A stretch of DNA of 64,000 bases from Plantactinospora mayteni. GTDB lineage: Bacteria; Actinomycetota; Actinomycetes; Mycobacteriales; Micromonosporaceae. The notes beneath the pieces were generated by a model. That model was given only the letters and a program-made list of their open reading frames with translations. It did not search any database and had not been told where the DNA came from. Positions 1 through 64,000 of the stretch are shown one piece after another. Location of the stretch: positions 62,001 to 126,000 of the forward strand of contig NZ_BONX01000034.1 in NCBI RefSeq assembly GCF_016862935.1, given 5' to 3'. Both the position numbers and the translations under genes were made by a program. How positions within the stretch are numbered: position 1 is the first letter of the stretch; each line of letters starts with the position of its first letter.

Positions 1-3
1 CAG

Positions 4-54
4 CCTTGATCATCCGAAGCCTTCACCCGGACAGGACAGCTGTCGCGTCCGGGC
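4..54. repeat. Degenerate dispersed intergenic repeat, copy a
   Basis: The start CCTTGATCATCCG (4-16) recurs exactly at 2326-2338 and, more loosely, at about 5353. The following 35-40 bases (CCTTCA-C-CGGACA-GACA...GTCCGGGC) also align with the copy at 2326-2379. Just downstream the 11-mer ACCTTGCGAGT occurs at 57-67 and 76-86, with CCTTGCGAGT at 110-119 and the full 11-mer again at 2303-2313. No coding capacity or transposase is visible. The copies flank the ECF sigma operon on both sides. Confidence 0.5.
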
Positions 55-207
55 CAACCTTGCGAGTGCCGGGTTACCTTGCGAGTGATCTTGCAAGGCG
101 TCCGGAATTCCTTGCGAGTCACCCGCGCGTGTCGGGTCGGTCGCTGGGGCGTACGTGCCGAGCTGGTAACGCGAGGCGGGCATCGATGGAGCGAAAGATG
201 TCGTGGC

Positions 208-357
208 ATGACTGTCGAGTCCTCGATCGATGTAGGGGTGATGCGGCCAGTTGCTCGGCCCCGGGAACGGACGTCCGGTCGGCCATACCGTCTGCATGTT
301 CGGCTGACGAGCGAGGAGTGGCGCGACATCGCGGCGGCTGCCGTACAGAAAGTGTGA
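208..357 (+). pseudogene. Probable remnant of a ribbon-helix-helix / MobC-like gene
   Basis: A 49-codon reading frame whose last 20 or so residues (RPYRLHVRLTSEEWRDIAAA) resemble the N-terminal strand and first helix of small plasmid-mobilisation or CopG-type DNA-binding proteins, which normally continue for another 60-100 residues. Here the frame stops directly after the helix (AAVQKV-stop), so the protein lacks the second helix that completes the fold. No good ribosome-binding site is visible. It sits among degenerate repeats, which fits a decayed accessory gene. The family link rests on one short motif, and a random ORF remains possible. Confidence 0.3.
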
Positions 358-426
358 TGTCGACCTCCAGAACCCCTATGCATTCTCAGGAGCGAAATCA
401 CGGCCGCGACAGCCATCGACCTGGTC

Positions 427-1443
427 TCAGGCCGGGATCTGATCCCGGGACACGATCGTGCAGGTGACGAGGAGCCGGGTGGTGATCGTGCGTTCCAGCG
501 GGACGTCGGGCACCGGCGACGGGGCCCTGGTCACCAGAGGTAGGTCGAGGGCGCCGCTGCCCTCGCCCAGGAACCGGCCGGTCCGCTCGTCGAAGAGCAA
601 CTCGACGACCGTGGTGCGCTCGACGCGCCGGAGGGAGACGACCGGTCGGCCGGCGATCTCGATTTGGACGGCGGTGAGCCTGCTGATCCCGGCGAGCGCG
701 CGGTACAGCGCGGTGCGGACCGCGGGTGGCAGCAGCGGGTCGGCGGTCGGGAGGAATTGGCGCATGGCCTCCCACACGCCGTGGTCGACGGACCAATCAC
801 CGCGTCCGGACGCGCTGGCGGACACCAGCGTGGCGCGCATCGCGACCGGGTCGGTCGGCAGCTGGGCGATCCAGGCGGGGGTGGCCGAGGCCAGGTCGGT
901 GCCCGGTCGGGCGACCTGGCCGGCGGCAAGGTCGGCCTGGCGCATGTCCAGTACCGGGATGTCCATGCGGGTCTCGTACTGGCGCGTCCGCAGCGGCACC
1001 ATGCCCTCCGGATCCTTCCATGCCTCGTACCTGTAGTGGAACTTCAACGCCGGGCTGTGCTCGAAGTCGGTGGTGACACCGTCGGTGCGCACGTAGAGCA
1101 CCTGCCCGGGGCCGAGGGTGACCGGGTCCTGGTCGGCCGCCGCGGTGGCGAGCGCGTCGAACGCCGTGGCGATGTCGATGGTCGGCGGGGCAGCGGCCTG
1201 CTCGGCGACCGGGCGGCGTAGGTACGAGACCGTGCCCAGCACGACGAGCAGTATCAGCGCGGCGGCGAGCGCGGGTACCCACCGCCGCGCCGTGGGGTGC
1301 CGCCACCCGAGGTGCCGGGCAGGTCGGGCGAGCCGGGCGTGGAGCGCGGCGTGGGTGCGGCGCCGCGACTCGTCGAGTTCGCCGGGCTCGACGGTCAGCA
1401 GGGAGCGTAGGACCCGCAGGTCCTCGTCGTCGTACTCAGGCAT
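427..1443 (-). CDS. CU044_5270-type membrane protein, ECF-sigma partner
   Basis: This 338-residue protein has a charged N-terminal cytoplasmic part beginning MPEYDDEDLRVLRSLL, one transmembrane segment at about residues 58-77 (WVPALAAALILLVVLGTVSY) and a long extracytoplasmic domain. The plan matches the CU044_5270 family that lies directly downstream of actinobacterial ECF sigma factors and is presumed to act as an anti-sigma or sensor protein; this is known from gene context rather than biochemistry. The start at 1443 overlaps the sigma gene's stop (1436-1438), so the two are almost certainly translationally coupled. An upstream in-frame ATG (1476) lies inside the sigma gene and is unlikely. 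Confidence 0.85.
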   Translation of the reverse strand: MPEYDDEDLRVLRSLLTVEPGELDESRRRTHAALHARLARPARHLGWRHPTARRWVPALAAALILLVVLGTVSYLRRPVAEQAAAPPTIDIATAFDALATAAADQDPVTLGPGQVLYVRTDGVTTDFEHSPALKFHYRYEAWKDPEGMVPLRTRQYETRMDIPVLDMRQADLAAGQVARPGTDLASATPAWIAQLPTDPVAMRATLVSASASGRGDWSVDHGVWEAMRQFLPTADPLLPPAVRTALYRALAGISRLTAVQIEIAGRPVVSLRRVERTTVVELLFDERTGRFLGEGSGALDLPLVTRAPSPVPDVPLERTITTRLLVTCTIVSRDQIPA

Positions 1444-1978
1444 CAGTGCTCCTCCCCTGGGTGGCCAGCGCCGCACGGACCTTGGCTCTGGCCCGGTGCA
1501 GCGTCGAACGAACCGAACCCACCGGCATCCCGGCCGCGTGGGCGATCTCCTCGTAGGTCAGCTCAGCAACGGCGTACAGCAGCAGCACGTCGCGCTGGCG
1601 CCGGGACAGCCCGGCCAGCGCGACCAGAACCCGACGGCCGCGTGCCGTCCGGTCGACCCGCTCGACCGCCCGGTCGGCATGGTCCTCGGTGGACGTCGCG
1701 CCGGCGGGTAGCCGGGCCAGCGCGCGCAGCCGGCGGATCTCGGCACGACGGTGCTCCCGCAGGAGGTTGGTCGCGATGCCGAACAACCAGGCCCGGACCC
1801 CGGGGCCGGTGTCCTCGTACCGGTCGCGCTGCTGGTGCGCGACCAGGAACACCTGCGCGACGACGTCCTCGGCGTCGGCGGCGTCGATCCGCCCGCGGCA
1901 GTACCGCAGCAGATGTGTCGCGTGCTTGGCGAACAACTGACCGGCATCGACCGCCGGCGGCGCCTCCTGGTCCGTCAT
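1436..1978 (-). CDS. ECF-subfamily RNA polymerase sigma factor
   Basis: The 180-residue protein has the two-domain ECF layout. Region 2 (about residues 12-80) includes DAEDVVAQVFLVAHQQRDRY and GVRAWLFGIATNLLREHRR, the DNA-melting and core-binding segments. Region 4 (about 115-170) has LSRRQRDVLLLYAVAELTYEEIAHAAGMPVGSVRSTLHRAR as its helix-turn-helix. It would direct RNA polymerase to a small promoter set, probably under control of the overlapping CU044_5270-type protein. A second in-frame ATG three codons upstream (1987) cannot be excluded as the start. The pair lies between two copies of an intergenic repeat. Confidence 0.93.
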   Translation of the reverse strand: MTDQEAPPAVDAGQLFAKHATHLLRYCRGRIDAADAEDVVAQVFLVAHQQRDRYEDTGPGVRAWLFGIATNLLREHRRAEIRRLRALARLPAGATSTEDHADRAVERVDRTARGRRVLVALAGLSRRQRDVLLLYAVAELTYEEIAHAAGMPVGSVRSTLHRARAKVRAALATQGRSTDA

Positions 1979-2547
1979 CACAACCATTCATGGCCGCAGC
2001 CGACTCGCGGGTTCCACAATCACACCAGGCCCGGTCCCGCTCGGGGAGAGCAGACCGGCCCACTCGGCGCAGCCGGGCACCGCGGGTCAGCGCAGCGGGC
2101 CGGGCAGCACCTACTCCACAAACGTCCTGGCCCGGCAGGCAGCGTTCTGGCACACGAAACGGCGCACCTGCAGCCAGAGCACGAATCTGTCGCTCAACAC
2201 GAGCCGCTGGTCAGCGGCTCTGCGCGGCTCGACTGCGGGCCGGCCAGGATCGGGAATCCGCAAGGTATGTTAGGACGCTTCGCCGCAGTATCGTCCGAAC
2301 CTACCTTGCGAGTCGCTGGTCAGCACCTTGATCATCCGCAACCTTCAGCCGGACACGACATCGTTGTCCGGTCCGGGCGAAGTTGGCCAGTCCGCTTGAA
2401 GTTGGCCAACGGCGCGGCCACGTCCGGCTGAAGGTGGCCAGCCGCCGGTAGCCGCTCAACAGGCCGGTGGCCGTACGCACAGCATGGACGGTGACGCGAA
2501 CGACGTTTCGGGATTCCGTGCGTGCTGTGGTGGTGCTGGGGGTCGGG
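1979..2547. other. Gene-free region with degenerate repeats
   Basis: No convincing gene is seen in this 569-bp stretch. It should contain the ECF operon promoter near its left end. On the right it holds ACCTTGCGAGT (2303-2313), the CCTTGATCATCCG repeat (2326-2338) and three related motifs around 2378-2442 of the form GAAGTTGGCCA, GAAGTTGGCCA and GAAGGTGGCCA. These look like decayed repeat DNA. Confidence 0.5.
2326..2379. repeat. Degenerate dispersed intergenic repeat, copy b
   Basis: Aligns with the copy at 4-54: the 13-mer CCTTGATCATCCG is exact and the next 40 bases share CCTTCA-CCGGACA and GTCCGGGC. It is followed by the GAAGTTGGCCA motifs. A looser match at about 5353-5440 also ends in a TTGGCCAACCGCTTG block. 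Origin unknown. Confidence 0.5.
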
Positions 2548-3402
2548 TTACGGGGTCAGCGCCGTGCAGTCCGTCTCGTCGGGCAGCAACGGCCGGAAGA
2601 GCACGGCGTACAGGTTCGGGCCGCTACGCCACGCTGTGTTGGGCGCGGCTGAGTCGGCGAGTCGCGCCGCGACTTCGGAGTCGGCCCCGGTAAGGAGGGT
2701 GCAGGTCGCCTGCTGACCTGCTGGGAGCGGCCGAAGCGGCCATGGCGTGACCGTGGTCCCAGCGTCGGGCGAGCTTCCGGATGAGCTCTCTTGGGATTGC
2801 CACTTCTCTTGGGATTGCCACGCCACGATCGCCATCCGCTCCGGACGATAGGTTACTGGCGGGCGTTCGAGGTCGCTGCGTGGCAGGGACCGCAGATGGT
2901 TGGCGAGCCGGTTGATCAGCCAAACCCGTGCACCGCTGGCGCCTGGTTGCACGGTCGAGACGTGCCGCCGGCCACCCGCCAGGAGCGTCACCACGGTGGG
3001 GCCGGCGTCGAGGATCTGCTGATCGCTGTGGAAGCTACGGGACCTTCCCAGCCCGGCGAGGTGGGCGTCGCGGTAGACCCGGCGGTACGCAATGTGGGTG
3101 AGCCGCTGATCCTTGACGACCTCCCGAGCGGGCGACGCGGCGAGATCGATCGCCGTGGTCAGCACCCGCCCGTCGCCGTACACCGAGATGTCGGGGACAG
3201 GGCGGTCGAAGGGCGACGCCATGCCCTCCACGAACCGGATCCGTAGCACGAGCGCGCCCGGATCGCGTGATGGCTCGGGTCCCCACCATGTGTGGTGGTG
3301 GCCTATGGCGAGAAGCCCCACCGACAAGAGAACGGCAAGGGCACCCGAGATGAGCAGGCGTCGCGTCCGGGCCTTCACGAGGTCTTGTGACGGCCCGGAC
3401 AC
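2548..3402 (-). CDS. Secreted or membrane-anchored hypothetical protein
   Basis: With the GTG start at 3402 the product is 284 residues: a basic N-terminus, one hydrophobic segment (LLISGALAVLLSVGLLAIG, about residues 16-34) and an extracytoplasmic domain. Two motifs recur in actinobacterial lipoproteins of unknown function as I know them: a strand ending VPDISVYGDGRVL and a C-terminus ending RPLLPDETDC. Function is unknown. An alternative GTG lies at 3378. The frame is open back to 3591, but the extra N-terminus is not family-like and runs towards the broken DsbA gene. An 18-bp in-frame duplication (2787-2821) produces WQSQEKWQSQE. GC content is lower than in the neighbouring core genes. Confidence 0.65.
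   Translation of the reverse strand: MSGPSQDLVKARTRRLLISGALAVLLSVGLLAIGHHHTWWGPEPSRDPGALVLRIRFVEGMASPFDRPVPDISVYGDGRVLTTAIDLAASPAREVVKDQRLTHIAYRRVYRDAHLAGLGRSRSFHSDQQILDAGPTVVTLLAGGRRHVSTVQPGASGARVWLINRLANHLRSLPRSDLERPPVTYRPERMAIVAWQSQEKWQSQESSSGSSPDAGTTVTPWPLRPLPAGQQATCTLLTGADSEVAARLADSAAPNTAWRSGPNLYAVLFRPLLPDETDCTALTP
2787..2821. repeat. 17-bp direct repeat, 18-bp period
   Basis: TCTCTTGGGATTGCCAC occurs at 2787-2803 and 2805-2821. On the minus strand it adds six codons in frame to the hypothetical protein (WQSQE twice). It looks like a recent slippage duplication. Confidence 0.9.
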
Positions 3403-3494
3403 GTGGCCGGTTCCCCGGATCCGCCTAGGTCGTCGTGCTGGAGGCACTGTGGAACGTAGAACAGAACCCGAACCGTCCCGCAACGGAGCCCAAC

Positions 3495-3520
3495 ACAGAA
3501 AGTCCCAGGTAAATCCGGAC
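3495..3520. repeat. 26-bp dispersed repeat, copy 1
   Basis: ACAGAAAGTCCCAGGT and the ten bases after it align with 5377-5402 at 22 of 26 positions. Both copies lie outside recognisable genes. This copy is at the ragged junction between the truncated DsbA gene and the hypothetical gene. Confidence 0.55.
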
Positions 3521-3584
3521 AGTCCAGCGGTGACGACTACGCCGAGCATGTTCGGGCCGACGAACGCCGGGCTGCGGAGCGCGG

Positions 3585-4056
3585 CATTCACCGCCGAGCA
3601 TGGTGTGTACGTCGGTTCGGTCTAGCCCGGCCTCGTTGCCCAGCCGTTCGAGGGTCTGCGGCTCGGCGACGTTGAGACCTTCGGTGTGGTAGGCGTGGAG
3701 CAGGCGCTCCATCAGGATCATGCGCATCCGCGCACTTGGTACGGCAGAAGGCTTGGAACTCAACCTGCACCGTGCGCGGCCGGTGAACACGTTCGACGCC
3801 CGCCGGCTGTGTCACCTTGCCGCCGACCACGGTGTCGCCGACACGATGAGGTGGAAGCCTGCTCTCCCCACCAGCCCGCCATTGCCTCAGCGGCCGTCAG
3901 GCCAGGGAGTTTGCCTTCCTGCGGAGCGAGTTCGTGGCTGCGCCAGACGACCTGTATCCGGTCGCGGTCGACGATCCTGGCCAGAGCGGCGGCGAGGCGT
4001 CTCTTGCCGATGTAGCACCAGGGGCACAGGATGTCCGCGTAGATCTCGATCTTCAT
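3585..4056 (-). pseudogene. Broken FrnE-like DsbA oxidoreductase with internal inversion
   Basis: The N-terminus (from MKIEIYADILCPWCYIGKRR, start 4056) is a thioredoxin-fold DsbA of the FrnE type with its CPWC active site, readable to LTAAEAMAGWWGEQA at about 3855. The next family block (AEGLELNLHRARPVNTFDAR then RLCHLAADHGVADTM) is present, but on the plus strand at about 3740-3850. The following block (ERLLHAYHTEG then AEPQTLERLGNEAGLDRTDV) is back on the minus strand at about 3710-3605. So some 140 bp (about 3711-3850) are inverted relative to both flanks, and the gene also ends early, missing the last third of the roughly 210-residue family. It cannot make a working protein as read. The ABM-domain gene immediately upstream would be its operon partner. 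Confidence 0.85.
3698..3864. repeat. Imperfect inverted repeats bounding the inverted segment
   Basis: The left arm GAGCAGGCGCTCCATC (3698-3713) is matched by the reverse complement of the right arm (3848-3864), GAGCAGGCTTCCACCTC. The first eight bases are identical, and CCA and TC match after small gaps. The arms coincide with both breakpoints of the inverted stretch in the DsbA pseudogene, so they are plausible substrates for the inversion. Confidence 0.55.
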
Positions 4057-4114
4057 GGGTAGCTTCGGATGGCGGGCAGCGTTGGATCGATGCACATGCT
4101 CGGGTGAGTCGGAT

Positions 4115-4477
4115 TCAGGCGTCGGTCTGCCGCGGGCCGGGACCGACCTCGCGGACGACGACGTAGCGGGGGTCGCCGCTCATCCGGGGCTCGGCCTTGC
4201 CGGACAAGCCCTGCAGTGCCTTGTCGATGGCTGCCATCCGGCCTTCAGTGTCGGAGGTCACCTCGAAGTTGCGGTAGTCCGCCTCGCTTGCCCAGTGCAC
4301 GATGTTGTAGACGCGCGTGCCGTCGGTGCTGACGTGGAACCGGGCCGACCGGTACCCAGGATAGAACCGGACCCATCGCTCCTGAATGTTCGCGAAGGCA
4401 GCCACGAGTTCACGTTGCGTGTCAGGTCCATCGACCGTGTAATCGATGATCGAATAGAAGCCGGTGTCAGTACGCAT
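4115..4477 (-). CDS. Antibiotic-biosynthesis-monooxygenase (ABM) domain protein
   Basis: A 120-residue protein of the dimeric alpha-beta barrel type. Recognisable parts are GFYSIIDYTVDGPDTQREL at the N-terminus, ERWVRFYPGYRSARFHVSTD, and VYNIVHWASEADYRNFE, where the W-S/E-x-x-Y-x-x-F pattern is typical of ABM proteins such as polyketide anthrone oxygenases and haem-degrading monooxygenases. It lies 58 bp upstream of the broken FrnE-like gene on the same strand. FrnE- and ABM-type proteins are commonly paired in aromatic polyketide clusters, but no polyketide synthase is present here. Substrate unknown. Confidence 0.8.
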   Translation of the reverse strand: MRTDTGFYSIIDYTVDGPDTQRELVAAFANIQERWVRFYPGYRSARFHVSTDGTRVYNIVHWASEADYRNFEVTSDTEGRMAAIDKALQGLSGKAEPRMSGDPRYVVVREVGPGPRQTDA

Positions 4478-4706
4478 GTGCTCTCCCGTGCATGGGTTGT
4501 CAGAGATCGTGGTCCTGGCTTAGATCTTTCAACCCCAATAAGACTTGAGGTCAAGACCGGCCACAGCCGACCTGACCCTGCCCAAGCTGGAACAGCCGTG
4601 ACAGCCCGCATCCTGGGGCATGGAGTTGGTGCGAGGTAGATGGCGGTTGCTTGCCGGTACAGGCCAGTCTTGGTCGACACCAGCAGTGAGAGTGTTGAAT
4701 ACCCTG

Positions 4707-5276
4707 ATGACCTGCCTGCAGCCACTAGCCCGGTCCGGCCGGCTTGCCCGCTTCCTGCTGTCCGCGATCGCGCTCACGGCACTCGCCTCGTGTTCCTCGA
4801 ACGAGCCGGCCGTTGACGGCTCGTCCACGTCAACGCCGGTTCCGCCCAGCGCCTCCACCACACCCAGCGCCTCCACCGCGGCGTCTGAGCCCGTCCCGAC
4901 CTCGATCCAGCCGAGCGCCCAGGACGGTACGAACTACAAGGCATGTCTTGGCGGCAACTGTGAGATCGCTGTGTCCAAACCGGTCACGATCACGTTGTCC
5001 GATTCTCCGGTCGACTTGACAGCCGGTCCCTTTACGGTACGGAAGGTGAACGCCGGCAGCATTGAGGTACGCATGGCCCTCCCCGCCGGGCCAAGTCTTG
5101 ACGTCACCATCAAGAAGGGCTGCACGACTGCCTTCTACGGGAACAACGCCGATGGATTGGCACACACATCGTGCACGAGAGAACCAGAGGATATCCTCGG
5201 CATGTACATCAAACAAACGGTGACTGTCAAGAGCATCACCGACGGCACCGCAATCCTGAACCTGAAGTCCGAGTGA
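4707..5276 (+). CDS. Putative lipoprotein of unknown function
   Basis: From the ATG at 4707 the 189-residue product has a lipoprotein signal: a basic start, a hydrophobic stretch LLSAIALTALASC at about residues 17-29 with a lipobox ending at Cys, then a Ser/Thr/Pro-rich tether of about 45 residues. The mature domain (YKACLGGNCEIAVSKPVTITL onwards) is beta-rich and has further cysteines (CLGGNC, KKGC, TSC) that could form disulfides. The IAVSKPVTITL-type strand occurs in other actinobacterial secreted hypotheticals. The frame is open back to 4620, but those residues are not signal-like. No operon partner is close. Confidence 0.75.
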   Translation: MTCLQPLARSGRLARFLLSAIALTALASCSSNEPAVDGSSTSTPVPPSASTTPSASTAASEPVPTSIQPSAQDGTNYKACLGGNCEIAVSKPVTITLSDSPVDLTAGPFTVRKVNAGSIEVRMALPAGPSLDVTIKKGCTTAFYGNNADGLAHTSCTREPEDILGMYIKQTVTVKSITDGTAILNLKSE

Positions 5277-5467
5277 GTGGCTCGCGCGATCGTGGGGCGT
5301 ATCGCCGAGCTGAGGCTCGCGAAATTGCCGCACGCAGCCGGACAACCCGATAAAGATCATCCGCTCCTTACCGTGCACGGAAAGTGCCAAGTAGATCCGG
5401 ACGCGAGTGCCCTCACGCGTCCGCGTCATCTTGGCCAACCGCTTGTCGCAGCGTTGAGCATGAGGGC
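5277..5467. other. Repeat-bearing intergenic region
   Basis: This contains a loose third match (from about 5353, GATCATCCG...) to the repeat at 4-54 and the 26-bp repeat copy at 5377-5402. Nothing coding is seen. Confidence 0.45.
5377..5402. repeat. 26-bp dispersed repeat, copy 2
   Basis: ACGGAAAGTGCCAAGTAG followed by ATCCGGAC; matches 3495-3520 at 22 of 26 bases. It is the right-hand edge of the repeat-rich accessory patch. Confidence 0.55.
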
Positions 5468-6298
5468 TCACGCCGAGGCGTCGGCGTCGGACCGGAACTG
5501 GTTGCCGACCAGGGCCAGCAGGGCAGCGTGGGTCTCTTCGTCGGCCGCCACGACGAGGCCGCCGCGACCGGTGTGCAGCGGCTGCCCGCGCAGGTCGGTG
5601 ACCACACAACCGGCGGCCCGGCACAGCGCGATCCCGCTGGCGAAGTGCACGCTGTCCCGCAGGTGTCCGTCGGTCACGTACCCGGCCCGTCGACCGGCGG
5701 CGACCCAGGCCACCGCGAGGGTGCTGGAGACCACCCGCGGGCGGAACCGCTCGGCGAACCCCCGGTCGGCGAGCAGTCGTACGGCCCGGAAGGCGGGGTC
5801 GTTCGGAAAGGGCGGATCCAGGTTGACGTCCACCAGCCACGAGTCGGCCGACGGCCGGAGTTCGGCGTCCACGCCGTCGTGGCGTACCCGGGCCCGAATG
5901 CCGTCGGTCCAGAACACCTCTCCGCTGAACGGGTCGGCCGAGGCGGCTGCGGTGATCTCCGGAACGGTGGTCTCCGGACCGGAGCGCAGCGCGACGTTCA
6001 CCGCGACCAGCATGCTGCGGGCGGCGTAGTTCAGCGTCCCGCAGAGCGGGTCGACCAGCCATTCCCGACCGTTGCCGGCGGATCCGGTGCGGCCACTCTC
6101 CTCGCCGACCACGGTGTCGTCCGGCCGGGCGGCGCGGAGTACCGCCACGATCGCCCGCTCCGCCTCGATGTCGGCGACGGTGGCGAAGTCGCCCGGTCCC
6201 TTGTCGAACCGGGCCAGCGCGGTGCCGTAGCGGGAGCGCACCACCTCGGCACCCGCCCGCGCCGCCGCGATGGCCAGCTCATGATCGGTGATCGTCAT
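5468..6298 (-). CDS. Inositol-monophosphatase-family protein with altered metal site
   Basis: The 276-residue protein has the IMPase fold. Seen are the N-terminal ATVADIEAERAI helix, the first metal ligand motif GEESG (about residues 66-70) and the signature region WLVDPLCGTLNYA (about 81-93). In active IMPases this region reads DP-[IL]-D-G-T; here the second Asp is Cys. The C-terminal WD-x-A-A-G motif is also not conserved (HFASGIALCRAAG). So the fold is clear but two metal-binding sites differ. It may use another substrate or metal arrangement. It is transcribed away from the helicase gene's 3' end with a 24-bp gap. Confidence 0.85.
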   Translation of the reverse strand: MTITDHELAIAAARAGAEVVRSRYGTALARFDKGPGDFATVADIEAERAIVAVLRAARPDDTVVGEESGRTGSAGNGREWLVDPLCGTLNYAARSMLVAVNVALRSGPETTVPEITAAASADPFSGEVFWTDGIRARVRHDGVDAELRPSADSWLVDVNLDPPFPNDPAFRAVRLLADRGFAERFRPRVVSSTLAVAWVAAGRRAGYVTDGHLRDSVHFASGIALCRAAGCVVTDLRGQPLHTGRGGLVVAADEETHAALLALVGNQFRSDADASA

Positions 6299-6322
6299 GC
6301 GGGCAAGGATAGGATCGGGCCG

Positions 6323-8821
6323 TCAGAGCTGGCCGACCTCGGTTACTCGGAGCACGGCCGTGCCTGCCGCGTCGGAGGCGGCGAGGTCGACCTCCGCGCT
6401 GATCCCCCAGTCGTGGTCGCCGTCCGGGTCGTCGAAGATCTGCCGGACCGTCCAGCGGTCCCGGCCCTGCTCGATCATCAGCAGCGCGGGCCCGCGCGCC
6501 GCCGGCCCGGTGCCGATCTCGTCGTACGCCTCGAAGTACGGCTCCAGCGCGTCGGCCCAGGCGTCGGTGTCCCAGCCGTCCTCGGCGTCGAGTGCGGCCA
6601 GCTCGTCCCAGCGGCGCAGGGCGACCAGCTCCACCCGGCGGAACAGCGCGTTGCGGACCAGTACCCGGAACGCCCGCACGTTGCCGGTGACCGCCGGCGG
6701 CTTCTCGTCCACCACCACGGCGGTCGGGTCGGCCGGGTTGCGCAGCCGCTCCCACTCGTCGATCAGGCTGGAGTCGACCTGCCGGACCAGCTCGCCGAGC
6801 CACTCGATCAGGTCGATCAGTTCCTCGGTCTTGGCGTCCTCGGGCACGCTCTGCCGCAGCGCCTTGTACGCGTCCGCCAGGTAGCGCAGCACCAGCCCTT
6901 CGGAGCGGGACAGGCCGTAGAAGCTGACGTACTCGACGAAGGTCATCGCCCGCTCGTACATGTCCCGGACCACCGACTTCGGCCGCAGCTCGTAGTCGGC
7001 CACCCAGGGGTGCCCCCGCCGGTACATCTCGTAGGCGGCGTCCAGCAGCTCGACGAGCGGCTTCGGGTGGGTCACCTCGTCGAGCAGTTCGAGCCGGGCC
7101 TCGTACTCGATGCCGTCGGCCTTCATCGCGGCGACCGCCTCGCCACGGGCCTTGAACTGCTGCGCCGAGAGCACCTGCCGTGGGTTGTCCAGTGTGGACT
7201 CGATCACCGACAGCACGTCCAGGGCGTAGGTCGGGGACGCCGCGTCCAGCAGCTCCATCGCGGCCAGCGCGAACGGCGAGAGCGGCTGGTTGAGCGCGAA
7301 GTCGAGCTGGAGGTCGACGGTGAGGCGTACCAGTCGGCCGGTCTCGTCCGGCTCGGCGAGCCGCTCGACCACGCCGCCGGCCAGCAGCGCCCGGTAGATG
7401 GCGATGGCCCGGCGGATGTGCTTGCGCCGCGCCGCGCCGTCCTCGTGGTTGTCCGTCAGCAGGTGCCGCATCGCGGCGAACGCGTCGCCGGGCCGGCTGA
7501 TCACGTTGAGCAGCATCGCGTGGCTGACCTGGAAGCTCGACGTCAGCGGCTCCGGCTCGGCCTCGACCAGCCGCTCGAAGGTGGGCCGGCCCCACCCGAT
7601 CGACCCCTCCGGCGGCTTCTTCCGGACCACCTTGCGGCGCTTCTTCGGGTCGTCGCCCGCCTTGGCCAGCGCCTTCTCGTTCTCGATCACGTGCTCCGGC
7701 GCCTGCACCACCACCGTGCCCATGGTGTCGAAGCCGGCCCGCCCGGCCCGGCCGGCGATCTGGTGGAACTCGCGCGCCTTGAGCAGCCGGGTCCTGACCC
7801 CGTCGTACTTCGACAGGCCGGTGAACAGGACGGTGCGGATCGGCACGTTGATCCCGACCCCGAGGGTGTCGGTACCGCAGATGACCTTGAGCAGCCCGGC
7901 CTGGGCCAGGGTTTCCACCAGCCGCCGGTACTTCGGCAGCATCCCCGCGTGGTGCACCCCGATGCCGTGCCGGACCAGCCGCGACAGCGTACGCCCGAAG
8001 CCGGCGGTGAACCGGAAGTTGCCGATCGCCTCGGCGATCATGTCCTTCTCGGCCCGGGTGGCGACGTTGACGCTCGTCAGCGCCTGGGCGCGTTCGAGGG
8101 CGGCAGCCTGGGTGAAGTGCACCACGTAGACCGGCGCCTGCCGGGTCGAGAGCAGCTCCTCCAGGGTCTCGTGCAGCGGCGTCATCGCGTACGAGAACAT
8201 CAGCGGCACCGGCCGCTCGGCGTTCCGGACCAGCGCGGTCGGCCGCCCGGTACGCCGGGTCAGGTCGTCGACGAACCGGGTGACGTCGCCCAGCGTGGCG
8301 GACATCAGCACGAACTGCGCCTGGGGCAGCTCGATCAGCGGTACCTGCCAGGCCCAGCCCCGGTCCGGCTCGGCGTAGAAGTGGAACTCGTCCATGATCA
8401 CCATGCCGACGTCGGCCCGCTCGCCGTCCCGCAGCGCGATGTTGGCGAGGATCTCCGCCGTACAGCAGATGATCGGCGCGTCCTCGTTGACGCTGGCGTC
8501 GCCGGTCAGCATCCCGACGTTCTCGGCACCGAAGATCTCGCAGAGCGCGAAGAACTTCTCCGAGACCAGCGCCTTGATCGGCGCGGTGTAGAAACTGACC
8601 CGGTCGTCGGCCAGGGCCGCGAAGTGGGCACCCGTGGCGACCAGGCTCTTGCCGGAGCCGGTCGGGGTGCTCAGGATCAGGTTCGCCCCGGAGACGATCT
8701 CGATCAGCGCCTCCTCCTGGTGCGGATAGAGGCTCAGACCACGCTCCTGCGCCCAACCGGCGAACGTGTCGAAGAGGGCGTCGGGGTCGGCGCTGCCCGG
8801 CAGCTGGTCGGTGAGCGTCAT
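6323..8821 (-). CDS. DEAD/DEAH-box (Ski2-like) helicase with DUF3516
   Basis: The 832-residue superfamily 2 helicase has motif I (STPTGSGKS, about residues 45-53), motif II in the DEFHFY form, motif III (LMSATLGD) and motif VI (QIAGRAGRAGFD). The C-terminal 400 residues match the DUF3516 extension of actinobacterial Ski2-like helicases, probably acting on RNA. The ATG at 8821 (MTLTDQLPGS) is preferred because family similarity begins there; an upstream in-frame ATG (8860) would add 13 residues. It lies between the IMPase-like gene and trmB, all on the minus strand. Confidence 0.93.
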   Translation of the reverse strand: MTLTDQLPGSADPDALFDTFAGWAQERGLSLYPHQEEALIEIVSGANLILSTPTGSGKSLVATGAHFAALADDRVSFYTAPIKALVSEKFFALCEIFGAENVGMLTGDASVNEDAPIICCTAEILANIALRDGERADVGMVIMDEFHFYAEPDRGWAWQVPLIELPQAQFVLMSATLGDVTRFVDDLTRRTGRPTALVRNAERPVPLMFSYAMTPLHETLEELLSTRQAPVYVVHFTQAAALERAQALTSVNVATRAEKDMIAEAIGNFRFTAGFGRTLSRLVRHGIGVHHAGMLPKYRRLVETLAQAGLLKVICGTDTLGVGINVPIRTVLFTGLSKYDGVRTRLLKAREFHQIAGRAGRAGFDTMGTVVVQAPEHVIENEKALAKAGDDPKKRRKVVRKKPPEGSIGWGRPTFERLVEAEPEPLTSSFQVSHAMLLNVISRPGDAFAAMRHLLTDNHEDGAARRKHIRRAIAIYRALLAGGVVERLAEPDETGRLVRLTVDLQLDFALNQPLSPFALAAMELLDAASPTYALDVLSVIESTLDNPRQVLSAQQFKARGEAVAAMKADGIEYEARLELLDEVTHPKPLVELLDAAYEMYRRGHPWVADYELRPKSVVRDMYERAMTFVEYVSFYGLSRSEGLVLRYLADAYKALRQSVPEDAKTEELIDLIEWLGELVRQVDSSLIDEWERLRNPADPTAVVVDEKPPAVTGNVRAFRVLVRNALFRRVELVALRRWDELAALDAEDGWDTDAWADALEPYFEAYDEIGTGPAARGPALLMIEQGRDRWTVRQIFDDPDGDHDWGISAEVDLAASDAAGTAVLRVTEVGQL

Positions 8822-8945
8822 AGCCGGTCCATGGTGCCTGGCCCGGCTCGGCAACGCCAATCCGGTCCGGTCCGGACGATCTCGCCGTCCTCGATCCGGT
8901 GCCTCGCTCTGGTGCCTCGCTCTGGTGCCTCGGCCGTCGGCGTGC

Positions 8946-9875
8946 TCAGCGGCGCCGGAAGATCAGGTCGCGGATCGGGCGGCCAGCGGCCGTACCGCGC
9001 CGCTCGAACTTCGTCACCGGCCGGTGCGCCGGGCGGGGGGCGAAGCCGGGAAACAGGTTCACCAGCTCCGGGTCGGCGGTCAGGGTGTCGCGCATGCTCT
9101 CGGCGTACTCCGGCCAGTCGGTCGCGCAGTGCAGGGTGCCGCCGGGGACCAGCCGGGAGCGGAGCAGCGCGACGTGCGCCGGCTGGATCAGCCGGCGCTT
9201 GTGGTGCCGCGGCTTCGGCCAGGGGTCGGGAAAGAAGACGTGTACGGCGTCGAGCCGGTCCGGCGGCAGCAGGTGCCGGACGAGGTCGAGCGCGTCGCCC
9301 TGGGCGATCCGGACATTGGTCAGCCCCTGCCGCTCGGTGAGGGCGAGCAGGTTGGCGATGCCCGGGGTGTGCACCTCGACGGCGAGGTAGTCCCGACCCG
9401 GGTCGGCGGCGGCCATCGCCACGGTCGCGTCGCCCATCCCGGAACCGATCTCCAGCACCACCGGCGCCGTACGCCCGAACAGCTCGACCAGGTCCAGCCG
9501 CCCGGCGTCGGGCCGGTCGCTCTCGGGTCCCTCGGGAGTCGGGACGGTCAGTCCGTAGCTGGCCCAGAGCCGCTCCAGCGCGTCCAGGTGCCGCCCGCTG
9601 AGCCGCCCCCGACGCGGGTGGAAGGTGCGGATCCGCGCCACCCGCCCCGACGGCACCCGGCTCGACGCCCCTCGCTCCGACGCCACCTGCCCCGGCACGC
9701 CCCAGCGTGACACCACTCGCTCCGACGGCACCTGCGCCGACGGGTCCCGGCTCGACGCCCCTCGCTCCGACGGCGCCCGGGTCGGCACCTCGGCGGGCGC
9801 GGGCTGCCGGAGCGCTGGTGCGGGCTGCCGGGCCGGCGTGGGTGCGGGGGTCTGGTCCTGGCTGGCGAGGGTCAC
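8946..9875 (-). CDS. trmB: tRNA (guanine-N7-)-methyltransferase
   Basis: The catalytic domain starts near RIRTFHPRRGR (about residue 82) and contains the SAM-binding motif VLEIGSGMGDATVAMA, the family signature FPDPWPKPRHHKRR and the C-terminal GGTLHCATDWPEYA. It methylates G46 of tRNAs at N7. The frame carries an 80-residue N-terminal extension rich in Ser/Arg/Pro/Ala that other TrmB proteins lack; it includes a 90-bp-period repeat (SERGASSR twice). No well-placed start exists just before the conserved domain, so the 9875 start is kept with reservation. Confidence 0.93.
   Translation of the reverse strand: MTLASQDQTPAPTPARQPAPALRQPAPAEVPTRAPSERGASSRDPSAQVPSERVVSRWGVPGQVASERGASSRVPSGRVARIRTFHPRRGRLSGRHLDALERLWASYGLTVPTPEGPESDRPDAGRLDLVELFGRTAPVVLEIGSGMGDATVAMAAADPGRDYLAVEVHTPGIANLLALTERQGLTNVRIAQGDALDLVRHLLPPDRLDAVHVFFPDPWPKPRHHKRRLIQPAHVALLRSRLVPGGTLHCATDWPEYAESMRDTLTADPELVNLFPGFAPRPAHRPVTKFERRGTAAGRPIRDLIFRRR
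9656..9772. repeat. 27-bp direct repeat, period 90, in trmB
   Basis: CCCGGCTCGACGCCCCTCGC plus seven bases occurs at 9656-9682 and again at 9746-9772. On the minus strand both copies read SERGASSR, exactly 30 codons apart, inside the unusual N-terminal extension of TrmB. Confidence 0.85.
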
Positions 9876-10033
9876 GGGAAAGCCAGCCTACGCGATCGAA
9901 CCGGCCGGCCGCGGAGCTATCCGATAACGCCCGACCGGGTGTGCCCGGCGTCGGCAGATGAGAGGATTTCCGCATACGGCAGGCCCCGGGCCCCGCGCGC
10001 CCGGCCCTGTCCGAGGTGCCGGGAGGGGGACCA

Positions 10034-10537
10034 GTGGCAACGCGTCGACGCATCGCGATCCTCTGCGGTGTCCCGTTCGCCCTGCTCCTGGCCGTGCCCG
10101 CCCCGGCCCGCGCCGCCGACGTCTTCGTGCAGGTCAATCCGAGCACCGTCGAGGCCGGCTTCATGGTCGGCATCAAGGCCAGTTGCCGGACCAACACCCA
10201 GCCCGCCACGGTCGAGTCGCCGGCCTTCGGCACCGTGACCGTGCAGCCGCAGGCCGGATTCCTCACCGCGGTCGCCACCGTGCCGGAGACGACCCGGGCG
10301 GACACCTACCGGGTCCGGCTGAGCTGCCCGGACGGCGGGACCGGCACCACCCGGCTGATGGTGGTGGGCGCCACCCGGCCGCAACGGGGCCCGGCGACCG
10401 GCTTCGGCGGCAGCGCCGCGGACGACCCGGGCGGACTGCTGGTGGCCGCCGGGCTGGCCAGCACCGTACTCGGCGCCGCGCTGGGGCTGCTCGCCATCCG
10501 CCGCCGGGCCCGGTCGACCTCCCCGCGCCGGACCTGA
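10034..10537 (+). CDS. Secreted protein with C-terminal membrane anchor, sortase neighbour
   Basis: From the GTG at 10034 (preceded by GGGAGGGGG) this 167-residue protein has a signal peptide (RRRIAILCGVPFALLLAVPAPARA, then DVFVQVN), an Ig-like beta domain with two cysteines (KASC, RLSC) and a C-terminal hydrophobic helix (GLLVAAGLASTVLGAALGLL) followed by IRRRARS. The helix plus basic tail resembles a cell-wall sorting signal, but I see no LPxTG-like pentapeptide before it. It probably stays membrane-anchored. It lies 20 bp upstream of a sortase gene and is probably co-transcribed with it. Confidence 0.8.
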   Translation: MATRRRIAILCGVPFALLLAVPAPARAADVFVQVNPSTVEAGFMVGIKASCRTNTQPATVESPAFGTVTVQPQAGFLTAVATVPETTRADTYRVRLSCPDGGTGTTRLMVVGATRPQRGPATGFGGSAADDPGGLLVAAGLASTVLGAALGLLAIRRRARSTSPRRT

Positions 10538-10557
10538 CCGGGAGGAGTCTCGCCCCG

Positions 10558-11268
10558 ATGGCCCGTACCTCCACCGGCCGGCGCCCCTGGATCGGCGGCC
10601 GGCAGCCGGCGGCACACCTGCGGCATCCGGCGGCCCGCTCCGGCGGCAGCCGCCCCCGGCGGAACCTGATCGGGCCGCTGGCGATCGTCCTGGTACTCGT
10701 CGGGATCTTCGCCACCGGCGCCGGGCTGGGCCAGTCGGCGGGCGGGCCGTGGCGCTGGCTGAGCGGCGGCAGCAAGGAGCCGCCCCGGGACTTCCCGGTG
10801 CTCGCGCCGAGCCGACCGGTGAAACTGGCGGTCCCGTCGATCGGGGTAGGCGCCCCGGTACACCGGGTCGGGCTCGCCGACGACGGTTCGATCGCCGTAC
10901 CCGCGCTGGAGAAGCACAACGAGGTCGGCTGGTACGACCGCGGCCCGACCCCCGGCCAGTTCGGGCCGGCGATCATCGTCGGGCACGCGGACACCCGTAC
11001 CGGGCCGTCGGTCTTCCACGATCTGGTGAAGCTCCGGCCGGGTGCCCGGATCGAGGTGACCCGGCAGGACCGGTCGGTGGCGATCTTCGAGGTCAACTCG
11101 GTCGAGCACTTCGACAAGAACGGGTTGCCCGCCGAGCGGGTGTACGGCGACTTCCGCCGCCCCTGGCTCCGCCTGATCACCTGCGGCGGACGCTGGGTCG
11201 GCGGCGGTACGGGCTACTCCGACAACATCGTCGCCTTCGCCTCGCTGGTCGACTCCCGGAAGCCCTGA
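10558..11268 (+). CDS. Class F sortase
   Basis: The 236-residue protein has one N-terminal transmembrane helix (about residues 38-58, LIGPLAIVLVLVGIFATGAGL) and an extracellular sortase domain. The catalytic histidine is in IIVGHADTRTGPSVF, the cysteine in LRLITCGG, and a conserved Arg follows near the C-terminus. The short domain and TCGG motif match class F sortases of actinobacteria, whose substrates are mostly unknown. The ATG at 10558 has a GGGAGGAG ribosome-binding site. The adjacent anchored protein is the obvious candidate partner. Confidence 0.9.
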   Translation: MARTSTGRRPWIGGRQPAAHLRHPAARSGGSRPRRNLIGPLAIVLVLVGIFATGAGLGQSAGGPWRWLSGGSKEPPRDFPVLAPSRPVKLAVPSIGVGAPVHRVGLADDGSIAVPALEKHNEVGWYDRGPTPGQFGPAIIVGHADTRTGPSVFHDLVKLRPGARIEVTRQDRSVAIFEVNSVEHFDKNGLPAERVYGDFRRPWLRLITCGGRWVGGGTGYSDNIVAFASLVDSRKP

Positions 11269-11277
11269 TCCCCTGAC

Positions 11278-11293
11278 ACCGCCGGGTGGCGGT
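11278..11293 (+). terminator. Candidate hairpin terminator after the sortase gene
   Basis: ACCGCC-GGGT-GGCGGT is a perfect 6-bp stem with a 4-base loop, 9 bases after the sortase stop. There is no T-run, as is common for actinomycete terminators. Confidence 0.5.
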
Positions 11294-11341
11294 TCCTGGA
11301 AGGGGCCCGGGACGGAACGGGGCAGGCGCGGGCGGCCGAGG

Positions 11342-11680
11342 TTACGGTGCGGTCGGGGTGGCCTGCTGGACCACCTCGAACTCCAGCAGCGTGGCGCCGG
11401 TGGCGACCGGTCGCGGCTGCTCCCCGCCCGACCCGCCGTCAGCGGGCCCGCGCGCGTGCGCCTCCCGGGCCGGCCCGGAAGCCCAGGCGTCGTACGCCTC
11501 CTGGCTCTCCCACTTCGTGTAGACGAAGTAGCGGCTCTCCCCGGCCACCGGCCGGAGCAGTTCGAAGCCGAGGAACCCCGGAGAGCCCTCGACCGCGCCC
11601 TGCCGAGCCGCGAACCGCCGCTCCAGCTCGGCACCCGCCCCCGGCGGAACCTCGATCGCGTTGATCTTCACCACTGCCAT
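11342..11680 (-). CDS. ABM-fold, IsdG/MhuD-like monooxygenase
   Basis: A 112-residue dimeric alpha-beta barrel protein. MAVVKINAIEVPPGAGAELE at the start and YFVYTKWESQEAYDAWASG in the middle are typical of the haem-degrading IsdG/MhuD group: the Asn near the N-terminus and the Trp in the KWES motif align with catalytic residues of that group. A likely role is haem turnover or iron release, but many family members have other quinone or unknown substrates. It is a single gene, convergent with the sortase operon. Confidence 0.85.
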   Translation of the reverse strand: MAVVKINAIEVPPGAGAELERRFAARQGAVEGSPGFLGFELLRPVAGESRYFVYTKWESQEAYDAWASGPAREAHARGPADGGSGGEQPRPVATGATLLEFEVVQQATPTAP

Positions 11681-11835
11681 GGCCCCACCCTAACCTCGCC
11701 CATCCGCCCGCCCGACGGGAAGCCGCGTGTCGAGCCGGCGGGGGCTCTCTCCGGGAACGAGTGGCCTCGGCCCGCGTGGAAGCCACTCCTTCCCGGAACG
11801 AGCGCGATCTCGCGGGAAGAGGCGCGATGTTGCGC

Positions 11836-12627
11836 TCAGGCGTCGACGGAGGGCGGGGTGGTGTCCACCACGATCGGGGCGTGGTCGGAGGGGGCTTTGC
11901 CCTTGCGGGCTTCGCGGTCGACGTAGGCGGAGGTGACGCGGTCGGCGAACGACTCGGTCGCGTACACCAGGTCGATCCGCATGCCCTTGTTCTGGTGGAA
12001 CATCCCGGCCCGGTAGTCCCAGTAGGTGAACGGGTGTGGACCCTTCATCGGCGTCGGCACCACGTCGGTCAGCCCGAGCGCACGCAGGTCGGCCAGGGCC
12101 TGCCGTTCCGCCGGAGTCACGTGCGTCGAGTCGACGAAGAGGGTCGGGTCCCAGACGTCGGCGTCGGTCGGCGCCACGTTGTAGTCACCGCAGACCACCA
12201 GCGGCAGCCCGGTCCGCAGTTCGGCGGCGAACGCGTCGCGCAGCACCGCGAACCAGGCGAGCTTGTATTCGTAGTGCGGCGAGTCCGGGGTACGCCCGTT
12301 CGGCACGTAGATCGACCAGACCCGGAGCCCGGCGCAGGTCGCGGAGATCGCCCGTGCCTCCGGCTCCGGGAACCCGGGCTCGTCGGCGAACCCGACCGCG
12401 ACGTCGGCCAGGCCGACCCGGGACAGGATCGCCACCCCGTTCCACCGCCCGTCGCTGTGGCTGGCCACCTCGTAGCCCAGCTCGCCGACCTCGTCGGCCG
12501 GGAACGACCCGTCCGGGCACTTCGTCTCCTGTAGGCAGACCACGTCCGGCTCCGTACCGGCGAGCCAGTCCAGCAGCCGGGGGAGGCGGGCCTTCACCGA
12601 GTTGACGTTCCAGGTCGCCAGGCGCAT
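11836..12627 (-). CDS. xthA: Exodeoxyribonuclease III
   Basis: The 264-residue protein starts MRLATWNVNSVKARLPRLLD, the standard N-terminus of the ExoIII/AP-endonuclease family. It also has CLQETKCPDG with the metal-binding Glu, VVCGDYNVAPTDADVWDP with catalytic Asp/Asn, and the C-terminal SDHAPIVVD. It acts on abasic sites in base-excision repair. The ATG at 12627 is chosen because the family N-terminus begins there; the frame stays open for 60 more low-complexity codons. Confidence 0.95.
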   Translation of the reverse strand: MRLATWNVNSVKARLPRLLDWLAGTEPDVVCLQETKCPDGSFPADEVGELGYEVASHSDGRWNGVAILSRVGLADVAVGFADEPGFPEPEARAISATCAGLRVWSIYVPNGRTPDSPHYEYKLAWFAVLRDAFAAELRTGLPLVVCGDYNVAPTDADVWDPTLFVDSTHVTPAERQALADLRALGLTDVVPTPMKGPHPFTYWDYRAGMFHQNKGMRIDLVYATESFADRVTSAYVDREARKGKAPSDHAPIVVDTTPPSVDA

Positions 12628-12661
12628 CTGCCCAGCCTGCCCGATCGGGGCGGGAAACGCA

Positions 12662-12700
12662 GGTACGCGACGCGCGGGTACGCGACGCGCGGGTACCCGC
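12662..12700. repeat. 15-bp tandem repeat upstream of xthA
   Basis: GGTACGCGACGCGCG is repeated twice exactly from about 12662, followed by a partial third copy (GGTACCCGCC). It lies between xthA and the PAC2 gene, just upstream of xthA. Confidence 0.7.
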
Positions 12701-12745
12701 CGCCGGGGCCCACCGCCGGCGGGACCCGGCAGCACGGTCCCGCCG

Positions 12746-13666
12746 TCAGGTGCCCGGGTTGTCCCCGGGCCGACCCTGCTCGGCGAGGAAGCGTTCCAGT
12801 TCCGCACCGAGTTCGTCGGCGGTGGGCAGCGGCCCGGTCTGGTTGGCGAGCAGGTTCGGCTCGCCCCGTCCCCGGGTGAAGGCGTCGTACTGCTCCTCCA
12901 GCGCCTGTACCAGCGAGGTCGCCTCGTCGGTCTGCGCCACCTGCCGGTCGATGTCGATCCGGACGGCCTCGGCGGCTTCCCGCAGCGATTCGGTGGGCAG
13001 CAGCAGGCCGGTGGCCCGGGAGACCGAGGTCAGCAGCAGTTCGGCCGCGCCCGGGTATTCGGTCTGGGCCACGTAGTGCGGCACGTGCACGGCGAAGCCG
13101 ACCGCGTCCCGGCCCTGCTCGCCGAGGCGGAACTCCAGCAGGTTGCCGGCGCTGCCGGGCACCTGGATGCGTTGCAGCCACGACTCGTAGCCGCTGATCA
13201 GCTCCGCTCGGGTGGCGTGCGCGGTCACCCCGATCGGCCGGGTGTGCGGCACCGCCATCGGGATCGCGTTCAGCCCGATCGTCACCCGTACGCCGAGCCG
13301 CCGGATCAGGCTGGTCAGGGCGGCGATGAACCGTTCCCACTGGAAGTCCGGCTCGGGGCCGGACAACAGCAGGAACGGGGTGTTCTCGTCGTCGCGCAGC
13401 AGGTGCAGTTCGAGCTTCGGCTGCTCGTAGTGCTCCCAGTGGTCCTCGACGAAGATCATCGTGGGTCGCCGGGAGCGGTAGTCGAGCAGTTGGTCGACGT
13501 CGAAGGTGGCGATTATCCGGGACTCGAGGGTCGACACCAGGTGTTCCCGGGCGAGCCGGGTCGCGTTTCCGGCGTCGACGAAGCCGGAAAGCGCCTGGAT
13601 CAGCACCGGCTGACCCAGCTCGGGCAGGTCGTCGGTGAGCTGGTAGAGCTCGTTCGGGTCGAGCAC
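12746..13666 (-). CDS. PAC2-family (proteasome assembly chaperone-like) protein
   Basis: The 306-residue protein has the PAC2 family features VLIQALSGFVDAGNATRLAREHL near the N-terminus, then TFDVDQLLDYRSRRPTMIF and LLLSGPEPDFQWERF. The fold resembles purine nucleoside phosphorylases. In actinobacteria the family is widespread and its role is not settled; association with the proteasome is inferred from the eukaryotic name-giver only. The C-terminus is acidic and helical. The gene is followed by xthA and lies 14 bp downstream of the adenosine deaminase gene, on the same strand. Confidence 0.9.
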   Translation of the reverse strand: MLDPNELYQLTDDLPELGQPVLIQALSGFVDAGNATRLAREHLVSTLESRIIATFDVDQLLDYRSRRPTMIFVEDHWEHYEQPKLELHLLRDDENTPFLLLSGPEPDFQWERFIAALTSLIRRLGVRVTIGLNAIPMAVPHTRPIGVTAHATRAELISGYESWLQRIQVPGSAGNLLEFRLGEQGRDAVGFAVHVPHYVAQTEYPGAAELLLTSVSRATGLLLPTESLREAAEAVRIDIDRQVAQTDEATSLVQALEEQYDAFTRGRGEPNLLANQTGPLPTADELGAELERFLAEQGRPGDNPGT

Positions 13667-13680
13667 CGGTCAGGACCTCC

Positions 13681-14748
13681 TCAGGGGGTACACCGGGACG
13701 CGCCTCTGGCGGGCGGCGCCCCGATGTAGCAAACGCTGCCGCTATCTTGGTCCATTCCACCGAACCACTCCGCGACCCCCGCCAGCATCGTCGTCCGGAC
13801 CTCCGGTGGGGCGGCGGACGCCTCGACCGACGACCGGGCCAGCGCGGCCAGTTCGGCGTCGGCGCAGTCGAGTACGTCCCGGGCCAGCACGTACTGGTCG
13901 AGCAGGTTCGTACCGAACAGCAGCGGATCGTCCGTGCCGAGCGCCACCGGAACGCCGGCGGTGAGCAGGGTGCGTAGCGGGGTGGCCGCCAGCCCGGTGG
14001 TGACACCGAACGGCGGATATGAGCTGGGACACACCTCCATCGCCACCGCCCGCTCGGCCAGCAGGTCGAGGGTGGCCGGGTCGACCGCCGCCGTCAGCCC
14101 GTGTCCGACCCGGTGCGCGCCGAGCAGCGTGACGCAGTCCCGGACGTGCCAGGCGGCCTCGTAGAACCCGCTGTGCGGCACGGCCAGTAGTCCGGCCTCG
14201 GTCGCCGTCCGCATCGCCGGGACGAAGTCGGCGATCCGGCCCCGGCGCTCGTCGTTGGAGAGCCCGAAGCCGACGACACCCTGCCCGGCGTACCGGGCGG
14301 CGAGCCGGGCGACCCGCTCCGCCCGGTCCGGCGGTCCGGCCCAACTGGCCGCCAGCACCACTCCGGTACGCCCACCGGCCGCCCCGGCGAGTATCGCCTC
14401 CACCACCGGCTCCAGCCCGCCCAGCCGGTCGGCGTACGTCGTCGGGTCGACCTGGATCTCCACCCAGCCGGCGCCGTCGGCGACGTTGTCGGCGGTCGCC
14501 TCGGCCACCACCCGGCCCAGGTCCTCGGCACTGCGCAGGGCCGCCCGGGCCAGGTCGTAGCGGGTCTGGAACGCGGCCCAGCCGGAGAGGGCGCCGGACG
14601 GGAGCGGCTCGGGCAGCGGCAGACCGTCCCGGTCCGCCAGCTCGGTCAGCGTCTCCGGGCGCATCGAGCCGGTGAGGTGCAGGTGCAGGTTGGTCTTGGG
14701 CAGCCGACGGAGGTCGCGGCGCGGGAGCGGGTCGGTGACCGGTGCCAT
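13681..14748 (-). CDS. add: Adenosine deaminase
   Basis: The 355-residue TIM-barrel hydrolase has the zinc motif NLHLHLTGSMRPETL (about residues 17-31), HRVGHGL with a metal-binding His, and GTDDP near the C-terminus with the catalytic Asp pair. It hydrolyses adenosine or deoxyadenosine to inosine, feeding the purine pool that the 30-43 kb locus can degrade. One deviation is CPSSYPPFGV where most Add proteins have CPxSN. The start MAPVTDPLPRRDL (14748) is preferred over an upstream ATG (14847) that adds proline-rich sequence. Confidence 0.9.
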   Translation of the reverse strand: MAPVTDPLPRRDLRRLPKTNLHLHLTGSMRPETLTELADRDGLPLPEPLPSGALSGWAAFQTRYDLARAALRSAEDLGRVVAEATADNVADGAGWVEIQVDPTTYADRLGGLEPVVEAILAGAAGGRTGVVLAASWAGPPDRAERVARLAARYAGQGVVGFGLSNDERRGRIADFVPAMRTATEAGLLAVPHSGFYEAAWHVRDCVTLLGAHRVGHGLTAAVDPATLDLLAERAVAMEVCPSSYPPFGVTTGLAATPLRTLLTAGVPVALGTDDPLLFGTNLLDQYVLARDVLDCADAELAALARSSVEASAAPPEVRTTMLAGVAEWFGGMDQDSGSVCYIGAPPARGASRCTP

Positions 14749-15041
14749 AGTCCACGGTCTCACGAGGTGGACCGGTCCGGGGAACGGGTGGGTGACCGGC
14801 CGGCTGGGCCCGACTCCACCGATCGGAGGAGGCGGTTGATGTTGCAAGGAGTGACGGCCGGTTGGAAGGTAGATGCCCGGCTGATGCGTGAAACGTGCTT
14901 TCCCCGGGATGCCGTGCTTGCCCGGGTTGGCCAGCGCTGCCCGCGCCTGTGGTCCGCTGACCGATTGCTCAGTCAGTAGATGTGGTAGAGCCCACCCGGT
15001 GACTCCCCGTAGTTGGCCGTCGGCCTGCCTAGCCTCGTCGG

Positions 15042-16367
15042 ATGCCTGACGACGACCGTTCTGAGACCGGGTACTCCGCCGCGCCCAGCACTGTCCGATC
15101 GGATGATGTCTCCTCCTCCGACTCGGCAGCCGGCGCTTCGTCGCGCCAGTCGCCCGGGGGCCTCCGGTCCGCCCCGGCCCGGCTACGGAGACTGGTACTG
15201 CTGCTGTCGGCCCTGTTCGGTCGACTCCGGCCGCTCGGCTCCGCCCTGGCCCGGTGGCTCGCCAGGGGCGCCGCTGCCGTGGCCCGGATCGCCCGGCCCG
15301 GCGCCATGGCTGCCGGCCGGCGGGTCGAGGTGCTGGCCGCCCGACTGCGGGTCATCGCCGCCCGACTGTGGGTCGCCGCCGAGCCGGCCCTGACCCGGCT
15401 CCAAGCCCAGGGGCGACGCCTGCGTCGGGTCGTCAGGACCCAGGGACGACGCCTGCGTCGGGCCGTCGAGCCTGGGCTGGTCCGGGCCCGCCGGGTGCCC
15501 GCCGTCCAGGGCGCCGAGCGGGCGGTACGCCAGGTAGCCGGCCGGGCCGCACCACCGGCTCGCCGGCTCGCCGCCCGGGGCGCCGCCCTGGCTGCCCGGG
15601 CCGGACTGCCGGACCGGCTCGGCCTGCGCCGTCCGGCCGGGGTCGCGGTGGCCGCCGGGCTGCTCTCATGCCTCGGCGTACTGGCCGCCGTCGGGGCGGT
15701 CTCGCCGTCGGCCGACCCCGCTGGCAGCAGCACCGCGAACGCCGAGGACCGGGCCGGGCCCTCCCGGCCGGACGACGACGCCGGTGACCGGTCCGGCGCC
15801 GGCCGCTCGGCGGACCACCGGTCGAGTCGCCCCGCCGACAGCGACCGGTCGGACGCCGCGAAGTCGGACGAGGCGAAGTCGGACGGGGCGGACCCGGACG
15901 CGTCCTCGCCACTGGACGACGCGGAGCCGGTGGCCGGGCTGACCGAGGTCCAGATGGACAACGCCCGGGCCATCGTCCGGACCGGCCGGGACATGGGGAT
16001 GCCGCGTCGTGGACTGATCATCGGGGTGGCCACCGCGATGCAGGAGAGCAACCTGCTCAACCGGGCCAGCGAGGTGCTGCCGGAGTCCAAGCGCTACCGG
16101 CACCAGGGCACCGGCTGGGACCACGACTCGGTCGGACTGTTCCAGCAGCGCACCAGCAGCGGCTGGGGCCCGGTCAACCGCCTGATGGACCCGGCGTACG
16201 CGAGTGCGCGGTTCTTCGAGGCGCTGCGTCAGGTGCCCGGCTGGCAGGGGATGCGGCTGACCGAGGCAGCCCAGGCGGTGCAGTACTCGGCCTACCCGGA
16301 GCACTACGCCAAGCACGAGGGCCAGGCGACCAGGGTGGTCGACAGGCTCGTCCCGTCCTGGCGCTGA
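15042..16367 (+). CDS. Secreted lytic-transglycosylase-like protein
   Basis: The 441-residue protein has a long Arg/Ala-rich N-terminal half (to about residue 200), a single hydrophobic segment (AGVAVAAGLLSCLGVLAAVGAV, about 204-225), an acidic Ser/Asp-rich linker and a C-terminal domain of about 140 residues. That domain contains GVATAMQESNLLN and DSVGLFQQRTSSGWG, a layout like peptidoglycan lyases and resuscitation-type proteins in actinomycetes, with the Glu in MQES the likely catalytic residue. It is probably membrane-tethered with the enzyme outside. The basic N-terminal half is unusual and of unknown role. Confidence 0.8.
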   Translation: MPDDDRSETGYSAAPSTVRSDDVSSSDSAAGASSRQSPGGLRSAPARLRRLVLLLSALFGRLRPLGSALARWLARGAAAVARIARPGAMAAGRRVEVLAARLRVIAARLWVAAEPALTRLQAQGRRLRRVVRTQGRRLRRAVEPGLVRARRVPAVQGAERAVRQVAGRAAPPARRLAARGAALAARAGLPDRLGLRRPAGVAVAAGLLSCLGVLAAVGAVSPSADPAGSSTANAEDRAGPSRPDDDAGDRSGAGRSADHRSSRPADSDRSDAAKSDEAKSDGADPDASSPLDDAEPVAGLTEVQMDNARAIVRTGRDMGMPRRGLIIGVATAMQESNLLNRASEVLPESKRYRHQGTGWDHDSVGLFQQRTSSGWGPVNRLMDPAYASARFFEALRQVPGWQGMRLTEAAQAVQYSAYPEHYAKHEGQATRVVDRLVPSWR

Positions 16368-16559
16368 GCCCGGGGCGACCTCCCGGAGTGCCGGCCCGCC
16401 GTCGACTACGACTTGACAGGACTGACGTTGCATCGACGGTCGGCGACTTGCTCGGTCCGGCCACGATGGAGGCGTGGACCCGCTCGGATCGCGAGGCCGG
16501 TGTGGTCGGGCGGGGGATCGGGTAAACCTGATGTCAGGACCCACACGAGGAGGACCGAG

Positions 16560-16706
16560 ATGGCGTCACTGGTGCAACGGATCCGGATGTTCCTCAGCTC
16601 TCCACAGGGCCGGCAGCTCGTCGAGCGGGGCCGGCGCGAACTGGCCAAGCCGTCGAACCAGCAGCGGATGCGCCGGATCATGTACCGGTTGCGCGGCCGG
16701 CGCTGA
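16560..16706 (+). CDS. Small basic protein, 48 residues
   Basis: A short gene with a strong GAGGAGG ribosome-binding site 8 bases before the ATG. The product, beginning MASLVQRIRMFLSSPQGRQL and ending RIMYRLRGRR, is an amphipathic and strongly basic (about 13 Arg) helical peptide. Good RBS, regular codon use and position 57 bp before the EcsC-like gene support it as real. Function unknown; possibly membrane- or nucleic-acid-associated. Confidence 0.7.
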   Translation: MASLVQRIRMFLSSPQGRQLVERGRRELAKPSNQQRMRRIMYRLRGRR

Positions 16707-16762
16707 CCGTCCGGGTCGTCGTACCCCCTGATCCGCCCCCACCTCGACATCCGGAGTGTCCC

Positions 16763-17617
16763 GTGACCGAGTCCCAGCCGGTCGGCGGCGGAACCGCCGC
16801 GCCGGTCCCGCCGACCGACCGTACGCCGCCGGCCGCCGCGAACCCGGGCACGGCACCCGATCCGGACGCACCGGGTGCGGCCGTCGGGGTCGCCCAGGTC
16901 GTCGGCCCGGACGCCGATGCCGACCCGGCCGAGGTCGACCCCATGGACGACCCCGAGGTGACCGTCGCCCCGCCCAGCGGGCTGTGGGAGCGGATGAAGG
17001 CCGATCCGCAGTACGCCCCGGAGCACCTCGCCCTGGAGGCGGTCCGACGGATCGGGCCACAGGCCGGGGCCTGGGCCGAGCGCACCCGTGCCCGGTATCC
17101 GCAGATGACGCCGGAGGCGATGGCCGAGACGGCGGTCCGGAAGTTCGTCAACCACGCCCGGGTCTCCGGGGCGATCTCCGGGGCCGCCGGACTGCCCGGC
17201 GCGGTCCTCGACATGGGAGTGCTGGCCTGGACCCAGGCCCGGATGGTGCTCTACGTCGCGGCTGCCTACGGCCACGACCCCGAGCATCCCGACCGGGCCA
17301 CCGACCTGCTGGTGCTGCAACGGGTACACAAGGTCGCCGAGACGGCGCGGCTGGCCCTCGGGGTGGCCGCCGGGCGGGAGCGGATCGACGCCCTGCGAAG
17401 CGGGTCGGAGACTCCGCTGGCCCGGGTGATGCTGCGGCTCGGCCTGAAGCTGGCGCAGATGGCCGGCGTCCGGGCCGCGAAGCGGCTGGTCGCCAAGGCG
17501 GTACCCGGGGCAGCGGTGGTGCTCGGCAGTTGGGCGAACTCGTCGGCCACCAAGAGCCTGGCGGCCCGGTCCCGGGAGCTGTACCGCCTCCCGGCGATCC
17601 TGCCGCCGAGCCGGTAG
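16763..17617 (+). CDS. EcsC-like family protein
   Basis: The 284-residue protein starts at GTG (MTESQPVGGG). The first 80 residues are Pro/Ala/Asp-rich and probably disordered. From about residue 75 a helical domain follows, with SGAISGAAGLPGAVLDMGVLAWTQARMVLYVAAAYG and later AKRLVAKAVPGAAVVLGSW, glycine-rich membrane-active helices resembling the EcsC family. Cellular role is not established; membrane association is likely. It is probably transcribed with the small gene upstream. Confidence 0.65.
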   Translation: MTESQPVGGGTAAPVPPTDRTPPAAANPGTAPDPDAPGAAVGVAQVVGPDADADPAEVDPMDDPEVTVAPPSGLWERMKADPQYAPEHLALEAVRRIGPQAGAWAERTRARYPQMTPEAMAETAVRKFVNHARVSGAISGAAGLPGAVLDMGVLAWTQARMVLYVAAAYGHDPEHPDRATDLLVLQRVHKVAETARLALGVAAGRERIDALRSGSETPLARVMLRLGLKLAQMAGVRAAKRLVAKAVPGAAVVLGSWANSSATKSLAARSRELYRLPAILPPSR

Positions 17618-17757
17618 CCCCCGGCCACCACCGTCGTCAGCCCGGCCACCACCGTCGTCGGCTCGGTCGCATTGGCGGGCCACCTCGTCGGCCCGGTCGC
17701 CTCGGTTGGGCCGGTCGCACTGCTCGTCGCCGGTCGCATTGGTCGGGTCGACGGCTT

Positions 17758-18636
17758 TCAGTCGGCGCGTCGGGCCTGGCTGGCCAGGCCGGAGGCCCGC
17801 CAGGCCACCTTGGCCAGCTCGTTCTGCCCGGCCACGTTCGGGTGGAAGTAGTCCAGCCGGTTCAGCAGGTCCAGCCCGAACCGTACCCGGTGCGCGGCGC
17901 CGCCGTCGTAGCGGCAGCGGGACCCGTACGCCTTGCAGGCGGCGGCGAGTTGCTCGTTGTACGCGTCGATCCGGGCCCGGAACGTCGACCGGCGGGTACG
18001 GTCGGCCGGCTCGGTCGAGGTGGGGCTGGCCAGCAGCGCGGGGCAGATCCGACCCCGCCAGGCGCGTACCGCCCGGGTGTCCTCGTGGCCGACCTCCCAG
18101 ACCCGGTACAGGTTCGGGATGCTCACCACCAGCACCCGAGCCTTCGGTAGGCCCTTCTTCAGGGTCGCGAGTCCACGGTCGACGCCGTCGCGGAAGGTCG
18201 CGACACTGGTCATGTCTTCGATCCCGCCCCGGCAGGCGTCGTTCGCTCCGATGAGTACGGTCACGTAGTCCACCTTGGCGCTTACCGCCGCGCTGGCCTG
18301 GCTGGCCAGTCCGGAGGCGCGGGCCCCGTTCACCGCCTCGTTGTGCGCCTTGCCGCGGATGGCCGGGTTCACCTCGCGGAGTTGCCGGTAGAGGCTCTCC
18401 ACCCGGCTGCTGTCCCCGGTCGACCAGGAGTTGCGCTGGCAGGCGGCGAGGATCAGGCAGGAGCCGAAGCCGGCGGTGATGGAGTCGCCGAGCGCCGCGA
18501 TCGAGTCGGGCAGCCCGGGCCGGGGCGAGGCGGCCGGAGGATCGGGCTGGCCGCCACCGCCGCCGTCGGAGCCCTCGCAGGCCAGCGCGAAGGCCGCGAG
18601 CAGGGCGAGGACGGCGGCGGTCCAACGTCTGGGCAT
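17758..18636 (-). CDS. SGNH/GDSL-hydrolase lipoprotein
   Basis: The 292-residue secreted esterase/lipase-like protein has a lipoprotein signal (VLALLAAFALAC, Cys at about 20), a Gly/Pro linker, block I AALGDSITAGFGSC with the nucleophile Ser, block III VLIGANDACRGG, and block V DYFHPNVAGQ with the catalytic Asp/His. Several cysteines suggest disulfides as in Streptomyces SGNH lipases. It would act at the cell surface; substrate is unknown. A degenerate repeat of CCACCACCGTCGTC and GGTCGC blocks lies just downstream (17620-17750). Confidence 0.9.
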   Translation of the reverse strand: MPRRWTAAVLALLAAFALACEGSDGGGGGQPDPPAASPRPGLPDSIAALGDSITAGFGSCLILAACQRNSWSTGDSSRVESLYRQLREVNPAIRGKAHNEAVNGARASGLASQASAAVSAKVDYVTVLIGANDACRGGIEDMTSVATFRDGVDRGLATLKKGLPKARVLVVSIPNLYRVWEVGHEDTRAVRAWRGRICPALLASPTSTEPADRTRRSTFRARIDAYNEQLAAACKAYGSRCRYDGGAAHRVRFGLDLLNRLDYFHPNVAGQNELAKVAWRASGLASQARRAD

Positions 18637-18824
18637 GCTTCCCCCGGTACGGAGCGGACAGCAATCGCTCCGTAACTGTACGCGGGGCCGCCGTCGACCC
18701 GGAACCCTCGGACCCGCCGCCCGGCACGCGGATCACCGACACCTGCCCCGGCCCGGCACTCCCGACAGAACCGAGGCCAGCTAGGACACCAGAACAATCC
18801 CCACCGCTGCCCCGGGCACCAGGT

Positions 18825-18957
18825 CCGGCGGCGACCAGGGGTGGCGGCGTCCGGGGGTGGCGGCGTCCGGGGGTGGCGGCGTCCGGGGGTGGCGGCGTCC
18901 GGGGGTGGCGGCGACCAGGGGTGGCGGCGACCAGGGGTGGCGGCGACCAGGGGTGGC
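18825..18957. repeat. 16-bp minisatellite, about 8 copies
   Basis: The unit GTGGCGGCG[TCCGG/ACCAG]GG begins at 18841, 18857, 18873, 18889, 18905, 18921, 18937 and 18953, with a partial copy before. Inner copies carry TCCGG and outer copies ACCAG, so variant units are clustered. There are no unique spacers, so it is not a CRISPR. It lies upstream of the DUF6343-like gene and ends 8 bp before its candidate promoter. Confidence 0.95.
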
Positions 18958-18964
18958 CGGCCAG

Positions 18965-18989
18965 GTTAGTCCGCGCCCATACCGGGTAG
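18965..18989 (+). promoter_or_regulatory. Candidate SigF/SigB-type promoter
   Basis: GTTA (18965-18968), 15-base spacer, GGGTAG (18984-18989), close to the actinobacterial SigF/SigB consensus GTTT-N14/16-GGGTA. The ATG of the DUF6343-like gene is at 18999, so the mRNA would be nearly leaderless. Confidence 0.6.
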
Positions 18990-18998
18990 TTCGGCGAA

Positions 18999-19268
18999 AT
19001 GGCCGCGAAATCGCAGCCCCGAGGGGCGAAAGGGACGGTTGGCCACCCGTACAGCGCGCTCAACCTGCGCCTGGGGTTGGCCCTGTTCGGTCTGGTGATC
19101 TGTGTGGGGCTCGGCGTGCTGGCGATTCGGGCCCACCTGGTGGTGCTCGCGGTGGTCCTGGGCATCCTCGCCCTGGCCGCCGCGGTCGACCTGGTGGTGG
19201 TGCAGCGCCGCCGGGCCGCGCGGCGCCGGGAGGAGCCGCCGGGCACGAAGCACTCGATCTTCGAGTGA
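18999..19268 (+). CDS. DUF6343-like small membrane protein
   Basis: An 89-residue protein: short basic start, conserved-looking GHPYSALNLRLGLALFGLV, two adjacent transmembrane helices (about residues 24-44 and 47-67) and a basic C-terminal tail (QRRRAARRREEPPG). The arrangement fits the DUF6343 family of actinobacterial membrane proteins; this assignment is from memory of the pattern. A SigF-type promoter directly upstream suggests expression under stress or in stationary phase. Confidence 0.7.
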   Translation: MAAKSQPRGAKGTVGHPYSALNLRLGLALFGLVICVGLGVLAIRAHLVVLAVVLGILALAAAVDLVVVQRRRAARRREEPPGTKHSIFE

Positions 19269-19316
19269 GCACGGAGCCGGTCCCGGCCCGCCCGTGACCC
19301 GCGCTCCGCCCGATCC

Positions 19317-19360
19317 GCCGACATTCCAGGGAGTACGAGCCGACATTTCAGGGAGTACGA
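19317..19360. repeat. 22-bp tandem duplication of the gabD leader
   Basis: CCGACATTCCAGGGAGTACGA is followed by CCGACATTTCAGGGAGTACGA just before the gabD ATG, differing at one base. Each copy carries the ribosome-binding sequence AGGGAG, and the second copy is in working position. Confidence 0.85.
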
Positions 19361-19361
19361 C

Positions 19362-20777
19362 ATGTCGATCGCCACCATCGACCCGAGCACCGGACAGGTG
19401 CTCAAGACCTTCGACGAGATGACGGACGAGCAGTTGGAGGCCGCCCTCACCCGGGCGGCGGCCGGCTTCGACGAGTTGCGCGGCACCACCTTCGCCGACC
19501 GGGCCCGGTGGATGTCCGCCGTGGCGGACCTGCTGGAGGTCGAGTGCGACGGCGTGGCCCGGATGATGACGACGGAGATGGCCAAGACGTACGCCTCGGC
19601 AAAGGCCGAGGTGGCCAAGTGCGCGGCGGCCTGCCGGTACTACGCGGCACACGCCGAGCGGTTCCTCGCCGACGAGCCCGCCGACGCCGGTTCGATCGGT
19701 GCCACCTCGGCGTACGGCCGCTATTTCCCGATGGGGCCGGTACTGGCGGTGATGCCGTGGAACTTCCCGCTCTGGCAGGTGCTGCGGTTCGCCGCCCCAG
19801 CCCTGATGGCCGGCAACGCCGGGCTGCTCAAGCACGCCTCGAACGTGCCGCAGACAGCGCTCTATCTGGACGAGCTGTTCCGCCGTGCCGGCTTCCCGAC
19901 CGGCGCGTTCCAGACCCTGATGATCGGCTCGGAGCGGATCGAGCGGGTACTCGCCGATCCCCGGGTCCGGGCCGCGACGCTGACCGGCAGCGAGGGCGCC
20001 GGCCGCTCGGTGGCGTCGATCGCCGGGAGGTACGTCAAGAAGACCGTGCTGGAACTCGGCGGCAGTGACCCGTTCGTGGTGATGCCCTCGGCCGACGTGG
20101 CCCGGGCCGCCGAGGTGGCCACGGTGGCCCGCTGCCAGAACAACGGCCAGTCCTGCATCGCGGCGAAGCGGTTCATCGTGCACACCGAGGTCTTCGACGA
20201 GTTCGCCGACGCGTTCGTGGCCCGGATGTCGGCGCTGCGGCTCGGCGACCCGATGGACGACGGGACCGACGTCGGGCCGCTCGCCACCGAGCGGGGCCGC
20301 GCCGAGGTGGCCGAGCAGGTCCGGGACGCGGTGGCGAAGGGGGCCCGGCTGCTCTGCGGCGGGGAGGTGCCGGACCGCCCCGGCTGGTGGTACCCGCCGA
20401 CCGTGGTCACCGAGCTGACCCCGCAGATGCGGATGTACGCCGACGAGGTCTTCGGCCCGGTCGCCGGCCTCTACCGGGTCGACTCGTACGCCGAGGCGGT
20501 CGAGGTGGCGAACGGCACCGACTACGGTCTTGGCGCCAACGCCTGGACCCGGGACCCGGACGAGCAGCAGCGCTTCGTCGCCGACCTGGACGCCGGAATG
20601 GTCTTCGTGAACGGGATGACCACGTCCTATCCGGAGCTGCCGTTCGGTGGCGTCGGCAACTCCGGCTACGGCCGCGAACTGTCGGCGCAGGGCATCCGGG
20701 AGTTCTGCAACCTCAAGGCCGTCTGGATCGGCGCGGGCACGTCGGGCGGTACCGGCGCGGGCGCGCACAGCGAGTAG
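19362..20777 (+). CDS. gabD: NADP-type succinic semialdehyde dehydrogenase
   Basis: The 471-residue aldehyde dehydrogenase has PWNFPLWQVLRF in the cofactor site, LTGSEGAGRSVASIAG, the Glu motif LELGGSDPFVV and the catalytic Cys motif NNGQSCIAAKRFIV. The closest known pattern is the short SSADH (GabD-type) group, which oxidises succinate semialdehyde to succinate in GABA breakdown. No GABA transaminase is adjacent. The leader is duplicated, so translation starts from the second RBS. Confidence 0.88.
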   Translation: MSIATIDPSTGQVLKTFDEMTDEQLEAALTRAAAGFDELRGTTFADRARWMSAVADLLEVECDGVARMMTTEMAKTYASAKAEVAKCAAACRYYAAHAERFLADEPADAGSIGATSAYGRYFPMGPVLAVMPWNFPLWQVLRFAAPALMAGNAGLLKHASNVPQTALYLDELFRRAGFPTGAFQTLMIGSERIERVLADPRVRAATLTGSEGAGRSVASIAGRYVKKTVLELGGSDPFVVMPSADVARAAEVATVARCQNNGQSCIAAKRFIVHTEVFDEFADAFVARMSALRLGDPMDDGTDVGPLATERGRAEVAEQVRDAVAKGARLLCGGEVPDRPGWWYPPTVVTELTPQMRMYADEVFGPVAGLYRVDSYAEAVEVANGTDYGLGANAWTRDPDEQQRFVADLDAGMVFVNGMTTSYPELPFGGVGNSGYGRELSAQGIREFCNLKAVWIGAGTSGGTGAGAHSE

Positions 20778-20871
20778 CGCCCCATCGCCGCACCCTGCCC
20801 CGGTGACCGGTCGGCGGAGATTCGTCGCCGTACCGGGTGTGCGGCCGGGCCGGGGCTGGCCGGTGTCCGGT

Positions 20872-21531
20872 TCAGGTCGCGTCCGGCCCGTCGTCGCCGG
20901 GGCGGCTCAGCCGGCGTTCGAGGAGCTGACCCGGCCACTGCCGGTCGACAAGCGGCACCGTGAACGGCTCGGTGGCGGTGAAGCCCTGGCGCTCGTAGTA
21001 GCGGATCAGGGCGCCGTCGTCACCGGCGTAACAGTCCACCCGGAGCAGGTCGACCCCCTGGGCCCGGGCGAGTTCCTCGGCGTACTCCAGCAGCCGGGCG
21101 CCGACCCGCAGCCCGGCGTGGGCCCGGTCGCTGACCAGCAGGTTGACGTACAACTCGGGTTCGGTCGCGGGCGGGACGTGCGGCACCGCCGTGCCGACGA
21201 CGATCGCCCCGACCGGGCGCCCGGCGAACTCGGCCAGGTAGAGGTCGCCGTCGGCGGCCCAGCGCCGGACCTGGGCGATCCGGCGTGGGTTGCCGGAGTG
21301 CGGCGCGGTGCCCCACTGGCCGGTGCGACCGCGCTGCATCAGCCAGCGGGTGGCGCCGTCGAGCAGGGCGAGCACCGTGCCGACGTCGTCGGGGCCGCCG
21401 GGCCGGACGACGAGCTGTTCCGGCGAACCCTGCGCGGCCTCCCCTTGCGGTCCGTCCGCGGTGTAGCCGGATGTCGGGGCGCGCGCGCCACGCCGTTCAG
21501 GTGGAGAAGGGCTCGTTGGCACAACGTCCAT
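20872..21531 (-). CDS. GNAT-family N-acetyltransferase
   Basis: The GNAT domain begins at about residue 40 (LVVRPGGPDDVGTVLALLDG) and includes LYLAEFAGRPVGAIVVG, the acetyl-CoA loop region VSDRAHAGLRVGARLLEYAEE and the C-terminal YYERQGFTATE. It transfers acetyl from acetyl-CoA to an unknown amine. The ATG at 21531 is the only plausible start, yet residues 6-36 are encoded by a 92-bp inverted-repeat element (21424-21515) found at two other places in the window. The native N-terminus may therefore have been altered by that element. Confidence 0.85.
   Translation of the reverse strand: MDVVPTSPSPPERRGARAPTSGYTADGPQGEAAQGSPEQLVVRPGGPDDVGTVLALLDGATRWLMQRGRTGQWGTAPHSGNPRRIAQVRRWAADGDLYLAEFAGRPVGAIVVGTAVPHVPPATEPELYVNLLVSDRAHAGLRVGARLLEYAEELARAQGVDLLRVDCYAGDDGALIRYYERQGFTATEPFTVPLVDRQWPGQLLERRLSRPGDDGPDAT
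21424..21515 (-). repeat. 92-bp inverted-repeat element, copy C
   Basis: 17-bp arms (21424-21440 and 21499-21515; 12 of 17 pair) around a 58-bp core. Read on the minus strand, the core ends in GACCGCAAGGGG followed by AGG, as in copies at 30247-30338 and 45571-45662. Size and arm spacing are identical in all three. This copy overlaps the start region of the GNAT gene. Confidence 0.8.
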
Positions 21532-21664
21532 GTTGGCAGAAGATCTATTTACCGGTACCACTGCGAACCGTTCTCGCGTCCGGCCCGGTCGAGCCCGGCT
21601 GCGCTGAGCCGGCGCGGGCCCCGGCGCGTCGCCGCACGCGCCGGGGGCCCGGCCGGACCGGTAC

Positions 21665-24600
21665 TCAGGTGCAGGGCACCCCGTTGACCGTGAACAGTGT
21701 CGGGTTCGGGTTCGGGCCGCCTGCGGTGGTGGCGTTGAAGCCGAACATCTGGCTGCTGCCCGGCATGATCCGCGAGTTGTACGACTCGCTCCGCGCGGTG
21801 ACCCGGGCACCCGACTGGGTCACCTTCGCCATCCACGCCTCCCGGACCTTCTGGTCGCCGTTGAACGCGAAGCTCAGCGTCCAGCCGTTGATCGGCGCGG
21901 TACCGGTGTTGGTGATGGTCGCCTGCCCGGTGAACCCGCCGCCCTCGGCCCAGCTGCCGAAGTTGACGTACGTCACCCGGCAGCCGGAGCCGGCCGGTAC
22001 GGCGGTACTGCCGCCCTGGTCGGCCAGGAACGAGGCGATCCAGGCCAGCGCCGAGTTCCAGTTCACCGCCACCTCGTTGGTGGCGTACGAGGCGATGTCG
22101 TCCACGTAGCAGAACTGCGGCGCACAGCCCTCCAGCAACTGCTCGGCGAACGGGTCGTCGAGGCCGGCGTTCGCACCACCGGCGATCGAGCCGGCCGGCG
22201 GGTTCGGCAGCGACTCGTCGTACTGGTTGCCGAAGATCCGGCTGTGCTGGTTCCTCGACGCCTTCTCGCCCCACCCGGTCACGTACGACTGGTTCAGCGC
22301 GTTCCGGCCGAAGATGTAGTCCATCCCCTGCACCGCGCCGTCCCGGTATTTGGCCTGTCCGGTCAGGTCGAAGGCGGTGGCCAGGACGACCGCGTTGTTG
22401 ATGATGTTGCTGTTGCCGCCCCAGAAGTAGCTGCCCGGGTTGCCCGGCATCGGCAGCCCGTACGCCTGGCCCTGCGCGGTCGCCAGGTAGCCGTCGGCGG
22501 CGGTCACCACCGAGGCACGGATCCGGTCCCGCTCGGCCGTCGACAGGCCGCTCGGCACGGTGGCCAGGTCGAGCCGGCCGAGCGCGGCGGTGCTGCCCCA
22601 GCCGAAGCCGTTGGACGCGAACACCTCGTCGTCGGTGTGGTGCGGCGAGGCGGTCAGGTCGGCCAGGTAGGAGGCACCGCCGGTGCTCAGGTACAGCTCG
22701 GCGGCGGCCCAGTAGAACTCGTCGGTGACGTCACCGTCGCTGTAGGAGCCGCCGCCGTTGCCGTCGTTCGGGTCGGCGTACCGGGTCGGGTTGGCCTTGG
22801 CCGCCGCGTACGCCGTCGTGGCGGCGGTCCGGCAGCGCTGTGCGAACGCGGCGTCGTACGGGGCGTACAGCCGGGCGCACTGTGCGGCGGTGGCGGCCAG
22901 GTTGAGCGTCGCGGCCGTGGACGGCGGGTGCAGTTCGCGCAGTTCCGGGTCGTCCTCGGGTTGCAGGGGCAGCCCGGTCCAGTTCCGGTCGTGCATCTTG
23001 TGGTGTGCCATCCCGGCCAGCGGCTTGCCGGCCGGCACCTGCATCCGGAGCAGGAACTCCAGCTCCCAGCGGGCCTCGTCGAGGATGTCCGGCACGTCGT
23101 TGCCGCGTTCCGGCACCCGCAGCGTGCTGTCGGCCAGGGCCGCGCCGCCACCGGCGGTGGGCGCGGTCTTGGTGCGCTCGAAGGCGTTCAGCAACTGGTA
23201 GGTGGCGATGCCGCCGTTCACGACGTATTTGCCGTGGTCACCGGCGTCGTACCAGCCGCCCCGGACGTCGAGGCGGTAGTCGCAGACCCCGGGCTGGCAC
23301 GGTACGTCGGTGTCGCCCCGGTTCGGCGCCACCCCGAGGTGCCCGGCCGGCCGGGCGTACGCCGCGCCGACCAGGCCGCCGTCGATCGCGATGCCGCTGC
23401 GCTGGATGTAGAAGAACTGGAGCGAGTCGGAGCGGAGCTGCTTCCAGACGTCGGCCGAGATGTCGAACGGGTGGCTGGTCTGGCCGTCGGCGGTCAGCGT
23501 GTAGCCGCTGCCCGGGGTGCGGAACGCGGAGAAGTCGACGGTGTGCACGTTCTGCGCCGACGCCCGGTCCACGCCGCGCGGGGTGCTCCGCCCGCTGGCC
23601 AGCACGGCACCGGCGGCCGACTTCAGCTCCCAGCCCAGCGGATCGGTGGCCTCGGTGACGATCGTGGCGTTCTTCGGCCCGGCCGGCAGGTAGCCGACCT
23701 GGTTGACCCGGACCCGGGGCCCGGTGTCCGGCACGTACGGCGGCTCCTCCTCGCCGCCGAGCAGCGAGGCGTTGTCCAGGCAGAACGTGTACGCCGAGGC
23801 GTTGCCGCCAACCTGGAAGGCGACCTGGGCGACCTCGGTGTCGGCGGTGGCGGTGAAGGTCCGCTCGACGTGCTGCGCCTCGGGGCCGAACGTGATGTCC
23901 TCGGCGAAGTACGAGGTGAACGGGTCGACGCCGAGCTGCACCGCCACCCGTACGGTGGCGCCGGGTGCGGCGGAGGCGTCGAAGGAGAGCGTGTACGACT
24001 CGCCGTTCACCAGCGTCACGTCGTTCTGCCCGACGCCGCCGTCCCACGGGTTGGCCAGCCCGCCCGGCACGGCGGAGCAGAGCCGGCCGTCGGTCACCCC
24101 GGTCGAGGTGGTGCCGTAGGAGTACCAGCCGGAGGTGCCGTCGGCGAAGTCGCCGTTGGTCAACTGCTCGGCCCCACCCGGTGGCGGCCCGGTGTCGGCG
24201 TCACTGCTCAGCGAGACGTCGTCCAGGCAGAACGTGTACGCCTCGGCGGCACCGCCGAGCTGGAACGTGAGGGTGCCGTTGGCCGAGTCGAGGGTGCCGG
24301 TGAACTCGTACCCGAACTCCTCGGCGCTGGCGTCCAGCCCGACGTCCCGGGAGAAGACCGTGGTGTACGGGTCCTCGTTGAGCTGCACGTTCGCCTTGAC
24401 CGTGACCGGCGCGCTGGCCGAGGCGCGGAAGCTCAGCGCATAGCTGGCGCCGTCGGCGAGCGGGATGGTGTTGTGGCCGAGGCTGGCGTCCCAGGGGTTG
24501 GCGAGGCCGCCGGGGACCTCGGCGCAGAGCTGGCCGTCGACCACGGCGAGGGTGAGGTTGGCGGTGGACCACCACGGGGCGGTGCTGTCGGTGAAGGTGC

Positions 24601-24754
24601 CGTTGACGATGTGTTCGGTCGACGCCAGGGTGCCGGCGGAGCCGTCGGGCCGGGCCTGCGCCCCGGTGGCGGTACCGGTGAGCAGCAGGGCGGCGGTGGC
24701 GAGCAGGGTGACCGCGCGGGCGGGCCGGCGGTGGCGGTGGCGGGGTCGGAGCAC
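21665..24754 (-). CDS. Secreted modular cellulase, glycoside hydrolase family 9
   Basis: About 1029 residues from the GTG at 24754 (GGAAGG 8 bases upstream). Order: signal peptide (ending near ATGAQA), two CBM4/9-like modules (about 45-175 and 195-330; [17 protein letters not shown] and [17 protein letters not shown]), an Ig-like CelD_N module (from [17 protein letters not shown]), the GH9 catalytic domain (about 440-930) and a C-terminal CBM2 (last 105 residues, [18 protein letters not shown]). Catalytic residues: Asp in [13 protein letters not shown] and Glu in [13 protein letters not shown]. It cuts cellulose internally or processively outside the cell. A perfect CebR-type operator lies upstream (24832-24845). 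An in-frame ATG at 24880 lies upstream of the operator and is unlikely. Confidence 0.95.
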
Positions 24755-25061
24755 GGGGGATCCCTTCCGGTGGGCGTGCCGCCAGCGGCCCGCAGCACTC
24801 GGGTTCGCGGCGGTGGAACCGGCAGCGCTGGTGGGAGCGCTCCCAATACGGAGCCGATGTTGCCAGTCCGTTTCTGGCATGTCAATCGACCAAGCTGGAT
24901 CGAATTCCTGCCGGGTCGGCGGCCGAGGACCAGCTACCGGGGCCGGAGCGGCTCGCGGTTCGTGATCACCGTAGCCACGTACGGTAAATTTCGACCGCCA
25001 CTCCGGCCCGTTGGTGATCTACTGCAAGCATTCTGGCCGTCTTTTTGGCAGGCTGCCTGCC
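24755..25061. other. Divergent intergenic region, GH9 and PP2C genes
   Basis: This contains the leader, RBS and CebR-type operator of the GH9 gene on the left side and, on the right, the promoter region of the PP2C phosphatase gene. I could not place a convincing -35/-10 pair. Confidence 0.5.
24832..24845. promoter_or_regulatory. CebR/CelR-type operator, perfect palindrome
   Basis: TGGGAGCGCTCCCA, identical to the known operator of the LacI-family cellobiose-responsive repressors CebR (Streptomyces) and CelR (Thermobifida). It is 78 bp upstream of the GH9 cellulase GTG. A near-identical site precedes the GH6 gene at 52737. Confidence 0.93.
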
Positions 25062-25790
25062 ATGAGCCTGAAGCTGCGATCCGTGGCGGTGAGCGACCGC
25101 GGCCTGATCCGGGGAGCGAACCAGGATTCCGTGCACGCCGGACCCTGGCTGCTCGCCGTGGCCGACGGCATGGGCGGAATGGCCGCCGGCGACCTGGCCA
25201 GCACGATCGCCATCGACGCGATCCGGCCGCTGGACGTGGAGACCCCGGAGGAAGGGCTGGTCGCCGCCCTTCAGGGCGCCCTGGACACGGCGAGCGCGGG
25301 CATCCGGGGTGCGATCGCCGAGGACCCGGAACGGCAGGGCATGGGCACCACCCTCACCGCGCTGCTGCTCGCTCGTACCGGCGCCTGCCTCGCGCTGGCC
25401 CACGTCGGCGACTCCCGGGCGTACCTGCTGCGTGGCGGCACGATGACCCAGCTCACCCGGGACGACACCTTCGTGCAGATGCTGGTCGACGAGGGGGTGA
25501 TCAGCCCGGAGGAGGCGCACAGCCATCCCCGCCGGGCGGTGGTCACCCGGGCGTTGCAGGGCGAGCCGGTCACCCCCACGTACACCACCGTGGTGCCGCA
25601 GCCCGGCGACCGGTGGCTGCTGTGCAGCGACGGACTCTCCAATGTGGTCCGCCCGGACAGCCTGGCCGAGGCGCTGCTCGGCTACTCCGACCCGGCCGGC
25701 TGCGCGCAGCGGCTGGTCGACCTGGCCCTGCGGGCCGGCGGGCCGGACAACATCACCGTCGTGGTCGCCGACGTCATCGACACCCCCTGA
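25062..25790 (+). CDS. PP2C-family serine/threonine phosphatase
   Basis: The 242-residue soluble phosphatase has the PP2C metal motifs GANQDSVHAG (Asp), AVADGMGGMAAGD (Asp-Gly), AHVGDSRAYLLRGG, LLCSDGLSNVV and C-terminal GGPDNITVVVADV. It lacks a transmembrane segment, unlike PstP, so it is a cytoplasmic phosphoprotein phosphatase of the short bacterial type. Target unknown; no kinase gene is nearby. The ATG at 25062 (MSLKLRSVAVSDRG) fits the family start better than the upstream one at 25011. Confidence 0.92.
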   Translation: MSLKLRSVAVSDRGLIRGANQDSVHAGPWLLAVADGMGGMAAGDLASTIAIDAIRPLDVETPEEGLVAALQGALDTASAGIRGAIAEDPERQGMGTTLTALLLARTGACLALAHVGDSRAYLLRGGTMTQLTRDDTFVQMLVDEGVISPEEAHSHPRRAVVTRALQGEPVTPTYTTVVPQPGDRWLLCSDGLSNVVRPDSLAEALLGYSDPAGCAQRLVDLALRAGGPDNITVVVADVIDTP

Positions 25791-25834
25791 CCACACCCCG
25801 CCAGGCTCCTCCACGGGTACGCCCGGCGGGCGGC

Positions 25835-28393
25835 TCAGCTCCGGCGGGGTCGCAGGCCACGGGTCGGGGCCGCCTCGGTCGGGTCCGCCGGCCACGGGTG
25901 CCGGGGATAGCGACCGCGCAGCTCGGCACGTACCTGCGGATAGCCGGTCCGCCAGAACGAGGCGAGGTCCCGGGTCACCGCGACCGGGCGGCCGGCCGGG
26001 GAGAGCAGGTGCAGCAGCACCGGCACCCGCCCGTCGGCGATCCGGGGCACGTCCTGCCAGCCGAACGTCTCCTGCAACTTCACCGCCAGCACCGGTGCCG
26101 CCGGATCGGCGTAGTCCACCCGGTGCCGCGACCCGCTCGGTACGGCCAGCCGCTCCGGGGCCAACTCGTCCAGCCGGGCCGCCTCGCGCCACGGCAGCAG
26201 CCGGCGCAGCGCGGCCGGCACGTCGATCCGGGCCAGGTCCGCCCGGCGCCGGGCGGTGGCCAGTTCCGGACCGAGCCACTCGTCGGCCCGGTCCAGCAGC
26301 GCCGCGTCGGTCACCTCCGGCCACTCGCCGCCGAGGGCCTGCCGGCAGAACGCGAGCCGGTCCCGCAGCTCCCGCGCCCGCGGCGGCCAGGTCAGCAGGT
26401 CGAGCCCGACCTGCCGCAGCCCGTCCCGCAGCGCGGCGGCGACCCGGGCCGGATCCGGGCGGGCCAGCGGACGGTCCAGCAGCACGATCGCGCCCAGCCG
26501 CTCCACCTCGCGGGCCAGCACGTCCTCGCCGGACCAGGCGATCTCCTGCTCGCGGCGGAGCAGCGCGGCACCGGCCTCCCGGGCGGTCGCCTCGTCCAGC
26601 ACCGCCGCCTGGCGGATCGCCGCGCCCCGCCGCCCCGGTGCCCGGTCGGCCACCGAGATCGCCAGCCACTCCGCCCCGGCCAGCGGCGAGCCCGGCGCCA
26701 GGTCCGCCGCGGTGCCGCCGGCCATCAGGTACGTCTCGGCGCCGGCCTGCCGGACCCGGGCCAGCCGCTCCGGGTACGCCAGCCCGACCAGCAGCCCGGC
26801 GGCCAGGTCGTCCGGCAACGCCGGGTGACCGGGTCCCCCGGCCCGTCGACCGTCCCGCCCGCTCTGTTGCTCGTCGTGGGCAGGGGTCTGCGGTGACTCG
26901 TCGAGGGCGGCCCGCAGCCGGTTCACCTCCGCCCGCCACCTGGTGCTGGCGGGGTCCGTACCCGAGCGGAGCCGGCGCCAGGCGGCGACCAGGTCGTCGC
27001 CGGGAGCGGACTCGGCGAGCACCGCGACCACCTCGGCGGCCCGGCCCGGGCCAACCGGGGCGGCACCGTCCAGCAGGGCCCGGGCCAGCCGTGGATGCGC
27101 GCCGACCGCCGCCATCGCCCGGCCCCGCCCGGTCACCCGGCCGTCCGGGCCAACCGCACCGAGCGCCTCCAGGGTGGCCCGGGCCACCTGCATCGCCGCC
27201 ACCGGCGGCGGGTCCGGCAGCGCCAGACCGGTGCCGTCCGGGCGTCCCCAGCAGGCGAGCTGGAGCGCGAACGAGGTGAGGTCGGCTACCGCGATCTCCG
27301 GCTCGGGCTGCGCCGGCAACCGGTCCTGGTCCGCCGCCGACCAGCATCGGTAGACCCGGCCCGGCGCCTCCCGGCCGGCCCGACCGGCCCGTTGGGTCGC
27401 CGCCGCCCGGGACACCGGCACCGTCACCAGCGCGCCGAGTCCCCGGGCCAGGTCGGTCCGGGCCACCCGGCTCAGCCCGGCGTCGACCACCACCCGCACC
27501 CCGGGCACGGTGAGGCTGGTCTCCGCGACGGCGGTGGCCAGTACGACCCGGCGTCGGCCGGCGGCCGGGCGGAGCGCGGCGTCCTGTTCGGCGCTGGTCT
27601 GCCGGCCGTGCAGGCGTACCAGGTCGGTGCCGGCGAGGTTGGTCAGTCGGCCGGCGACACCGTTGATCTCCCCGGCACCGGGGAGGAAGACGAGCAGGTC
27701 ACCGTCGTGCTCGGCGAGCGCCCGGCGTACGGTCGCCGCCACGTGGTCGAGTAGTCGGGGATCCACCCGCAGCCCGTGCGGCGGGTCCACCGGCCGGGGC
27801 GGCGGGGCCCAGACCACGTCGACCGGGTACGCCCGACCCTCGGCACGCAGCACCGGGGCCGGCTCCCCCGCCGAGCCGAGCAGTACGCCGAGCCGCTCCT
27901 CCTCGGCGGTGGCGGACATCGCCAGCAGGCGCAGCTCGGGACGGAGCGCCGCCCGTACCTCGATGCCGAACGCCAGCGCCAGATCGGCGTCGAGCTGCCG
28001 CTCGTGGGCCTCGTCGAGGAGTACCGCGCCGACGCCCGGCAACTCCGGATCGTGCTGGAGCCGCTGCACGAGCAGACCGGTGGTGACCACCTCGATCCTG
28101 GTCCGGGCACTCGTGCGGCGCTCGCCACGGACGGCGTACCCGACGGTCTCGCCGACGCGTTCGGCGCGCAGCTCCGCGATCCGGCGGGCGGCGGCCCGGG
28201 CCGCGACCCGGCGCGGCTGGGCGACGACGATCCGCCCGTCGACCTGGTCGGCCAGCGCCAGCGGGACCAGTGTGGTCTTGCCGGCGCCGGGCGGCGCCAC
28301 CAGCACGGCGGCACCCCGCTCCGCCAGCGTCTCGACCAGGGCCGGCAGGACGTGCCGGACCGGCAGTTCGGCGGCGGGTTCAGGCGCTGACAC
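25835..28393 (-). CDS. hrpB: ATP-dependent RNA-helicase-like protein HrpB
   Basis: The 852-residue DEAH-box helicase has motif I VAPPGAGKTTLVP (about 34-46), AQPRRVAARAAARR (motif Ia), DEAHER (motif II), AMSATAE (motif III) and QRAGRAGREAPGR (motif VI). The C-terminal HrpB domain with WPDRLA-type basic and aromatic residues is present. HrpB is widespread in bacteria; its substrate is not firmly known. It is transcribed convergently with the PP2C gene, with 44 bp between their stops. Confidence 0.95.
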   Translation of the reverse strand: MSAPEPAAELPVRHVLPALVETLAERGAAVLVAPPGAGKTTLVPLALADQVDGRIVVAQPRRVAARAAARRIAELRAERVGETVGYAVRGERRTSARTRIEVVTTGLLVQRLQHDPELPGVGAVLLDEAHERQLDADLALAFGIEVRAALRPELRLLAMSATAEEERLGVLLGSAGEPAPVLRAEGRAYPVDVVWAPPPRPVDPPHGLRVDPRLLDHVAATVRRALAEHDGDLLVFLPGAGEINGVAGRLTNLAGTDLVRLHGRQTSAEQDAALRPAAGRRRVVLATAVAETSLTVPGVRVVVDAGLSRVARTDLARGLGALVTVPVSRAAATQRAGRAGREAPGRVYRCWSAADQDRLPAQPEPEIAVADLTSFALQLACWGRPDGTGLALPDPPPVAAMQVARATLEALGAVGPDGRVTGRGRAMAAVGAHPRLARALLDGAAPVGPGRAAEVVAVLAESAPGDDLVAAWRRLRSGTDPASTRWRAEVNRLRAALDESPQTPAHDEQQSGRDGRRAGGPGHPALPDDLAAGLLVGLAYPERLARVRQAGAETYLMAGGTAADLAPGSPLAGAEWLAISVADRAPGRRGAAIRQAAVLDEATAREAGAALLRREQEIAWSGEDVLAREVERLGAIVLLDRPLARPDPARVAAALRDGLRQVGLDLLTWPPRARELRDRLAFCRQALGGEWPEVTDAALLDRADEWLGPELATARRRADLARIDVPAALRRLLPWREAARLDELAPERLAVPSGSRHRVDYADPAAPVLAVKLQETFGWQDVPRIADGRVPVLLHLLSPAGRPVAVTRDLASFWRTGYPQVRAELRGRYPRHPWPADPTEAAPTRGLRPRRS

Positions 28394-28494
28394 CGGGCCA
28401 GTGTCGCACCGGCGGCACCGACGGCCGGCTACCGGTCAGCCCTGGGGCGGCGGCGGGCCGCGCGGCGCCCGTGAGCACAACTCCTCGGCCGGGT

Positions 28495-29298
28495 TCAGTA
28501 CGTGTCGGCGAGTTGGTTGCGGAGTTTGCTGAGGGCGCGGGTGAGGAGGCGGCTGATGTGCATTTGGGAGACGCCGATCTGTTCGGCGATCTGGGTTTGG
28601 GTGAGGTTGCCGTAGAAGCGGAGGGTGAGGATCTTCTGCTCGCGGGGGTCGAGGGTGGCGAGGGCGGGGCCGAGGGCGACACGGAGTTCGGTGAGTTCGT
28701 ACTGGGTGTCTTCGGTGCCGAGGAGGTCGCCGAGTTCGGTGGTGCGTTCGCCGTCGCCGGTGGGGGTGGAGAGGGAGACGGCGTTGTAGGCGCGAGCCCC
28801 TTCGAGTCCTTCGAGGATGTCTTCTTCGGTGAGGTTGAGGTGGGTGGCGATGTCGGTGATGGTGGGTGAGCGGCTGAGGGTCTGGTGCAGGGTGCTGTTG
28901 GCTTCGCTGATGGCGAGGCGGAGTTCCTGGAGGCGGCGGGGGACGCGGATGTCCCAGGTGCGGTCGCGGAAGTGTCGTTTGAGTTCGCCGATGATGGTGG
29001 GGATGGCGTAGCCGGCGAAGTCGACGCCGCGGGTGGGGTCGTATTTGTCGATGGCTTTGATGAGGCCGATGGCGGCGGTTTGGGTGAGGTCGTCGGTGGG
29101 TTCGCCGCGTCCGGTGTAGCGGTGGGCGAGGTGGTGGGCGAGGGGGAGCCAGGCTTCGATGGTTCTGTCGCGGAGGGCGGGTCGGGAGGGGTGGTGTGTG
29201 GGTAGGGCGGTCAGGGCGTGGAGGAGGTCGGTGGCGGTGTCGGTGGGGGCGGGGTTGTCGGCCCGGGTGGTGGCCCGACTGGTTGTGGTGGTTGTCAA
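28495..29298 (-). CDS. sigF: SigF/SigB-family RNA polymerase sigma factor
   Basis: The 267-residue sigma factor has region 2 (HRYTGRGEPTDDLTQTAAIG, then KAIDKYDPTRGVDFAGYAIP and TIIGELKRHFRDRTWDIRVP), region 3 and region 4 (TLRFYGNLTQTQIAEQIGVSQMHISRLLTRAL). The TIIGELKRHFRD segment is diagnostic of the general-stress/sporulation SigB/F/G group. The start is TTG at 29298 with GGGAGGA 8 bases upstream. Codon use differs from the flanking genes: AAA, CAA and GAA codons are common. Several genes in this window carry promoters of the type this sigma factor would read. Confidence 0.95.
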   Translation of the reverse strand: MTTTTTSRATTRADNPAPTDTATDLLHALTALPTHHPSRPALRDRTIEAWLPLAHHLAHRYTGRGEPTDDLTQTAAIGLIKAIDKYDPTRGVDFAGYAIPTIIGELKRHFRDRTWDIRVPRRLQELRLAISEANSTLHQTLSRSPTITDIATHLNLTEEDILEGLEGARAYNAVSLSTPTGDGERTTELGDLLGTEDTQYELTELRVALGPALATLDPREQKILTLRFYGNLTQTQIAEQIGVSQMHISRLLTRALSKLRNQLADTY

Positions 29299-29433
29299 GG
29301 TGGTCCTCCCTGCACTGTGGTGGTGGCGGGGACGGGGTTGTCCGGTCGGTTGGTGCTGGTCGGGTGGTGCTGGGTGGTCGGGTGGTGGTGCGGCTGTTCA
29401 GGCATCACCTTAGCCCGTTGGTATTGGCTGAGG

Positions 29434-29459
29434 CTAGCCGAACGGCTGATGTATAAAAC
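29434..29459 (-). promoter_or_regulatory. Possible SigF-type promoter upstream of sigF
   Basis: On the minus strand: GTTT (29456-29459), 16-base spacer, GGCTAG (29434-29439), one base from GGGTAG. It lies 136 bp before the sigF TTG and would allow autoregulation. Weaker than the other candidates because of the spacer length and mismatch. Confidence 0.35.
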
Positions 29460-29521
29460 CGGCAACGCTGCTCAAAGCCGGGAACTTCGCCGAGATCTTG
29501 GGCCTGAACTAGGCTCCGACC

Positions 29522-30154
29522 GTGACCCCACTCGCTCCGGACCAGTCGCCCGGACGGTCGACAACCGCCCCGGTCGCCGCCGGTCGGGTCGGGGGGCTGG
29601 TGCTCGCCGCCGGTGCCGGGCGACGCTTCGGCGGGCCCAAGGCACTGGTCCGGCTCGACGGCCAACTCCTGGTCGAACGGGCGGTCCAGGTCGCCCGGGC
29701 CGGCGGCTGCGAGCCGGTGGTCGCGGTGCTCGGCGCCGCCGCGTCGACGGTCCGGTCCCGGGCCGATCTCGGCGACGCCGTACCGGTGGAGAACCGGGAG
29801 TGGGCGACCGGGATGGGCTCCTCACTGCGGGTCGGGCTGGCCGCACTGCGGGACTCCGGCGCCGTCGCGGCGGTCGTGCTACTGGTCGACATGCCCGGGA
29901 TCACCGCCGAGGCGGTCCGTCGGCTGGTCGAGATCGCCACACCGGACGCGCTCGGCATGGCCGGCTACGGCGCCCGGCGCGGCCATCCGGTGCTGCTCGG
30001 CCGGTCACACTGGCCCGGAGTGGCCGAGCTGGCGGTCGGCGACGTCGGTGCCCGGCCGTACCTGCGCCGGCACGAGGGGCTGCTGTCGGTCGTACCCTGT
30101 GCCGACGTCGCGGACGACGCGGACCTGGACGTGCCACCGGCGACCGTGCCGTGA
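29522..30154 (+). CDS. MocA/MobA-like molybdenum-cofactor cytidylyltransferase
   Basis: The 210-residue nucleotidyltransferase has the signature GLVLAAGAGRRFGGPKALVRL (about residues 25-45), VLLVDMPGITAEAV with the metal-binding Asp, and GHPVLLGRSHWP. This is the MocA/MobA-like NTP-transferase family that adds CMP (or GMP) to molybdopterin. Its position beside the xanthine dehydrogenase locus suggests it matures that enzyme's cofactor, though pucR lies between. GTG start at 29522. Confidence 0.85.
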   Translation: MTPLAPDQSPGRSTTAPVAAGRVGGLVLAAGAGRRFGGPKALVRLDGQLLVERAVQVARAGGCEPVVAVLGAAASTVRSRADLGDAVPVENREWATGMGSSLRVGLAALRDSGAVAAVVLLVDMPGITAEAVRRLVEIATPDALGMAGYGARRGHPVLLGRSHWPGVAELAVGDVGARPYLRRHEGLLSVVPCADVADDADLDVPPATVP

Positions 30155-30246
30155 CGCTCCCGGACGATCCAGTCGCCGACCTCGGCGGTGTCCGGGCCGG
30201 GTGTTCCCGACCGGCGGCGTGGGACCGGGGCGGCGCGGCGGGTCAG

Positions 30247-30338
30247 TGAACCTTTTTCAACCTGAACCACGTGGTGCTCAGGCACCGCGTCCGACCCTGC
30301 GGCCAGCCGGGCCGCAAGGGGAGGTTGAAAAAGGTTCA
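30247..30338 (+). repeat. 92-bp inverted-repeat element, copy A
   Basis: The arms TGAACCTTTTTCAACCT (30247-30263) and AGGTTGAAAAAGGTTCA (30322-30338) pair perfectly over 17 bp around a 58-bp core ending GGCCGCAAGGGG. The last three bases form the pucR stop codon, so the element ends exactly at that gene's 3' end. Same geometry as copies at 21424 and 45571. Confidence 0.9.
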
Positions 30339-32045
30339 GTGCGGTAGGCGCAGCGCGAGATAGAAGTCGACGCGGTCGGGAAACCGGGACAGGTCCCGCC
30401 CGGTGAGCTGCTCGATCCGGCCGATCCGGTAACGCAGGGTGTTGACGTGCAGGTGCAGCCGTTCGGCCGCCCGGCTCCACGAACCGGAACAGGCCAGGAA
30501 CTCCTCCAACGTGCCGACCAGGTCGGCGTCGTGCGCCCGGTCGTAGGCCAGCACCGGGCCGAGCACCCGGTCCCGGAACGCCCGCCGCGCCTCCGGGGGT
30601 ACGCCGGAGAGCAGCAGCAGGTGCGAGGCGAGGTCACCGGCCGAGACCACGCTGCCGGTGCCGGGATCCGCCAACGCCGTCGTCAGGGCGTGTTCGGCCT
30701 GCTCCACCGCGCCCGGCAGGGCACCCGGATCGGCCGCCGGTCCGCTGATCCCCACCGCGAGCCGCCCGGCGCCGAGCCCCGGCACCAGCCCCGCGACCGT
30801 ACCCCGGACCGCGTCCGGAATCCCGGCCAGTTCGGTCCGGCCACCGGCCAGCACGGCGAGTACCGTCCCGGGGCGGGCGGCGCCGGTGACCATGGCCGGC
30901 AGGGTCGCCGACCGGACGAGTTCCTCGGTGATCGCGACCGCCAGCTCCGGGGGCGTGGTCAGCCCGGTCAGCCGGAGGGCCAGCACCAGCAGGGGCGACC
31001 GGGGCGGCAGCCCGCCGGAGGAGAGCGCGGCGCGCAGCTCGGCCGGGGAGGCGCCGCTGGAGAGCGCCGTACCGAGCTGGTCGGCGAGCCGCCGTTCCAC
31101 CCGGCCCGCCTCGTCGGCGTGGGCCCGTTCCAGCGCCACCAGGCTGACCAGCTCGGCCGCCGCCTCGGGTAGCCCGGGCGGCGGGGCGGAATCGACGACC
31201 GGGTGGGCCCGGTCCAGCGCCGGGCTGGCCAGCTCGGCGGACCGGGCGGCGTCGACCGTGGAGCCGGTGACCTTGGACTGGGCGGCGTCGACCGTGGAGC
31301 CGGTGGCCTCGGGTCGGGCGGCACCGTCGAGATCGGGCGGTCCGGGGTGCCGGATCGCGCAGGCCAGCAGCCAGGCGGCGAGCCGGTGCTCGGGACGGCC
31401 GGCGACGGCGACCAGCCAGAGCCGCCGGCCGTCGACCTCGACCAGGGCCGGCAGCCGGCCGGCGGCCAGGAACGAGGTCGCCAACCGGCGGCGGGCGTCG
31501 GACGGCAGCGGCAGAGTACCGGCGACGGTCCGCCCGGCCGAGGTCAGCACCCAGCAGTCGACACCGAGGTCGGCGGCGACCGGCTGGAGCAGGTCGGCCA
31601 GCCGGGCGCCGCCGGCCATCGCCGCGACCAGACCCCGGTACCGGCCGAGCACCGTCGCCAGCCCGTTCGCCCGGCGCGCCCACAGGGTCGGGGTGACCTC
31701 GTCGATGATCTCCCGGAAGGAGACCTCGACCGGAACCTCGAACAGTGGTACGCCGTACTGCCGGCAGGCCGTCACCAGGTCCACCGGCACGGACCCGTAC
31801 ACGGCGTCGCCGGCACCGATCGCGGTGACTCCGGCGGCGGCGCAGGCGGCCACGAACCCCTCCGAGTCACCGGCCCGGCGCCGCCACATCAGCCCGGTCA
31901 GCACGATCTCGCCCCCGGAGAGGTAGCGGCGGGGATCGGGCAGGTCGGTGACGTACACCCGGCTGACCGGGCGGTCCAGCTCGGCTTCGCCGGTGAGCAG
32001 GGTCAGCCGTAACTGGGGGCGGTCCAGTGCCTCGCGCAGCAGCAT
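30336..32045 (-). CDS. pucR: PucR-family transcriptional regulator of purine catabolism
   Basis: The 569-residue regulator has an N-terminal PucR domain (residues 1-125, LTGEAELDRPVSRVYVTDLP and RYLSGGEIVLTG), a GGDEF-like middle region, and the C-terminal PucR helix-turn-helix (CSGSWSRAAERLHLHVNTLR then YRIGRIEQLTGRDL). It is divergent from the urate/xanthine operon and most likely controls it in response to a purine intermediate. A 36-bp in-frame duplication gives TGSTVDAA twice at about residues 247-270. Confidence 0.93.
   Translation of the reverse strand: MLLREALDRPQLRLTLLTGEAELDRPVSRVYVTDLPDPRRYLSGGEIVLTGLMWRRRAGDSEGFVAACAAAGVTAIGAGDAVYGSVPVDLVTACRQYGVPLFEVPVEVSFREIIDEVTPTLWARRANGLATVLGRYRGLVAAMAGGARLADLLQPVAADLGVDCWVLTSAGRTVAGTLPLPSDARRRLATSFLAAGRLPALVEVDGRRLWLVAVAGRPEHRLAAWLLACAIRHPGPPDLDGAARPEATGSTVDAAQSKVTGSTVDAARSAELASPALDRAHPVVDSAPPPGLPEAAAELVSLVALERAHADEAGRVERRLADQLGTALSSGASPAELRAALSSGGLPPRSPLLVLALRLTGLTTPPELAVAITEELVRSATLPAMVTGAARPGTVLAVLAGGRTELAGIPDAVRGTVAGLVPGLGAGRLAVGISGPAADPGALPGAVEQAEHALTTALADPGTGSVVSAGDLASHLLLLSGVPPEARRAFRDRVLGPVLAYDRAHDADLVGTLEEFLACSGSWSRAAERLHLHVNTLRYRIGRIEQLTGRDLSRFPDRVDFYLALRLPH
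31244..31305. repeat. 26-bp direct repeat, period 36, in pucR
   Basis: GGGCGGCGTCGACCGTGGAG plus six bases occurs at 31244-31269 and 31280-31305, twelve codons apart. It lies in a low-complexity linker of PucR. Confidence 0.9.
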
Positions 32046-32191
32046 CGCGTACCCGTCCGATCCCGGCGACAGGCCGGTTGGAGGAATCTACGAAAACGAT
32101 ACGGCGGCCGGCGCCGGTTTCGGTGTTCGCGCCGATTCACCCGGGCACCACCCGACTGTTGTACTTCTCGCGACCGCAGGAGGTGATCGGG
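32046..32191. promoter_or_regulatory. Divergent promoter region, pucR and uraD operon
   Basis: This 146-bp region between the two start codons must hold both promoters and the likely PucR/purine operator. It is locally AT-rich around CTACGAAAACGATACGG (32089-32105). I found no perfect palindrome. AGGAGG (32178-32183) is the uraD ribosome-binding site. Confidence 0.6.
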
Positions 32192-32701
32192 GTGGCCACC
32201 GTCAGCGCGGTGCTGGACGAGTTCAACCGGCGGCCCGCCGCCGAGGCCGAGACGGAGCTGCTCGCCTGCTGCGCCGTGCCGGACTGGGCTCGGGCGGTGG
32301 CGGCCGGGCGGCCGTACCCGGACGTGGCGGCGGTGGTCGCGGTGGCCGACGCCGCGCTGCGTCGGCTGCACTGGTCGGAGGTGGCGCGGGCGCTGGCCGC
32401 GCACCCGCGGATCGGCGAGCGGCCCACCGGCACCGGTCGGGAGTCGGCCTGGTCCCGCCGGGAACAGTCCGCCCTCGACGGTGCCGACCGGGACACCCGC
32501 GCGGCGCTCGCCCGGGCCAACCAGGAGTACGAACAGCGGTTCGGCTATCTCTTCCTGGTCTTCGCCGACGGCCGGACCGACGGGGAACTGCTCGCGGCGG
32601 CCCGGCGGCGGCTCGGCAACGATCCCGGCACCGAACGCGAGGTGGTGCGGGACGAACTGCGGCAGATCGCGCTGCTCCGGCTGAGCAGGCTGCTGTCGTG
32701 A
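32192..32701 (+). CDS. uraD: OHCU decarboxylase (urate pathway)
   Basis: A 169-residue protein starting at GTG 32192, placed 8 bases after AGGAGG. Family residues are seen in SAVLDEFNRRPAAEAETELL, HPRIGERP (with the catalytic His), RREQSALDGAD and YEQRFGYLFLVFADGR. It decarboxylates 2-oxo-4-hydroxy-4-carboxy-5-ureidoimidazoline to S-allantoin, the last step of urate breakdown to allantoin. First gene of the purine operon; its stop overlaps the uraH start by 4 bp (GTGA). Confidence 0.95.
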   Translation: MATVSAVLDEFNRRPAAEAETELLACCAVPDWARAVAAGRPYPDVAAVVAVADAALRRLHWSEVARALAAHPRIGERPTGTGRESAWSRREQSALDGADRDTRAALARANQEYEQRFGYLFLVFADGRTDGELLAAARRRLGNDPGTEREVVRDELRQIALLRLSRLLS

Positions 32702-33081
32702 CCGACGACCGGGCGACTGCGCCGGACGGCCTGATCCGGATCTCCACGCACGTGCTGGACACCGTACGCGGCGAACCGGCCGCCGACATCCCGGTCCGGC
32801 TCGACCGGCGGGACAGTGGCGGCTGGACGCCGGTGGCGCACGGCCGGACCGACTCCGACGGCCGGCTGACCGGCTGGACGCCGCTGCCGGACCGGCTGCC
32901 GCTGCGGGGCTGGCAGGCCGGCGGCTACCGGCTGGTGTTCCAGGTCGAGCGCCACTATCCGCCCGGGACGGCGTTCTTCCCGGAGATCGTGGTCGCCTTC
33001 CAGGTCACCGAGCCGGACCGGCACCACCACGTGCCGCTGCTGCTCAGCCCGTACGGCTACACCACCTACCGGGGAAGCTGA
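32698..33081 (+). CDS. uraH: 5-hydroxyisourate hydrolase (transthyretin-like)
   Basis: A 127-residue protein with the HIUase motifs ISTHVLDTVRGEPAADIPVR at the N-terminus, YRLVFQVERHYPPGTAFFPE in the middle and the C-terminal signature HHHVPLLLSPYGYTTYRGS. It hydrolyses 5-hydroxyisourate to OHCU between uricase and UraD. GTG start overlapping the uraD stop, so translation is coupled. Confidence 0.96.
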   Translation: MTDDRATAPDGLIRISTHVLDTVRGEPAADIPVRLDRRDSGGWTPVAHGRTDSDGRLTGWTPLPDRLPLRGWQAGGYRLVFQVERHYPPGTAFFPEIVVAFQVTEPDRHHHVPLLLSPYGYTTYRGS

Positions 33082-33094
33082 GGAGGCACAGGCG

Positions 33095-34105
33095 GTGGCG
33101 ATCGTGCTCGGTGCCAACCAGTACGGCAAGGCCGAAGTGCGGCTGGTCCGGGTACGCCGGGACGGGCCCCGGCACGAGTTGCGCGACCTGACCGTCGGCA
33201 TCGCGCTCGCCGGAGACCTCGCCGAGGTGCACCGCAGCGGTGACAACGCGCACGTGCTGCCGACCGACTCGCAGAAGAACACCGTCTACGCCTTCGCCCG
33301 CGAACACGGCGTCGACCAGGTGGAGGAGTTCGGCCTGCTGCTCGCCCGGCACTTCGTCCGGAGCGTACCGGCGATCTCCCGGGCCCGGGTGGAGCTGACC
33401 GAGCACGGCTGGCAGCGACTCGGCCCGCACTCCTTCCAGCGCGACGGTTCGGAGATCCGTACCGCCACGGTGACGGTGGACGCGGACGGTGCCGTCGACG
33501 CCGCCGACCCCGACGGTGCGACCGGCGGGACCACAGTGGAGTCCGGGATCTCCGGGCTGGTGCTGCTGAACAGCACCGACTCGGAGTTCAGGGGTTATCT
33601 GAAGGACCGGTACACGACGTTGCCGGAGACCGACGACCGGATCCTGGCCACCGCCGTCGAGGCCCGGTGGCGGCACGCCGACGTCGGCCCGACCGACCCG
33701 GGCCGGGACTGGGCGGAGTCGTACGCCGGGGTGCGGGCCGCCCTGGTCGGCGCGTTCGTGGAGACCTACAGCCGCTCGCTGCAACAGACCCTGTACGCGA
33801 TGGGGCACCGGGTGCTGGCCGAGCGCCCCGAGATCGCGCAGCTGCGGTTGGCGCTGCCGAACCGGCACCACCTGCTGGTGGACCTGGCGCCGTTCGGGCT
33901 GGACAACCCGGGCGAGGTGTTCGTGGCCACCGACCGGCCGTACGGCCTGATCGAGGGCACCGTGACCCGCACACCGGAGGATGGGACAGCGGCAGAGGAT
34001 GGGACAGCGGCAGAGGATGGGACAGCGGCAGAGGATGGGACAGCGGCAGAGGACGGGGCTCCGGCACCGGATGTCGATCCGGCCGGGGACGGCGGGCCGG
34101 GCTGA
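33095..34105 (+). CDS. pucL: Urate oxidase (uricase)
   Basis: A 336-residue uricase. MAIVLGANQYGKAEVRLVRV has the N-terminal catalytic Lys region; PTDSQKNTVYAFA carries the active-site Thr; the second half contains SGLVLLNSTDSEFRGYLKD and the C-terminal substrate loop PNRHHLLVDL. It oxidises urate to 5-hydroxyisourate. GTG start with AGGAGG ten bases upstream. The last 40 residues are an extension with EDGTAA four times, encoded by an 18-bp repeat, beyond the normal end of the fold. Confidence 0.96.
   Translation: MAIVLGANQYGKAEVRLVRVRRDGPRHELRDLTVGIALAGDLAEVHRSGDNAHVLPTDSQKNTVYAFAREHGVDQVEEFGLLLARHFVRSVPAISRARVELTEHGWQRLGPHSFQRDGSEIRTATVTVDADGAVDAADPDGATGGTTVESGISGLVLLNSTDSEFRGYLKDRYTTLPETDDRILATAVEARWRHADVGPTDPGRDWAESYAGVRAALVGAFVETYSRSLQQTLYAMGHRVLAERPEIAQLRLALPNRHHLLVDLAPFGLDNPGEVFVATDRPYGLIEGTVTRTPEDGTAAEDGTAAEDGTAAEDGTAAEDGAPAPDVDPAGDGGPG
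33977..34048. repeat. 18-bp tandem repeat, 4 copies, in pucL
   Basis: Four identical copies of GAGGATGGGACAGCGGCA encode EDGTAA four times at residues 295-318, followed by a diverged fifth (EDGAPA). The identical copies use ACA and GCA codons that are rare in this genome, pointing to recent amplification. Confidence 0.97.
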
Positions 34106-34992
34106 TGGTTCTGCCGCGATCGGAGATGGAGTTCCTGCAACCGGAGAGCTGGGCCGAGGCGCTGGCCGTCCGGGCGGCGTACCCGGAGGCGCTGCCGGTG
34201 GCCGGCGGCACCGACGTGATGGTGGAGCTGAACTTCGCCCGCCGCCGCCCACCGGCCCTGCTCGACCTGGGCCGGGTCGCCGGGCTGGCCGACTGGGGCA
34301 CCGAGGACGGGCTGCTGCGGCTCGGCGCCGGGGTGCCGTACCGGCGGATCGTCACCGAACTGGCCGGTCGGGCGCCGGGGCTGGCGATGGCGGCCCGGAC
34401 GATCGGTTCGGCGCAGATCCGCAACCGGGGCACCGTCGGCGGCAACCTCGGCTCGGCGTCGCCGGCCGGGGACGCGCTGCCGCCGCTGCTCGCCGCCGGG
34501 GCGCTGGTGGAGCTGGCCTCGGTCCGGGGTGTCCGCCGGGTGCCGGTCGCCGGCTTCTGCACCGGGCCGAAGCGCAGCATGCTGGCCCCGGACGAGCTGA
34601 TCGCGGCGGTCCTGCTGCCGCCGGACGCTGGGCCGGAGCAGTTCGCCAAGGTCGGTACCAGGAACGCGATGGTGATCGCGGTCTGCTCGTTCGCGCTGGC
34701 GCTGCGTCCGGTGAGCCGGACGGTCGGCACCGGGATCGGTTCGGCGGCCCCGACCCCGGTCCGGGCGGCGGCGGCCGAGGAACTGCTCGTCGCCGAGCTG
34801 CCCTGGGCGGACCGGGCCGCGCTGCCGGAACCGCTGGTCCGCCGGTTCGGCGAGCTGGTCGCGGCGGCGGCCAGCCCGATCGACGACGTACGCGGCACCG
34901 CCGCCTACCGCCGGCACGCGCTCGGGGTACTGGCCGGCCGGGCGGTGCGGCGGGCCTGGGCGGAACACCGGCGGGGAGGGGTGCGGGGATGA
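34105..34992 (+). CDS. xdhB: Xanthine dehydrogenase FAD-binding subunit
   Basis: A 295-residue protein of the CoxM/XdhB family. It has LPVAGGTDVMVELN, RTIGSAQIRNRGTVGGNLGS and ASPAGDALPPLLA (FAD binding), and FCTGPKRSMLAPDELI. It carries electrons from the iron-sulfur subunit to NAD or another acceptor. The ATG at 34105 overlaps the pucL stop by one base (TGATG); MEFLQPESW at 34126 is an alternative start. Confidence 0.93.
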   Translation: MVLPRSEMEFLQPESWAEALAVRAAYPEALPVAGGTDVMVELNFARRRPPALLDLGRVAGLADWGTEDGLLRLGAGVPYRRIVTELAGRAPGLAMAARTIGSAQIRNRGTVGGNLGSASPAGDALPPLLAAGALVELASVRGVRRVPVAGFCTGPKRSMLAPDELIAAVLLPPDAGPEQFAKVGTRNAMVIAVCSFALALRPVSRTVGTGIGSAAPTPVRAAAAEELLVAELPWADRAALPEPLVRRFGELVAAAASPIDDVRGTAAYRRHALGVLAGRAVRRAWAEHRRGGVRG

Positions 34993-35456
34993 GGATCGAC
35001 TGTGTGGTCAACGGCGAGCCGCGCCGGGCCGACGACGTGTGGGCCGGGGAGAGCCTGCTGCACGTGTTGCGGGAGCGGCTCGGGCTGCCGGGCGCCAAGA
35101 ACGCCTGCGAGCAGGGTGAATGCGGCTCCTGCACGGTCTATCTGGACGGAAAGCCGGTCTGCGCCTGCCTGGTCCCGGCCGGGCAGGCCCGGGGGCGCGA
35201 GGTGGTCACCGTGGAGGGGCTCGGCGACGGCGACCTCCATCCGGTGCAGCGGGCGTTCATCGCCGCCGGCGCCGTCCAATGTGGATTTTGTACCCCGGGA
35301 CTGATCGTCGCCGTACACGACCTGCTGGCCCGGACGCCGTCCCCGGCCGAGGAGGAGATCCGGGAGGCGCTGGCCGGAAACCTGTGCCGGTGCACCGGGT
35401 ACGAGAAGATCCTCACGGCGGTACGCCTGGCCGCCGGGCGGGAGCACGAGTCGTGA
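34989..35456 (+). CDS. xdhC: Xanthine dehydrogenase 2Fe-2S subunit
   Basis: A 155-residue protein with the plant-type cluster motif CEQGECGSCTVYLDGKPVCAC and the C-terminal helical cluster motif QCGFCTPGLI...NLCRCTGYEKI. These bind the two 2Fe-2S clusters of molybdenum hydroxylases. The ATG overlaps the xdhB stop. It forms a complex with the FAD and molybdenum subunits in this operon. Confidence 0.96.
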   Translation: MRIDCVVNGEPRRADDVWAGESLLHVLRERLGLPGAKNACEQGECGSCTVYLDGKPVCACLVPAGQARGREVVTVEGLGDGDLHPVQRAFIAAGAVQCGFCTPGLIVAVHDLLARTPSPAEEEIREALAGNLCRCTGYEKILTAVRLAAGREHES

Positions 35457-36808
35457 TCATCATCGAGAACTGCGCGGTCGCCACGGTCGACCCGGCCGGT
35501 ACCGAGTATTCCGACGGGCACCTGGTGCTGGACGAGGGCCGGATCGTCGCGGTCGGCCCCGGCCACGCCGCCCGCTACCACCGCTCGGTACGCCGGATCG
35601 ACGGCACCGGCTGCCTCGCCACCCCCGGCCTGGTCAACACCCACCACCACCTCTACCAGTGGGCGACCCGGGGGATGGCGCAGCAGGCGGAGCTGTTCGG
35701 CTGGCTGAAGGCGCTCTATCCGGTCTGGGCCGGTCTGGACGCCGAGGTGGTGTCGGCGACCACCGCCGCCGGGCTCGGCTGGCTGGCGCTGCACGGCTGC
35801 ACCACCAGCACCGACCACCACTACGTCTATCCGGCCGGGGCCGGTGACCTGATGGCGGCGCAGGTCGAGGCGGCCCGGGGAGTGGGACTGCGGTTCCATC
35901 CGTGCCGGGGGTCGATGGACCTCGGGGTGTCGTCGGGCGGGCTGCCGCCGGACAGCATCGTCGAGGAGACCGACGCGGCGCTGGCGGCCACCGAGGAGGC
36001 GATCGACCGCTACCACGATCCGGCCGACGACTCGATGCTGCGGGTGGCGGTGGCGCCCTGCTCGCCGTTCAGCGTCACGCCGAAACTGATGGCCGAGGCG
36101 GCGGCGCTGGCCCGGCGCCGGGGCGTACGGCTGCACACCCATCTCGCCGAGACCGTCGACGAGCAGGAGTACTGCCGGCAGACCCACGGCTGCACCCCGG
36201 TCGAGTACGCCGAACGGCTCGGCTGGCTCGGGCCGGACGTCTGGCTCGCGCACGGCGTACACCTGGACGACGCCGGGCTGGACGCGCTGGCCCGGACGGG
36301 GACCTCGGTCGCGCACTGTCCCAGCTCGAACGGCCGGCTCGGGGCTGGTGTCGCGCGCGTCCGGGAGCTGCTGGACCGGGGAGTGCCGGTCGGGCTCGGG
36401 GTGGACGGGCCGGCGTCGCAGGAGGCCGGTCAGCTCGGCGCGGAGCTGCGGCAGGCGCTGCTGGCGGCCCGGTCCCGGGGTGGGGCGGCGGCGTTGAGCG
36501 CCCGGGAGGCGTTGGCGCTGGGCACGATCGGCGGGGCGCGCTGCCTGGGGCGGGGGGACCAACTCGGGTCGCTGGAGGTCGGGAAGCTCGCGGACGTGGT
36601 GCTGTGGCGGTTGGACGGGCTCGGGCACGTCGGGATCGACGATCCGGTGGCGGCGCTGGTCTTCGGGCCGGTGGCTCCGGTGGACATGTTGCTGGTCGGG
36701 GGTGAGGTCGTGGTGGACGACGGTGAGCTGCGGACGGCGGACTCGCGGGAGTTGGCGCGTCGGGTGCGGCGGGCGCATCGGGCGCTGGTCCGGAGGGCAC
36801 GTCGATGA
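35453..36808 (+). CDS. 8-oxoguanine deaminase-type amidohydrolase
   Basis: A 451-residue amidohydrolase, GTG start overlapping the xdhC stop. Metal ligands: LVNTHHHLYQW (HxH), LHTHLAETVDEQEYC, WLAHGVHLDD and GLGVDGPASQEAGQL (Asp). The NTHHHLYQ motif, with GVDGPASQE near the C-terminus, fits the 8-oxoguanine deaminase/hydroxydechloroatrazine ethylaminohydrolase group often found inside xanthine dehydrogenase operons. It would produce urate from 8-oxoguanine, giving the operon a second entry. A related deamination reaction on another purine is possible. Confidence 0.88.
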   Translation: MIIIENCAVATVDPAGTEYSDGHLVLDEGRIVAVGPGHAARYHRSVRRIDGTGCLATPGLVNTHHHLYQWATRGMAQQAELFGWLKALYPVWAGLDAEVVSATTAAGLGWLALHGCTTSTDHHYVYPAGAGDLMAAQVEAARGVGLRFHPCRGSMDLGVSSGGLPPDSIVEETDAALAATEEAIDRYHDPADDSMLRVAVAPCSPFSVTPKLMAEAAALARRRGVRLHTHLAETVDEQEYCRQTHGCTPVEYAERLGWLGPDVWLAHGVHLDDAGLDALARTGTSVAHCPSSNGRLGAGVARVRELLDRGVPVGLGVDGPASQEAGQLGAELRQALLAARSRGGAAALSAREALALGTIGGARCLGRGDQLGSLEVGKLADVVLWRLDGLGHVGIDDPVAALVFGPVAPVDMLLVGGEVVVDDGELRTADSRELARRVRRAHRALVRRARR

Positions 36809-39255
36809 CCGGGCAGATACTTCCGGGGGCCAGGTCGGATGGTTCGGCGTGGTCGGTGGGCGCGGTGGGGGGTGCGGTGGCTCCTGGGTGTGGGTCGTCG
36901 GGCGGGGTGCGGTGCGTGGGGGGTGGGGTCGGGGGGATCGGGGCGAGTCCGGTACGGCCGGACGGGGCGTTGAAGGTGCGGGGGGAGTTCGCGTTCTCGT
37001 CGGATCTGTGGGCCGACGACATGCTGTGGGGTGCGACGCTGCGCAGCCCGCATCCGTCGGCGACGATCCGCGGGATCGACGTCGGCGCCGCGTTGGCGGT
37101 GCCGGGGGTGTACGCGGTGCTGACCGCCGATGACGTGCCTGGCGATCGGCACTACGGGTTGGAGGTGGCGGACCAGCCGGTGCTGGCCGTGGACGAGGTG
37201 TGTTACCGGGGGGAGCCGGTGGCGATCGTGGCCGCCGACCATCCGGAGACGGCTCGGCGGGCGGCGGAGCGGATCGTGGTCGACTACGGGGTGCGGGAGC
37301 CGGTGACCGATCCGGAGGTGGCGCTGGCCGGTGGGCGGCTGGTGCGGCACGTGCCGATCCGGAAGGGTGATCCGGCGGCGGTCGCCGAGGTGGTGGTGAC
37401 CGGGGAATACCGGGTGGGGATGCAGGACCAGGCGTTCCTCGGGCCGGAATCGGGGCTGGCGGTGCCGGCGCCGGACGGCGGGGTCGAGCTGTACGTCGCC
37501 ACCCAGTGGCTGCACGCCGACCAGCGGCAGGTGGCCGCCGCCCTCGGGTTGCCGGTCGAGTTGGTCCGGCTGAGTCTGGCCGGGGTGGGCGGGGCGTTCG
37601 GTGCCCGGGAGGACCTGTCGATGCAGGTGCACGCCAGCCTGCTGGCGCTGCGTACCGGGCGGCCGGTGAAGATGGTCTACGGCCGGGAGGAGTCGTTCGT
37701 CGGGCACGTACACCGGCACCCGGCGATCCTGCGCTACGAGCACGGCGCGACCCGGGACGGTGAGTTGGTCTACGTACGGGCCCGGATCCTGTTGGACGGT
37801 GGGGCGTACACGTCGACGACGCCGGCGGTGGTGGCGAACGCGGCCAGCCTCGGGGTGGGGCCGTACCGGGTGCCGAACGTGACGGTGGACGCGTACGGGG
37901 TGCACACCAACAACCCGCCGTGCGGGGCGATGCGCGGGTTCGGGGCGGTGCAGGCGTGCTTCGGGTACGAGTCGCAGATGGACCGGCTGGCCGAGGCGGT
38001 CGGGTTGGATCCGGTCGAGGTGCGGGTGCGCAACGCGCTGGCCGAGGGTGGCTCGATGCCGACCGGGCAGGTGGTGGAGGGGCCGGCGCCGGTGGCCCGG
38101 TTGCTGGAGCTGGTCCGGGACCGGCCGGCACCGCCACCGGTCGGTGACGATCCACGGCAGTTGCCGGGCGGGGTGGCGAACACGACCGCGCCGGAGCAGG
38201 TGGTCCGGGGGGTCGGGTACGCGATCGGGATCAAGAACGTCTGCTTCTCGGAGGGGTTCGACGACCACGCGACGGCGCGGGTCCGGCTGGAGCTGATCGG
38301 CGGCGAGCCGACCGCGCTGGTGCACACCGCAGCGGCGGAGGTGGGGCAGGGGCTGGTGACGGTGCAGGCGCAGATCGCCCGGACCGAGCTGGGTGTCGAG
38401 CGGGTGGTGGTGGCGACCGCCGACACGAGTGTGGGGAGTGCGGGGTCGTCGTCGGCGTCGCGGCAGACGTACATGACCGGGGGCGCGGTCCGGGCGGCCT
38501 GCCGGGCGGTCCGGGCGGCGCTGCTGGCGCGGCTGGCCGGCGGGTCCGGTGCCGGTGCTGACGACGGTGGCGTTGCCGACGACGGTGGCGCTGTTGGCGA
38601 CGGTGGCGTTGTTGGCGACGGTGGCACGGTTGGCGACGGGGGCGGGCGGGTCGCCGGGGGTGGGCTGGAGCTGGCCGGTGGCGTGATCCGGGACGCTGCC
38701 GGGCGCACGCTCGGCACGCTGGTCGACCTGCTCGCCGCCGGCCCGGTCGAGAGGTCCGTCCGCTGGCGGCACCGGCCGACCCGGCCGCTGGACCCGGTGA
38801 CCGGGCAGGGCGACGCGCACGTGCAGTACGCCTTCGCGGCGCACCGGGCCACCGTGGACGTGGACCCCGAACTCGGGCTGGTCCGGGTGGTGGAGATCGC
38901 CACCGCCCAGGACGTGGGCCGGGCGATCAACCCGCAGGCGGTGCTCGGGCAGATCCAGGGCGGTACGGCCCAGGGGCTCGGGCTGGCGCTGATGGAGGAA
39001 CTCCAGGTGGTCGACGGGGTGATCCGGAACCCGTCCTTCACCGACTATCTGATCCCGACGATCCTGGACGTGCCGCCGATGGCGGTCGACGTGCTGGAGT
39101 TGGCGGACCCGCACGCGCCGTACGGGTTGCGGGGGGTGGGGGAGCCGCCGACCATCTCGGCCACTCCGGCGATCGTGGCGGCGATCCGGGCGGCGACCGG
39201 GCTGCCACTGGCCCGGGTACCGGTCCGGCCCGAGCACCTGACCGGGACCGGCTGA
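36805..39255 (+). CDS. xdhA: Xanthine dehydrogenase molybdenum-binding subunit
   Basis: An 816-residue protein. After a Gly-rich 45-residue N-terminus, the canonical start is GASPVRPDGALKVRGEFAFS. Cofactor and active-site motifs include GGAFGAREDLSMQVHASLLA, PCGAMRGFGAVQACFGYESQ, AAAEVGQGLVTVQAQIA and YGLRGVGEPPTISATPA with the catalytic Glu. It hydroxylates hypoxanthine/xanthine to urate. The start overlaps the deaminase stop (ATGA). Residues 586-613 are a repeat-derived D/G-rich insertion. Confidence 0.94.
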   Translation: MTGQILPGARSDGSAWSVGAVGGAVAPGCGSSGGVRCVGGGVGGIGASPVRPDGALKVRGEFAFSSDLWADDMLWGATLRSPHPSATIRGIDVGAALAVPGVYAVLTADDVPGDRHYGLEVADQPVLAVDEVCYRGEPVAIVAADHPETARRAAERIVVDYGVREPVTDPEVALAGGRLVRHVPIRKGDPAAVAEVVVTGEYRVGMQDQAFLGPESGLAVPAPDGGVELYVATQWLHADQRQVAAALGLPVELVRLSLAGVGGAFGAREDLSMQVHASLLALRTGRPVKMVYGREESFVGHVHRHPAILRYEHGATRDGELVYVRARILLDGGAYTSTTPAVVANAASLGVGPYRVPNVTVDAYGVHTNNPPCGAMRGFGAVQACFGYESQMDRLAEAVGLDPVEVRVRNALAEGGSMPTGQVVEGPAPVARLLELVRDRPAPPPVGDDPRQLPGGVANTTAPEQVVRGVGYAIGIKNVCFSEGFDDHATARVRLELIGGEPTALVHTAAAEVGQGLVTVQAQIARTELGVERVVVATADTSVGSAGSSSASRQTYMTGGAVRAACRAVRAALLARLAGGSGAGADDGGVADDGGAVGDGGVVGDGGTVGDGGGRVAGGGLELAGGVIRDAAGRTLGTLVDLLAAGPVERSVRWRHRPTRPLDPVTGQGDAHVQYAFAAHRATVDVDPELGLVRVVEIATAQDVGRAINPQAVLGQIQGGTAQGLGLALMEELQVVDGVIRNPSFTDYLIPTILDVPPMAVDVLELADPHAPYGLRGVGEPPTISATPAIVAAIRAATGLPLARVPVRPEHLTGTG
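38560..38643. repeat. 18-bp degenerate tandem repeat in xdhA
   Basis: Units from 38560 read DDGGVA, DDGGAV, GDGGVV, GDGGTV and GDGG on the coding strand, centred on GACGGTGGC. It lies where other XdhA proteins have a variable loop, so it probably forms a flexible surface linker. Confidence 0.9.
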
Positions 39256-40439
39256 TGGGCCGGCTCTCCCCGGACGTCCTCGCCGAGCTGGACGAGCGGC
39301 TGGAGCCGGTCGACGCCGAGCTGCGGCGGCGCTATCCGGGGCAGCCGGTGGGGCGGCAGCCGGTGCACACCGTCTACGTGCCGGCCGACCGTTGCGGTCC
39401 GGGGCTGGTGGCGCGGTGGGGTGCGGCGGCGCTGGCGGCGTTGCACGAGCATCCGCCGCTGCCGTACCCGGCGGAGTTGCACGAGCGGGTGGTCGGGAAG
39501 CTGCGCCGGGAGCCGATCGAGGACCTGCGGATCGACTTCGAGGACGGCTACGGGGTACGGGACGACGAGGCCGAGGACGCGGCGGCACGGGCTGCGGGGC
39601 GGCTGCTCGGCGCTGGGCTCGGGGTGCCGTTCGCGGGGCTGCGGATCAAGAGCCTGACCGGGGTGCTGCGGCGCCGGGCGGTGCGTACCCTCGATCTCTT
39701 CCTCGACGCGCTGCACGGTGCCGGTGAGCTGCCGCCGGCCGGCCGGTTGGTGGTGACGCTGCCGAAGGTGAGCGTGCCGGCCCAGGTAGAGGCGATGGTG
39801 CTGCTCTGCGAGCGGCTGGAGGCGGCGTACCGGCTGCCGGTCGGGTGGCTGCGCTTCGAGGTGCAGATCGAGACGCCGGCGGCGATCCTCGGGCCGGACG
39901 GGCTGGCGACCCCGGGCCGGTTGATCGAGGCAGCCGCCGGCCGGTGCAGCGGGCTGCACTACGGCACCTACGACTACAGCGCCGCCTGCGGGATCGCCGC
40001 CGCGCAGCAGAGTTCAGCGCACCCGGTGGCCGACTTCGCCAAGGCGGTGATGCAGGTGGCCGCCGCCGAGACCGGGGTACGGCTCTCCGACGGCTCGACC
40101 AACCTGTTGCCGGTGGGGGAGACGGCTGCCGTGCAGGCCGGCTGGGCGGAGCACGCCGGGCTGGTCCGGCGCGGGCTGGAACGCGGCTACTACCAGGGCT
40201 GGGACCTGCATCCGGCCCAGTTGCCGACCCGGTTCGCCGGCACGTACGCGTTCTTCCGGGACGGGCGGGCGGCGGCGGTGGCGCGGCTGCGGGCGTACCT
40301 CGGGCGGCGGTCGAGCGGGATCCTGGACGAGCCGGCGACGGCCCGGGCGCTGGCCGGGTTCCTGTTGCGCGGGCTGGACTGCGGCGCGCTGACCGAGGCC
40401 GAGACCGGCTTCGACCGGGCCACACTCTCGGCGGTGTGA
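39255..40439 (+). CDS. DUF6986 aldolase-like protein in the allantoin operon
   Basis: A 394-residue protein with TIM-barrel aldolase/citrate-lyase-beta features: EDLRIDFEDGYGVRDDEAED (acidic metal-binding strand), GLRIKSLTG, WLRFEVQIETPAAILGPDGL (Glu), then LHYGTYDYSAACGIAAAQQ. This matches the family I know as DUF6986, found in actinobacterial purine/allantoin clusters. Its reaction is not established. Between xdhA and allB it is a candidate for ureidoglycolate or glyoxylate use, since no ureidoglycolate lyase gene is present. Start overlaps the xdhA stop. Confidence 0.85.
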   Translation: MGRLSPDVLAELDERLEPVDAELRRRYPGQPVGRQPVHTVYVPADRCGPGLVARWGAAALAALHEHPPLPYPAELHERVVGKLRREPIEDLRIDFEDGYGVRDDEAEDAAARAAGRLLGAGLGVPFAGLRIKSLTGVLRRRAVRTLDLFLDALHGAGELPPAGRLVVTLPKVSVPAQVEAMVLLCERLEAAYRLPVGWLRFEVQIETPAAILGPDGLATPGRLIEAAAGRCSGLHYGTYDYSAACGIAAAQQSSAHPVADFAKAVMQVAAAETGVRLSDGSTNLLPVGETAAVQAGWAEHAGLVRRGLERGYYQGWDLHPAQLPTRFAGTYAFFRDGRAAAVARLRAYLGRRSSGILDEPATARALAGFLLRGLDCGALTEAETGFDRATLSAV

Positions 40440-40472
40440 CTGCTGTCGGTCGGAATGCGGGGGAGGAAGGCA

Positions 40473-41843
40473 ATGAGCGGGTACGACCTGGTGCTGCGAT
40501 CCCGGCGGGTGGTACTGCCCGACGGCGAGCGGCCGGCGGCGGTCTGCGTACGGGACGGCCGGATCGCGAAGCTGGCCGGGTACGACGAGGTGCCCGGTAC
40601 CGACCTCGGCGAGCTGGCCCTGCTGCCGGGGCTGGTGGACACGCACGTGCACGTCAACGAGCCGGGCCGGACGGAGTGGGAGGGCTTCGCCTCGGCCACC
40701 CGGGCCGCGCTGGCCGGCGGGGTAACCACGATCGTCGACATGCCGCTCAACTCGGTGCCGCCGACCGTCACCGTGCCGGCGTTGCGCCGCAAGCAGGACG
40801 CGGCCCGGGGCCGGTGCCACGTCGACGTCGGGTTCTGGGGCGGTGCCGTCCCGGAGCACCTGGCCGAGCTGCCCGCCCTGTACGCCGAAGGGGTGTTCGG
40901 GTTCAAGGCGTTCCTGGTCGACTCGGGGGTACCGGAGTTCCCGCCGCTGGATCCGGCCGGGCTGGCCGGGGCGCTGGCCACGGTCGACGCGCTCTTCGTG
41001 GTGCACGCCGAGGATCCGGCCCGGATCGAGGTCGCCCCGGCCTCCGCCCGGTACGCCGACTTCCTCGGCTCCCGGCCGCCGGTCGCCGAGCGGCGCGCGG
41101 TCGAGATGGTGTTGGACGCGGCCCGGCGTACCGGCCGGCGGGTGCACATCCTGCACCTGTCCGCAGCCGACGCTCTGCCGGCAATCGCCGCCGCCCGCTC
41201 CGACGGGGTACGGGTGACCGTGGAGACCTGCCCGCACTACCTGACCCTGGACGCCGCCGAGATCCCGGACGGGGCGACCGAGTTCAAGTGCTGCCCGCCG
41301 ATCCGGGACGCGGCGAACCGTGCGGCGCTCTGGGCCGGCCTGGCCGACGGGACCATCGACTGCGTGGTCTCGGACCACTCGCCGTGCCCGCCCGCGCTGA
41401 AGCGGCGCGACAGTGGCGACTTCGGCGCCGCCTGGGGCGGGATCGCCTCGGTGCAGCTCGGCCTGCCGGCGGTCTGGACCGAGGCGCGGCGGCGCGGCCA
41501 CGGCCTCGCCGACCTGGTGCGCTGGATGGCCCGGCGGCCGGCCGAGATCGCCGGCCTGCGCGGCAAGGGGATGCTTCGGGTCGGCGCCGACGCCGACCTG
41601 GTGGCGCTGGACCCGGACGCGGAGTGGATCGTCGAGCCGGCCCGGCTGCTGCACCGGCACCCGGTCACTCCGTACGCCGGGCGCCGGCTGACCGGCGTGG
41701 TCCGGGGCACCTGGCTGCGTGGCGAGCCGGTCGCGCCGACCGACCCGCCCCGGGGCCGTCTGCTGTCCAGAGTGGACGTCGACGGCTCCACGGGCGACCG
41801 GAGCCTGCCGCTGGGGCAGCCGGCCGGGGAGGGGCGGGGATGA
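40473..41843 (+). CDS. allB: Allantoinase
   Basis: A 456-residue amidohydrolase with [23 protein letters not shown] (HxH), FKAFLVDSG (the metal-bridging Lys), [34 protein letters not shown] and [13 protein letters not shown] (Asp). These are the allantoinase/dihydroorotase class residues, and the context fixes it as allantoinase: allantoin to allantoate. GGGAGGAAGG lies just before the ATG at 40473; an upstream ATG (40455) is less likely. Confidence 0.95.
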
Positions 41844-42916
41844 GTGGCTTCACCGAGCTGCCGGACCTGGCGGCGCGGTCGCTCGGCGGCGGGGTGGTGG
41901 CGGCCAACGACGAGTTCTTCGCCGCCCGGGACAACCTGGTCACCGACGAGCCGCCGGGCTTCGCCGCCGGCACCTTCGGGGCCAAGGGCCAGGTGTACGA
42001 CGGCTGGGAGACCCGCCGCCGCCGTGAGCCCGGGCACGACTGGGCGATCCTCCGGCTCGGCGCCCCCGGCATCGTCAGCGGCGTGGTGGTGGACACCGCG
42101 CACTTCGTCGGCAACTATCCGCCGTACGCCTCGGTGGAGGCGTGTGGGCTGGCCGGCTATCCCGATCCGGCCGAGCTGGTCGACGCCGACTGGGTCAGCC
42201 TGGTGCCCCGGGCGGCGTTGCGCGGGGACGGTCGTAACCTGTTCGAGGTGGGCGACCCACACCGCTACACGCACGTACGGCTGCGGATCTACCCCGACGG
42301 CGGGGTGGCCCGGCTGCGCGTGCACGGTGTGGTCGTACCCGATCCGGCGCTCTTTCCCGACGGGCAGCTCGACCTCGCGGCGCTGGAGCACGGCGGCCTG
42401 GTGGTCGGGTGCAGCGACATGTTCTACGGTGCGCCACGGCAGTTGATCGCGCCCGGCCTGGCCCGGACCATGGGCGAGGGCTGGGAGACCGCCCGCCGAC
42501 GCGACGACGGCAACGACTGGGTACGGGTCCGGCTCGCCGCACCCGGCCAGATCCGGCAGGTCGAGCTGGACACCAGCCACTTCAAGGGCAACGCACCGGC
42601 GGCGGCGACGCTGCGCGGGATCGACACCCGGGTCGCCGACCCGGCGGACGAGGCGGCCTGGTTCGAGATCCTTCCGCGTACCCGGTTGCAGCCGGACACC
42701 CGGCACCGGTTCCCGGTCGACGCGGCCCCGACCGCCACCGAGGTCCGGCTCGACGTCTTTCCGGACGGCGGGATGGCCCGGCTGCGGCTGCCCGGCCGGA
42801 TCGCCCCGGTCGACCTCGACCGGCTGCGCCGGCGCTGGTCGGAGTCGTTGCCCCCGGCACACGCCCGCCAAGTGGGCTCGGCCGGGACCCGGCCGGCGAG
42901 AGCCTGGTGGCCGTGA
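41840..42916 (+). CDS. alc: Allantoicase
   Basis: A 358-residue protein with two homologous allantoicase domains. Each has a [16 protein letters not shown] motif ([19 protein letters not shown] and [17 protein letters not shown]), a VxxDTxHFxGN strand ([11 protein letters not shown] and [11 protein letters not shown]) and [14 protein letters not shown] / [14 protein letters not shown]. It hydrolyses allantoate to ureidoglycolate and urea. ATGA overlap with allB; last recognised pathway gene of the operon. Confidence 0.96.
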
Positions 42917-43089
42917 CCCGGACCGTGCTGCTGCACCTGCTCGACGGCGACGGCCGGCCGCTCGGCGTGCTGCCCGGATACGACGTCCCGGCGCCCTGGT
43001 GGCAGGAGGTCGCCGACGTGGTGGCCGGCGCCCGCGCGCACTACGGCCCTGGACCGGGCGGCCCGAACGGACTGAGCCGGCGGAGGTGA
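42913..43089 (+). CDS. Short coupled ORF, possible gene fragment
   Basis: A 58-residue frame whose GTG overlaps the alc stop by 4 bp (GTGA), the same coupling used throughout the operon. It begins [20 protein letters not shown] then PWWQEVADVVAGAR, which looks like the start of a larger globular protein, possibly an aminoglycoside-phosphotransferase-like protein (from memory, weak). It ends after a Gly/Pro-rich tail (YGPGPGGPNGLSRRR). Either a small protein or the remnant of a longer last operon gene. Confidence 0.45.
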   Translation: MTRTVLLHLLDGDGRPLGVLPGYDVPAPWWQEVADVVAGARAHYGPGPGGPNGLSRRR

Positions 43090-43177
43090 CTGTCGACTAT
43101 CCGTCTTGCCTGCGCTTGTCTGCACCCGGGGCCGGTCGTAGCGTCGCGGCTATCCCGCCGACGCGACAGGAGTCCTG

Positions 43178-43840
43178 TTGAGCGAGCCTGTTCCGCCGTT
43201 ACTCGTCGTGCACTGCCGGATGCTGCACTTCGGTTGGGTGCCGGCGGATCCGGAGGCGGTGGCGGCGATGGTGCCGCCGGGCCTGCGACTGCCGGCGAAC
43301 CGGCAGGTCTTCCTCCAGCAGTACGTGGTGGACGATGCGGCCCAGACCTCCGGGCTGGACAGCTACTCGGCGACCGGACTCGGCCCCGATCTCGACCTGG
43401 CCGACTCGGGCCGGGCCCGCTGGTACGCCCAGCACCTGAGTTCGAGCCCGCTCACCCGGGCCCAGGCGGCGGTACGTGGCGTGCCGGCCGGCACCGGCCG
43501 GACCACGATCGAGATCACCGGACAGGCGCTGGTGGCGGTGACCGAGGCCGACGGTGTGGGGCTGATCCGCACCACCGCCCGGATCGGCCGCAACGTCACC
43601 CGGGTCTACCGGGGACACGTCCGCTACCTCAGCCGGCTCGGCAGCCAGCTCACCGGCGCCACCTGCCCGTATGTCTTCGAGCCGGTCACACCCTTCGAGA
43701 TCGAGTCGGTGGAGTTCCTCGCGCCGGATCATCCCGTCTTCGCGCTCCGGCCGGCCAACCCGTTGGAGTTGCTGTGGGGCTTCTACTCGCCACGCTCGTC
43801 GTTCGCGCTGCCGGGCAGCGAGGGCTGGGTCCGGTACTGA
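43178..43840 (+). CDS. Uncharacterised protein, 220 residues
   Basis: TTG start at 43178 preceded by ACAGGAG. The protein begins VPPLLVVHCRMLHFGWVPADP and has AVAAMVPPGLRLPANRQVFLQQYVVDD, TIEITGQALVAVTEADGVGL and YLSRLGSQLTGATCPYVF. The overall beta-rich pattern recalls the acetoacetate-decarboxylase-like or DUF2071 superfamily, but I do not recognise a defined family and give no function. No signal peptide. Codon use is normal for the genome. It is 40 bp upstream of the PIMT-like gene and may be co-transcribed. Confidence 0.75.
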   Translation: MSEPVPPLLVVHCRMLHFGWVPADPEAVAAMVPPGLRLPANRQVFLQQYVVDDAAQTSGLDSYSATGLGPDLDLADSGRARWYAQHLSSSPLTRAQAAVRGVPAGTGRTTIEITGQALVAVTEADGVGLIRTTARIGRNVTRVYRGHVRYLSRLGSQLTGATCPYVFEPVTPFEIESVEFLAPDHPVFALRPANPLELLWGFYSPRSSFALPGSEGWVRY

Positions 43841-43880
43841 GTCCGTCCGGACCGGCGGCAGCCGTCGTGGCGGGTCGGTC

Positions 43881-45002
43881 GTGACGTCGGCGGACGAGCT
43901 GCGCTCCCGGTACGTCGAGGAACTGCGCCGGGACGGCCTGCTCGGCGGTGACGACCTGGTCCGGGCGTTCGGCATGGTGCCCCGGGAGGAGTTCGTGGCG
44001 AGCGGTTTCGACGGCGGCGACGGGCGCTGGATCGGGCCGGACGATCCCGACTTCCTCTCCCTCGTCTACCGGAACCATCCGCTGGTGACCAAGGTCGCCG
44101 ACGGGGTACCGGTCAGCTCGTCGAGCCAGCCGTCGCTGATGGCAGCCATGATCGAGTCACTGGAGCTGCGCCCCGGCAGCCGGGTACTGGAGATCGGCGT
44201 CGGCACCGGCTACAACGCGGCCCTGATGGCGACCATGGGTGCCCGGGTGACCACGATGGACATCGCGCCGGACGTGGTCGAGCGGGCCGAGGTCGCGCTG
44301 CGCCGAGTCGGGCTGGCCGGCGCCGTCGACGTACGCCTCGGCGACGGCTACCTCGGCGTGCCGGCGGACGCCGGGTACGACCGAGTGGTGGTCACGGTCG
44401 GGGTGACCGGGGTGTCGCCGCGCTGGCTGGACCAGCTCACACCGGACGGTTACCTGCTCGCCCCGGTCGAACACGCCGGGAACCACCCGGTGCTGCGGAT
44501 CCGGCCGGGCGGGCCGGGGATGGCCGAGGCGCGCGGCGAGCTGCGCGCCGGGTTCATGTCCGCGGCCGGGCCGTTGGCGGCCCGTTATCCGGGAGCCCAT
44601 CCGGCGCCCCGCCGGACCGGTGCGCTGCCGCCGCCGACCGTACGGCATCCGCACCGCTGGCATCCACCGCTGGACGTCTTCCGCTACCACGACCTGTGGT
44701 TCGCGGTCGGAGCCTGGGACCGGCGGACCACCTTCGCGGCGGGACCGGCCGGCGGCTGGGGCGGCCCCGGTGGCTGCACCCTGCTGGACGAGCTGCACGG
44801 CGGCGGGGCGGGTCTGCTCGCCGACGGCTCGGTACAGGCGGCCGGCCCGTCCGCCGCCCGGTACGCCGCCGACGTACTCGCCCTGCGGGACCGCTGGGTG
44901 GCCCGGGGCGAGCCGCTGATCTCCGACTGGACGGCCCGGCTGGTACCGGCCGGCGACCCCGACCAGCCGATCCTGGTGCCGTCCGGCTGGATCCAGCGTT
45001 AG
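43881..45002 (+). CDS. PIMT-like SAM-dependent methyltransferase
   Basis: A 373-residue protein. The first 230 residues match the protein-L-isoaspartate O-methyltransferase fold: AFGMVPREEFVASGF, SSSSQPSLMAAMIESLELRP, VLEIGVGTGYNAALMATMG (SAM site) and YDRVVVTVGVTGVSPRWLDQL. The C-terminal 140 residues are an extra domain not in classical PIMT. Actinobacterial PIMT-like proteins act in protein repair or, in some clusters, on peptide natural products; no precursor peptide was seen here. GTG start. Confidence 0.85.
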   Translation: MTSADELRSRYVEELRRDGLLGGDDLVRAFGMVPREEFVASGFDGGDGRWIGPDDPDFLSLVYRNHPLVTKVADGVPVSSSSQPSLMAAMIESLELRPGSRVLEIGVGTGYNAALMATMGARVTTMDIAPDVVERAEVALRRVGLAGAVDVRLGDGYLGVPADAGYDRVVVTVGVTGVSPRWLDQLTPDGYLLAPVEHAGNHPVLRIRPGGPGMAEARGELRAGFMSAAGPLAARYPGAHPAPRRTGALPPPTVRHPHRWHPPLDVFRYHDLWFAVGAWDRRTTFAAGPAGGWGGPGGCTLLDELHGGGAGLLADGSVQAAGPSAARYAADVLALRDRWVARGEPLISDWTARLVPAGDPDQPILVPSGWIQR

Positions 45003-45417
45003 AAACCTCGCACGCCGCTCGCCCGGTCGGGCCTCCCCTCCGGCCCGTCTCCCTCCCCCAGTAGTCCGGTCCGTCTCCCTCCCGGTAGTCCGGTTTTGGC
45101 ACGGCCGTCCCACCGGCACCGGTGGTCGGGGTGGGGCAGGCTACCTCGGAATCGGGCCGCGCTGCCGGGTTTCCGATCGGCCAGAGTGGCAACTCCGATG
45201 TCGGGTTGCCCCCGATCGCGCGCGACGGTGCGGGCTGTGCTTCCACACGGCCTCCGGGCAGCCCGGGCGCCCAGGCGGGGTGCCCAGGTGGGGACGACCG
45301 GCGGCCGTACCAGCGGGAGGCGCCGGGAAACCGGTCAGTCGGCGGCAGGTCGTCGGAGCCGGTACGGCGGTGGTCGTCCTGCCCGTCCAGAGCAGGTGAC
45401 GACCAGGGGAGGACAGC
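45003..45417. other. Gene-free region upstream of small membrane protein
   Basis: A pyrimidine-rich direct repeat lies at about 45041-45094 (CCGTCTCCCTCCC...AGTAGTCCGGT twice). I saw no convincing gene or terminator. It should contain the promoter of the 44-residue protein. Confidence 0.5.
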
Positions 45418-45552
45418 ATGTCCAGCGAGATCATGGACGTTGAGCGGGATCGACCGGACCGGGCGGCGGTGGAGAGCGAGCGTGGTGCCCTCGTCGCGGT
45501 GTTGGTGATGGTCCTGCTCGGCGTGGCCGGCATCTTCGCCGTCTCCACGTGA
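45418..45552 (+). CDS. Small single-pass membrane protein, 44 residues
   Basis: ATG at 45418 with GGGGAGGA 5 bases upstream. The product starts MSSEIMDVERDRPDRAAVES and ends in one hydrophobic helix (ALVAVLVMVLLGVAGIFAV). Codon use is regular for the genome. Its stop is 18 bp before copy B of the 92-bp element. Function unknown. Confidence 0.65.
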   Translation: MSSEIMDVERDRPDRAAVESERGALVAVLVMVLLGVAGIFAVST

Positions 45553-45889
45553 TGGTGTCCGATCTCCCACCGAACCTTTCCGGACCTCAGCAGCGCGGCG
45601 CGTGCGCCCCGTCTGCCACCTGCGGCGACCACCGACCGCAGGGGGAGGTTGGGAAGGGTTCGCTGACGGGACCCGCCGGCCAGCCCGGCTGGCGGGTCCG
45701 CCACTGCCCGTCCGCGAGCGGTCCGCCTCGTCCCGTCCGGTCATGAGCGGTCCGACACGCGCCCGTTCACGAGCGGGCCGCGACGTCCCGTCCGATCACG
45801 ACCGGGGGCCGCCCACGCCCAGTTCGGTCAGGAGCGTGCCGCGATGTCCCGTCCGGGTCACGACCGGGGGCCGCTTACGTCGCGTTCGG
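45553..45889. other. Intergenic region with element B and a 60-bp repeat
   Basis: No gene seen. It holds the 92-bp inverted-repeat element (45571-45662) and, from 45730, tandem repeats of 55-62 bp that run into the MFS gene. Confidence 0.8.
45571..45662 (+). repeat. 92-bp inverted-repeat element, copy B
   Basis: Arms CGAACCTTTCCGGACCT (45571-45587) and AGGTTGGGAAGGGTTCG (45646-45662); 14 of 17 positions pair. The core is again exactly 58 bp and ends GACCGCAGGGGG. It lies just after the 44-residue membrane-protein gene. Confidence 0.85.
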
Positions 45890-45918
45890 TCAGGAGCGGG
45901 TCGCCACGTCCCGCTCCG
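45730..45918. repeat. Tandem repeat of about 60 bp entering the MFS gene
   Basis: GTCCCGTCCG starts units at 45730, 45785 and 45846, with GTCCCGCTCCG at 45908 (spacings 55, 61 and 62). The second and third units share GTTCGGTCAGGAGCG and TCACGACCGGGGGCCGC. The MFS stop codon (45890-45892) lies inside the third unit, so the repeat supplies the protein's last residues. Confidence 0.85.
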
Positions 45919-47416
45919 GGGCGGTGCCGGCCCCGGCGTCCGGCCGGGTGCGCCCGACCGGGCCCGGGTCGTCCGGCGGCGGGTCCAGGCTTTGTGAGGC
46001 ACCGGAGCCGGAGCCCGCTTCGACTCCACCGAGCCCAGTTCGCTGACCGGTTTGCTGACCGGCGGCTCGGGCCGACCGGAGCGCGACCAGCCCGACGCCG
46101 AGGCAGAGTACGGCGGCGACGACCAGTGGCAGCCGGTGCTCCGGCAGGACCAGGGCCGCACCCACCGGAGTGGCGATCGCCACCGGGGCGAAGAGCAGGG
46201 TGTTGGCGCTGCCCGACACCCGCCCGAGCAGCGCCTCGGGAGTCCGGGACTGCACCGCCGTCACGGCGGCCACCAGGGTCCAGGGCAGGCCGACCCCGAC
46301 CACCACCGAGCATGCCACCGCCGCCGGAGACCATGGCACAACCCGGCCGAGCGTGCCGAGCGCGAAGAGGGCGGCGCCGAGCGCGCCGACCACGAGGCTT
46401 CCCCGGGTACGCAGCAGCCGGCCGACGATCAGGCCGCCGAGCAGCGATCCGGCGCCCTGCCCCGAGGAGAGCACCCCGATGAACTCGGCGGGCTGGTGCA
46501 GGTCCTCGGTGATGACGGCGTAGACGGCGGCGGTGGTCAGTCCGGACATCGCGATGGTGACCGATCCGATCAGGACGGACGTGCGCAGTTCGGGATGCCG
46601 CCACAGGAAGGCGAAACCGGCCGGGATGCGCAGGCGCCCGCCCCACTTCCGTCCGGCGCGCTCGATCGGCTCCGTTTCCGAGGGCCCGGCCGTCGGGCAG
46701 CCGGCACCGGCCGAGGCCCGGCCGTGGTCGGCCGAGGTGTGCCGGTTGCCTTCGGACCGGTCCGGTGCCGGCGGGTGCTGCGGACGGCGTTCGGCTTGAC
46801 GCCGGGCAACCGGTGATCGTCCCGCCGGCCGATCCGGTTGTGGTCGGATCCGGAGCAGGGTGTAGAGACCGGCGGCCAGGGCCAGTGCGGCGGCGGTGAG
46901 CGCGGCCACCGGATATCCGCCCTGCCAGGCGAAGAGTCCCGCCCCGACCAGTGGGGCGACCAGCTTCACGCCTTCCTGTGCGCTCGTCCGCAACCCGTTG
47001 ACCCCGCCCAGCGCGGCGGCGGGGAGGGCGGCGGGCAGCAGGGCGTTCTCGGCGGCGTCGACCAGGACGAGGCTGGTGCCGTAACCGACCATCACGGCGT
47101 AGACGAGCCAGACCTGGGCGTCGGTACGCACAGCCAGCAGCGACAGTACGGCCACGGCGGTGAGCAGGTGGGTCCAGACGATCAGCCGCCTGCGGGGCAG
47201 CCGGTCCACGAGCGCGCCGAGGGCCGGGCCGAGCAGTGTCGGGGCGAAGAGGCAGAGGCCGGTGAGCGCGGCCAGGCTGCTGGAGCCGGAGAGGTCGAGT
47301 ACCCACACCCCGGCGGCCACGTTCAGCGCGGTACCGCCGAATCCGGAGATCAGCGAGATCCCGACGAAGAGCAGGGTGTTGCGCTTCTCCGCGCCGCGCC
47401 ATCGTTCCGGACGCAC
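45890..47416 (-). CDS. MFS transporter with repeat-derived C-terminus
   Basis: A 508-residue transporter with about 12 transmembrane helices. The N-half includes LFVGISLISGFGGTALNVAA, PALGALVDRLPRRRLIVWTH (the loop 2-3 MFS motif) and ALAAGLYTLLRI. A long hydrophilic loop of about 70 residues separates the halves. The C-terminal 60 residues are Pro/Gly/Ser-rich, and the last few residues are encoded by a 60-bp tandem repeat. The family includes many macrolide and drug exporters; substrate is unknown. A 6-5-6 inverted repeat (47436-47452) upstream is a candidate operator. Confidence 0.88.
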   Translation of the reverse strand: MRPERWRGAEKRNTLLFVGISLISGFGGTALNVAAGVWVLDLSGSSSLAALTGLCLFAPTLLGPALGALVDRLPRRRLIVWTHLLTAVAVLSLLAVRTDAQVWLVYAVMVGYGTSLVLVDAAENALLPAALPAAALGGVNGLRTSAQEGVKLVAPLVGAGLFAWQGGYPVAALTAAALALAAGLYTLLRIRPQPDRPAGRSPVARRQAERRPQHPPAPDRSEGNRHTSADHGRASAGAGCPTAGPSETEPIERAGRKWGGRLRIPAGFAFLWRHPELRTSVLIGSVTIAMSGLTTAAVYAVITEDLHQPAEFIGVLSSGQGAGSLLGGLIVGRLLRTRGSLVVGALGAALFALGTLGRVVPWSPAAVACSVVVGVGLPWTLVAAVTAVQSRTPEALLGRVSGSANTLLFAPVAIATPVGAALVLPEHRLPLVVAAVLCLGVGLVALRSARAAGQQTGQRTGLGGVEAGSGSGASQSLDPPPDDPGPVGRTRPDAGAGTAPERDVATRS

Positions 47417-47435
47417 GTTCCGACCTCCGAGGGGT

Positions 47436-47452
47436 TGAGTCGATAGGACTCA
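47436..47452. promoter_or_regulatory. Inverted repeat upstream of the MFS gene
   Basis: TGAGTC-GATAG-GACTCA, a perfect 6-bp inverted repeat with a 5-base spacer 19 bp before the MFS ATG (47416). It could bind a dimeric repressor controlling the exporter. Also 40 bp past the HTH gene's stop. Confidence 0.45.
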
Positions 47453-47491
47453 CATCCTCGGTTGCCCCGTCATCGCATGTCAACCAGAACT

Positions 47492-48271
47492 TCAGTCGGG
47501 CTGACTCAACTCGTGGCCGGCGTTCCTGTGCTTGGCCGGCTGGGCGGTTGTGGGGGCGGCTTGGTCGAGGGCCCGGCGGAGCCGGTCCAGTGCGTCCGGC
47601 AGCGCCCCGCGGAACTGCTCGGCCGGGACCTCGTCGAGGTCGTCGACGGCCTGGATGGCCAGTGCGTACAGGGCGCCGGGATCGGCCGAGCCGGCCAGCC
47701 CGAGGGTGGTACGCGCGAGTCGCGCCCGAGGATGCCAGTCGTCCCGGTCCGGTTCCGCACCCAGTTGCCGGTGTACGGCGACCACCGCCGCCCGAAGTCG
47801 GGTGATCGCCACTCCATAGGCATTGTCAACAAACTGTTGACGCTTACGATCGCTGCGTACCCGGGCCGGGTCGCGGCTCGCCGCACCCGAGAGCCGTACC
47901 CAGCGCTGTTCGGCCGCCTGCCGGCTGGCCAGTCCCAGCGCGGTGGCGATCTGCGCCCAACTCGCCCGCCGCTCCCGGGCCGCCTCCACGAGCTGGCGCT
48001 CCGCCTCGTCCAGCCCGGCCCGCAACCCGCCGAGCAGCCGTAACGCGGCCAGCGGCTCGGGCTGCCCGGGATCGGTCCCGGAGGGCTGGGTGAGCCGGTC
48101 CAGCCGGGCGGCGGAGGCGGCTGCCAGTACGGCCGCGTGTGCGGCGAGCCGTCGCCCGGCCTCGTCCGACGGCCAGGTCGTCGGCGGGTCGGCCCGGTGG
48201 TGTCCGCTGGTCGAGGGCTGCGGCGAGGTCTCGCCGGGCAACTCGTCGCCGGATCGGTTCTCGGATCGCAT
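47492..48271 (-). CDS. HTH DNA-binding protein, probable autoregulator
   Basis: From the ATG at 48271 (MRSENRSGDE) this is a 259-residue cytoplasmic protein. After a disordered Ser/Pro start, a helical domain contains LVEAARERRASWAQIATAL and GLASRQAAEQRWVRLSG, a helix-turn-helix in which ASRQAAEQRW is the recognition helix. The C-terminal half (from about 145) is all-helical. Actinobacterial proteins of this type are annotated only as HTH-domain proteins. A GTCAACA-N3-CGTTGAC palindrome at 48303-48319 sits at the promoter and a second (47825-47841) inside the gene. An alternative ATG at 48331 would place the first palindrome inside the coding region. Confidence 0.8.
   Translation of the reverse strand: MRSENRSGDELPGETSPQPSTSGHHRADPPTTWPSDEAGRRLAAHAAVLAAASAARLDRLTQPSGTDPGQPEPLAALRLLGGLRAGLDEAERQLVEAARERRASWAQIATALGLASRQAAEQRWVRLSGAASRDPARVRSDRKRQQFVDNAYGVAITRLRAAVVAVHRQLGAEPDRDDWHPRARLARTTLGLAGSADPGALYALAIQAVDDLDEVPAEQFRGALPDALDRLRRALDQAAPTTAQPAKHRNAGHELSQPD
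47825..47841. promoter_or_regulatory. 17-bp palindrome inside the HTH gene
   Basis: GTCAACA-AAC-TGTTGAC: 7-bp arms, 3-base spacer. It matches the promoter palindrome at 48303-48319 at 14 of 17 bases, and overlaps codons of QQFVDN. Confidence 0.6.
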
Positions 48272-48302
48272 CCGAGCATGATGTCGACCGACCGGACGCA
48301 GT

Positions 48303-48319
48303 GTCAACACATCGTTGAC
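48303..48319. promoter_or_regulatory. 17-bp palindrome at the HTH gene promoter
   Basis: GTCAACACATCGTTGAC: 6-bp arms with 5-base spacer, 32-48 bp upstream of the ATG at 48271. A natural position for a repressor site. Near-identical site at 47825-47841. Confidence 0.65.
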
Positions 48320-48356
48320 GTTCGCGCTCACGGTCTGGGTGATCGGGCTGCTGGGG

Positions 48357-48818
48357 TCACCCCTCCGGGGTCCACCGGGCGACGACCTCCGCGCCGTCGT
48401 CCTCGGTCTCGCCGGTCTCCCGGAAGCCGAGCGAGGCGTAGAGGTCGCGGGCGGCGGTGTTTCCGGGTGGATAGCTGAGGGCCACGTTCGGGCAGTCCGG
48501 CTCGGCGGCGAACCGCCGCTGTAGCTGGCGTACCGCGCTCCGGGCCACGCCGCTGCGCTGCGCCGAGGCGTCCACCAGCAGGCCGCCGATCCAGATGCTC
48601 CGATCGTCGTCGCGTCCCCACATCACGAAGCCGACCACCCGGCCCGACCTGGTGATCGCCAGCGGCTGCCAGACACCGCCGTACGCGCACTGGCACAGGT
48701 TGTAGACCACCGGCATCACCAGGTCGGCCTGGTCCGGCCGACCCTGGAGCCGGACGCAGTCCCGCCAGTTGTCGGCCGTCACCGGTTCGAGGCGCACCAT
48801 CGAGAGATCATCAGACAT
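48357..48818 (-). CDS. GNAT-family acetyltransferase (polyamine-type)
   Basis: A 153-residue acetyltransferase: LEPVTADNWRDCVRLQGRPD at the start, VVGFVMWGRDDDRSIWIGGL, the acetyl-CoA loop DASAQRSGVARSAVRQLQRRF and DLYASLGFRETGE at the C-terminus. The pattern is that of spermidine/spermine acetyltransferase-like GNATs (PaiA/BltD type). Start chosen at MSDDLSMVRLE (48818); an open upstream frame is Gly-rich. Divergent from the DUF1684 gene. Confidence 0.88.
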   Translation of the reverse strand: MSDDLSMVRLEPVTADNWRDCVRLQGRPDQADLVMPVVYNLCQCAYGGVWQPLAITRSGRVVGFVMWGRDDDRSIWIGGLLVDASAQRSGVARSAVRQLQRRFAAEPDCPNVALSYPPGNTAARDLYASLGFRETGETEDDGAEVVARWTPEG

Positions 48819-48958
48819 GCCCGCCATCCTGTCCCCCCACCCCCCACCGGGCCACCCGTTTCCTGCCGCATCAGTACGTGTGCTTCTGCTACCCCCAGAG
48901 GGGCAGTTGGAGCACACGTTGTCGCGGTGCCCACCCACCGACACCTAGGGTGGGTGGG

Positions 48959-49543
48959 GTGGAGGAACTGGAATTGGCGGACTGGCGTGAGCAGGTGACC
49001 CGGCTCTATCTGTCCGACCTCGACCTGGCCGGATTCCGGGCGGCCCGGGACGCCCTCTTCGCCGGGCATCCGCAGTCACCGATCCCGCTGACCGAGCGGG
49101 CCCGCTTCACCGGCCTGCGCTACTTTCCGGCCGAGCCGTCGGCCGTGGTCGACGTGCCGGTACGTCCGGCCAGCGGCATGCTGAGCATCGACACCGGCGG
49201 GCCGGACGGAGTGGTGCACTACCGCCGTTCGGGCATCGCCGAGACTCCGTGGGGTCCGCTGACCCTCTGGTGGATCGAGGCGTACGGCGGCGGGCTCTTC
49301 CTGCCGTTCCGGGACGGCACCGCCGGCCGGGAGACGTACGGTGGTGGGCGCTATCTCACCGACACGGTCAAGGGCACCTACGGCAGAGGGCTGACGGTGC
49401 TGCCCGGTGGCCGGCTACGGCTGGACTTCAACTACGCCTACAACGCCTCCTGCGCGTACGACGACAGGTGGGCCTGCCCGCTCGCGCCCGAGGAGAACCG
49501 GATCGCGGCACCGATCCGGGCCGGCGAGCGCGTCTACCACTGA
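48959..49543 (+). CDS. DUF1684 domain protein
   Basis: A 194-residue soluble protein with the DUF1684 hallmarks: LFLPFRDGTAGRETYGGGRY, LDFNYAYNASCAYDDRWACP, LAPEENRIAAPIRAGERVYH. GTG start at 48959 chosen by the family N-terminus (ELADWREQVTRLY); GTG at 48950 is possible. Function of the family is not established. Confidence 0.92.
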   Translation: MEELELADWREQVTRLYLSDLDLAGFRAARDALFAGHPQSPIPLTERARFTGLRYFPAEPSAVVDVPVRPASGMLSIDTGGPDGVVHYRRSGIAETPWGPLTLWWIEAYGGGLFLPFRDGTAGRETYGGGRYLTDTVKGTYGRGLTVLPGGRLRLDFNYAYNASCAYDDRWACPLAPEENRIAAPIRAGERVYH

Positions 49544-49606
49544 CTCGCCGACCCGGCCGGTACGCAGCCGTACCGCAGAGGGCTGGACAACGACTGTGCG
49601 GTCCCG

Positions 49607-50221
49607 TCAGCCGGTGGCGCCGGCCGGCCGCTGACCGCCCTGCCAGTTCATCCGGCCGATGAGTTGCCGCGCCTGGTCGGCGAAGGTCGCGTCGACGGTC
49701 ACCGCGTACTGGTTGGCCCGTAGGCTGCTCGCCGAGGTGAAATCGCGTCGGCCGCCGGTCATGGCGTGCGCGATGGCGCCGAAGATCGCGCCCCAGACGG
49801 CACCGATGGCGAGTCCCACCAGGATGACGGCCCACCAGTTGCCGACCGTGAAGATGCCGAAGAGCAGGCCGATGAAGAGCCCGAACCAGGCACCGGTGGC
49901 GGCACCGGCCAACGCGGCCCGGGCGGTCGTCATCCGGCCCAGTACCGTTTCGACCAGGGTGAGGTCGGTGCCGACGATGGCGGCGCGTTCGACCGGAAAC
50001 TGGTTGTCAGAAAGAAAGTCCACTGTGTACTGCGCCGATGGGTAGTCCGGGTACGAGGCGACGGTCACCGTGGACTGCTGCCCGGGTGCCGTACCACCGT
50101 CGCTGCTCGGCGCCCTGAACTGCTCGCCGGACGGCCCGGCAGGTAGGTTGTTGCCTCCGGCGATACCCGGCATACCAGGCATACCGGACCGCCAAGCCGC
50201 CGTCGGGTTCCTGGACATCAT
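49607..50221 (-). CDS. General-stress-protein 17M-like membrane protein
   Basis: A 204-residue protein. Residues 1-50 are Gly/Pro/Ser-rich; a GSP17M-type domain follows (TVASYPDYPSAQYTVDFLSD, FPVERAAIVGTDLTLVETVL), then a Gly-zipper hairpin of two membrane helices (ALAGAATGAWFGLFIGLLFG and WAVILVGLAIGAVWGAIFGA) and a C-terminal half-domain ending in VTVDATFADQARQLI. AAGGAGG lies 7 bases before the start. A SigF-type promoter (50270-50294) sits about 40 bp upstream, consistent with stress induction. Confidence 0.9.
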   Translation of the reverse strand: MMSRNPTAAWRSGMPGMPGIAGGNNLPAGPSGEQFRAPSSDGGTAPGQQSTVTVASYPDYPSAQYTVDFLSDNQFPVERAAIVGTDLTLVETVLGRMTTARAALAGAATGAWFGLFIGLLFGIFTVGNWWAVILVGLAIGAVWGAIFGAIAHAMTGGRRDFTSASSLRANQYAVTVDATFADQARQLIGRMNWQGGQRPAGATG

Positions 50222-50269
50222 GAATCAGCCTCCTTCGTCACGGCTCGATTCCCCGCCTGCCCCACTCGG

Positions 50270-50294
50270 TAACCCGGTCTGGCCGACGGTAAAC
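50270..50294 (-). promoter_or_regulatory. Candidate SigF/SigB-type promoter
   Basis: On the minus strand: GTTT (50291-50294), 15-base spacer, GGGTTA (50270-50275). Placed 49 bp before the general-stress-protein start. Confidence 0.65.
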
Positions 50295-50334
50295 GGACGG
50301 GCACTGATGTCCGGTTCCGAGGAGAGCCGGCGGG

Positions 50335-51171
50335 TCAGCGTGCGGGCGCGCTGCCGACCCGCCGCTCCTCCTGCTCGGCGGTCGAGCGCACCGCCGCCGC
50401 CGTGTGGTCGTCGAGCGGGAAGAACGACTCGACGGCGAGTTCCGCGACGGTGACGTCCAGCGGGGTGCCGAAGGTGAAGACGGTGCTGAAGAAGGCGAGT
50501 TCCCGGTCGCCGTCCCGGATCCGCAGCGGCACCACCACCTCACCCGGCCCCGGGATCTCGACCTCGGGCTCCGGCTGGTCGCAGGGGTACGCCCGCAGTT
50601 CGTCGTAGAGGTCGGCCAGCTCGGCGTCGCCGCTCTGCGCGACCTGCCGGCGGAGCCGCCCGAGCAGGTGCGCCCGCCACTCGCCGAGGTTGACGATCCG
50701 GGGTGCCAGCCCGGCCGGGTGCAGGGCCAGCCGGAGCGCGTTGACCGGCGGGGTGAGCAGCGGGGCTGCCGCGCCCGCGGTGAACAGCCCGATGCTGGCG
50801 TTCGCCTCGACCAGACACCAGCCCCGGTCCACGGCAATGGCCGGGAAGGGCTGGTGGGCGGTGAGCACCTGGCGGACCGCCGCCCGCACGGCGGCCAGCG
50901 CCGGGGAGTCCAACGGGGTACGCGGGTAGATCGGCGCGTACCCGGCGGCCAGCAGCAGGTGGTTGCGCTCCCGCAGCGGTACGTCGAGCTGCTCGGCGAG
51001 CCGGAGCACCATGTCGCGGCTCGGCATCGCCCGGCCGGTCTCCACGAAACTGAGGTGCCGGGTGGAGATGTCCGCCTGGATCGCGAGTTCGAGCTGGCTG
51101 AGCCGCCGCCGCTCGCGCCACTCGCGCAGCAGTTGGCCGACCGGTCGCTGCCGCTGTCCGGCGACCGTCAT
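50335..51171 (-). CDS. XRE-family regulator with MmyB-like ligand domain
   Basis: A 278-residue regulator. HTH at residues 12-66: LLREWRERRRLSQLELAIQA then DISTRHLSFVETGRAMPSRD. C-terminal MmyB-type PAS-like domain (about 100-265) with PAIAVDRGWCLVEANASIGL and LRLALHPAGLAPRIVNLGEW. Members of this family often regulate neighbouring dehydrogenase or metabolic genes; no divergent partner is obvious here, the GH6 gene being on the same strand upstream. Confidence 0.92.
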   Translation of the reverse strand: MTVAGQRQRPVGQLLREWRERRRLSQLELAIQADISTRHLSFVETGRAMPSRDMVLRLAEQLDVPLRERNHLLLAAGYAPIYPRTPLDSPALAAVRAAVRQVLTAHQPFPAIAVDRGWCLVEANASIGLFTAGAAAPLLTPPVNALRLALHPAGLAPRIVNLGEWRAHLLGRLRRQVAQSGDAELADLYDELRAYPCDQPEPEVEIPGPGEVVVPLRIRDGDRELAFFSTVFTFGTPLDVTVAELAVESFFPLDDHTAAAVRSTAEQEERRVGSAPAR

Positions 51172-51308
51172 CGCGTCATCACCATTCCGATCGTACGGCC
51201 GGGGCGCTGGCGGCTGCGGCCCGCCCGGCCGGGTCAGGGGCGGTCTGCCCGGGGTGGCCGGGCCGCCGCCCGCGCGTGGCGGGTCGGCGACCCGGCCGGA
51301 GGGGATGG

Positions 51309-53992
<2,684 letters not shown>

Positions 53993-54082
53993 CCCCCGGC
54001 GACCAACCCGGGAGGTAGCCATTCCCCGCCGGGGGTGCTCCGCCACGCCTGAGGGGTGCTCCGCACGCCTGAACGGGAGCGG

Positions 54083-56239
54083 TCAGCCGTCCGGCTGTGC
54101 GTCGGCGCCGGCCGTCGCCGGGATCATCATCTCGAACCAGACCGTCGAGCCGCGTACCGTCGGATCGGTCCCCCAGGCGTCGCTGAGCTGCTCGATCAGC
54201 CCGAGGCCCCGGCCCCGGCTGCTCAGCTTCTCGGTCCGGGCCCGGGTCACCGCGCCCCGGGTACCGCTGTCGGCGACCGAGACCAGCAACCGCTCCGGGC
54301 TGAGGTCGATCTCCACCCGGGCGGCGGTGCCGGCGTGCAGCAGCGCGTTGGTGGTCAACTCGCTGGTGCAGAGCACCGCCGAACCGACCACCTGCTCGGG
54401 CACCCCCCACAGGTGCAGTTGACCGGTCATCCAGTGCCGTACCCGGCCCGGGGCGGTCGGCTCCGCCGGCACCTCCATGCTCGCCGACCGGCTGGGCGTA
54501 CTCGCGTGCTCGACGGCGAGTACGGCGACGTCGTCCTCGGTGTTGCCCGGCACCGCGCCGCCGGCCAGCGCGCAGAGCGTACGCGGGTCGCCGGTCGCCG
54601 CCCCGGCCACCGTCGCGGCCAGCGCCTCGAAGCCGTCGGTCAGGCTCCGCTGCCGCCGCTCCACCACACCGTCGCTGAACAGCAGCAGGGTGTCGCCGGG
54701 CGGGAACTCCACGGTGACCGCCGATCGGCGCCCGGACAGCCCGAGCGGCACTCCGGGCGGCACCTCGACATACCGGGCGGTGCCGGGCTGGCCGGGGGAG
54801 CCGCGCCGGACCAGCGGCGGGGGATGGCCGGCACTGGCGATGGTCAGCCGGTCGGTCTCCGGGTCGACCAGACCGTAGATCACGGTGACGAAGAGTTCGT
54901 CGCTGCGCGCCTCCGCGCTCAGGCTCGCCACCAGCCGGTCCAGCCCGGCGAGTACCGGGACCGGGGCGGGGTCGCTCAGGGCCAGCGCGCGCAGCGCGGC
55001 GCGTACCTGCCCCATCAGCGCGGCGGCCTGCACGTCGTGCCCGGCCACGTCGCCGAGTACCACCGCCAGCCGGCCGTCCGGCAGCGCGAAGGCGTCGTAG
55101 AAGTCGCCGCCGGCCGCGTTGCCGTCCACCCCGGCGTCGTAGCGGGCGGCGATCCGCAGCAGCGGCAGGTCGGGCAGGTGCTCCGGCAGCATGCTGCGCT
55201 GGAGCAGTTGCGCCGTGCCGTGCTGGGTCTCGAACCGGCGGGCCCGCTCGGCGGCCTGGGCCACCAACTCCGCCGAGGCGGCCAGCAGGGCGCGCTCGGC
55301 CGGCGGCCAGCGGTGCGGCTGCCGGTAGCCGACAGTCAGCCCGCCGCGCAGCGCCGACGTACGCAGTGGCAGCGCGGCCAGCGCCCGGATCTTCTCGTCG
55401 TGCCGGTCGACCGCGCTGTGCAGCAGCGGCTGGCCGTCACTGGCGAAGCTCGGCGTACCGCTGTCGGCGGTCAGCACCAGCGGGGCGGGGGAGTCGGGAC
55501 CGTGCCGGCGCCACAGTGGCGGAAGCCGCTCGTCGGCCTCGTCCAGCACCTCGCCCCGGACCCGCCGGACCAGCCGCCAGCCGCTGCCGTCGTCCACCCC
55601 GAACTCGACCTGGTCGGCGGCGAACGTCGAGACGGCGTTGCGCAGCGTGACCCGGGCGACGTCGTCGAGGGTGAGCGTCCCGGCCAGCGCCGAGGCCAAC
55701 TCGCCGAGATTCTGTAGCCGCTGGGTGACCTGGGTGGCCTCGGCGGCCACCGTGAGTACTCCGATGATGCTGCCGGTGGAGTCCCGGACCGGGGAGTAGC
55801 CGCGGGCGAAGAGGGACTGCTCCGGGATCCCGGGTTCGTCGCGGGCCAGCGGCAGCGGGGTGTCCCGCTCCAGGAACGGCTCGCCGGTCCGGTAGACCCG
55901 TTCGATCACGTCGCCGACACCCGGCACCTGCCACACCTCGGCGAAGACCTCGGCCGCCGGCCGGCCGAACGCCTGTGGGTGCTTGGCCGAGATCAGTTCG
56001 GCGAAGCCGTCGTTGTAGACCAGCGCGAGCTGTGCGCCGTACGCCAGGGCCATCGGCACCGGGGCGGAGAGCACCAGGTCGACGACCGCTCGCAGCGCGG
56101 GATCCCAGCGGCCGGGCGGACCCAGCGGGGTGTCCGGCCAGCGACCGTCGGCCGGCGGCCCGATCGTGGGCTCCGGGATCGGCGGCGCACCGGCCACGGT
56201 GGAGGGGGGAGCGGGTACCCGTCCGACCGTGCCTGGCAT
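54083..56239 (-). CDS. SpoIIE-family phosphatase with PAS, GAF and HATPase domains
   Basis: A 718-residue protein. PAS-like (about 40-165; MALAYGAQLALVYNDGFAEL), GAF (about 185-345), PP2C/SpoIIE (about 360-560; AAGGDFYDAFALPDGRLAVV, LGDVAGHDVQAAALMGQVRA and TLLLFSDGVVE), HATPase (about 590-710; STELTTNALLHAGTAARVEI-like block and GRGLGLIEQLSDAWG). It would dephosphorylate an anti-anti-sigma protein and may also bind a sigma factor through the HATPase, i.e. a partner-switch protein. Convergent with the MEDS gene. Confidence 0.95.
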   Translation of the reverse strand: MPGTVGRVPAPPSTVAGAPPIPEPTIGPPADGRWPDTPLGPPGRWDPALRAVVDLVLSAPVPMALAYGAQLALVYNDGFAELISAKHPQAFGRPAAEVFAEVWQVPGVGDVIERVYRTGEPFLERDTPLPLARDEPGIPEQSLFARGYSPVRDSTGSIIGVLTVAAEATQVTQRLQNLGELASALAGTLTLDDVARVTLRNAVSTFAADQVEFGVDDGSGWRLVRRVRGEVLDEADERLPPLWRRHGPDSPAPLVLTADSGTPSFASDGQPLLHSAVDRHDEKIRALAALPLRTSALRGGLTVGYRQPHRWPPAERALLAASAELVAQAAERARRFETQHGTAQLLQRSMLPEHLPDLPLLRIAARYDAGVDGNAAGGDFYDAFALPDGRLAVVLGDVAGHDVQAAALMGQVRAALRALALSDPAPVPVLAGLDRLVASLSAEARSDELFVTVIYGLVDPETDRLTIASAGHPPPLVRRGSPGQPGTARYVEVPPGVPLGLSGRRSAVTVEFPPGDTLLLFSDGVVERRQRSLTDGFEALAATVAGAATGDPRTLCALAGGAVPGNTEDDVAVLAVEHASTPSRSASMEVPAEPTAPGRVRHWMTGQLHLWGVPEQVVGSAVLCTSELTTNALLHAGTAARVEIDLSPERLLVSVADSGTRGAVTRARTEKLSSRGRGLGLIEQLSDAWGTDPTVRGSTVWFEMMIPATAGADAQPDG

Positions 56240-56343
56240 GCCAGCAGCCTAACCGGAGCCGCCGAATCCGCTCGTCGGACGCGGTCCGGTGGGCCGCCGT
56301 GCGGTGCGCCGTCTGCTTCGGGCAGCCGTCGGGCGGCGGGTGG

Positions 56344-56562
56344 TTACTCGACCGAGCCCGCGTCCACCGGACGGCGCCGCATCGCGTCGTCGGCCAGGAT
56401 CACGGTGGCGACCATCAGCGAGACGCAGAGGCTGAACAACCACGAGCCGTCGTCGACCAGGCGGGCGGAGACCGGCGTCTGCGCCGCGGTGAGCAGGAAG
56501 GCGAGCCACGCGAACCGACGCTGACGGACGGAGAGGAAACCAGGAGCCTGAGCCTGACGCAT
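56344..56562 (-). CDS. Small two-helix membrane protein
   Basis: A 72-residue protein. It starts MRQAQAPGFLSVRQRRFAWL and has two hydrophobic helices (WLAFLLTAAQTPVSA and SWLFSLCVSLMVATVILA) with an acidic end. Composition and codon use support a real gene. Family unknown. Confidence 0.6.
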   Translation of the reverse strand: MRQAQAPGFLSVRQRRFAWLAFLLTAAQTPVSARLVDDGSWLFSLCVSLMVATVILADDAMRRRPVDAGSVE

Positions 56563-56740
56563 CCCGAAATTCTGCCGCGCCGGCTGCCGGTCGCCGGTCG
56601 TCCGTTCGGACGAATTCGGGGTACGTGTCCGCTTGATCCAGCTCTGCGACCCCGATCGGCAATCCGCGTAACCGTCACCCTCGGACGTGCTGGGCGGCCG
56701 AGGTGGTCAGGCGTCGACCGGTCCGGCATGATCGACGGGC

Positions 56741-57958
56741 GTGTCCACTCCCTCGCGCCGCCGGACGGGTCTCGCCGTACTCGTCCTGGCATATCTGGCC
56801 TTCGTCAGCCTCGGTCTCCCCGACGGCCTGCTCGGCGTCGGCTGGCCGTCGATCAGCGCCGACCTGACGGTTCCGACCGAGGCGGTCGGGCTGCTGCTCG
56901 CCTCGGGTACGGTCGGCTACCTCGTCTCCAGCGTGGTGGCCGGGTTCAGCATCGCCCGGGTCGGCGTCGGCTGGCTGTTGGCCGGCAGCACCGTCCTGGC
57001 CAGCCTGGCGCTCACCGGCTACGCCAGTGCACCGGAGTTGCCGATCATGATCGGCTGTGCGCTGCTGCTCGGCCTCGGCTCGGGCGCGATCGACGCGGGG
57101 CTGAACGCGTACGCCGCCGGTGCGTTCGGGCCGCGCCAGATGAACTGGCTGCACGCCTGCTTCGGGCTCGGCGTCGCCATCGGGCCGCTGGTGATGACCA
57201 CCGCGCTCGGCACCGGGCTGGGCTGGCGCTGGGGGTACGGCATCGTGGCCGCCGCCCAGGCCGGGCTGGCGCTCGCCTTCGTGCTCACCGTCCGGACCTG
57301 GGAGCGCCGCCGCCCCGCCGTCGACGCCGACGGCCCGGCCGGCGAGGCGGCCCCGGCCGGGCCGGTACGGATCGGCGCCACCCTGGCGCTGCCGGCGGTC
57401 TGGTTCGGCGCGCTGACCTTCGCGGTGTACGTGGCGATCGAGGTGGCCGCCGGACTCTGGGCGTTCCTGCTGCTCACCGAGGACCGCGGGGTCAGCCGGA
57501 CCGTCGCCGGCCTCTGCGTCTCGCTCTACTGGGGCAGCCTCTTCGTCGGCCGGGTGGTGCAGGGGTTCGTCGCCGAACGGCTCGGCACCCGGACGGTGCT
57601 GCTCGGCAGCATGTACGCGATGGCGCTCGGCTCCGCGCTCGTCGCGGTACCCGGACCGGGCTGGCTGGCGGTGACCGGCCTCGCCGTCATCGGGTTCGGC
57701 GCGGCGGCGGTCTTCCCGCTGCTCACGTTGACCACCGCCGAACGGGTGGGGCAGCGGCACGCGGACCGGACGATCGGGTTGCAGATCGGGGCGTCCGGGT
57801 TGGGTGGGGCGCTCATCCCGGGCGCGCTCGGCGTGCTGATCGGGGGTACCTCGGTCGCGGTGCTCGGGCCGGCTCTGCTGCTGCTCTCCCTGGCCATGAT
57901 CGCGCTGTACTGGGCGTCCAACCGCCGAGCGGCCCGGAACCCCGTACCGGCCGGCTGA
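56741..57958 (+). CDS. MFS transporter
   Basis: A 405-residue protein starting at GTG, with 12 predicted helices: VLVLAYLAFVSLGLPDGLLG, SSVVAGFSIARVGVGWLLAG, LLLGLGSGAIDAGLNAYAAG, then WLHACFGLGVAIGPLVM. The PDGLLGVGWPSI and GAIDAGLNAYA motifs match the sugar/unknown-substrate MFS group related to FucP and YfkF. Substrate unknown. Confidence 0.9.
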   Translation: MSTPSRRRTGLAVLVLAYLAFVSLGLPDGLLGVGWPSISADLTVPTEAVGLLLASGTVGYLVSSVVAGFSIARVGVGWLLAGSTVLASLALTGYASAPELPIMIGCALLLGLGSGAIDAGLNAYAAGAFGPRQMNWLHACFGLGVAIGPLVMTTALGTGLGWRWGYGIVAAAQAGLALAFVLTVRTWERRRPAVDADGPAGEAAPAGPVRIGATLALPAVWFGALTFAVYVAIEVAAGLWAFLLLTEDRGVSRTVAGLCVSLYWGSLFVGRVVQGFVAERLGTRTVLLGSMYAMALGSALVAVPGPGWLAVTGLAVIGFGAAAVFPLLTLTTAERVGQRHADRTIGLQIGASGLGGALIPGALGVLIGGTSVAVLGPALLLLSLAMIALYWASNRRAARNPVPAG

Positions 57959-57998
57959 GGCGGGTTCGGTGCGGGCCGTGGCGGCCGGCGGAGGCGGC

Positions 57999-58259
57999 TC
58001 AGTGCGGCCCGGAGCGCCCGGTGGTCGACGGCCGGTACCGGCGCTGCTCGTCGCTGAGTTGCCCGGCCTGCTCCTCGGCGTACGCCGGGTCGGGTTCGTC
58101 GGCCTCCGCGCCGTGGCCGAACGCGGACTCCGCGCCCGCATCGTTGCCGGTCACGTCGTCGACCTGCCCGTCGGGCGTCGACGCGCCCATCGCCCCTTCC
58201 AGGTCGCGCAGCGGCAGCCGCTCCTCGTCGCGCCAGACGTGCCTGTCCCTGTCGGTCAT
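57999..58259 (-). CDS. Small acidic hypothetical protein
   Basis: An 86-residue hydrophilic, probably disordered protein (MTDRDRHVWRDEERLPLRDL, then Asp/Glu-rich to ...RSGPH). A near-perfect SigF-type promoter ends 10 bp before the ATG at 58259, giving an almost leaderless message. It sits with other stress genes. Function unknown. Confidence 0.7.
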   Translation of the reverse strand: MTDRDRHVWRDEERLPLRDLEGAMGASTPDGQVDDVTGNDAGAESAFGHGAEADEPDPAYAEEQAGQLSDEQRRYRPSTTGRSGPH

Positions 58260-58269
58260 GCCTGTCGCC

Positions 58270-58294
58270 CTACCCGGCCCACGCGGGGGCAAAC
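58270..58294 (-). promoter_or_regulatory. Candidate SigF/SigB-type promoter
   Basis: Minus strand: GTTT (58291-58294), 15-base spacer, GGGTAG (58270-58275). It is right after the SRPBCC gene stop and upstream of the acidic protein gene. Confidence 0.75.
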
Positions 58295-58295
58295 A

Positions 58296-58757
58296 CTACG
58301 GCTGCGGCCGGGTGACCTCGCCGCGCCAGGCGCCGGTCTCGGCGCCGCGCCGCTCGATGAACTCCTTGAACCGGTGCAGGTCACCGGCGATCCGCCGGTC
58401 CACCAGGCCGAGCTTGTCGCCGGCCTTCTCGGTGATCCCCTGCGGCTCGAACTCCATCTGGGCGGTGACCCGGGTGTGGTTCTCGTCGATCCGGTGGAAT
58501 GTCACCACACCGGCCTGCCGGGTGCCGTCGGTCGAGGTCCAGGCCACCCGCTCGTCGGGTAGCTGCTCGGTGATCCTGGCCTCGAACTCCCGGTTGACCC
58601 CGCCGATCTCGACCTTCCAGTGCGTCATCGTGTCCGAGAGCTGCCGGACCTCCTCGACACCCTCCATGAACTGCGGAAAGTCCTCGAACTGGGTCCACTG
58701 GTCGTACGCGGTCCGGATCGGTACCGCCACGTCGACGGACTTGGTCACGCCACTCAT
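58296..58757 (-). CDS. SRPBCC-family (polyketide cyclase-like) protein
   Basis: A 153-residue START/SRPBCC protein: VTKSVDVAVPIRTAYDQWTQ, FEDFPQFMEGVEEVRQL, VAWTSTDGTRQAGVVTFHRI, and the C-terminal helix LHRFKEFIERRG. The cavity-type fold suggests lipid or aromatic ligand binding. In actinobacteria, close relatives sit with stress genes, as here. It follows the DUF2795 gene by 83 bp and may share its transcript. Confidence 0.93.
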   Translation of the reverse strand: MSGVTKSVDVAVPIRTAYDQWTQFEDFPQFMEGVEEVRQLSDTMTHWKVEIGGVNREFEARITEQLPDERVAWTSTDGTRQAGVVTFHRIDENHTRVTAQMEFEPQGITEKAGDKLGLVDRRIAGDLHRFKEFIERRGAETGAWRGEVTRPQP

Positions 58758-58840
58758 CTGGCATCCTCCTTGCCGGTCGGGCTACCGCTGCGCCGCTACG
58801 CGCTACGTCTGGCCGCTGCGCCGCTGGGTTCGGGGGACCG

Positions 58841-59251
58841 TCACCAGCGGTGGGTCTCGTTCGCGTGTCCGAGCGCGGCCCACACCTCGGAGACGGTCTG
58901 GAACTGGGTACCCGGGGGCAGCCGGTCCAGTTGGGCGAGGACCTCGTCCGGCGCCTCGTTCTCCTCGGCGCTGCGGCGCAGGCCGTCCCGGTCGCCGGGC
59001 AGCGCGGAGAGCGGGATGAACCGGCCCAGCCGGCTCCGCTGCTCGACCTCCTCCGAGGTCATCCCCTGCGGCGCACCGGACCGGGTGTCGTTGCTGGGCG
59101 CCCTGGTCAGGCCGGGTTGGTCCTCGCCGGCCGGTTCGGGGTCGCGCCACTCCTCCGCGCGGCCACCGACGGCGCCCTGCACGGTGCCCTGCACCTCCCG
59201 GTCCATCTGCTCGTCCAGGCGGGGGCCGTGCTTGCTGTTCCCACGTTCCAT
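58841..59251 (-). CDS. DUF2795 domain protein, stress type
   Basis: A 136-residue protein. Residues 1-60 are hydrophilic; the C-terminal half has the DUF2795-like segment GRFIPLSALPGDRDGLRRSA, NEAPDEVLAQLDRLPPGTQF and VSEVWAALGH. The ATG at 59251 lies 11 bp from a GTTT-N15-GGGTAG promoter. Unknown role; probably stress-induced. Confidence 0.85.
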   Translation of the reverse strand: MERGNSKHGPRLDEQMDREVQGTVQGAVGGRAEEWRDPEPAGEDQPGLTRAPSNDTRSGAPQGMTSEEVEQRSRLGRFIPLSALPGDRDGLRRSAEENEAPDEVLAQLDRLPPGTQFQTVSEVWAALGHANETHRW

Positions 59252-59261
59252 GTCCAATGCG

Positions 59262-59286
59262 CTACCCGAGGGGAATCGGGCTAAAC
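59262..59286 (-). promoter_or_regulatory. Candidate SigF/SigB-type promoter
   Basis: Minus strand: GTTT (59283-59286), 15-base spacer, GGGTAG (59262-59267), upstream of the DUF2795 gene. Same elements and spacing as at 58270-58294. Confidence 0.78.
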
Positions 59287-59403
59287 GGCATCGCGCTCCG
59301 CCGACCGTTGTCCGGGGCTCGCCAGCGACTGTCCGGGGCTCGCCGGCGCCTTCGGTGGCAGCGCGGGCTGCCACGAACTCCCGCCGTCCCGGGCCGGGCG
59401 CGG

Positions 59404-59427
59404 GTTTGCCGCAGGTGACTCGGGAAA
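59404..59427 (+). promoter_or_regulatory. Candidate SigF/SigB-type promoter
   Basis: GTTT (59404-59407), 14-base spacer, GGGAAA (59422-59427), 60 bp before the ChaB gene ATG and facing away from the DUF2795 promoter. Confidence 0.55.
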
Positions 59428-59487
59428 CCGAACCACGGAGACAGGGAACGACACGCGAGACGAGAGACGATCCGGAGGAGGAAGATC

Positions 59488-59910
59488 ATGCCCGGACGCG
59501 AGGTTCTGCCCAGTACCCTGCGCCGCTCACCGCAGAAGGCCCAGGACACCTGGGCGAAGACCCACGACTCGGCGGTCGAGACGTACGGCGAGGGGCAGCG
59601 GTCGCACCGGACCGCGTTCGCCGCGCTCAAGCACTCGTTCGAGAAGATCGGTGACCACTGGGAGCCGAAGGGGCGGAAGGGCCCGAGCGACGAGCAGGCG
59701 GCCGGCGGTGGGCCGGCACGGCGCGCACCGACCGCCGGTGGGGTGGACGCGAACGCCCCGAAGGACCACCTGATGGATGTGGCGAAGCGGCTCGACATCA
59801 AGGGGCGGTCCCGGATGACCAAGGCCGAACTGGTCGGCGCGATCCAGAAGGCGAACAACCAGAAGACCACCGCCTCCCGTGGACGGGAGAAGGGGCGCAA
59901 CCGCCGCTGA
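59488..59910 (+). CDS. ChaB domain protein with Rho-N-like C-terminus
   Basis: A 140-residue protein with ChaB motifs at residues 1-60 (LPSTLRRSPQKAQDTWAKTH, then YGEGQRSHRTAFAALKHSFE) and a C-terminal Rho-N/SAP-like helical hairpin (LMDVAKRLDIKGRSRMTKAE, LVGAIQKANNQ) plus basic tail. ChaB-type proteins occur in stress regulons. RBS GGAGGA 9 bases upstream; candidate SigF promoter upstream. Confidence 0.92.
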   Translation: MPGREVLPSTLRRSPQKAQDTWAKTHDSAVETYGEGQRSHRTAFAALKHSFEKIGDHWEPKGRKGPSDEQAAGGGPARRAPTAGGVDANAPKDHLMDVAKRLDIKGRSRMTKAELVGAIQKANNQKTTASRGREKGRNRR

Positions 59911-59977
59911 CCCGCCAGGGCAACCGCCGCTGACGACCGTGGGGCAGCCGGTTACGGGTGGGGTGGGGGGCGTCGGG

Positions 59978-61417
59978 TCACCACCGGCCGCCCTCCCCAC
60001 CCGGTCCCTCGATGTGCACCGCCTTGGTGGCGGTCAGCTCGTCGAGCAGTTCCGGCCCGTACCCGAAGCCCTGGCCGCTGCCGCCCCGGGGCTCGGCGGC
60101 GCCGCCCGGTGCCCCGCCGAAGACGGCATTGATCTTCACGGTCCCGACCGGCAGTTCCCGCCAGGCCCGCTGCGCGTGGCTCATCGATCCGGTGAGTACC
60201 GTCGCCGCCAGCCCGTACGGCGAGTGCGACGCCCTGGACAGCGCCTCGTCGAACGACTCCACCACCATCACCGGGGCGACCGGGCCGAACGTCTCCTCGC
60301 GCATCACCGCCATCTGGTCGGTGCACTCGGCCAGTACGGTCGGCGGGTAGAAGGAACCGGGCCCGTCCGGGACGGTACCGCCGAAGAGCACGCTGGCGCC
60401 CTCCGCGACCGCCGCCCGGACCTGTCCGTGTACGTGGTCGCGGTGCCGCCGGTCGACCAGCGGCCCGAGTTCGCTGCTCGGATCGCGGCCCGGCCCCGAC
60501 CGCAGCGCCTCGGCCCGCTCCACCAGGGCGCCGAGAAACGGGGTCGCCACCGGCCGGAGTACGTAGATCCGCTCCACCGCGACGCAGAGCTGCCCGGCGT
60601 TGGCGAAGGCCCCGATCGCGGCCTGTTCGGCGGCCCAGCGCGGGTCGACGTCGCCGTCGACGATCAGCGGGTCGCTGCCGCCGTTCTCCAGCAGCGCCTT
60701 GGCGCCCGTCCGGGCGCAGGCGGCGGCGATCGACCGGCCGGTGGCGGTCGATCCGACGTGCGCGACCACGTCGACCTCCTGCTCGGCCAGCGCGGCGCCC
60801 ACCGGTGCGTCGCCGGTGAGCAGCGACAGCACCCCGGCCGGCAACTGCTCGTCGAGCAGCCGGGCGAGCAGCCAGCCGCTGGCCGTACTCCGCTCGCTCG
60901 GCTTGTAGACCACGGTGTTCCCGGTGGCCAGGGCCGCGCCGAGCAGCCCGCAGGAGACCGCGACCGGGTCGTTCCACGGCGTGACGACGGCGACCACGCC
61001 GCGCGGCTGCGGCACCATCAGGTCGATCGCGTCGGCGTCGCCGCCGAGGGTACGGCCGCCCCGGACGGGGCCGAGTTCGGCGTACTGGCGCAGCGTCGAC
61101 GCGCCCGCCTGGACCCCGGCCCGGGCGGCGGCGAGCGGCCGGCCCATCTCGGCGGTCTCCGCCTCGGCGAGCTGGTCGGCGTTCGCCTCGATCGCGTCGG
61201 CGGCCCGGCGCAGCGCGGCGGCCCGGTCGGCGGGTGCGGTCCGGGCCCACCGGGGAGCCGTCGCCCGGGCCGCCTTGACCGCCGCCTCCACCTCGGCCTC
61301 GGTGGCCACCGGCACCCGGCTGACCGGGGTACCGTCGACCGGATCGAGCACGGTCAACCATCCGGCGTCGCCGCTGCCGTCCCAGACCCCGGCGATGAGC
61401 TGCTGCACCTGATACAT
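59978..61417 (-). CDS. Aldehyde dehydrogenase family protein
   Basis: A 479-residue NAD(P)-dependent aldehyde dehydrogenase: VVTPWNDPVAVSCGLLGAAL, HVGSTATGRSIAAACARTGA, the Glu motif LLENGGSDPLIV (usual ELGG is ENGG), Cys motif NAGQLCVAVERIYV, and EETFGPVAPVMVV. Substrate is not evident. Start MYQVQQLIAGVWDG. Convergent with the ChaB gene; divergent from the FAD oxidoreductase. Confidence 0.92.
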   Translation of the reverse strand: MYQVQQLIAGVWDGSGDAGWLTVLDPVDGTPVSRVPVATEAEVEAAVKAARATAPRWARTAPADRAAALRRAADAIEANADQLAEAETAEMGRPLAAARAGVQAGASTLRQYAELGPVRGGRTLGGDADAIDLMVPQPRGVVAVVTPWNDPVAVSCGLLGAALATGNTVVYKPSERSTASGWLLARLLDEQLPAGVLSLLTGDAPVGAALAEQEVDVVAHVGSTATGRSIAAACARTGAKALLENGGSDPLIVDGDVDPRWAAEQAAIGAFANAGQLCVAVERIYVLRPVATPFLGALVERAEALRSGPGRDPSSELGPLVDRRHRDHVHGQVRAAVAEGASVLFGGTVPDGPGSFYPPTVLAECTDQMAVMREETFGPVAPVMVVESFDEALSRASHSPYGLAATVLTGSMSHAQRAWRELPVGTVKINAVFGGAPGGAAEPRGGSGQGFGYGPELLDELTATKAVHIEGPGGEGGRW

Positions 61418-61528
61418 GGAGCGCAGTTTGCCCCGGTCCGGGCGGTCCAAACTATCCCGTTCGACCCCCTACCTCGGCGGTCGGTGGAACCCGTCGGAGC
61501 GGCCGGGTGGCCGGGATAGGGTGCTCGG

Positions 61529-63130
61529 GTGACGGTGCCGGGAGACACCGCCGACGCGGTCGTCGTCGGAGCGGGGCACAACGGGCTGGTCGCCGCGAAC
61601 CTGCTCGCGGACGCCGGCTGGGACGTGCTGGTGCTGGAGGCGACCGGCGAACCGGGTGGGGCGGTCCGGTCGGCCGAGGTGACCGCCCCCGGCTACCTGA
61701 GCGACCTCTACAGCGCCTTCTATCCGCTCGGCTACGCATCTCCGGTGCTGCGCCGGCTGCGGCTGGACGGCCACGGACTGTCCTGGCGGCACGCGCCGGA
61801 CGTGCTGGCGCACGTGTTCCCGGACGACGGCGCCGTGCTGCTCAACCGCGACCCCGAGGTCACCGCCGCCTCCGTGGCGCGGTTCGGCGCCGGGGACGGC
61901 GAGCGGTGGCTCGACGCGTACGCGCAGTGGCGGCAGATCTCCGCGCCGCTGCTCGACGCGCTCTTCACCCCGTTCCCACCGGTACGCGGCGGCCTGGCGC
62001 TCGCCCGCCGGCTGCGTACCGCCGGACTGCTCCGACTGGCCCGTCGGCTGGTGCTGCCGAGCGCCCGGCTGGGGGCGGAACTCTTCACCGGCTCGGGTGG
62101 CCCGGCCCTGCTCACCGGCTGCGCCCTGCACACCGACCTGTCCCCGGACGAGCCCGGCTCCGGGGTGTACGGCTGGCTGCTGGCCATGCTGGGGCAGCAG
62201 GTGGGCTGGCCGGTACCGGTCGGCGGGGCGCAGCGGATCACCGACGCGCTGGTGGCCCGGCTGCGGGACCGGGGCGGCCGGCTGCGTACCAGCACTCCGG
62301 TCGACCGGGTGCTGGTGGCCCGGAACCGGGCCGTCGGGGTGCGCTCGACCGACGGACCGCTCTACCGGGCCCGTCGCGCGGTACTGGCCGACGTGCCGGC
62401 CCCGGCGCTCTTCCTCGACCTGGTCGGCGCCGAGCGGCTGCCGCCCCGGCTGGTGGCCGACCTGGCGCACTTCCGTTGGGACGGCTCGACGGTCAAAGTG
62501 GACTGGGCGCTGACCGGCCCGGTGCCGTGGCGCGACCCGTCGGTGGCCGGCGCCGGCACCGTGCACCTCGGCGGCGACCTCTCCGACCTCGCCCGGTACG
62601 CGGCGGCGCTGCACCGGGGCGAGCTGCCGGCCGAGCCGTTCGTGCTGGTCGGCCAGTTGACGGTGGCGGACCCGAGCCGCTCGCCGGCCGGTACGGAGTC
62701 GCTCTGGGCGTACACCCACCTGCCGTTCCGGCGGGACTGGCGGGCGGAGGAGGTCGGGGCGCACGTCGAGCGGATCGAGGCGGTGCTGGAGCGGGCCGCG
62801 CCCGGGTTCGGTCGGCTGGTCAGGGCGCGGCACGTGGCCGGGCCGGCCGAGTTGACGGCCGGGAACCCGAGCCTGGTCGGCGGCGCGGTGGGTGGCGGCA
62901 CCTCGGCCGCGTACCAGCAGCTCTTCCTCCGCCCGGTGCCCGGGCTGGGCCGGGCGGACACCCCGGTCGACCGGTTGTTCCTGGCCAGCGCGTCGGCGCA
63001 TCCGGGCGGCGGGGTGCACGGCGGCCCCGGGGCGAACGCCGCCCGAGCGGCACTGGCCCGGGACCGCGCCCTGACCGGCCGTGCCTACGCCGCCGTGCTC
63101 GCCGGCGCGCACCGGGCGGTCTACGCCTGA
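61529..63130 (+). CDS. NAD(P)/FAD-dependent oxidoreductase, phytoene-desaturase type
   Basis: A 533-residue flavoprotein with the dinucleotide-binding N-terminus AVVVGAGHNGLVAANLLADA, GWDVLVLEATGEPGGAVRSA, and the C-terminal GVHGGPGANAARAAL motif of the carotenoid-desaturase/CrtI-like superfamily. GTG start. No carotenoid genes are nearby, and many actinomycete members act on other substrates. Confidence 0.9.
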   Translation: MTVPGDTADAVVVGAGHNGLVAANLLADAGWDVLVLEATGEPGGAVRSAEVTAPGYLSDLYSAFYPLGYASPVLRRLRLDGHGLSWRHAPDVLAHVFPDDGAVLLNRDPEVTAASVARFGAGDGERWLDAYAQWRQISAPLLDALFTPFPPVRGGLALARRLRTAGLLRLARRLVLPSARLGAELFTGSGGPALLTGCALHTDLSPDEPGSGVYGWLLAMLGQQVGWPVPVGGAQRITDALVARLRDRGGRLRTSTPVDRVLVARNRAVGVRSTDGPLYRARRAVLADVPAPALFLDLVGAERLPPRLVADLAHFRWDGSTVKVDWALTGPVPWRDPSVAGAGTVHLGGDLSDLARYAAALHRGELPAEPFVLVGQLTVADPSRSPAGTESLWAYTHLPFRRDWRAEEVGAHVERIEAVLERAAPGFGRLVRARHVAGPAELTAGNPSLVGGAVGGGTSAAYQQLFLRPVPGLGRADTPVDRLFLASASAHPGGGVHGGPGANAARAALARDRALTGRAYAAVLAGAHRAVYA

Positions 63131-63272
63131 TCGCCGGTCCACAGAGGGCAACCACTGGGACGTCCTCTATTACACCTGCGGCTGCTGACCGCGCCGACCC
63201 CGGCGCCGGCCCGATCCCACGCGGAGACGGCCGGCGCCGGGGGCGGGCCGGGACGTCGTGCGGGTTCCCGGT

Positions 63273-64000
63273 TCAGTGTGTGGGCTCGTCCGCCCTCGCC
63301 GACCCGGACTCGGACCGGGTGATGTTGCGGTGCCGGCCGCGCAGCTTGAACGGCATCAGCGCGCTTTCGATCTTGGTCCCGGTGGTCATCTTCGACTCGC
63401 CGTCCAGGCGTTCCTGGAACCGGATCGGCACCTCGAGGATGGTGTGGCCGAGCTTGGTGGCCAGGTAGTGCATCTCGACCTGGAAGCTGTATCCGTTGGA
63501 CTGCACCCGGTGCAGGCCGATGTCGCGCAGCGCGTCCGCCCGCCAGATCTTGAAGCCGGCGGTGAGGTCCCGGATCCGCACCTGGAGCAGGGTGTGCACG
63601 TAGAAGTTGGCCCAACCGCTGAGCGCGCGCCGATAGAGCGGCCACGCCTCGTCGAGCTGCCCGCCGGGGACGTACCGGGAGCCGATCACCACACCTGCCT
63701 GGGTGGAGAGCAGCGAACCGAGCATCCCGGGCAGCGCCTCGGGCGGGTGCGACAGGTCGGCGTCCATCTGCGCGACGTATTCCGCACCGGCCTCCAGCGC
63801 CCGGGTCATCCCGTCGACGTACGCCCGCCCGAGCCCCTCCTTGCCGGCCCGGTGCACCACCTGGATCCGCTCCGGGTGCTCGATCGCGAGCTTGTCCGCC
63901 ACCTCGCCGGTGCCGTCCGGGGAGTTGTCGTCGGCGACGAGGATCTGTAGCCCGGGCAGCGGCAGCGCGAGCAGGCGCTCGACCAGCACCGGAAGGTTCC
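63273..64000 (-). CDS. ppm1: Polyprenol-phosphate mannosyltransferase, 5'-partial
   Basis: The gene runs off the right edge, so its N-terminus is missing (in frame to 64000, reading NLPVLVERLL). GT2-family catalytic motifs are VADDNSPDGTGEVAD, AQMDADLSHPPEALPGM (DxD region), VVIGSRYVPGG and GFKIWRADALRDI. It transfers mannose from GDP-mannose to polyprenol phosphate, the donor for lipoglycan and glycoprotein mannosylation. No C-terminal membrane domain, as in split Ppm1 enzymes. Confidence 0.92.
   Translation of the reverse strand, partial: NLPVLVERLLALPLPGLQILVADDNSPDGTGEVADKLAIEHPERIQVVHRAGKEGLGRAYVDGMTRALEAGAEYVAQMDADLSHPPEALPGMLGSLLSTQAGVVIGSRYVPGGQLDEAWPLYRRALSGWANFYVHTLLQVRIRDLTAGFKIWRADALRDIGLHRVQSNGYSFQVEMHYLATKLGHTILEVPIRFQERLDGESKMTTGTKIESALMPFKLRGRHRNITRSESGSARADEPTH

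What the first reader, a model, noticed from the sequence alone, without database searches (positions are those of the whole stretch)
21424..45662. Family of three 92-bp inverted-repeat elements with fixed 17-58-17 geometry
Copies at 21424-21515 (minus orientation), 30247-30338 and 45571-45662 all have 17-bp arms separated by exactly 58 bp. One copy pairs perfectly and the others at 12 and 14 of 17. The cores differ but share a GACCGCA(A/G)GGGG-AGG junction and a CGYGGYGC block. Constant length with drifting sequence suggests a conserved structure (an RNA hairpin or a small mobile stem-loop) rather than chance. I know no described element of this form.
Basis: partly seen in the sequence, partly recalled or inferred. 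Interest (0 to 1): 0.85.

Follow-up and report, generated by a model that had tools for sequence, protein, structure and literature searches.

The report
Start-codon-compatible miniature mobile DNA element
The three 92-bp repeats belong to a large family of tiny mobile DNA elements in a soil actinobacterium, and because each full-length insertion adds exactly 31 codons, usually without a stop, it can land on a gene's start codon and still leave the gene readable.

Summary
The three copies are real and belong to a family of at least 150 copies in this Plantactinospora genome (scoring cap reached); six congeners hold 23, 13, 7, 4, 0 and 0. It is a non-autonomous, MITE-like mobile palindrome: 92 bp, 17-bp terminal inverted repeats (TGAACC...GGTTCA), T-shaped core. 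It enters a short palindrome (consensus CA-N-TG) and duplicates its central base (39 of the 40 best copies; 126 of 150 overall; only 6 of 16 in the other two genera). Empty sites in sister species fit a net gain of 93 bp at eight loci, including window copies 1 and 3; copy 2 is also absent from relatives. An RNA function is not supported: arm pairing decays with divergence. The unexpected point is frame compatibility: 92 + 1 bp is 31 codons, and the frame in phase with the N-TG junction is open in 87 of 90 full-length copies (other strand, same phase: 84; other four frames: 10-18). Twelve copies sit on a start codon in sense (2.7 expected outside gene bodies); the element's own TG re-creates the start codon. 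Window copy 1 is an old in-frame insert in an acetyltransferase gene, open in three species. The mobilising enzyme was not found, and translation of the extra codons was not shown.

The parts
21424..21515 (-). Copy 1 of the element (diverged, arms 12/17), an old in-frame insertion near the N-terminus of a GNAT acetyltransferase gene
   Evidence: C34:83424-83515; absent from G006, G001, G003, G005; present in G002 and G004
20872..21531 (-). Host gene of copy 1, 219 codons, GNAT acetyltransferase (Acetyltransf_1); reading frame intact through the element
30247..30338 (+). Copy 2 of the element (intact, arms 17/17)
   Evidence: C34:92247-92338
30244..30246 (+). Left target remnant CAG of copy 2 (G at 30246 is the duplicated base)
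   Evidence: CAGTG stands at this place in G004, G006 and G001
30339..30341 (+). Right target remnant GTG of copy 2 (G at 30339 is the duplicated base); the element's last three bases TCA form the stop codon of the minus-strand PucR-type gene 30336-32045
45571..45662 (+). Copy 3 of the element (arms 14/17), intergenic
   Evidence: C34:107571-107662; empty site of equal length in G002, G004 and G006
45568..45570 (+). Left target remnant CAC of copy 3 (C at 45570 is the duplicated base)
45663..45665 (+). Right target remnant CTG of copy 3 (C at 45663 is the duplicated base)

Best explanation
The repeats are copies of a non-autonomous (MITE-like) transposable element, 92 bp long, with 17-bp terminal inverted repeats and a T-shaped palindromic core, moved by an enzyme that was not found here. 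SHOWN: copies lie in a short palindromic target (consensus C/G-A-N-T-C/G, best CA-N-TG), the central base is repeated on both sides, and comparison with empty sites fits a net gain of 93 bp. The family is much larger in this genome than in its congeners, and copies decay after insertion. SHOWN: 93 bp is 31 codons, and the frame that starts at the junction codon (target base + the element's TG) is open through 87 of 90 full-length copies into the second N-TG. When the target is a gene's NTG start codon, the native leader still stands before an NTG and the gene follows in frame after 31 extra codons. INFERRED: this makes such insertions tolerable, so they are retained at start codons, and some become permanent protein segments, as window copy 1 appears to have done. 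NOT KNOWN: which of the two start codons is used, whether the 31 codons are translated at start-codon sites, and the enzyme.
For: At least 150 copies, cap reached; congeners 23, 13, 7, 4, 0, 0 at E <= 1e-6. Flanking base equal on both sides in 126 of 150, 39 of the best 40, 27% expected. Net gain of 93 bp fits at eight loci: window copy 1 and C4:280855, window copy 3, C2:24142, C35:58057, C19:68477, C3:117297 and C7:333316. Two pairs of identical copies at unrelated sites. Frame open in 87 of 90. Start codons in sense 12 observed, 2.7 expected outside gene bodies; antisense 1 observed, 1.7 expected. Copy 1: open frame with 27-31 extra residues in three species, empty in four.
Against: No autonomous element or transposase found (only partly listed or examined). 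Outside the genus the flanking bases agree in only 6 of 16 copies seen (4 of 8 in Micromonospora's genus g4, 2 of 8 in g32), and in 7 of 10 in congeners (counted), so the one-base duplication rests on the host genome. Copy 1's own flanking bases differ. At C48:20371 both relatives are 4 bp longer, and at C7:333316 G002 is 1 bp longer than predicted. Substitutions are not concentrated at third codon positions (138/215/147 and 84/120/117), and open frames exceed neutral decay only modestly (87 against 79.3, sd 3.1, maximum 88). Only 8 of 17 start-codon sides have a Shine-Dalgarno-like match, so some 'starts' may be internal codons; two of the 17 copies are 91 bp and frameshifted. 12 of 24 copies inside predicted genes break the frame.
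Confidence: 0.88

Rival explanations
1. A conserved structured RNA or cis-regulatory hairpin kept for its fold (terminator or 5'-UTR switch).
For: Copies 2 and 3 fold far better than shuffles (z -8.8 and -5.2). In tandem intergenic settings the element points the same way as the genes in 48 of 70 (p 0.0025), and outward genes start within 60 bp of its right end more often than of its left end (42 against 14).
Against: Pairing falls from 16.0 to 10.4 of 17 and core z from -2.2 to -0.6 across score groups (the score itself favours consensus, so part is built in). Double changes not above shuffles. Absent at orthologous sites. No Rfam match at gathering score in the window; for copy 2 the best weak match is a microRNA model at E 0.095, 19 bits against a cut-off of 99.
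Confidence: 0.05
2. A REP-like palindrome moved as single-stranded DNA by a RAYT/TIRYT-type tyrosine transposase.
For: Palindromic, branched, high copy, mostly intergenic. PMC3733652 (passages) describes RAYT-like genes flanked by terminal inverted repeats that form repeat families. The two flanks are not equally strict: A at -2 in 80%, T at +2 in 93% of the best 75.
Against: A target base is duplicated in the host genome, whereas single-strand insertion by that enzyme group leaves none (recalled). The foot is TGAACC/GGTTCA, not GTAG or CGTC. No such enzyme was searched for in this genome.
Confidence: 0.1
3. A conventional MITE with a 3-bp duplication A-N-T, the element being GAACC...GGTTC, as for IS5/Harbinger-like enzymes.
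For: For A-N-T targets the net gain is also 93 bp; the end bases T and A look like part of the target.
Against: 14 of the best 75 copies have G at -2, and 12 of these still end in A, e.g. CGA|TG..CA|ATG at the best-scoring copy. Base -2 equals the last element base in 30 of the best 40, against 39 of 40 for the central base.
Confidence: 0.1
4. The start-codon excess is neutral: an insertion-site preference, or an artefact of the home-made gene caller, with no role for frame compatibility.
For: The target contains NTG; in-phase frames are open on both strands, so frame alone does not explain sense over antisense; third positions show no constraint; the expected counts use the same rough gene caller.
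Against: The background was weighted by the target preference and still gives 2.7 expected, 12 observed. 8 of 17 start-codon sides, all 8 in sense, have a Shine-Dalgarno-like match, against 53 of 283 other sides (p 0.01). At C2:24142 both relatives show the uninterrupted leader and start codon.
Confidence: 0.35

Closest known systems
Prokaryotic MITEs (e.g. Correia element, RUP, ERIC)
   Same: Short, non-autonomous, terminal inverted repeats, many copies, mostly intergenic, target duplication
   Different: No parent element found; a one-base duplication at CA-N-TG, where MITEs I recall leave 2 bp or more; length, ends and phase keep a reading frame
Rickettsia palindromic elements (RPE)
   Same: Palindromic elements with a conserved frame that can fuse in frame to unrelated host genes (PMC10969869, section 13)
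   Different: RPEs are about 150 bp and nearly half (44 in R. conorii) or 11 of 12 (other species) lie in genes; here 125 of 149 are intergenic by my caller and sense start codons are enriched; no sequence comparison with RPEs was made
REP / BIME palindromes with RAYT transposases
   Same: High-copy palindromes, mostly outside genes
   Different: REPs are 20-40 bp with GTAG or CGTC tags (PMC3733652, abstract and passages); here 92 bp, no such foot, and a duplicated base

Membership tests
MITE | Terminal inverted repeats on a short element of fixed length | tested here: met
   17-bp arms; 90 of 150 copies exactly 92 bp, 141 of 150 between 88 and 95 bp
MITE | Dispersed repeats with empty orthologous sites | tested here: met
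MITE | Target-site duplication | tested here: met
   One base, 126 of 150 and 39 of the best 40 in the host genome; only 6 of 16 outside the genus (counted)
MITE | Shared ends with an autonomous transposon | tested here: inconclusive
   None found: own genome 104 arm matches, not all listed; 2 stray arms among 230 in fetched stretches; 16 loci examined of 40 arm matches in ten relatives
Rickettsia palindromic element | Conserved open frame that can fuse in frame to host genes | tested here: met
   87 of 90 open; 12 of 24 in-gene copies keep the frame; copy 1 in three species
Rickettsia palindromic element | Large share of copies inside genes | tested here: not met
   24 of 149 with a 15-nt margin; 47 of 149 with a 3-nt margin
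Rickettsia palindromic element | Sequence relation to RPE families | not tested
   No RPE sequence was compared
REP (GTAG/CGTC) | 20-40 bp palindrome tagged GTAG or CGTC at one end | tested here: not met
   92 bp, ends TGAACC and GGTTCA
Known RNA family | Rfam gathering-level match | tested here: not met
   0 matches over the 64-kb window

The most novel reading that the evidence does not exclude
A mobile element tuned to translation: its one-base duplication, TG...CA ends, 92-bp length and stop-free phase together let it land on start codons, re-create the start codon and tag the protein with 31 residues, so that the host tolerates the insertion and the tag can become a permanent part of the protein.
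Probability: 0.35. Interest if true: 0.82.

Novelty: new variant of a known kind. Interest (0 to 1): 0.62.

Why it matters
It would be a bacterial case, far from Rickettsia, of a palindromic mobile element that can add coding sequence; a recent review calls such a mechanism conceivable in other prokaryotes (PMC10969869, section 13). The one-base duplication at CA-N-TG points to an unidentified enzyme. The start-codon sites with empty alleles in sister species are natural before-and-after pairs for measuring what an inserted 31-codon segment and hairpin do to a gene.

Tried and rejected
Chance inverted repeats: rejected. RNA gene or switch: not supported. 3-bp and 5-bp duplications: do not fit the best copies. 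Target CANNTG without duplication: does not fit the empty sites, e.g. CAATG at C2:24142 in G002 and G004. Autonomous element: not found. In the own genome 104 arms with up to 1 mismatch were counted, not all listed; among 230 arm matches in fetched stretches 2 lie outside the 150 copies, a half element at C63:59096 and C4:220267. In ten relatives 40 arm matches were found, 30 fetched, 16 examined: degenerate, short or truncated copies, stray arms and one unrelated palindrome, none with a partner arm at transposon distance that I recognised. Plasmids and phages: only short weak matches (5 and 2 records). Viral contigs: four arm matches at 40-45% GC without a near-perfect partner, taken as chance. 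Constraint on the encoded peptide by codon position: no support. Paper searches (listings and starts of abstracts seen) showed no description of this family; they cover one open-access library only. Of two papers I saw more: PMC10969869 (passages and section 13) and PMC3733652 (passages).
Full report
OBSERVATION. The three repeats are present at the stated positions with the stated geometry: 17, 14 and 12 of 17 arm positions pair. The right-arm motif occurs four times in the window with up to 3 mismatches, all inside the three elements, against 0.02 expected. Copies 2 and 3 fold as a closing stem plus two inner hairpins, far better than shuffles (z -8.8 and -5.2); copy 1 does not (z -0.13).

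FAMILY SIZE AND HOST. Copy 2 as a query found 40 homologues in the host genome, 40 being the number scored of 246 candidates. A covariance model built from 43 copies found 150, again the number scored, all at E <= 4.1e-5 and including the three window copies, which were in the model. Of the 150, 90 are exactly 92 bp and 141 are 88-95 bp. The seven genomes of the genus hold 149, 23, 13, 7, 4, 0 and 0 copies at E <= 1e-6. In a family-wide sample 14 of 200 genomes and 3 of 44 genera matched; in a class-wide sample of 394 genomes only this one did; both used stricter filters. The length of contig G002:C13 equals that of NZ_BONW01000013.1, so I take G002 to be Plantactinospora endophytica NBRC 110450 and the genus to be Plantactinospora; G174 shares a truncated copy with Micromonospora craterilacus. 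The third genus was not named.

MOBILITY. Two pairs of identical copies lie at unrelated sites. The base before the element equals the base after it in 126 of 150 copies: 39 of 40, 35 of 40, 31 of 35 and 21 of 35 from the best to the weakest score group, against 27% by chance. Around it the flanks prefer C/G-A and T-C/G, so the target is C/G-A-N-T-C/G. In the 26 copies of other genomes that I could read (one more was misplaced and dropped), the bases agree in 7 of 10 congeners, 4 of 8 in g4 and 2 of 8 in g32 (counted): the duplication is well supported in the host genome and not in g32. Empty sites: window copy 1 in G006, G001 and G003, though its own flanking bases now differ; C4:280855 in G002; window copy 2 absent from G004, G006, G002 and G001, with the left flank too diverged for a length count. 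Window copy 3 in G002, G004 and G006 with equal length. C2:24142, C35:58057, C19:68477 (G004 and G002), C3:117297 (G002) and C7:333316 (G004) have equal length at the junction after removing 92 + 1 bases; at C7:333316 G002 is 1 bp longer, and at C48:20371 both relatives are 4 bp longer. A 3-bp duplication A-N-T gives the same net length, but 14 of the 75 best copies have G at -2 and 12 of these still end in A.

NOT A CONSERVED RNA. Over the score groups 1-40, 41-80, 81-115 and 116-150, arm pairs are 15.98, 14.05, 12.41 and 10.44 of 17 and core folding z is -2.24, -1.22, -1.07 and -0.59 (141 of 150 copies; the score itself favours consensus, so part of the trend is built in). Double changes that keep a pair number 26 against a mean of 18.6 and a maximum of 30 in age-stratified shuffles (90 copies). 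Between genera whole arm segments differ but remain paired, as expected if both ends are recognised together or are copied from one another.

READING FRAME. With the duplicated base the insertion adds 93 bp, 31 codons. The frame that begins with the target base plus the element's TG, and ends GGT TCA before the second N-TG, is open in 87 of 90 copies of 92 bp; the same phase on the other strand in 84; the other four frames in 10-18. Simulated neutral decay leaves 79.3 open (sd 3.1, maximum of 300 runs 88), a modest excess. Substitutions are not concentrated at third positions (138/215/147 in less diverged, 84/120/117 in more diverged copies), so I do not claim selection on the peptide. The two subfamily consensus peptides are (x)NLFQPEPRGAHAPRPTLRSDGPQGEVEKGS and (x)NLFQPEPRGACAPTSTCGHDGPQGEVEKGS, x depending on the target base.

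GENE CONTEXT. I used a codon-usage gene caller written here, so starts are approximate. Of 149 sites (one lacked flank) 125 are intergenic and 24 inside predicted genes with a 15-nt margin; 12 of the 24 keep the frame, one of them a weakly supported gene, and 12 break it. With a 3-nt margin 47 are inside genes against 116 expected from target-weighted sites; start codons in sense hold 12 (2.7 expected among sites outside gene bodies), antisense 1 (1.7 expected). A separate count found 15 sense and 2 antisense sides exactly at a predicted start codon, of 94 and 69 sides with a strong outward gene. Two of these 17 copies are 91 bp and run out of frame. 8 of the 17, all in sense, have a Shine-Dalgarno-like match before the left NTG, against 53 of 283 other sides (p 0.01). 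Example: C2:24142, where G002 and G004 read AGGAGGGCGTGACAATG and the host genome reads AGGAGGGCGTGACAA[element]ATG before a GH20 gene. Other such genes are AtuA, ABC transporter, EccD, GH43, periplasmic-binding, response-regulator, amino-acid kinase and GAF proteins (nine start-codon genes scanned). In tandem intergenic settings the element points the same way as the genes in 48 of 70.

WINDOW COPIES. Copy 1 is an old in-frame insertion in a GNAT gene: G006 reads MDVVPMDQLVV and G001 MDDVTTDQLVV, while G000, G002 and G004 carry 31, 31 and 27 extra residues in open frames of 219, 223 and 216 codons. Copy 2 sits at CAGTG, overlapping the stop codon of a PucR-type gene, which the element's end restores. 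Copy 3 is intergenic.

MECHANISM AND LIMITS. The data fit a palindromic element, moved in trans, that enters CA-N-TG with a one-base stagger. The enzyme is unknown: no longer element with these ends was recognised, but the searches were partial. Whether start-codon copies are translated from the left or the right NTG is not known. The hairpin of a fresh copy would cover the left one, and for the proteins that look exported (judged by eye from their N-termini) an extension would precede the signal peptide. The orientation bias could be selection or an insertion preference.

COMPARISON. It meets the MITE features tested, except that a parent element was not found. It works like Rickettsia palindromic elements in carrying a frame that can fuse to host genes (PMC10969869, section 13) but is not filed as one: the share inside genes is low and no sequence comparison was made. 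It is not a GTAG/CGTC REP (PMC3733652, passages) and has no Rfam match at gathering score.

Noticed in passing
L148 2097-2145 (G000 C63:59096): A half element: one arm plus the third stem (CCCCCTGCGGTCCGGCGGACCGCAGGGGG), directly beside a gene end; it may act as a terminator.
   Followed up: partly
L078 9248-9442 and L101 1394-1593: Two pairs of elements in opposite orientation only 14-20 bp apart, at C4:288602/288713 and C23:485620/485727.
   Followed up: no
L035 (G000 C2:305443) and L254 (P. endophytica, 1885-1976): One insertion shared by both species at the same site, so some copies predate their split.
   Followed up: no
L290 1460-1517 (G037 C2:1008085): An outward-facing palindrome AAGTTGTTGAAGGTTCA...TGAACCTTCAACAACCT that resembles the arms but has the opposite arrangement; perhaps an operator.
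   Followed up: no
L231 and L248 (G170, genus g4): Arms whose middle five bases differ from the host family yet pair well, 17 of 17 in L248 (AGTTT), so arm sequence changes in step between lineages.
   Followed up: partly
window 21665-24880, minus: Multi-domain cellulase gene (CBM_4_9, CelD_N, GH9, CBM_2) next to the copy-1 gene.
   Followed up: no
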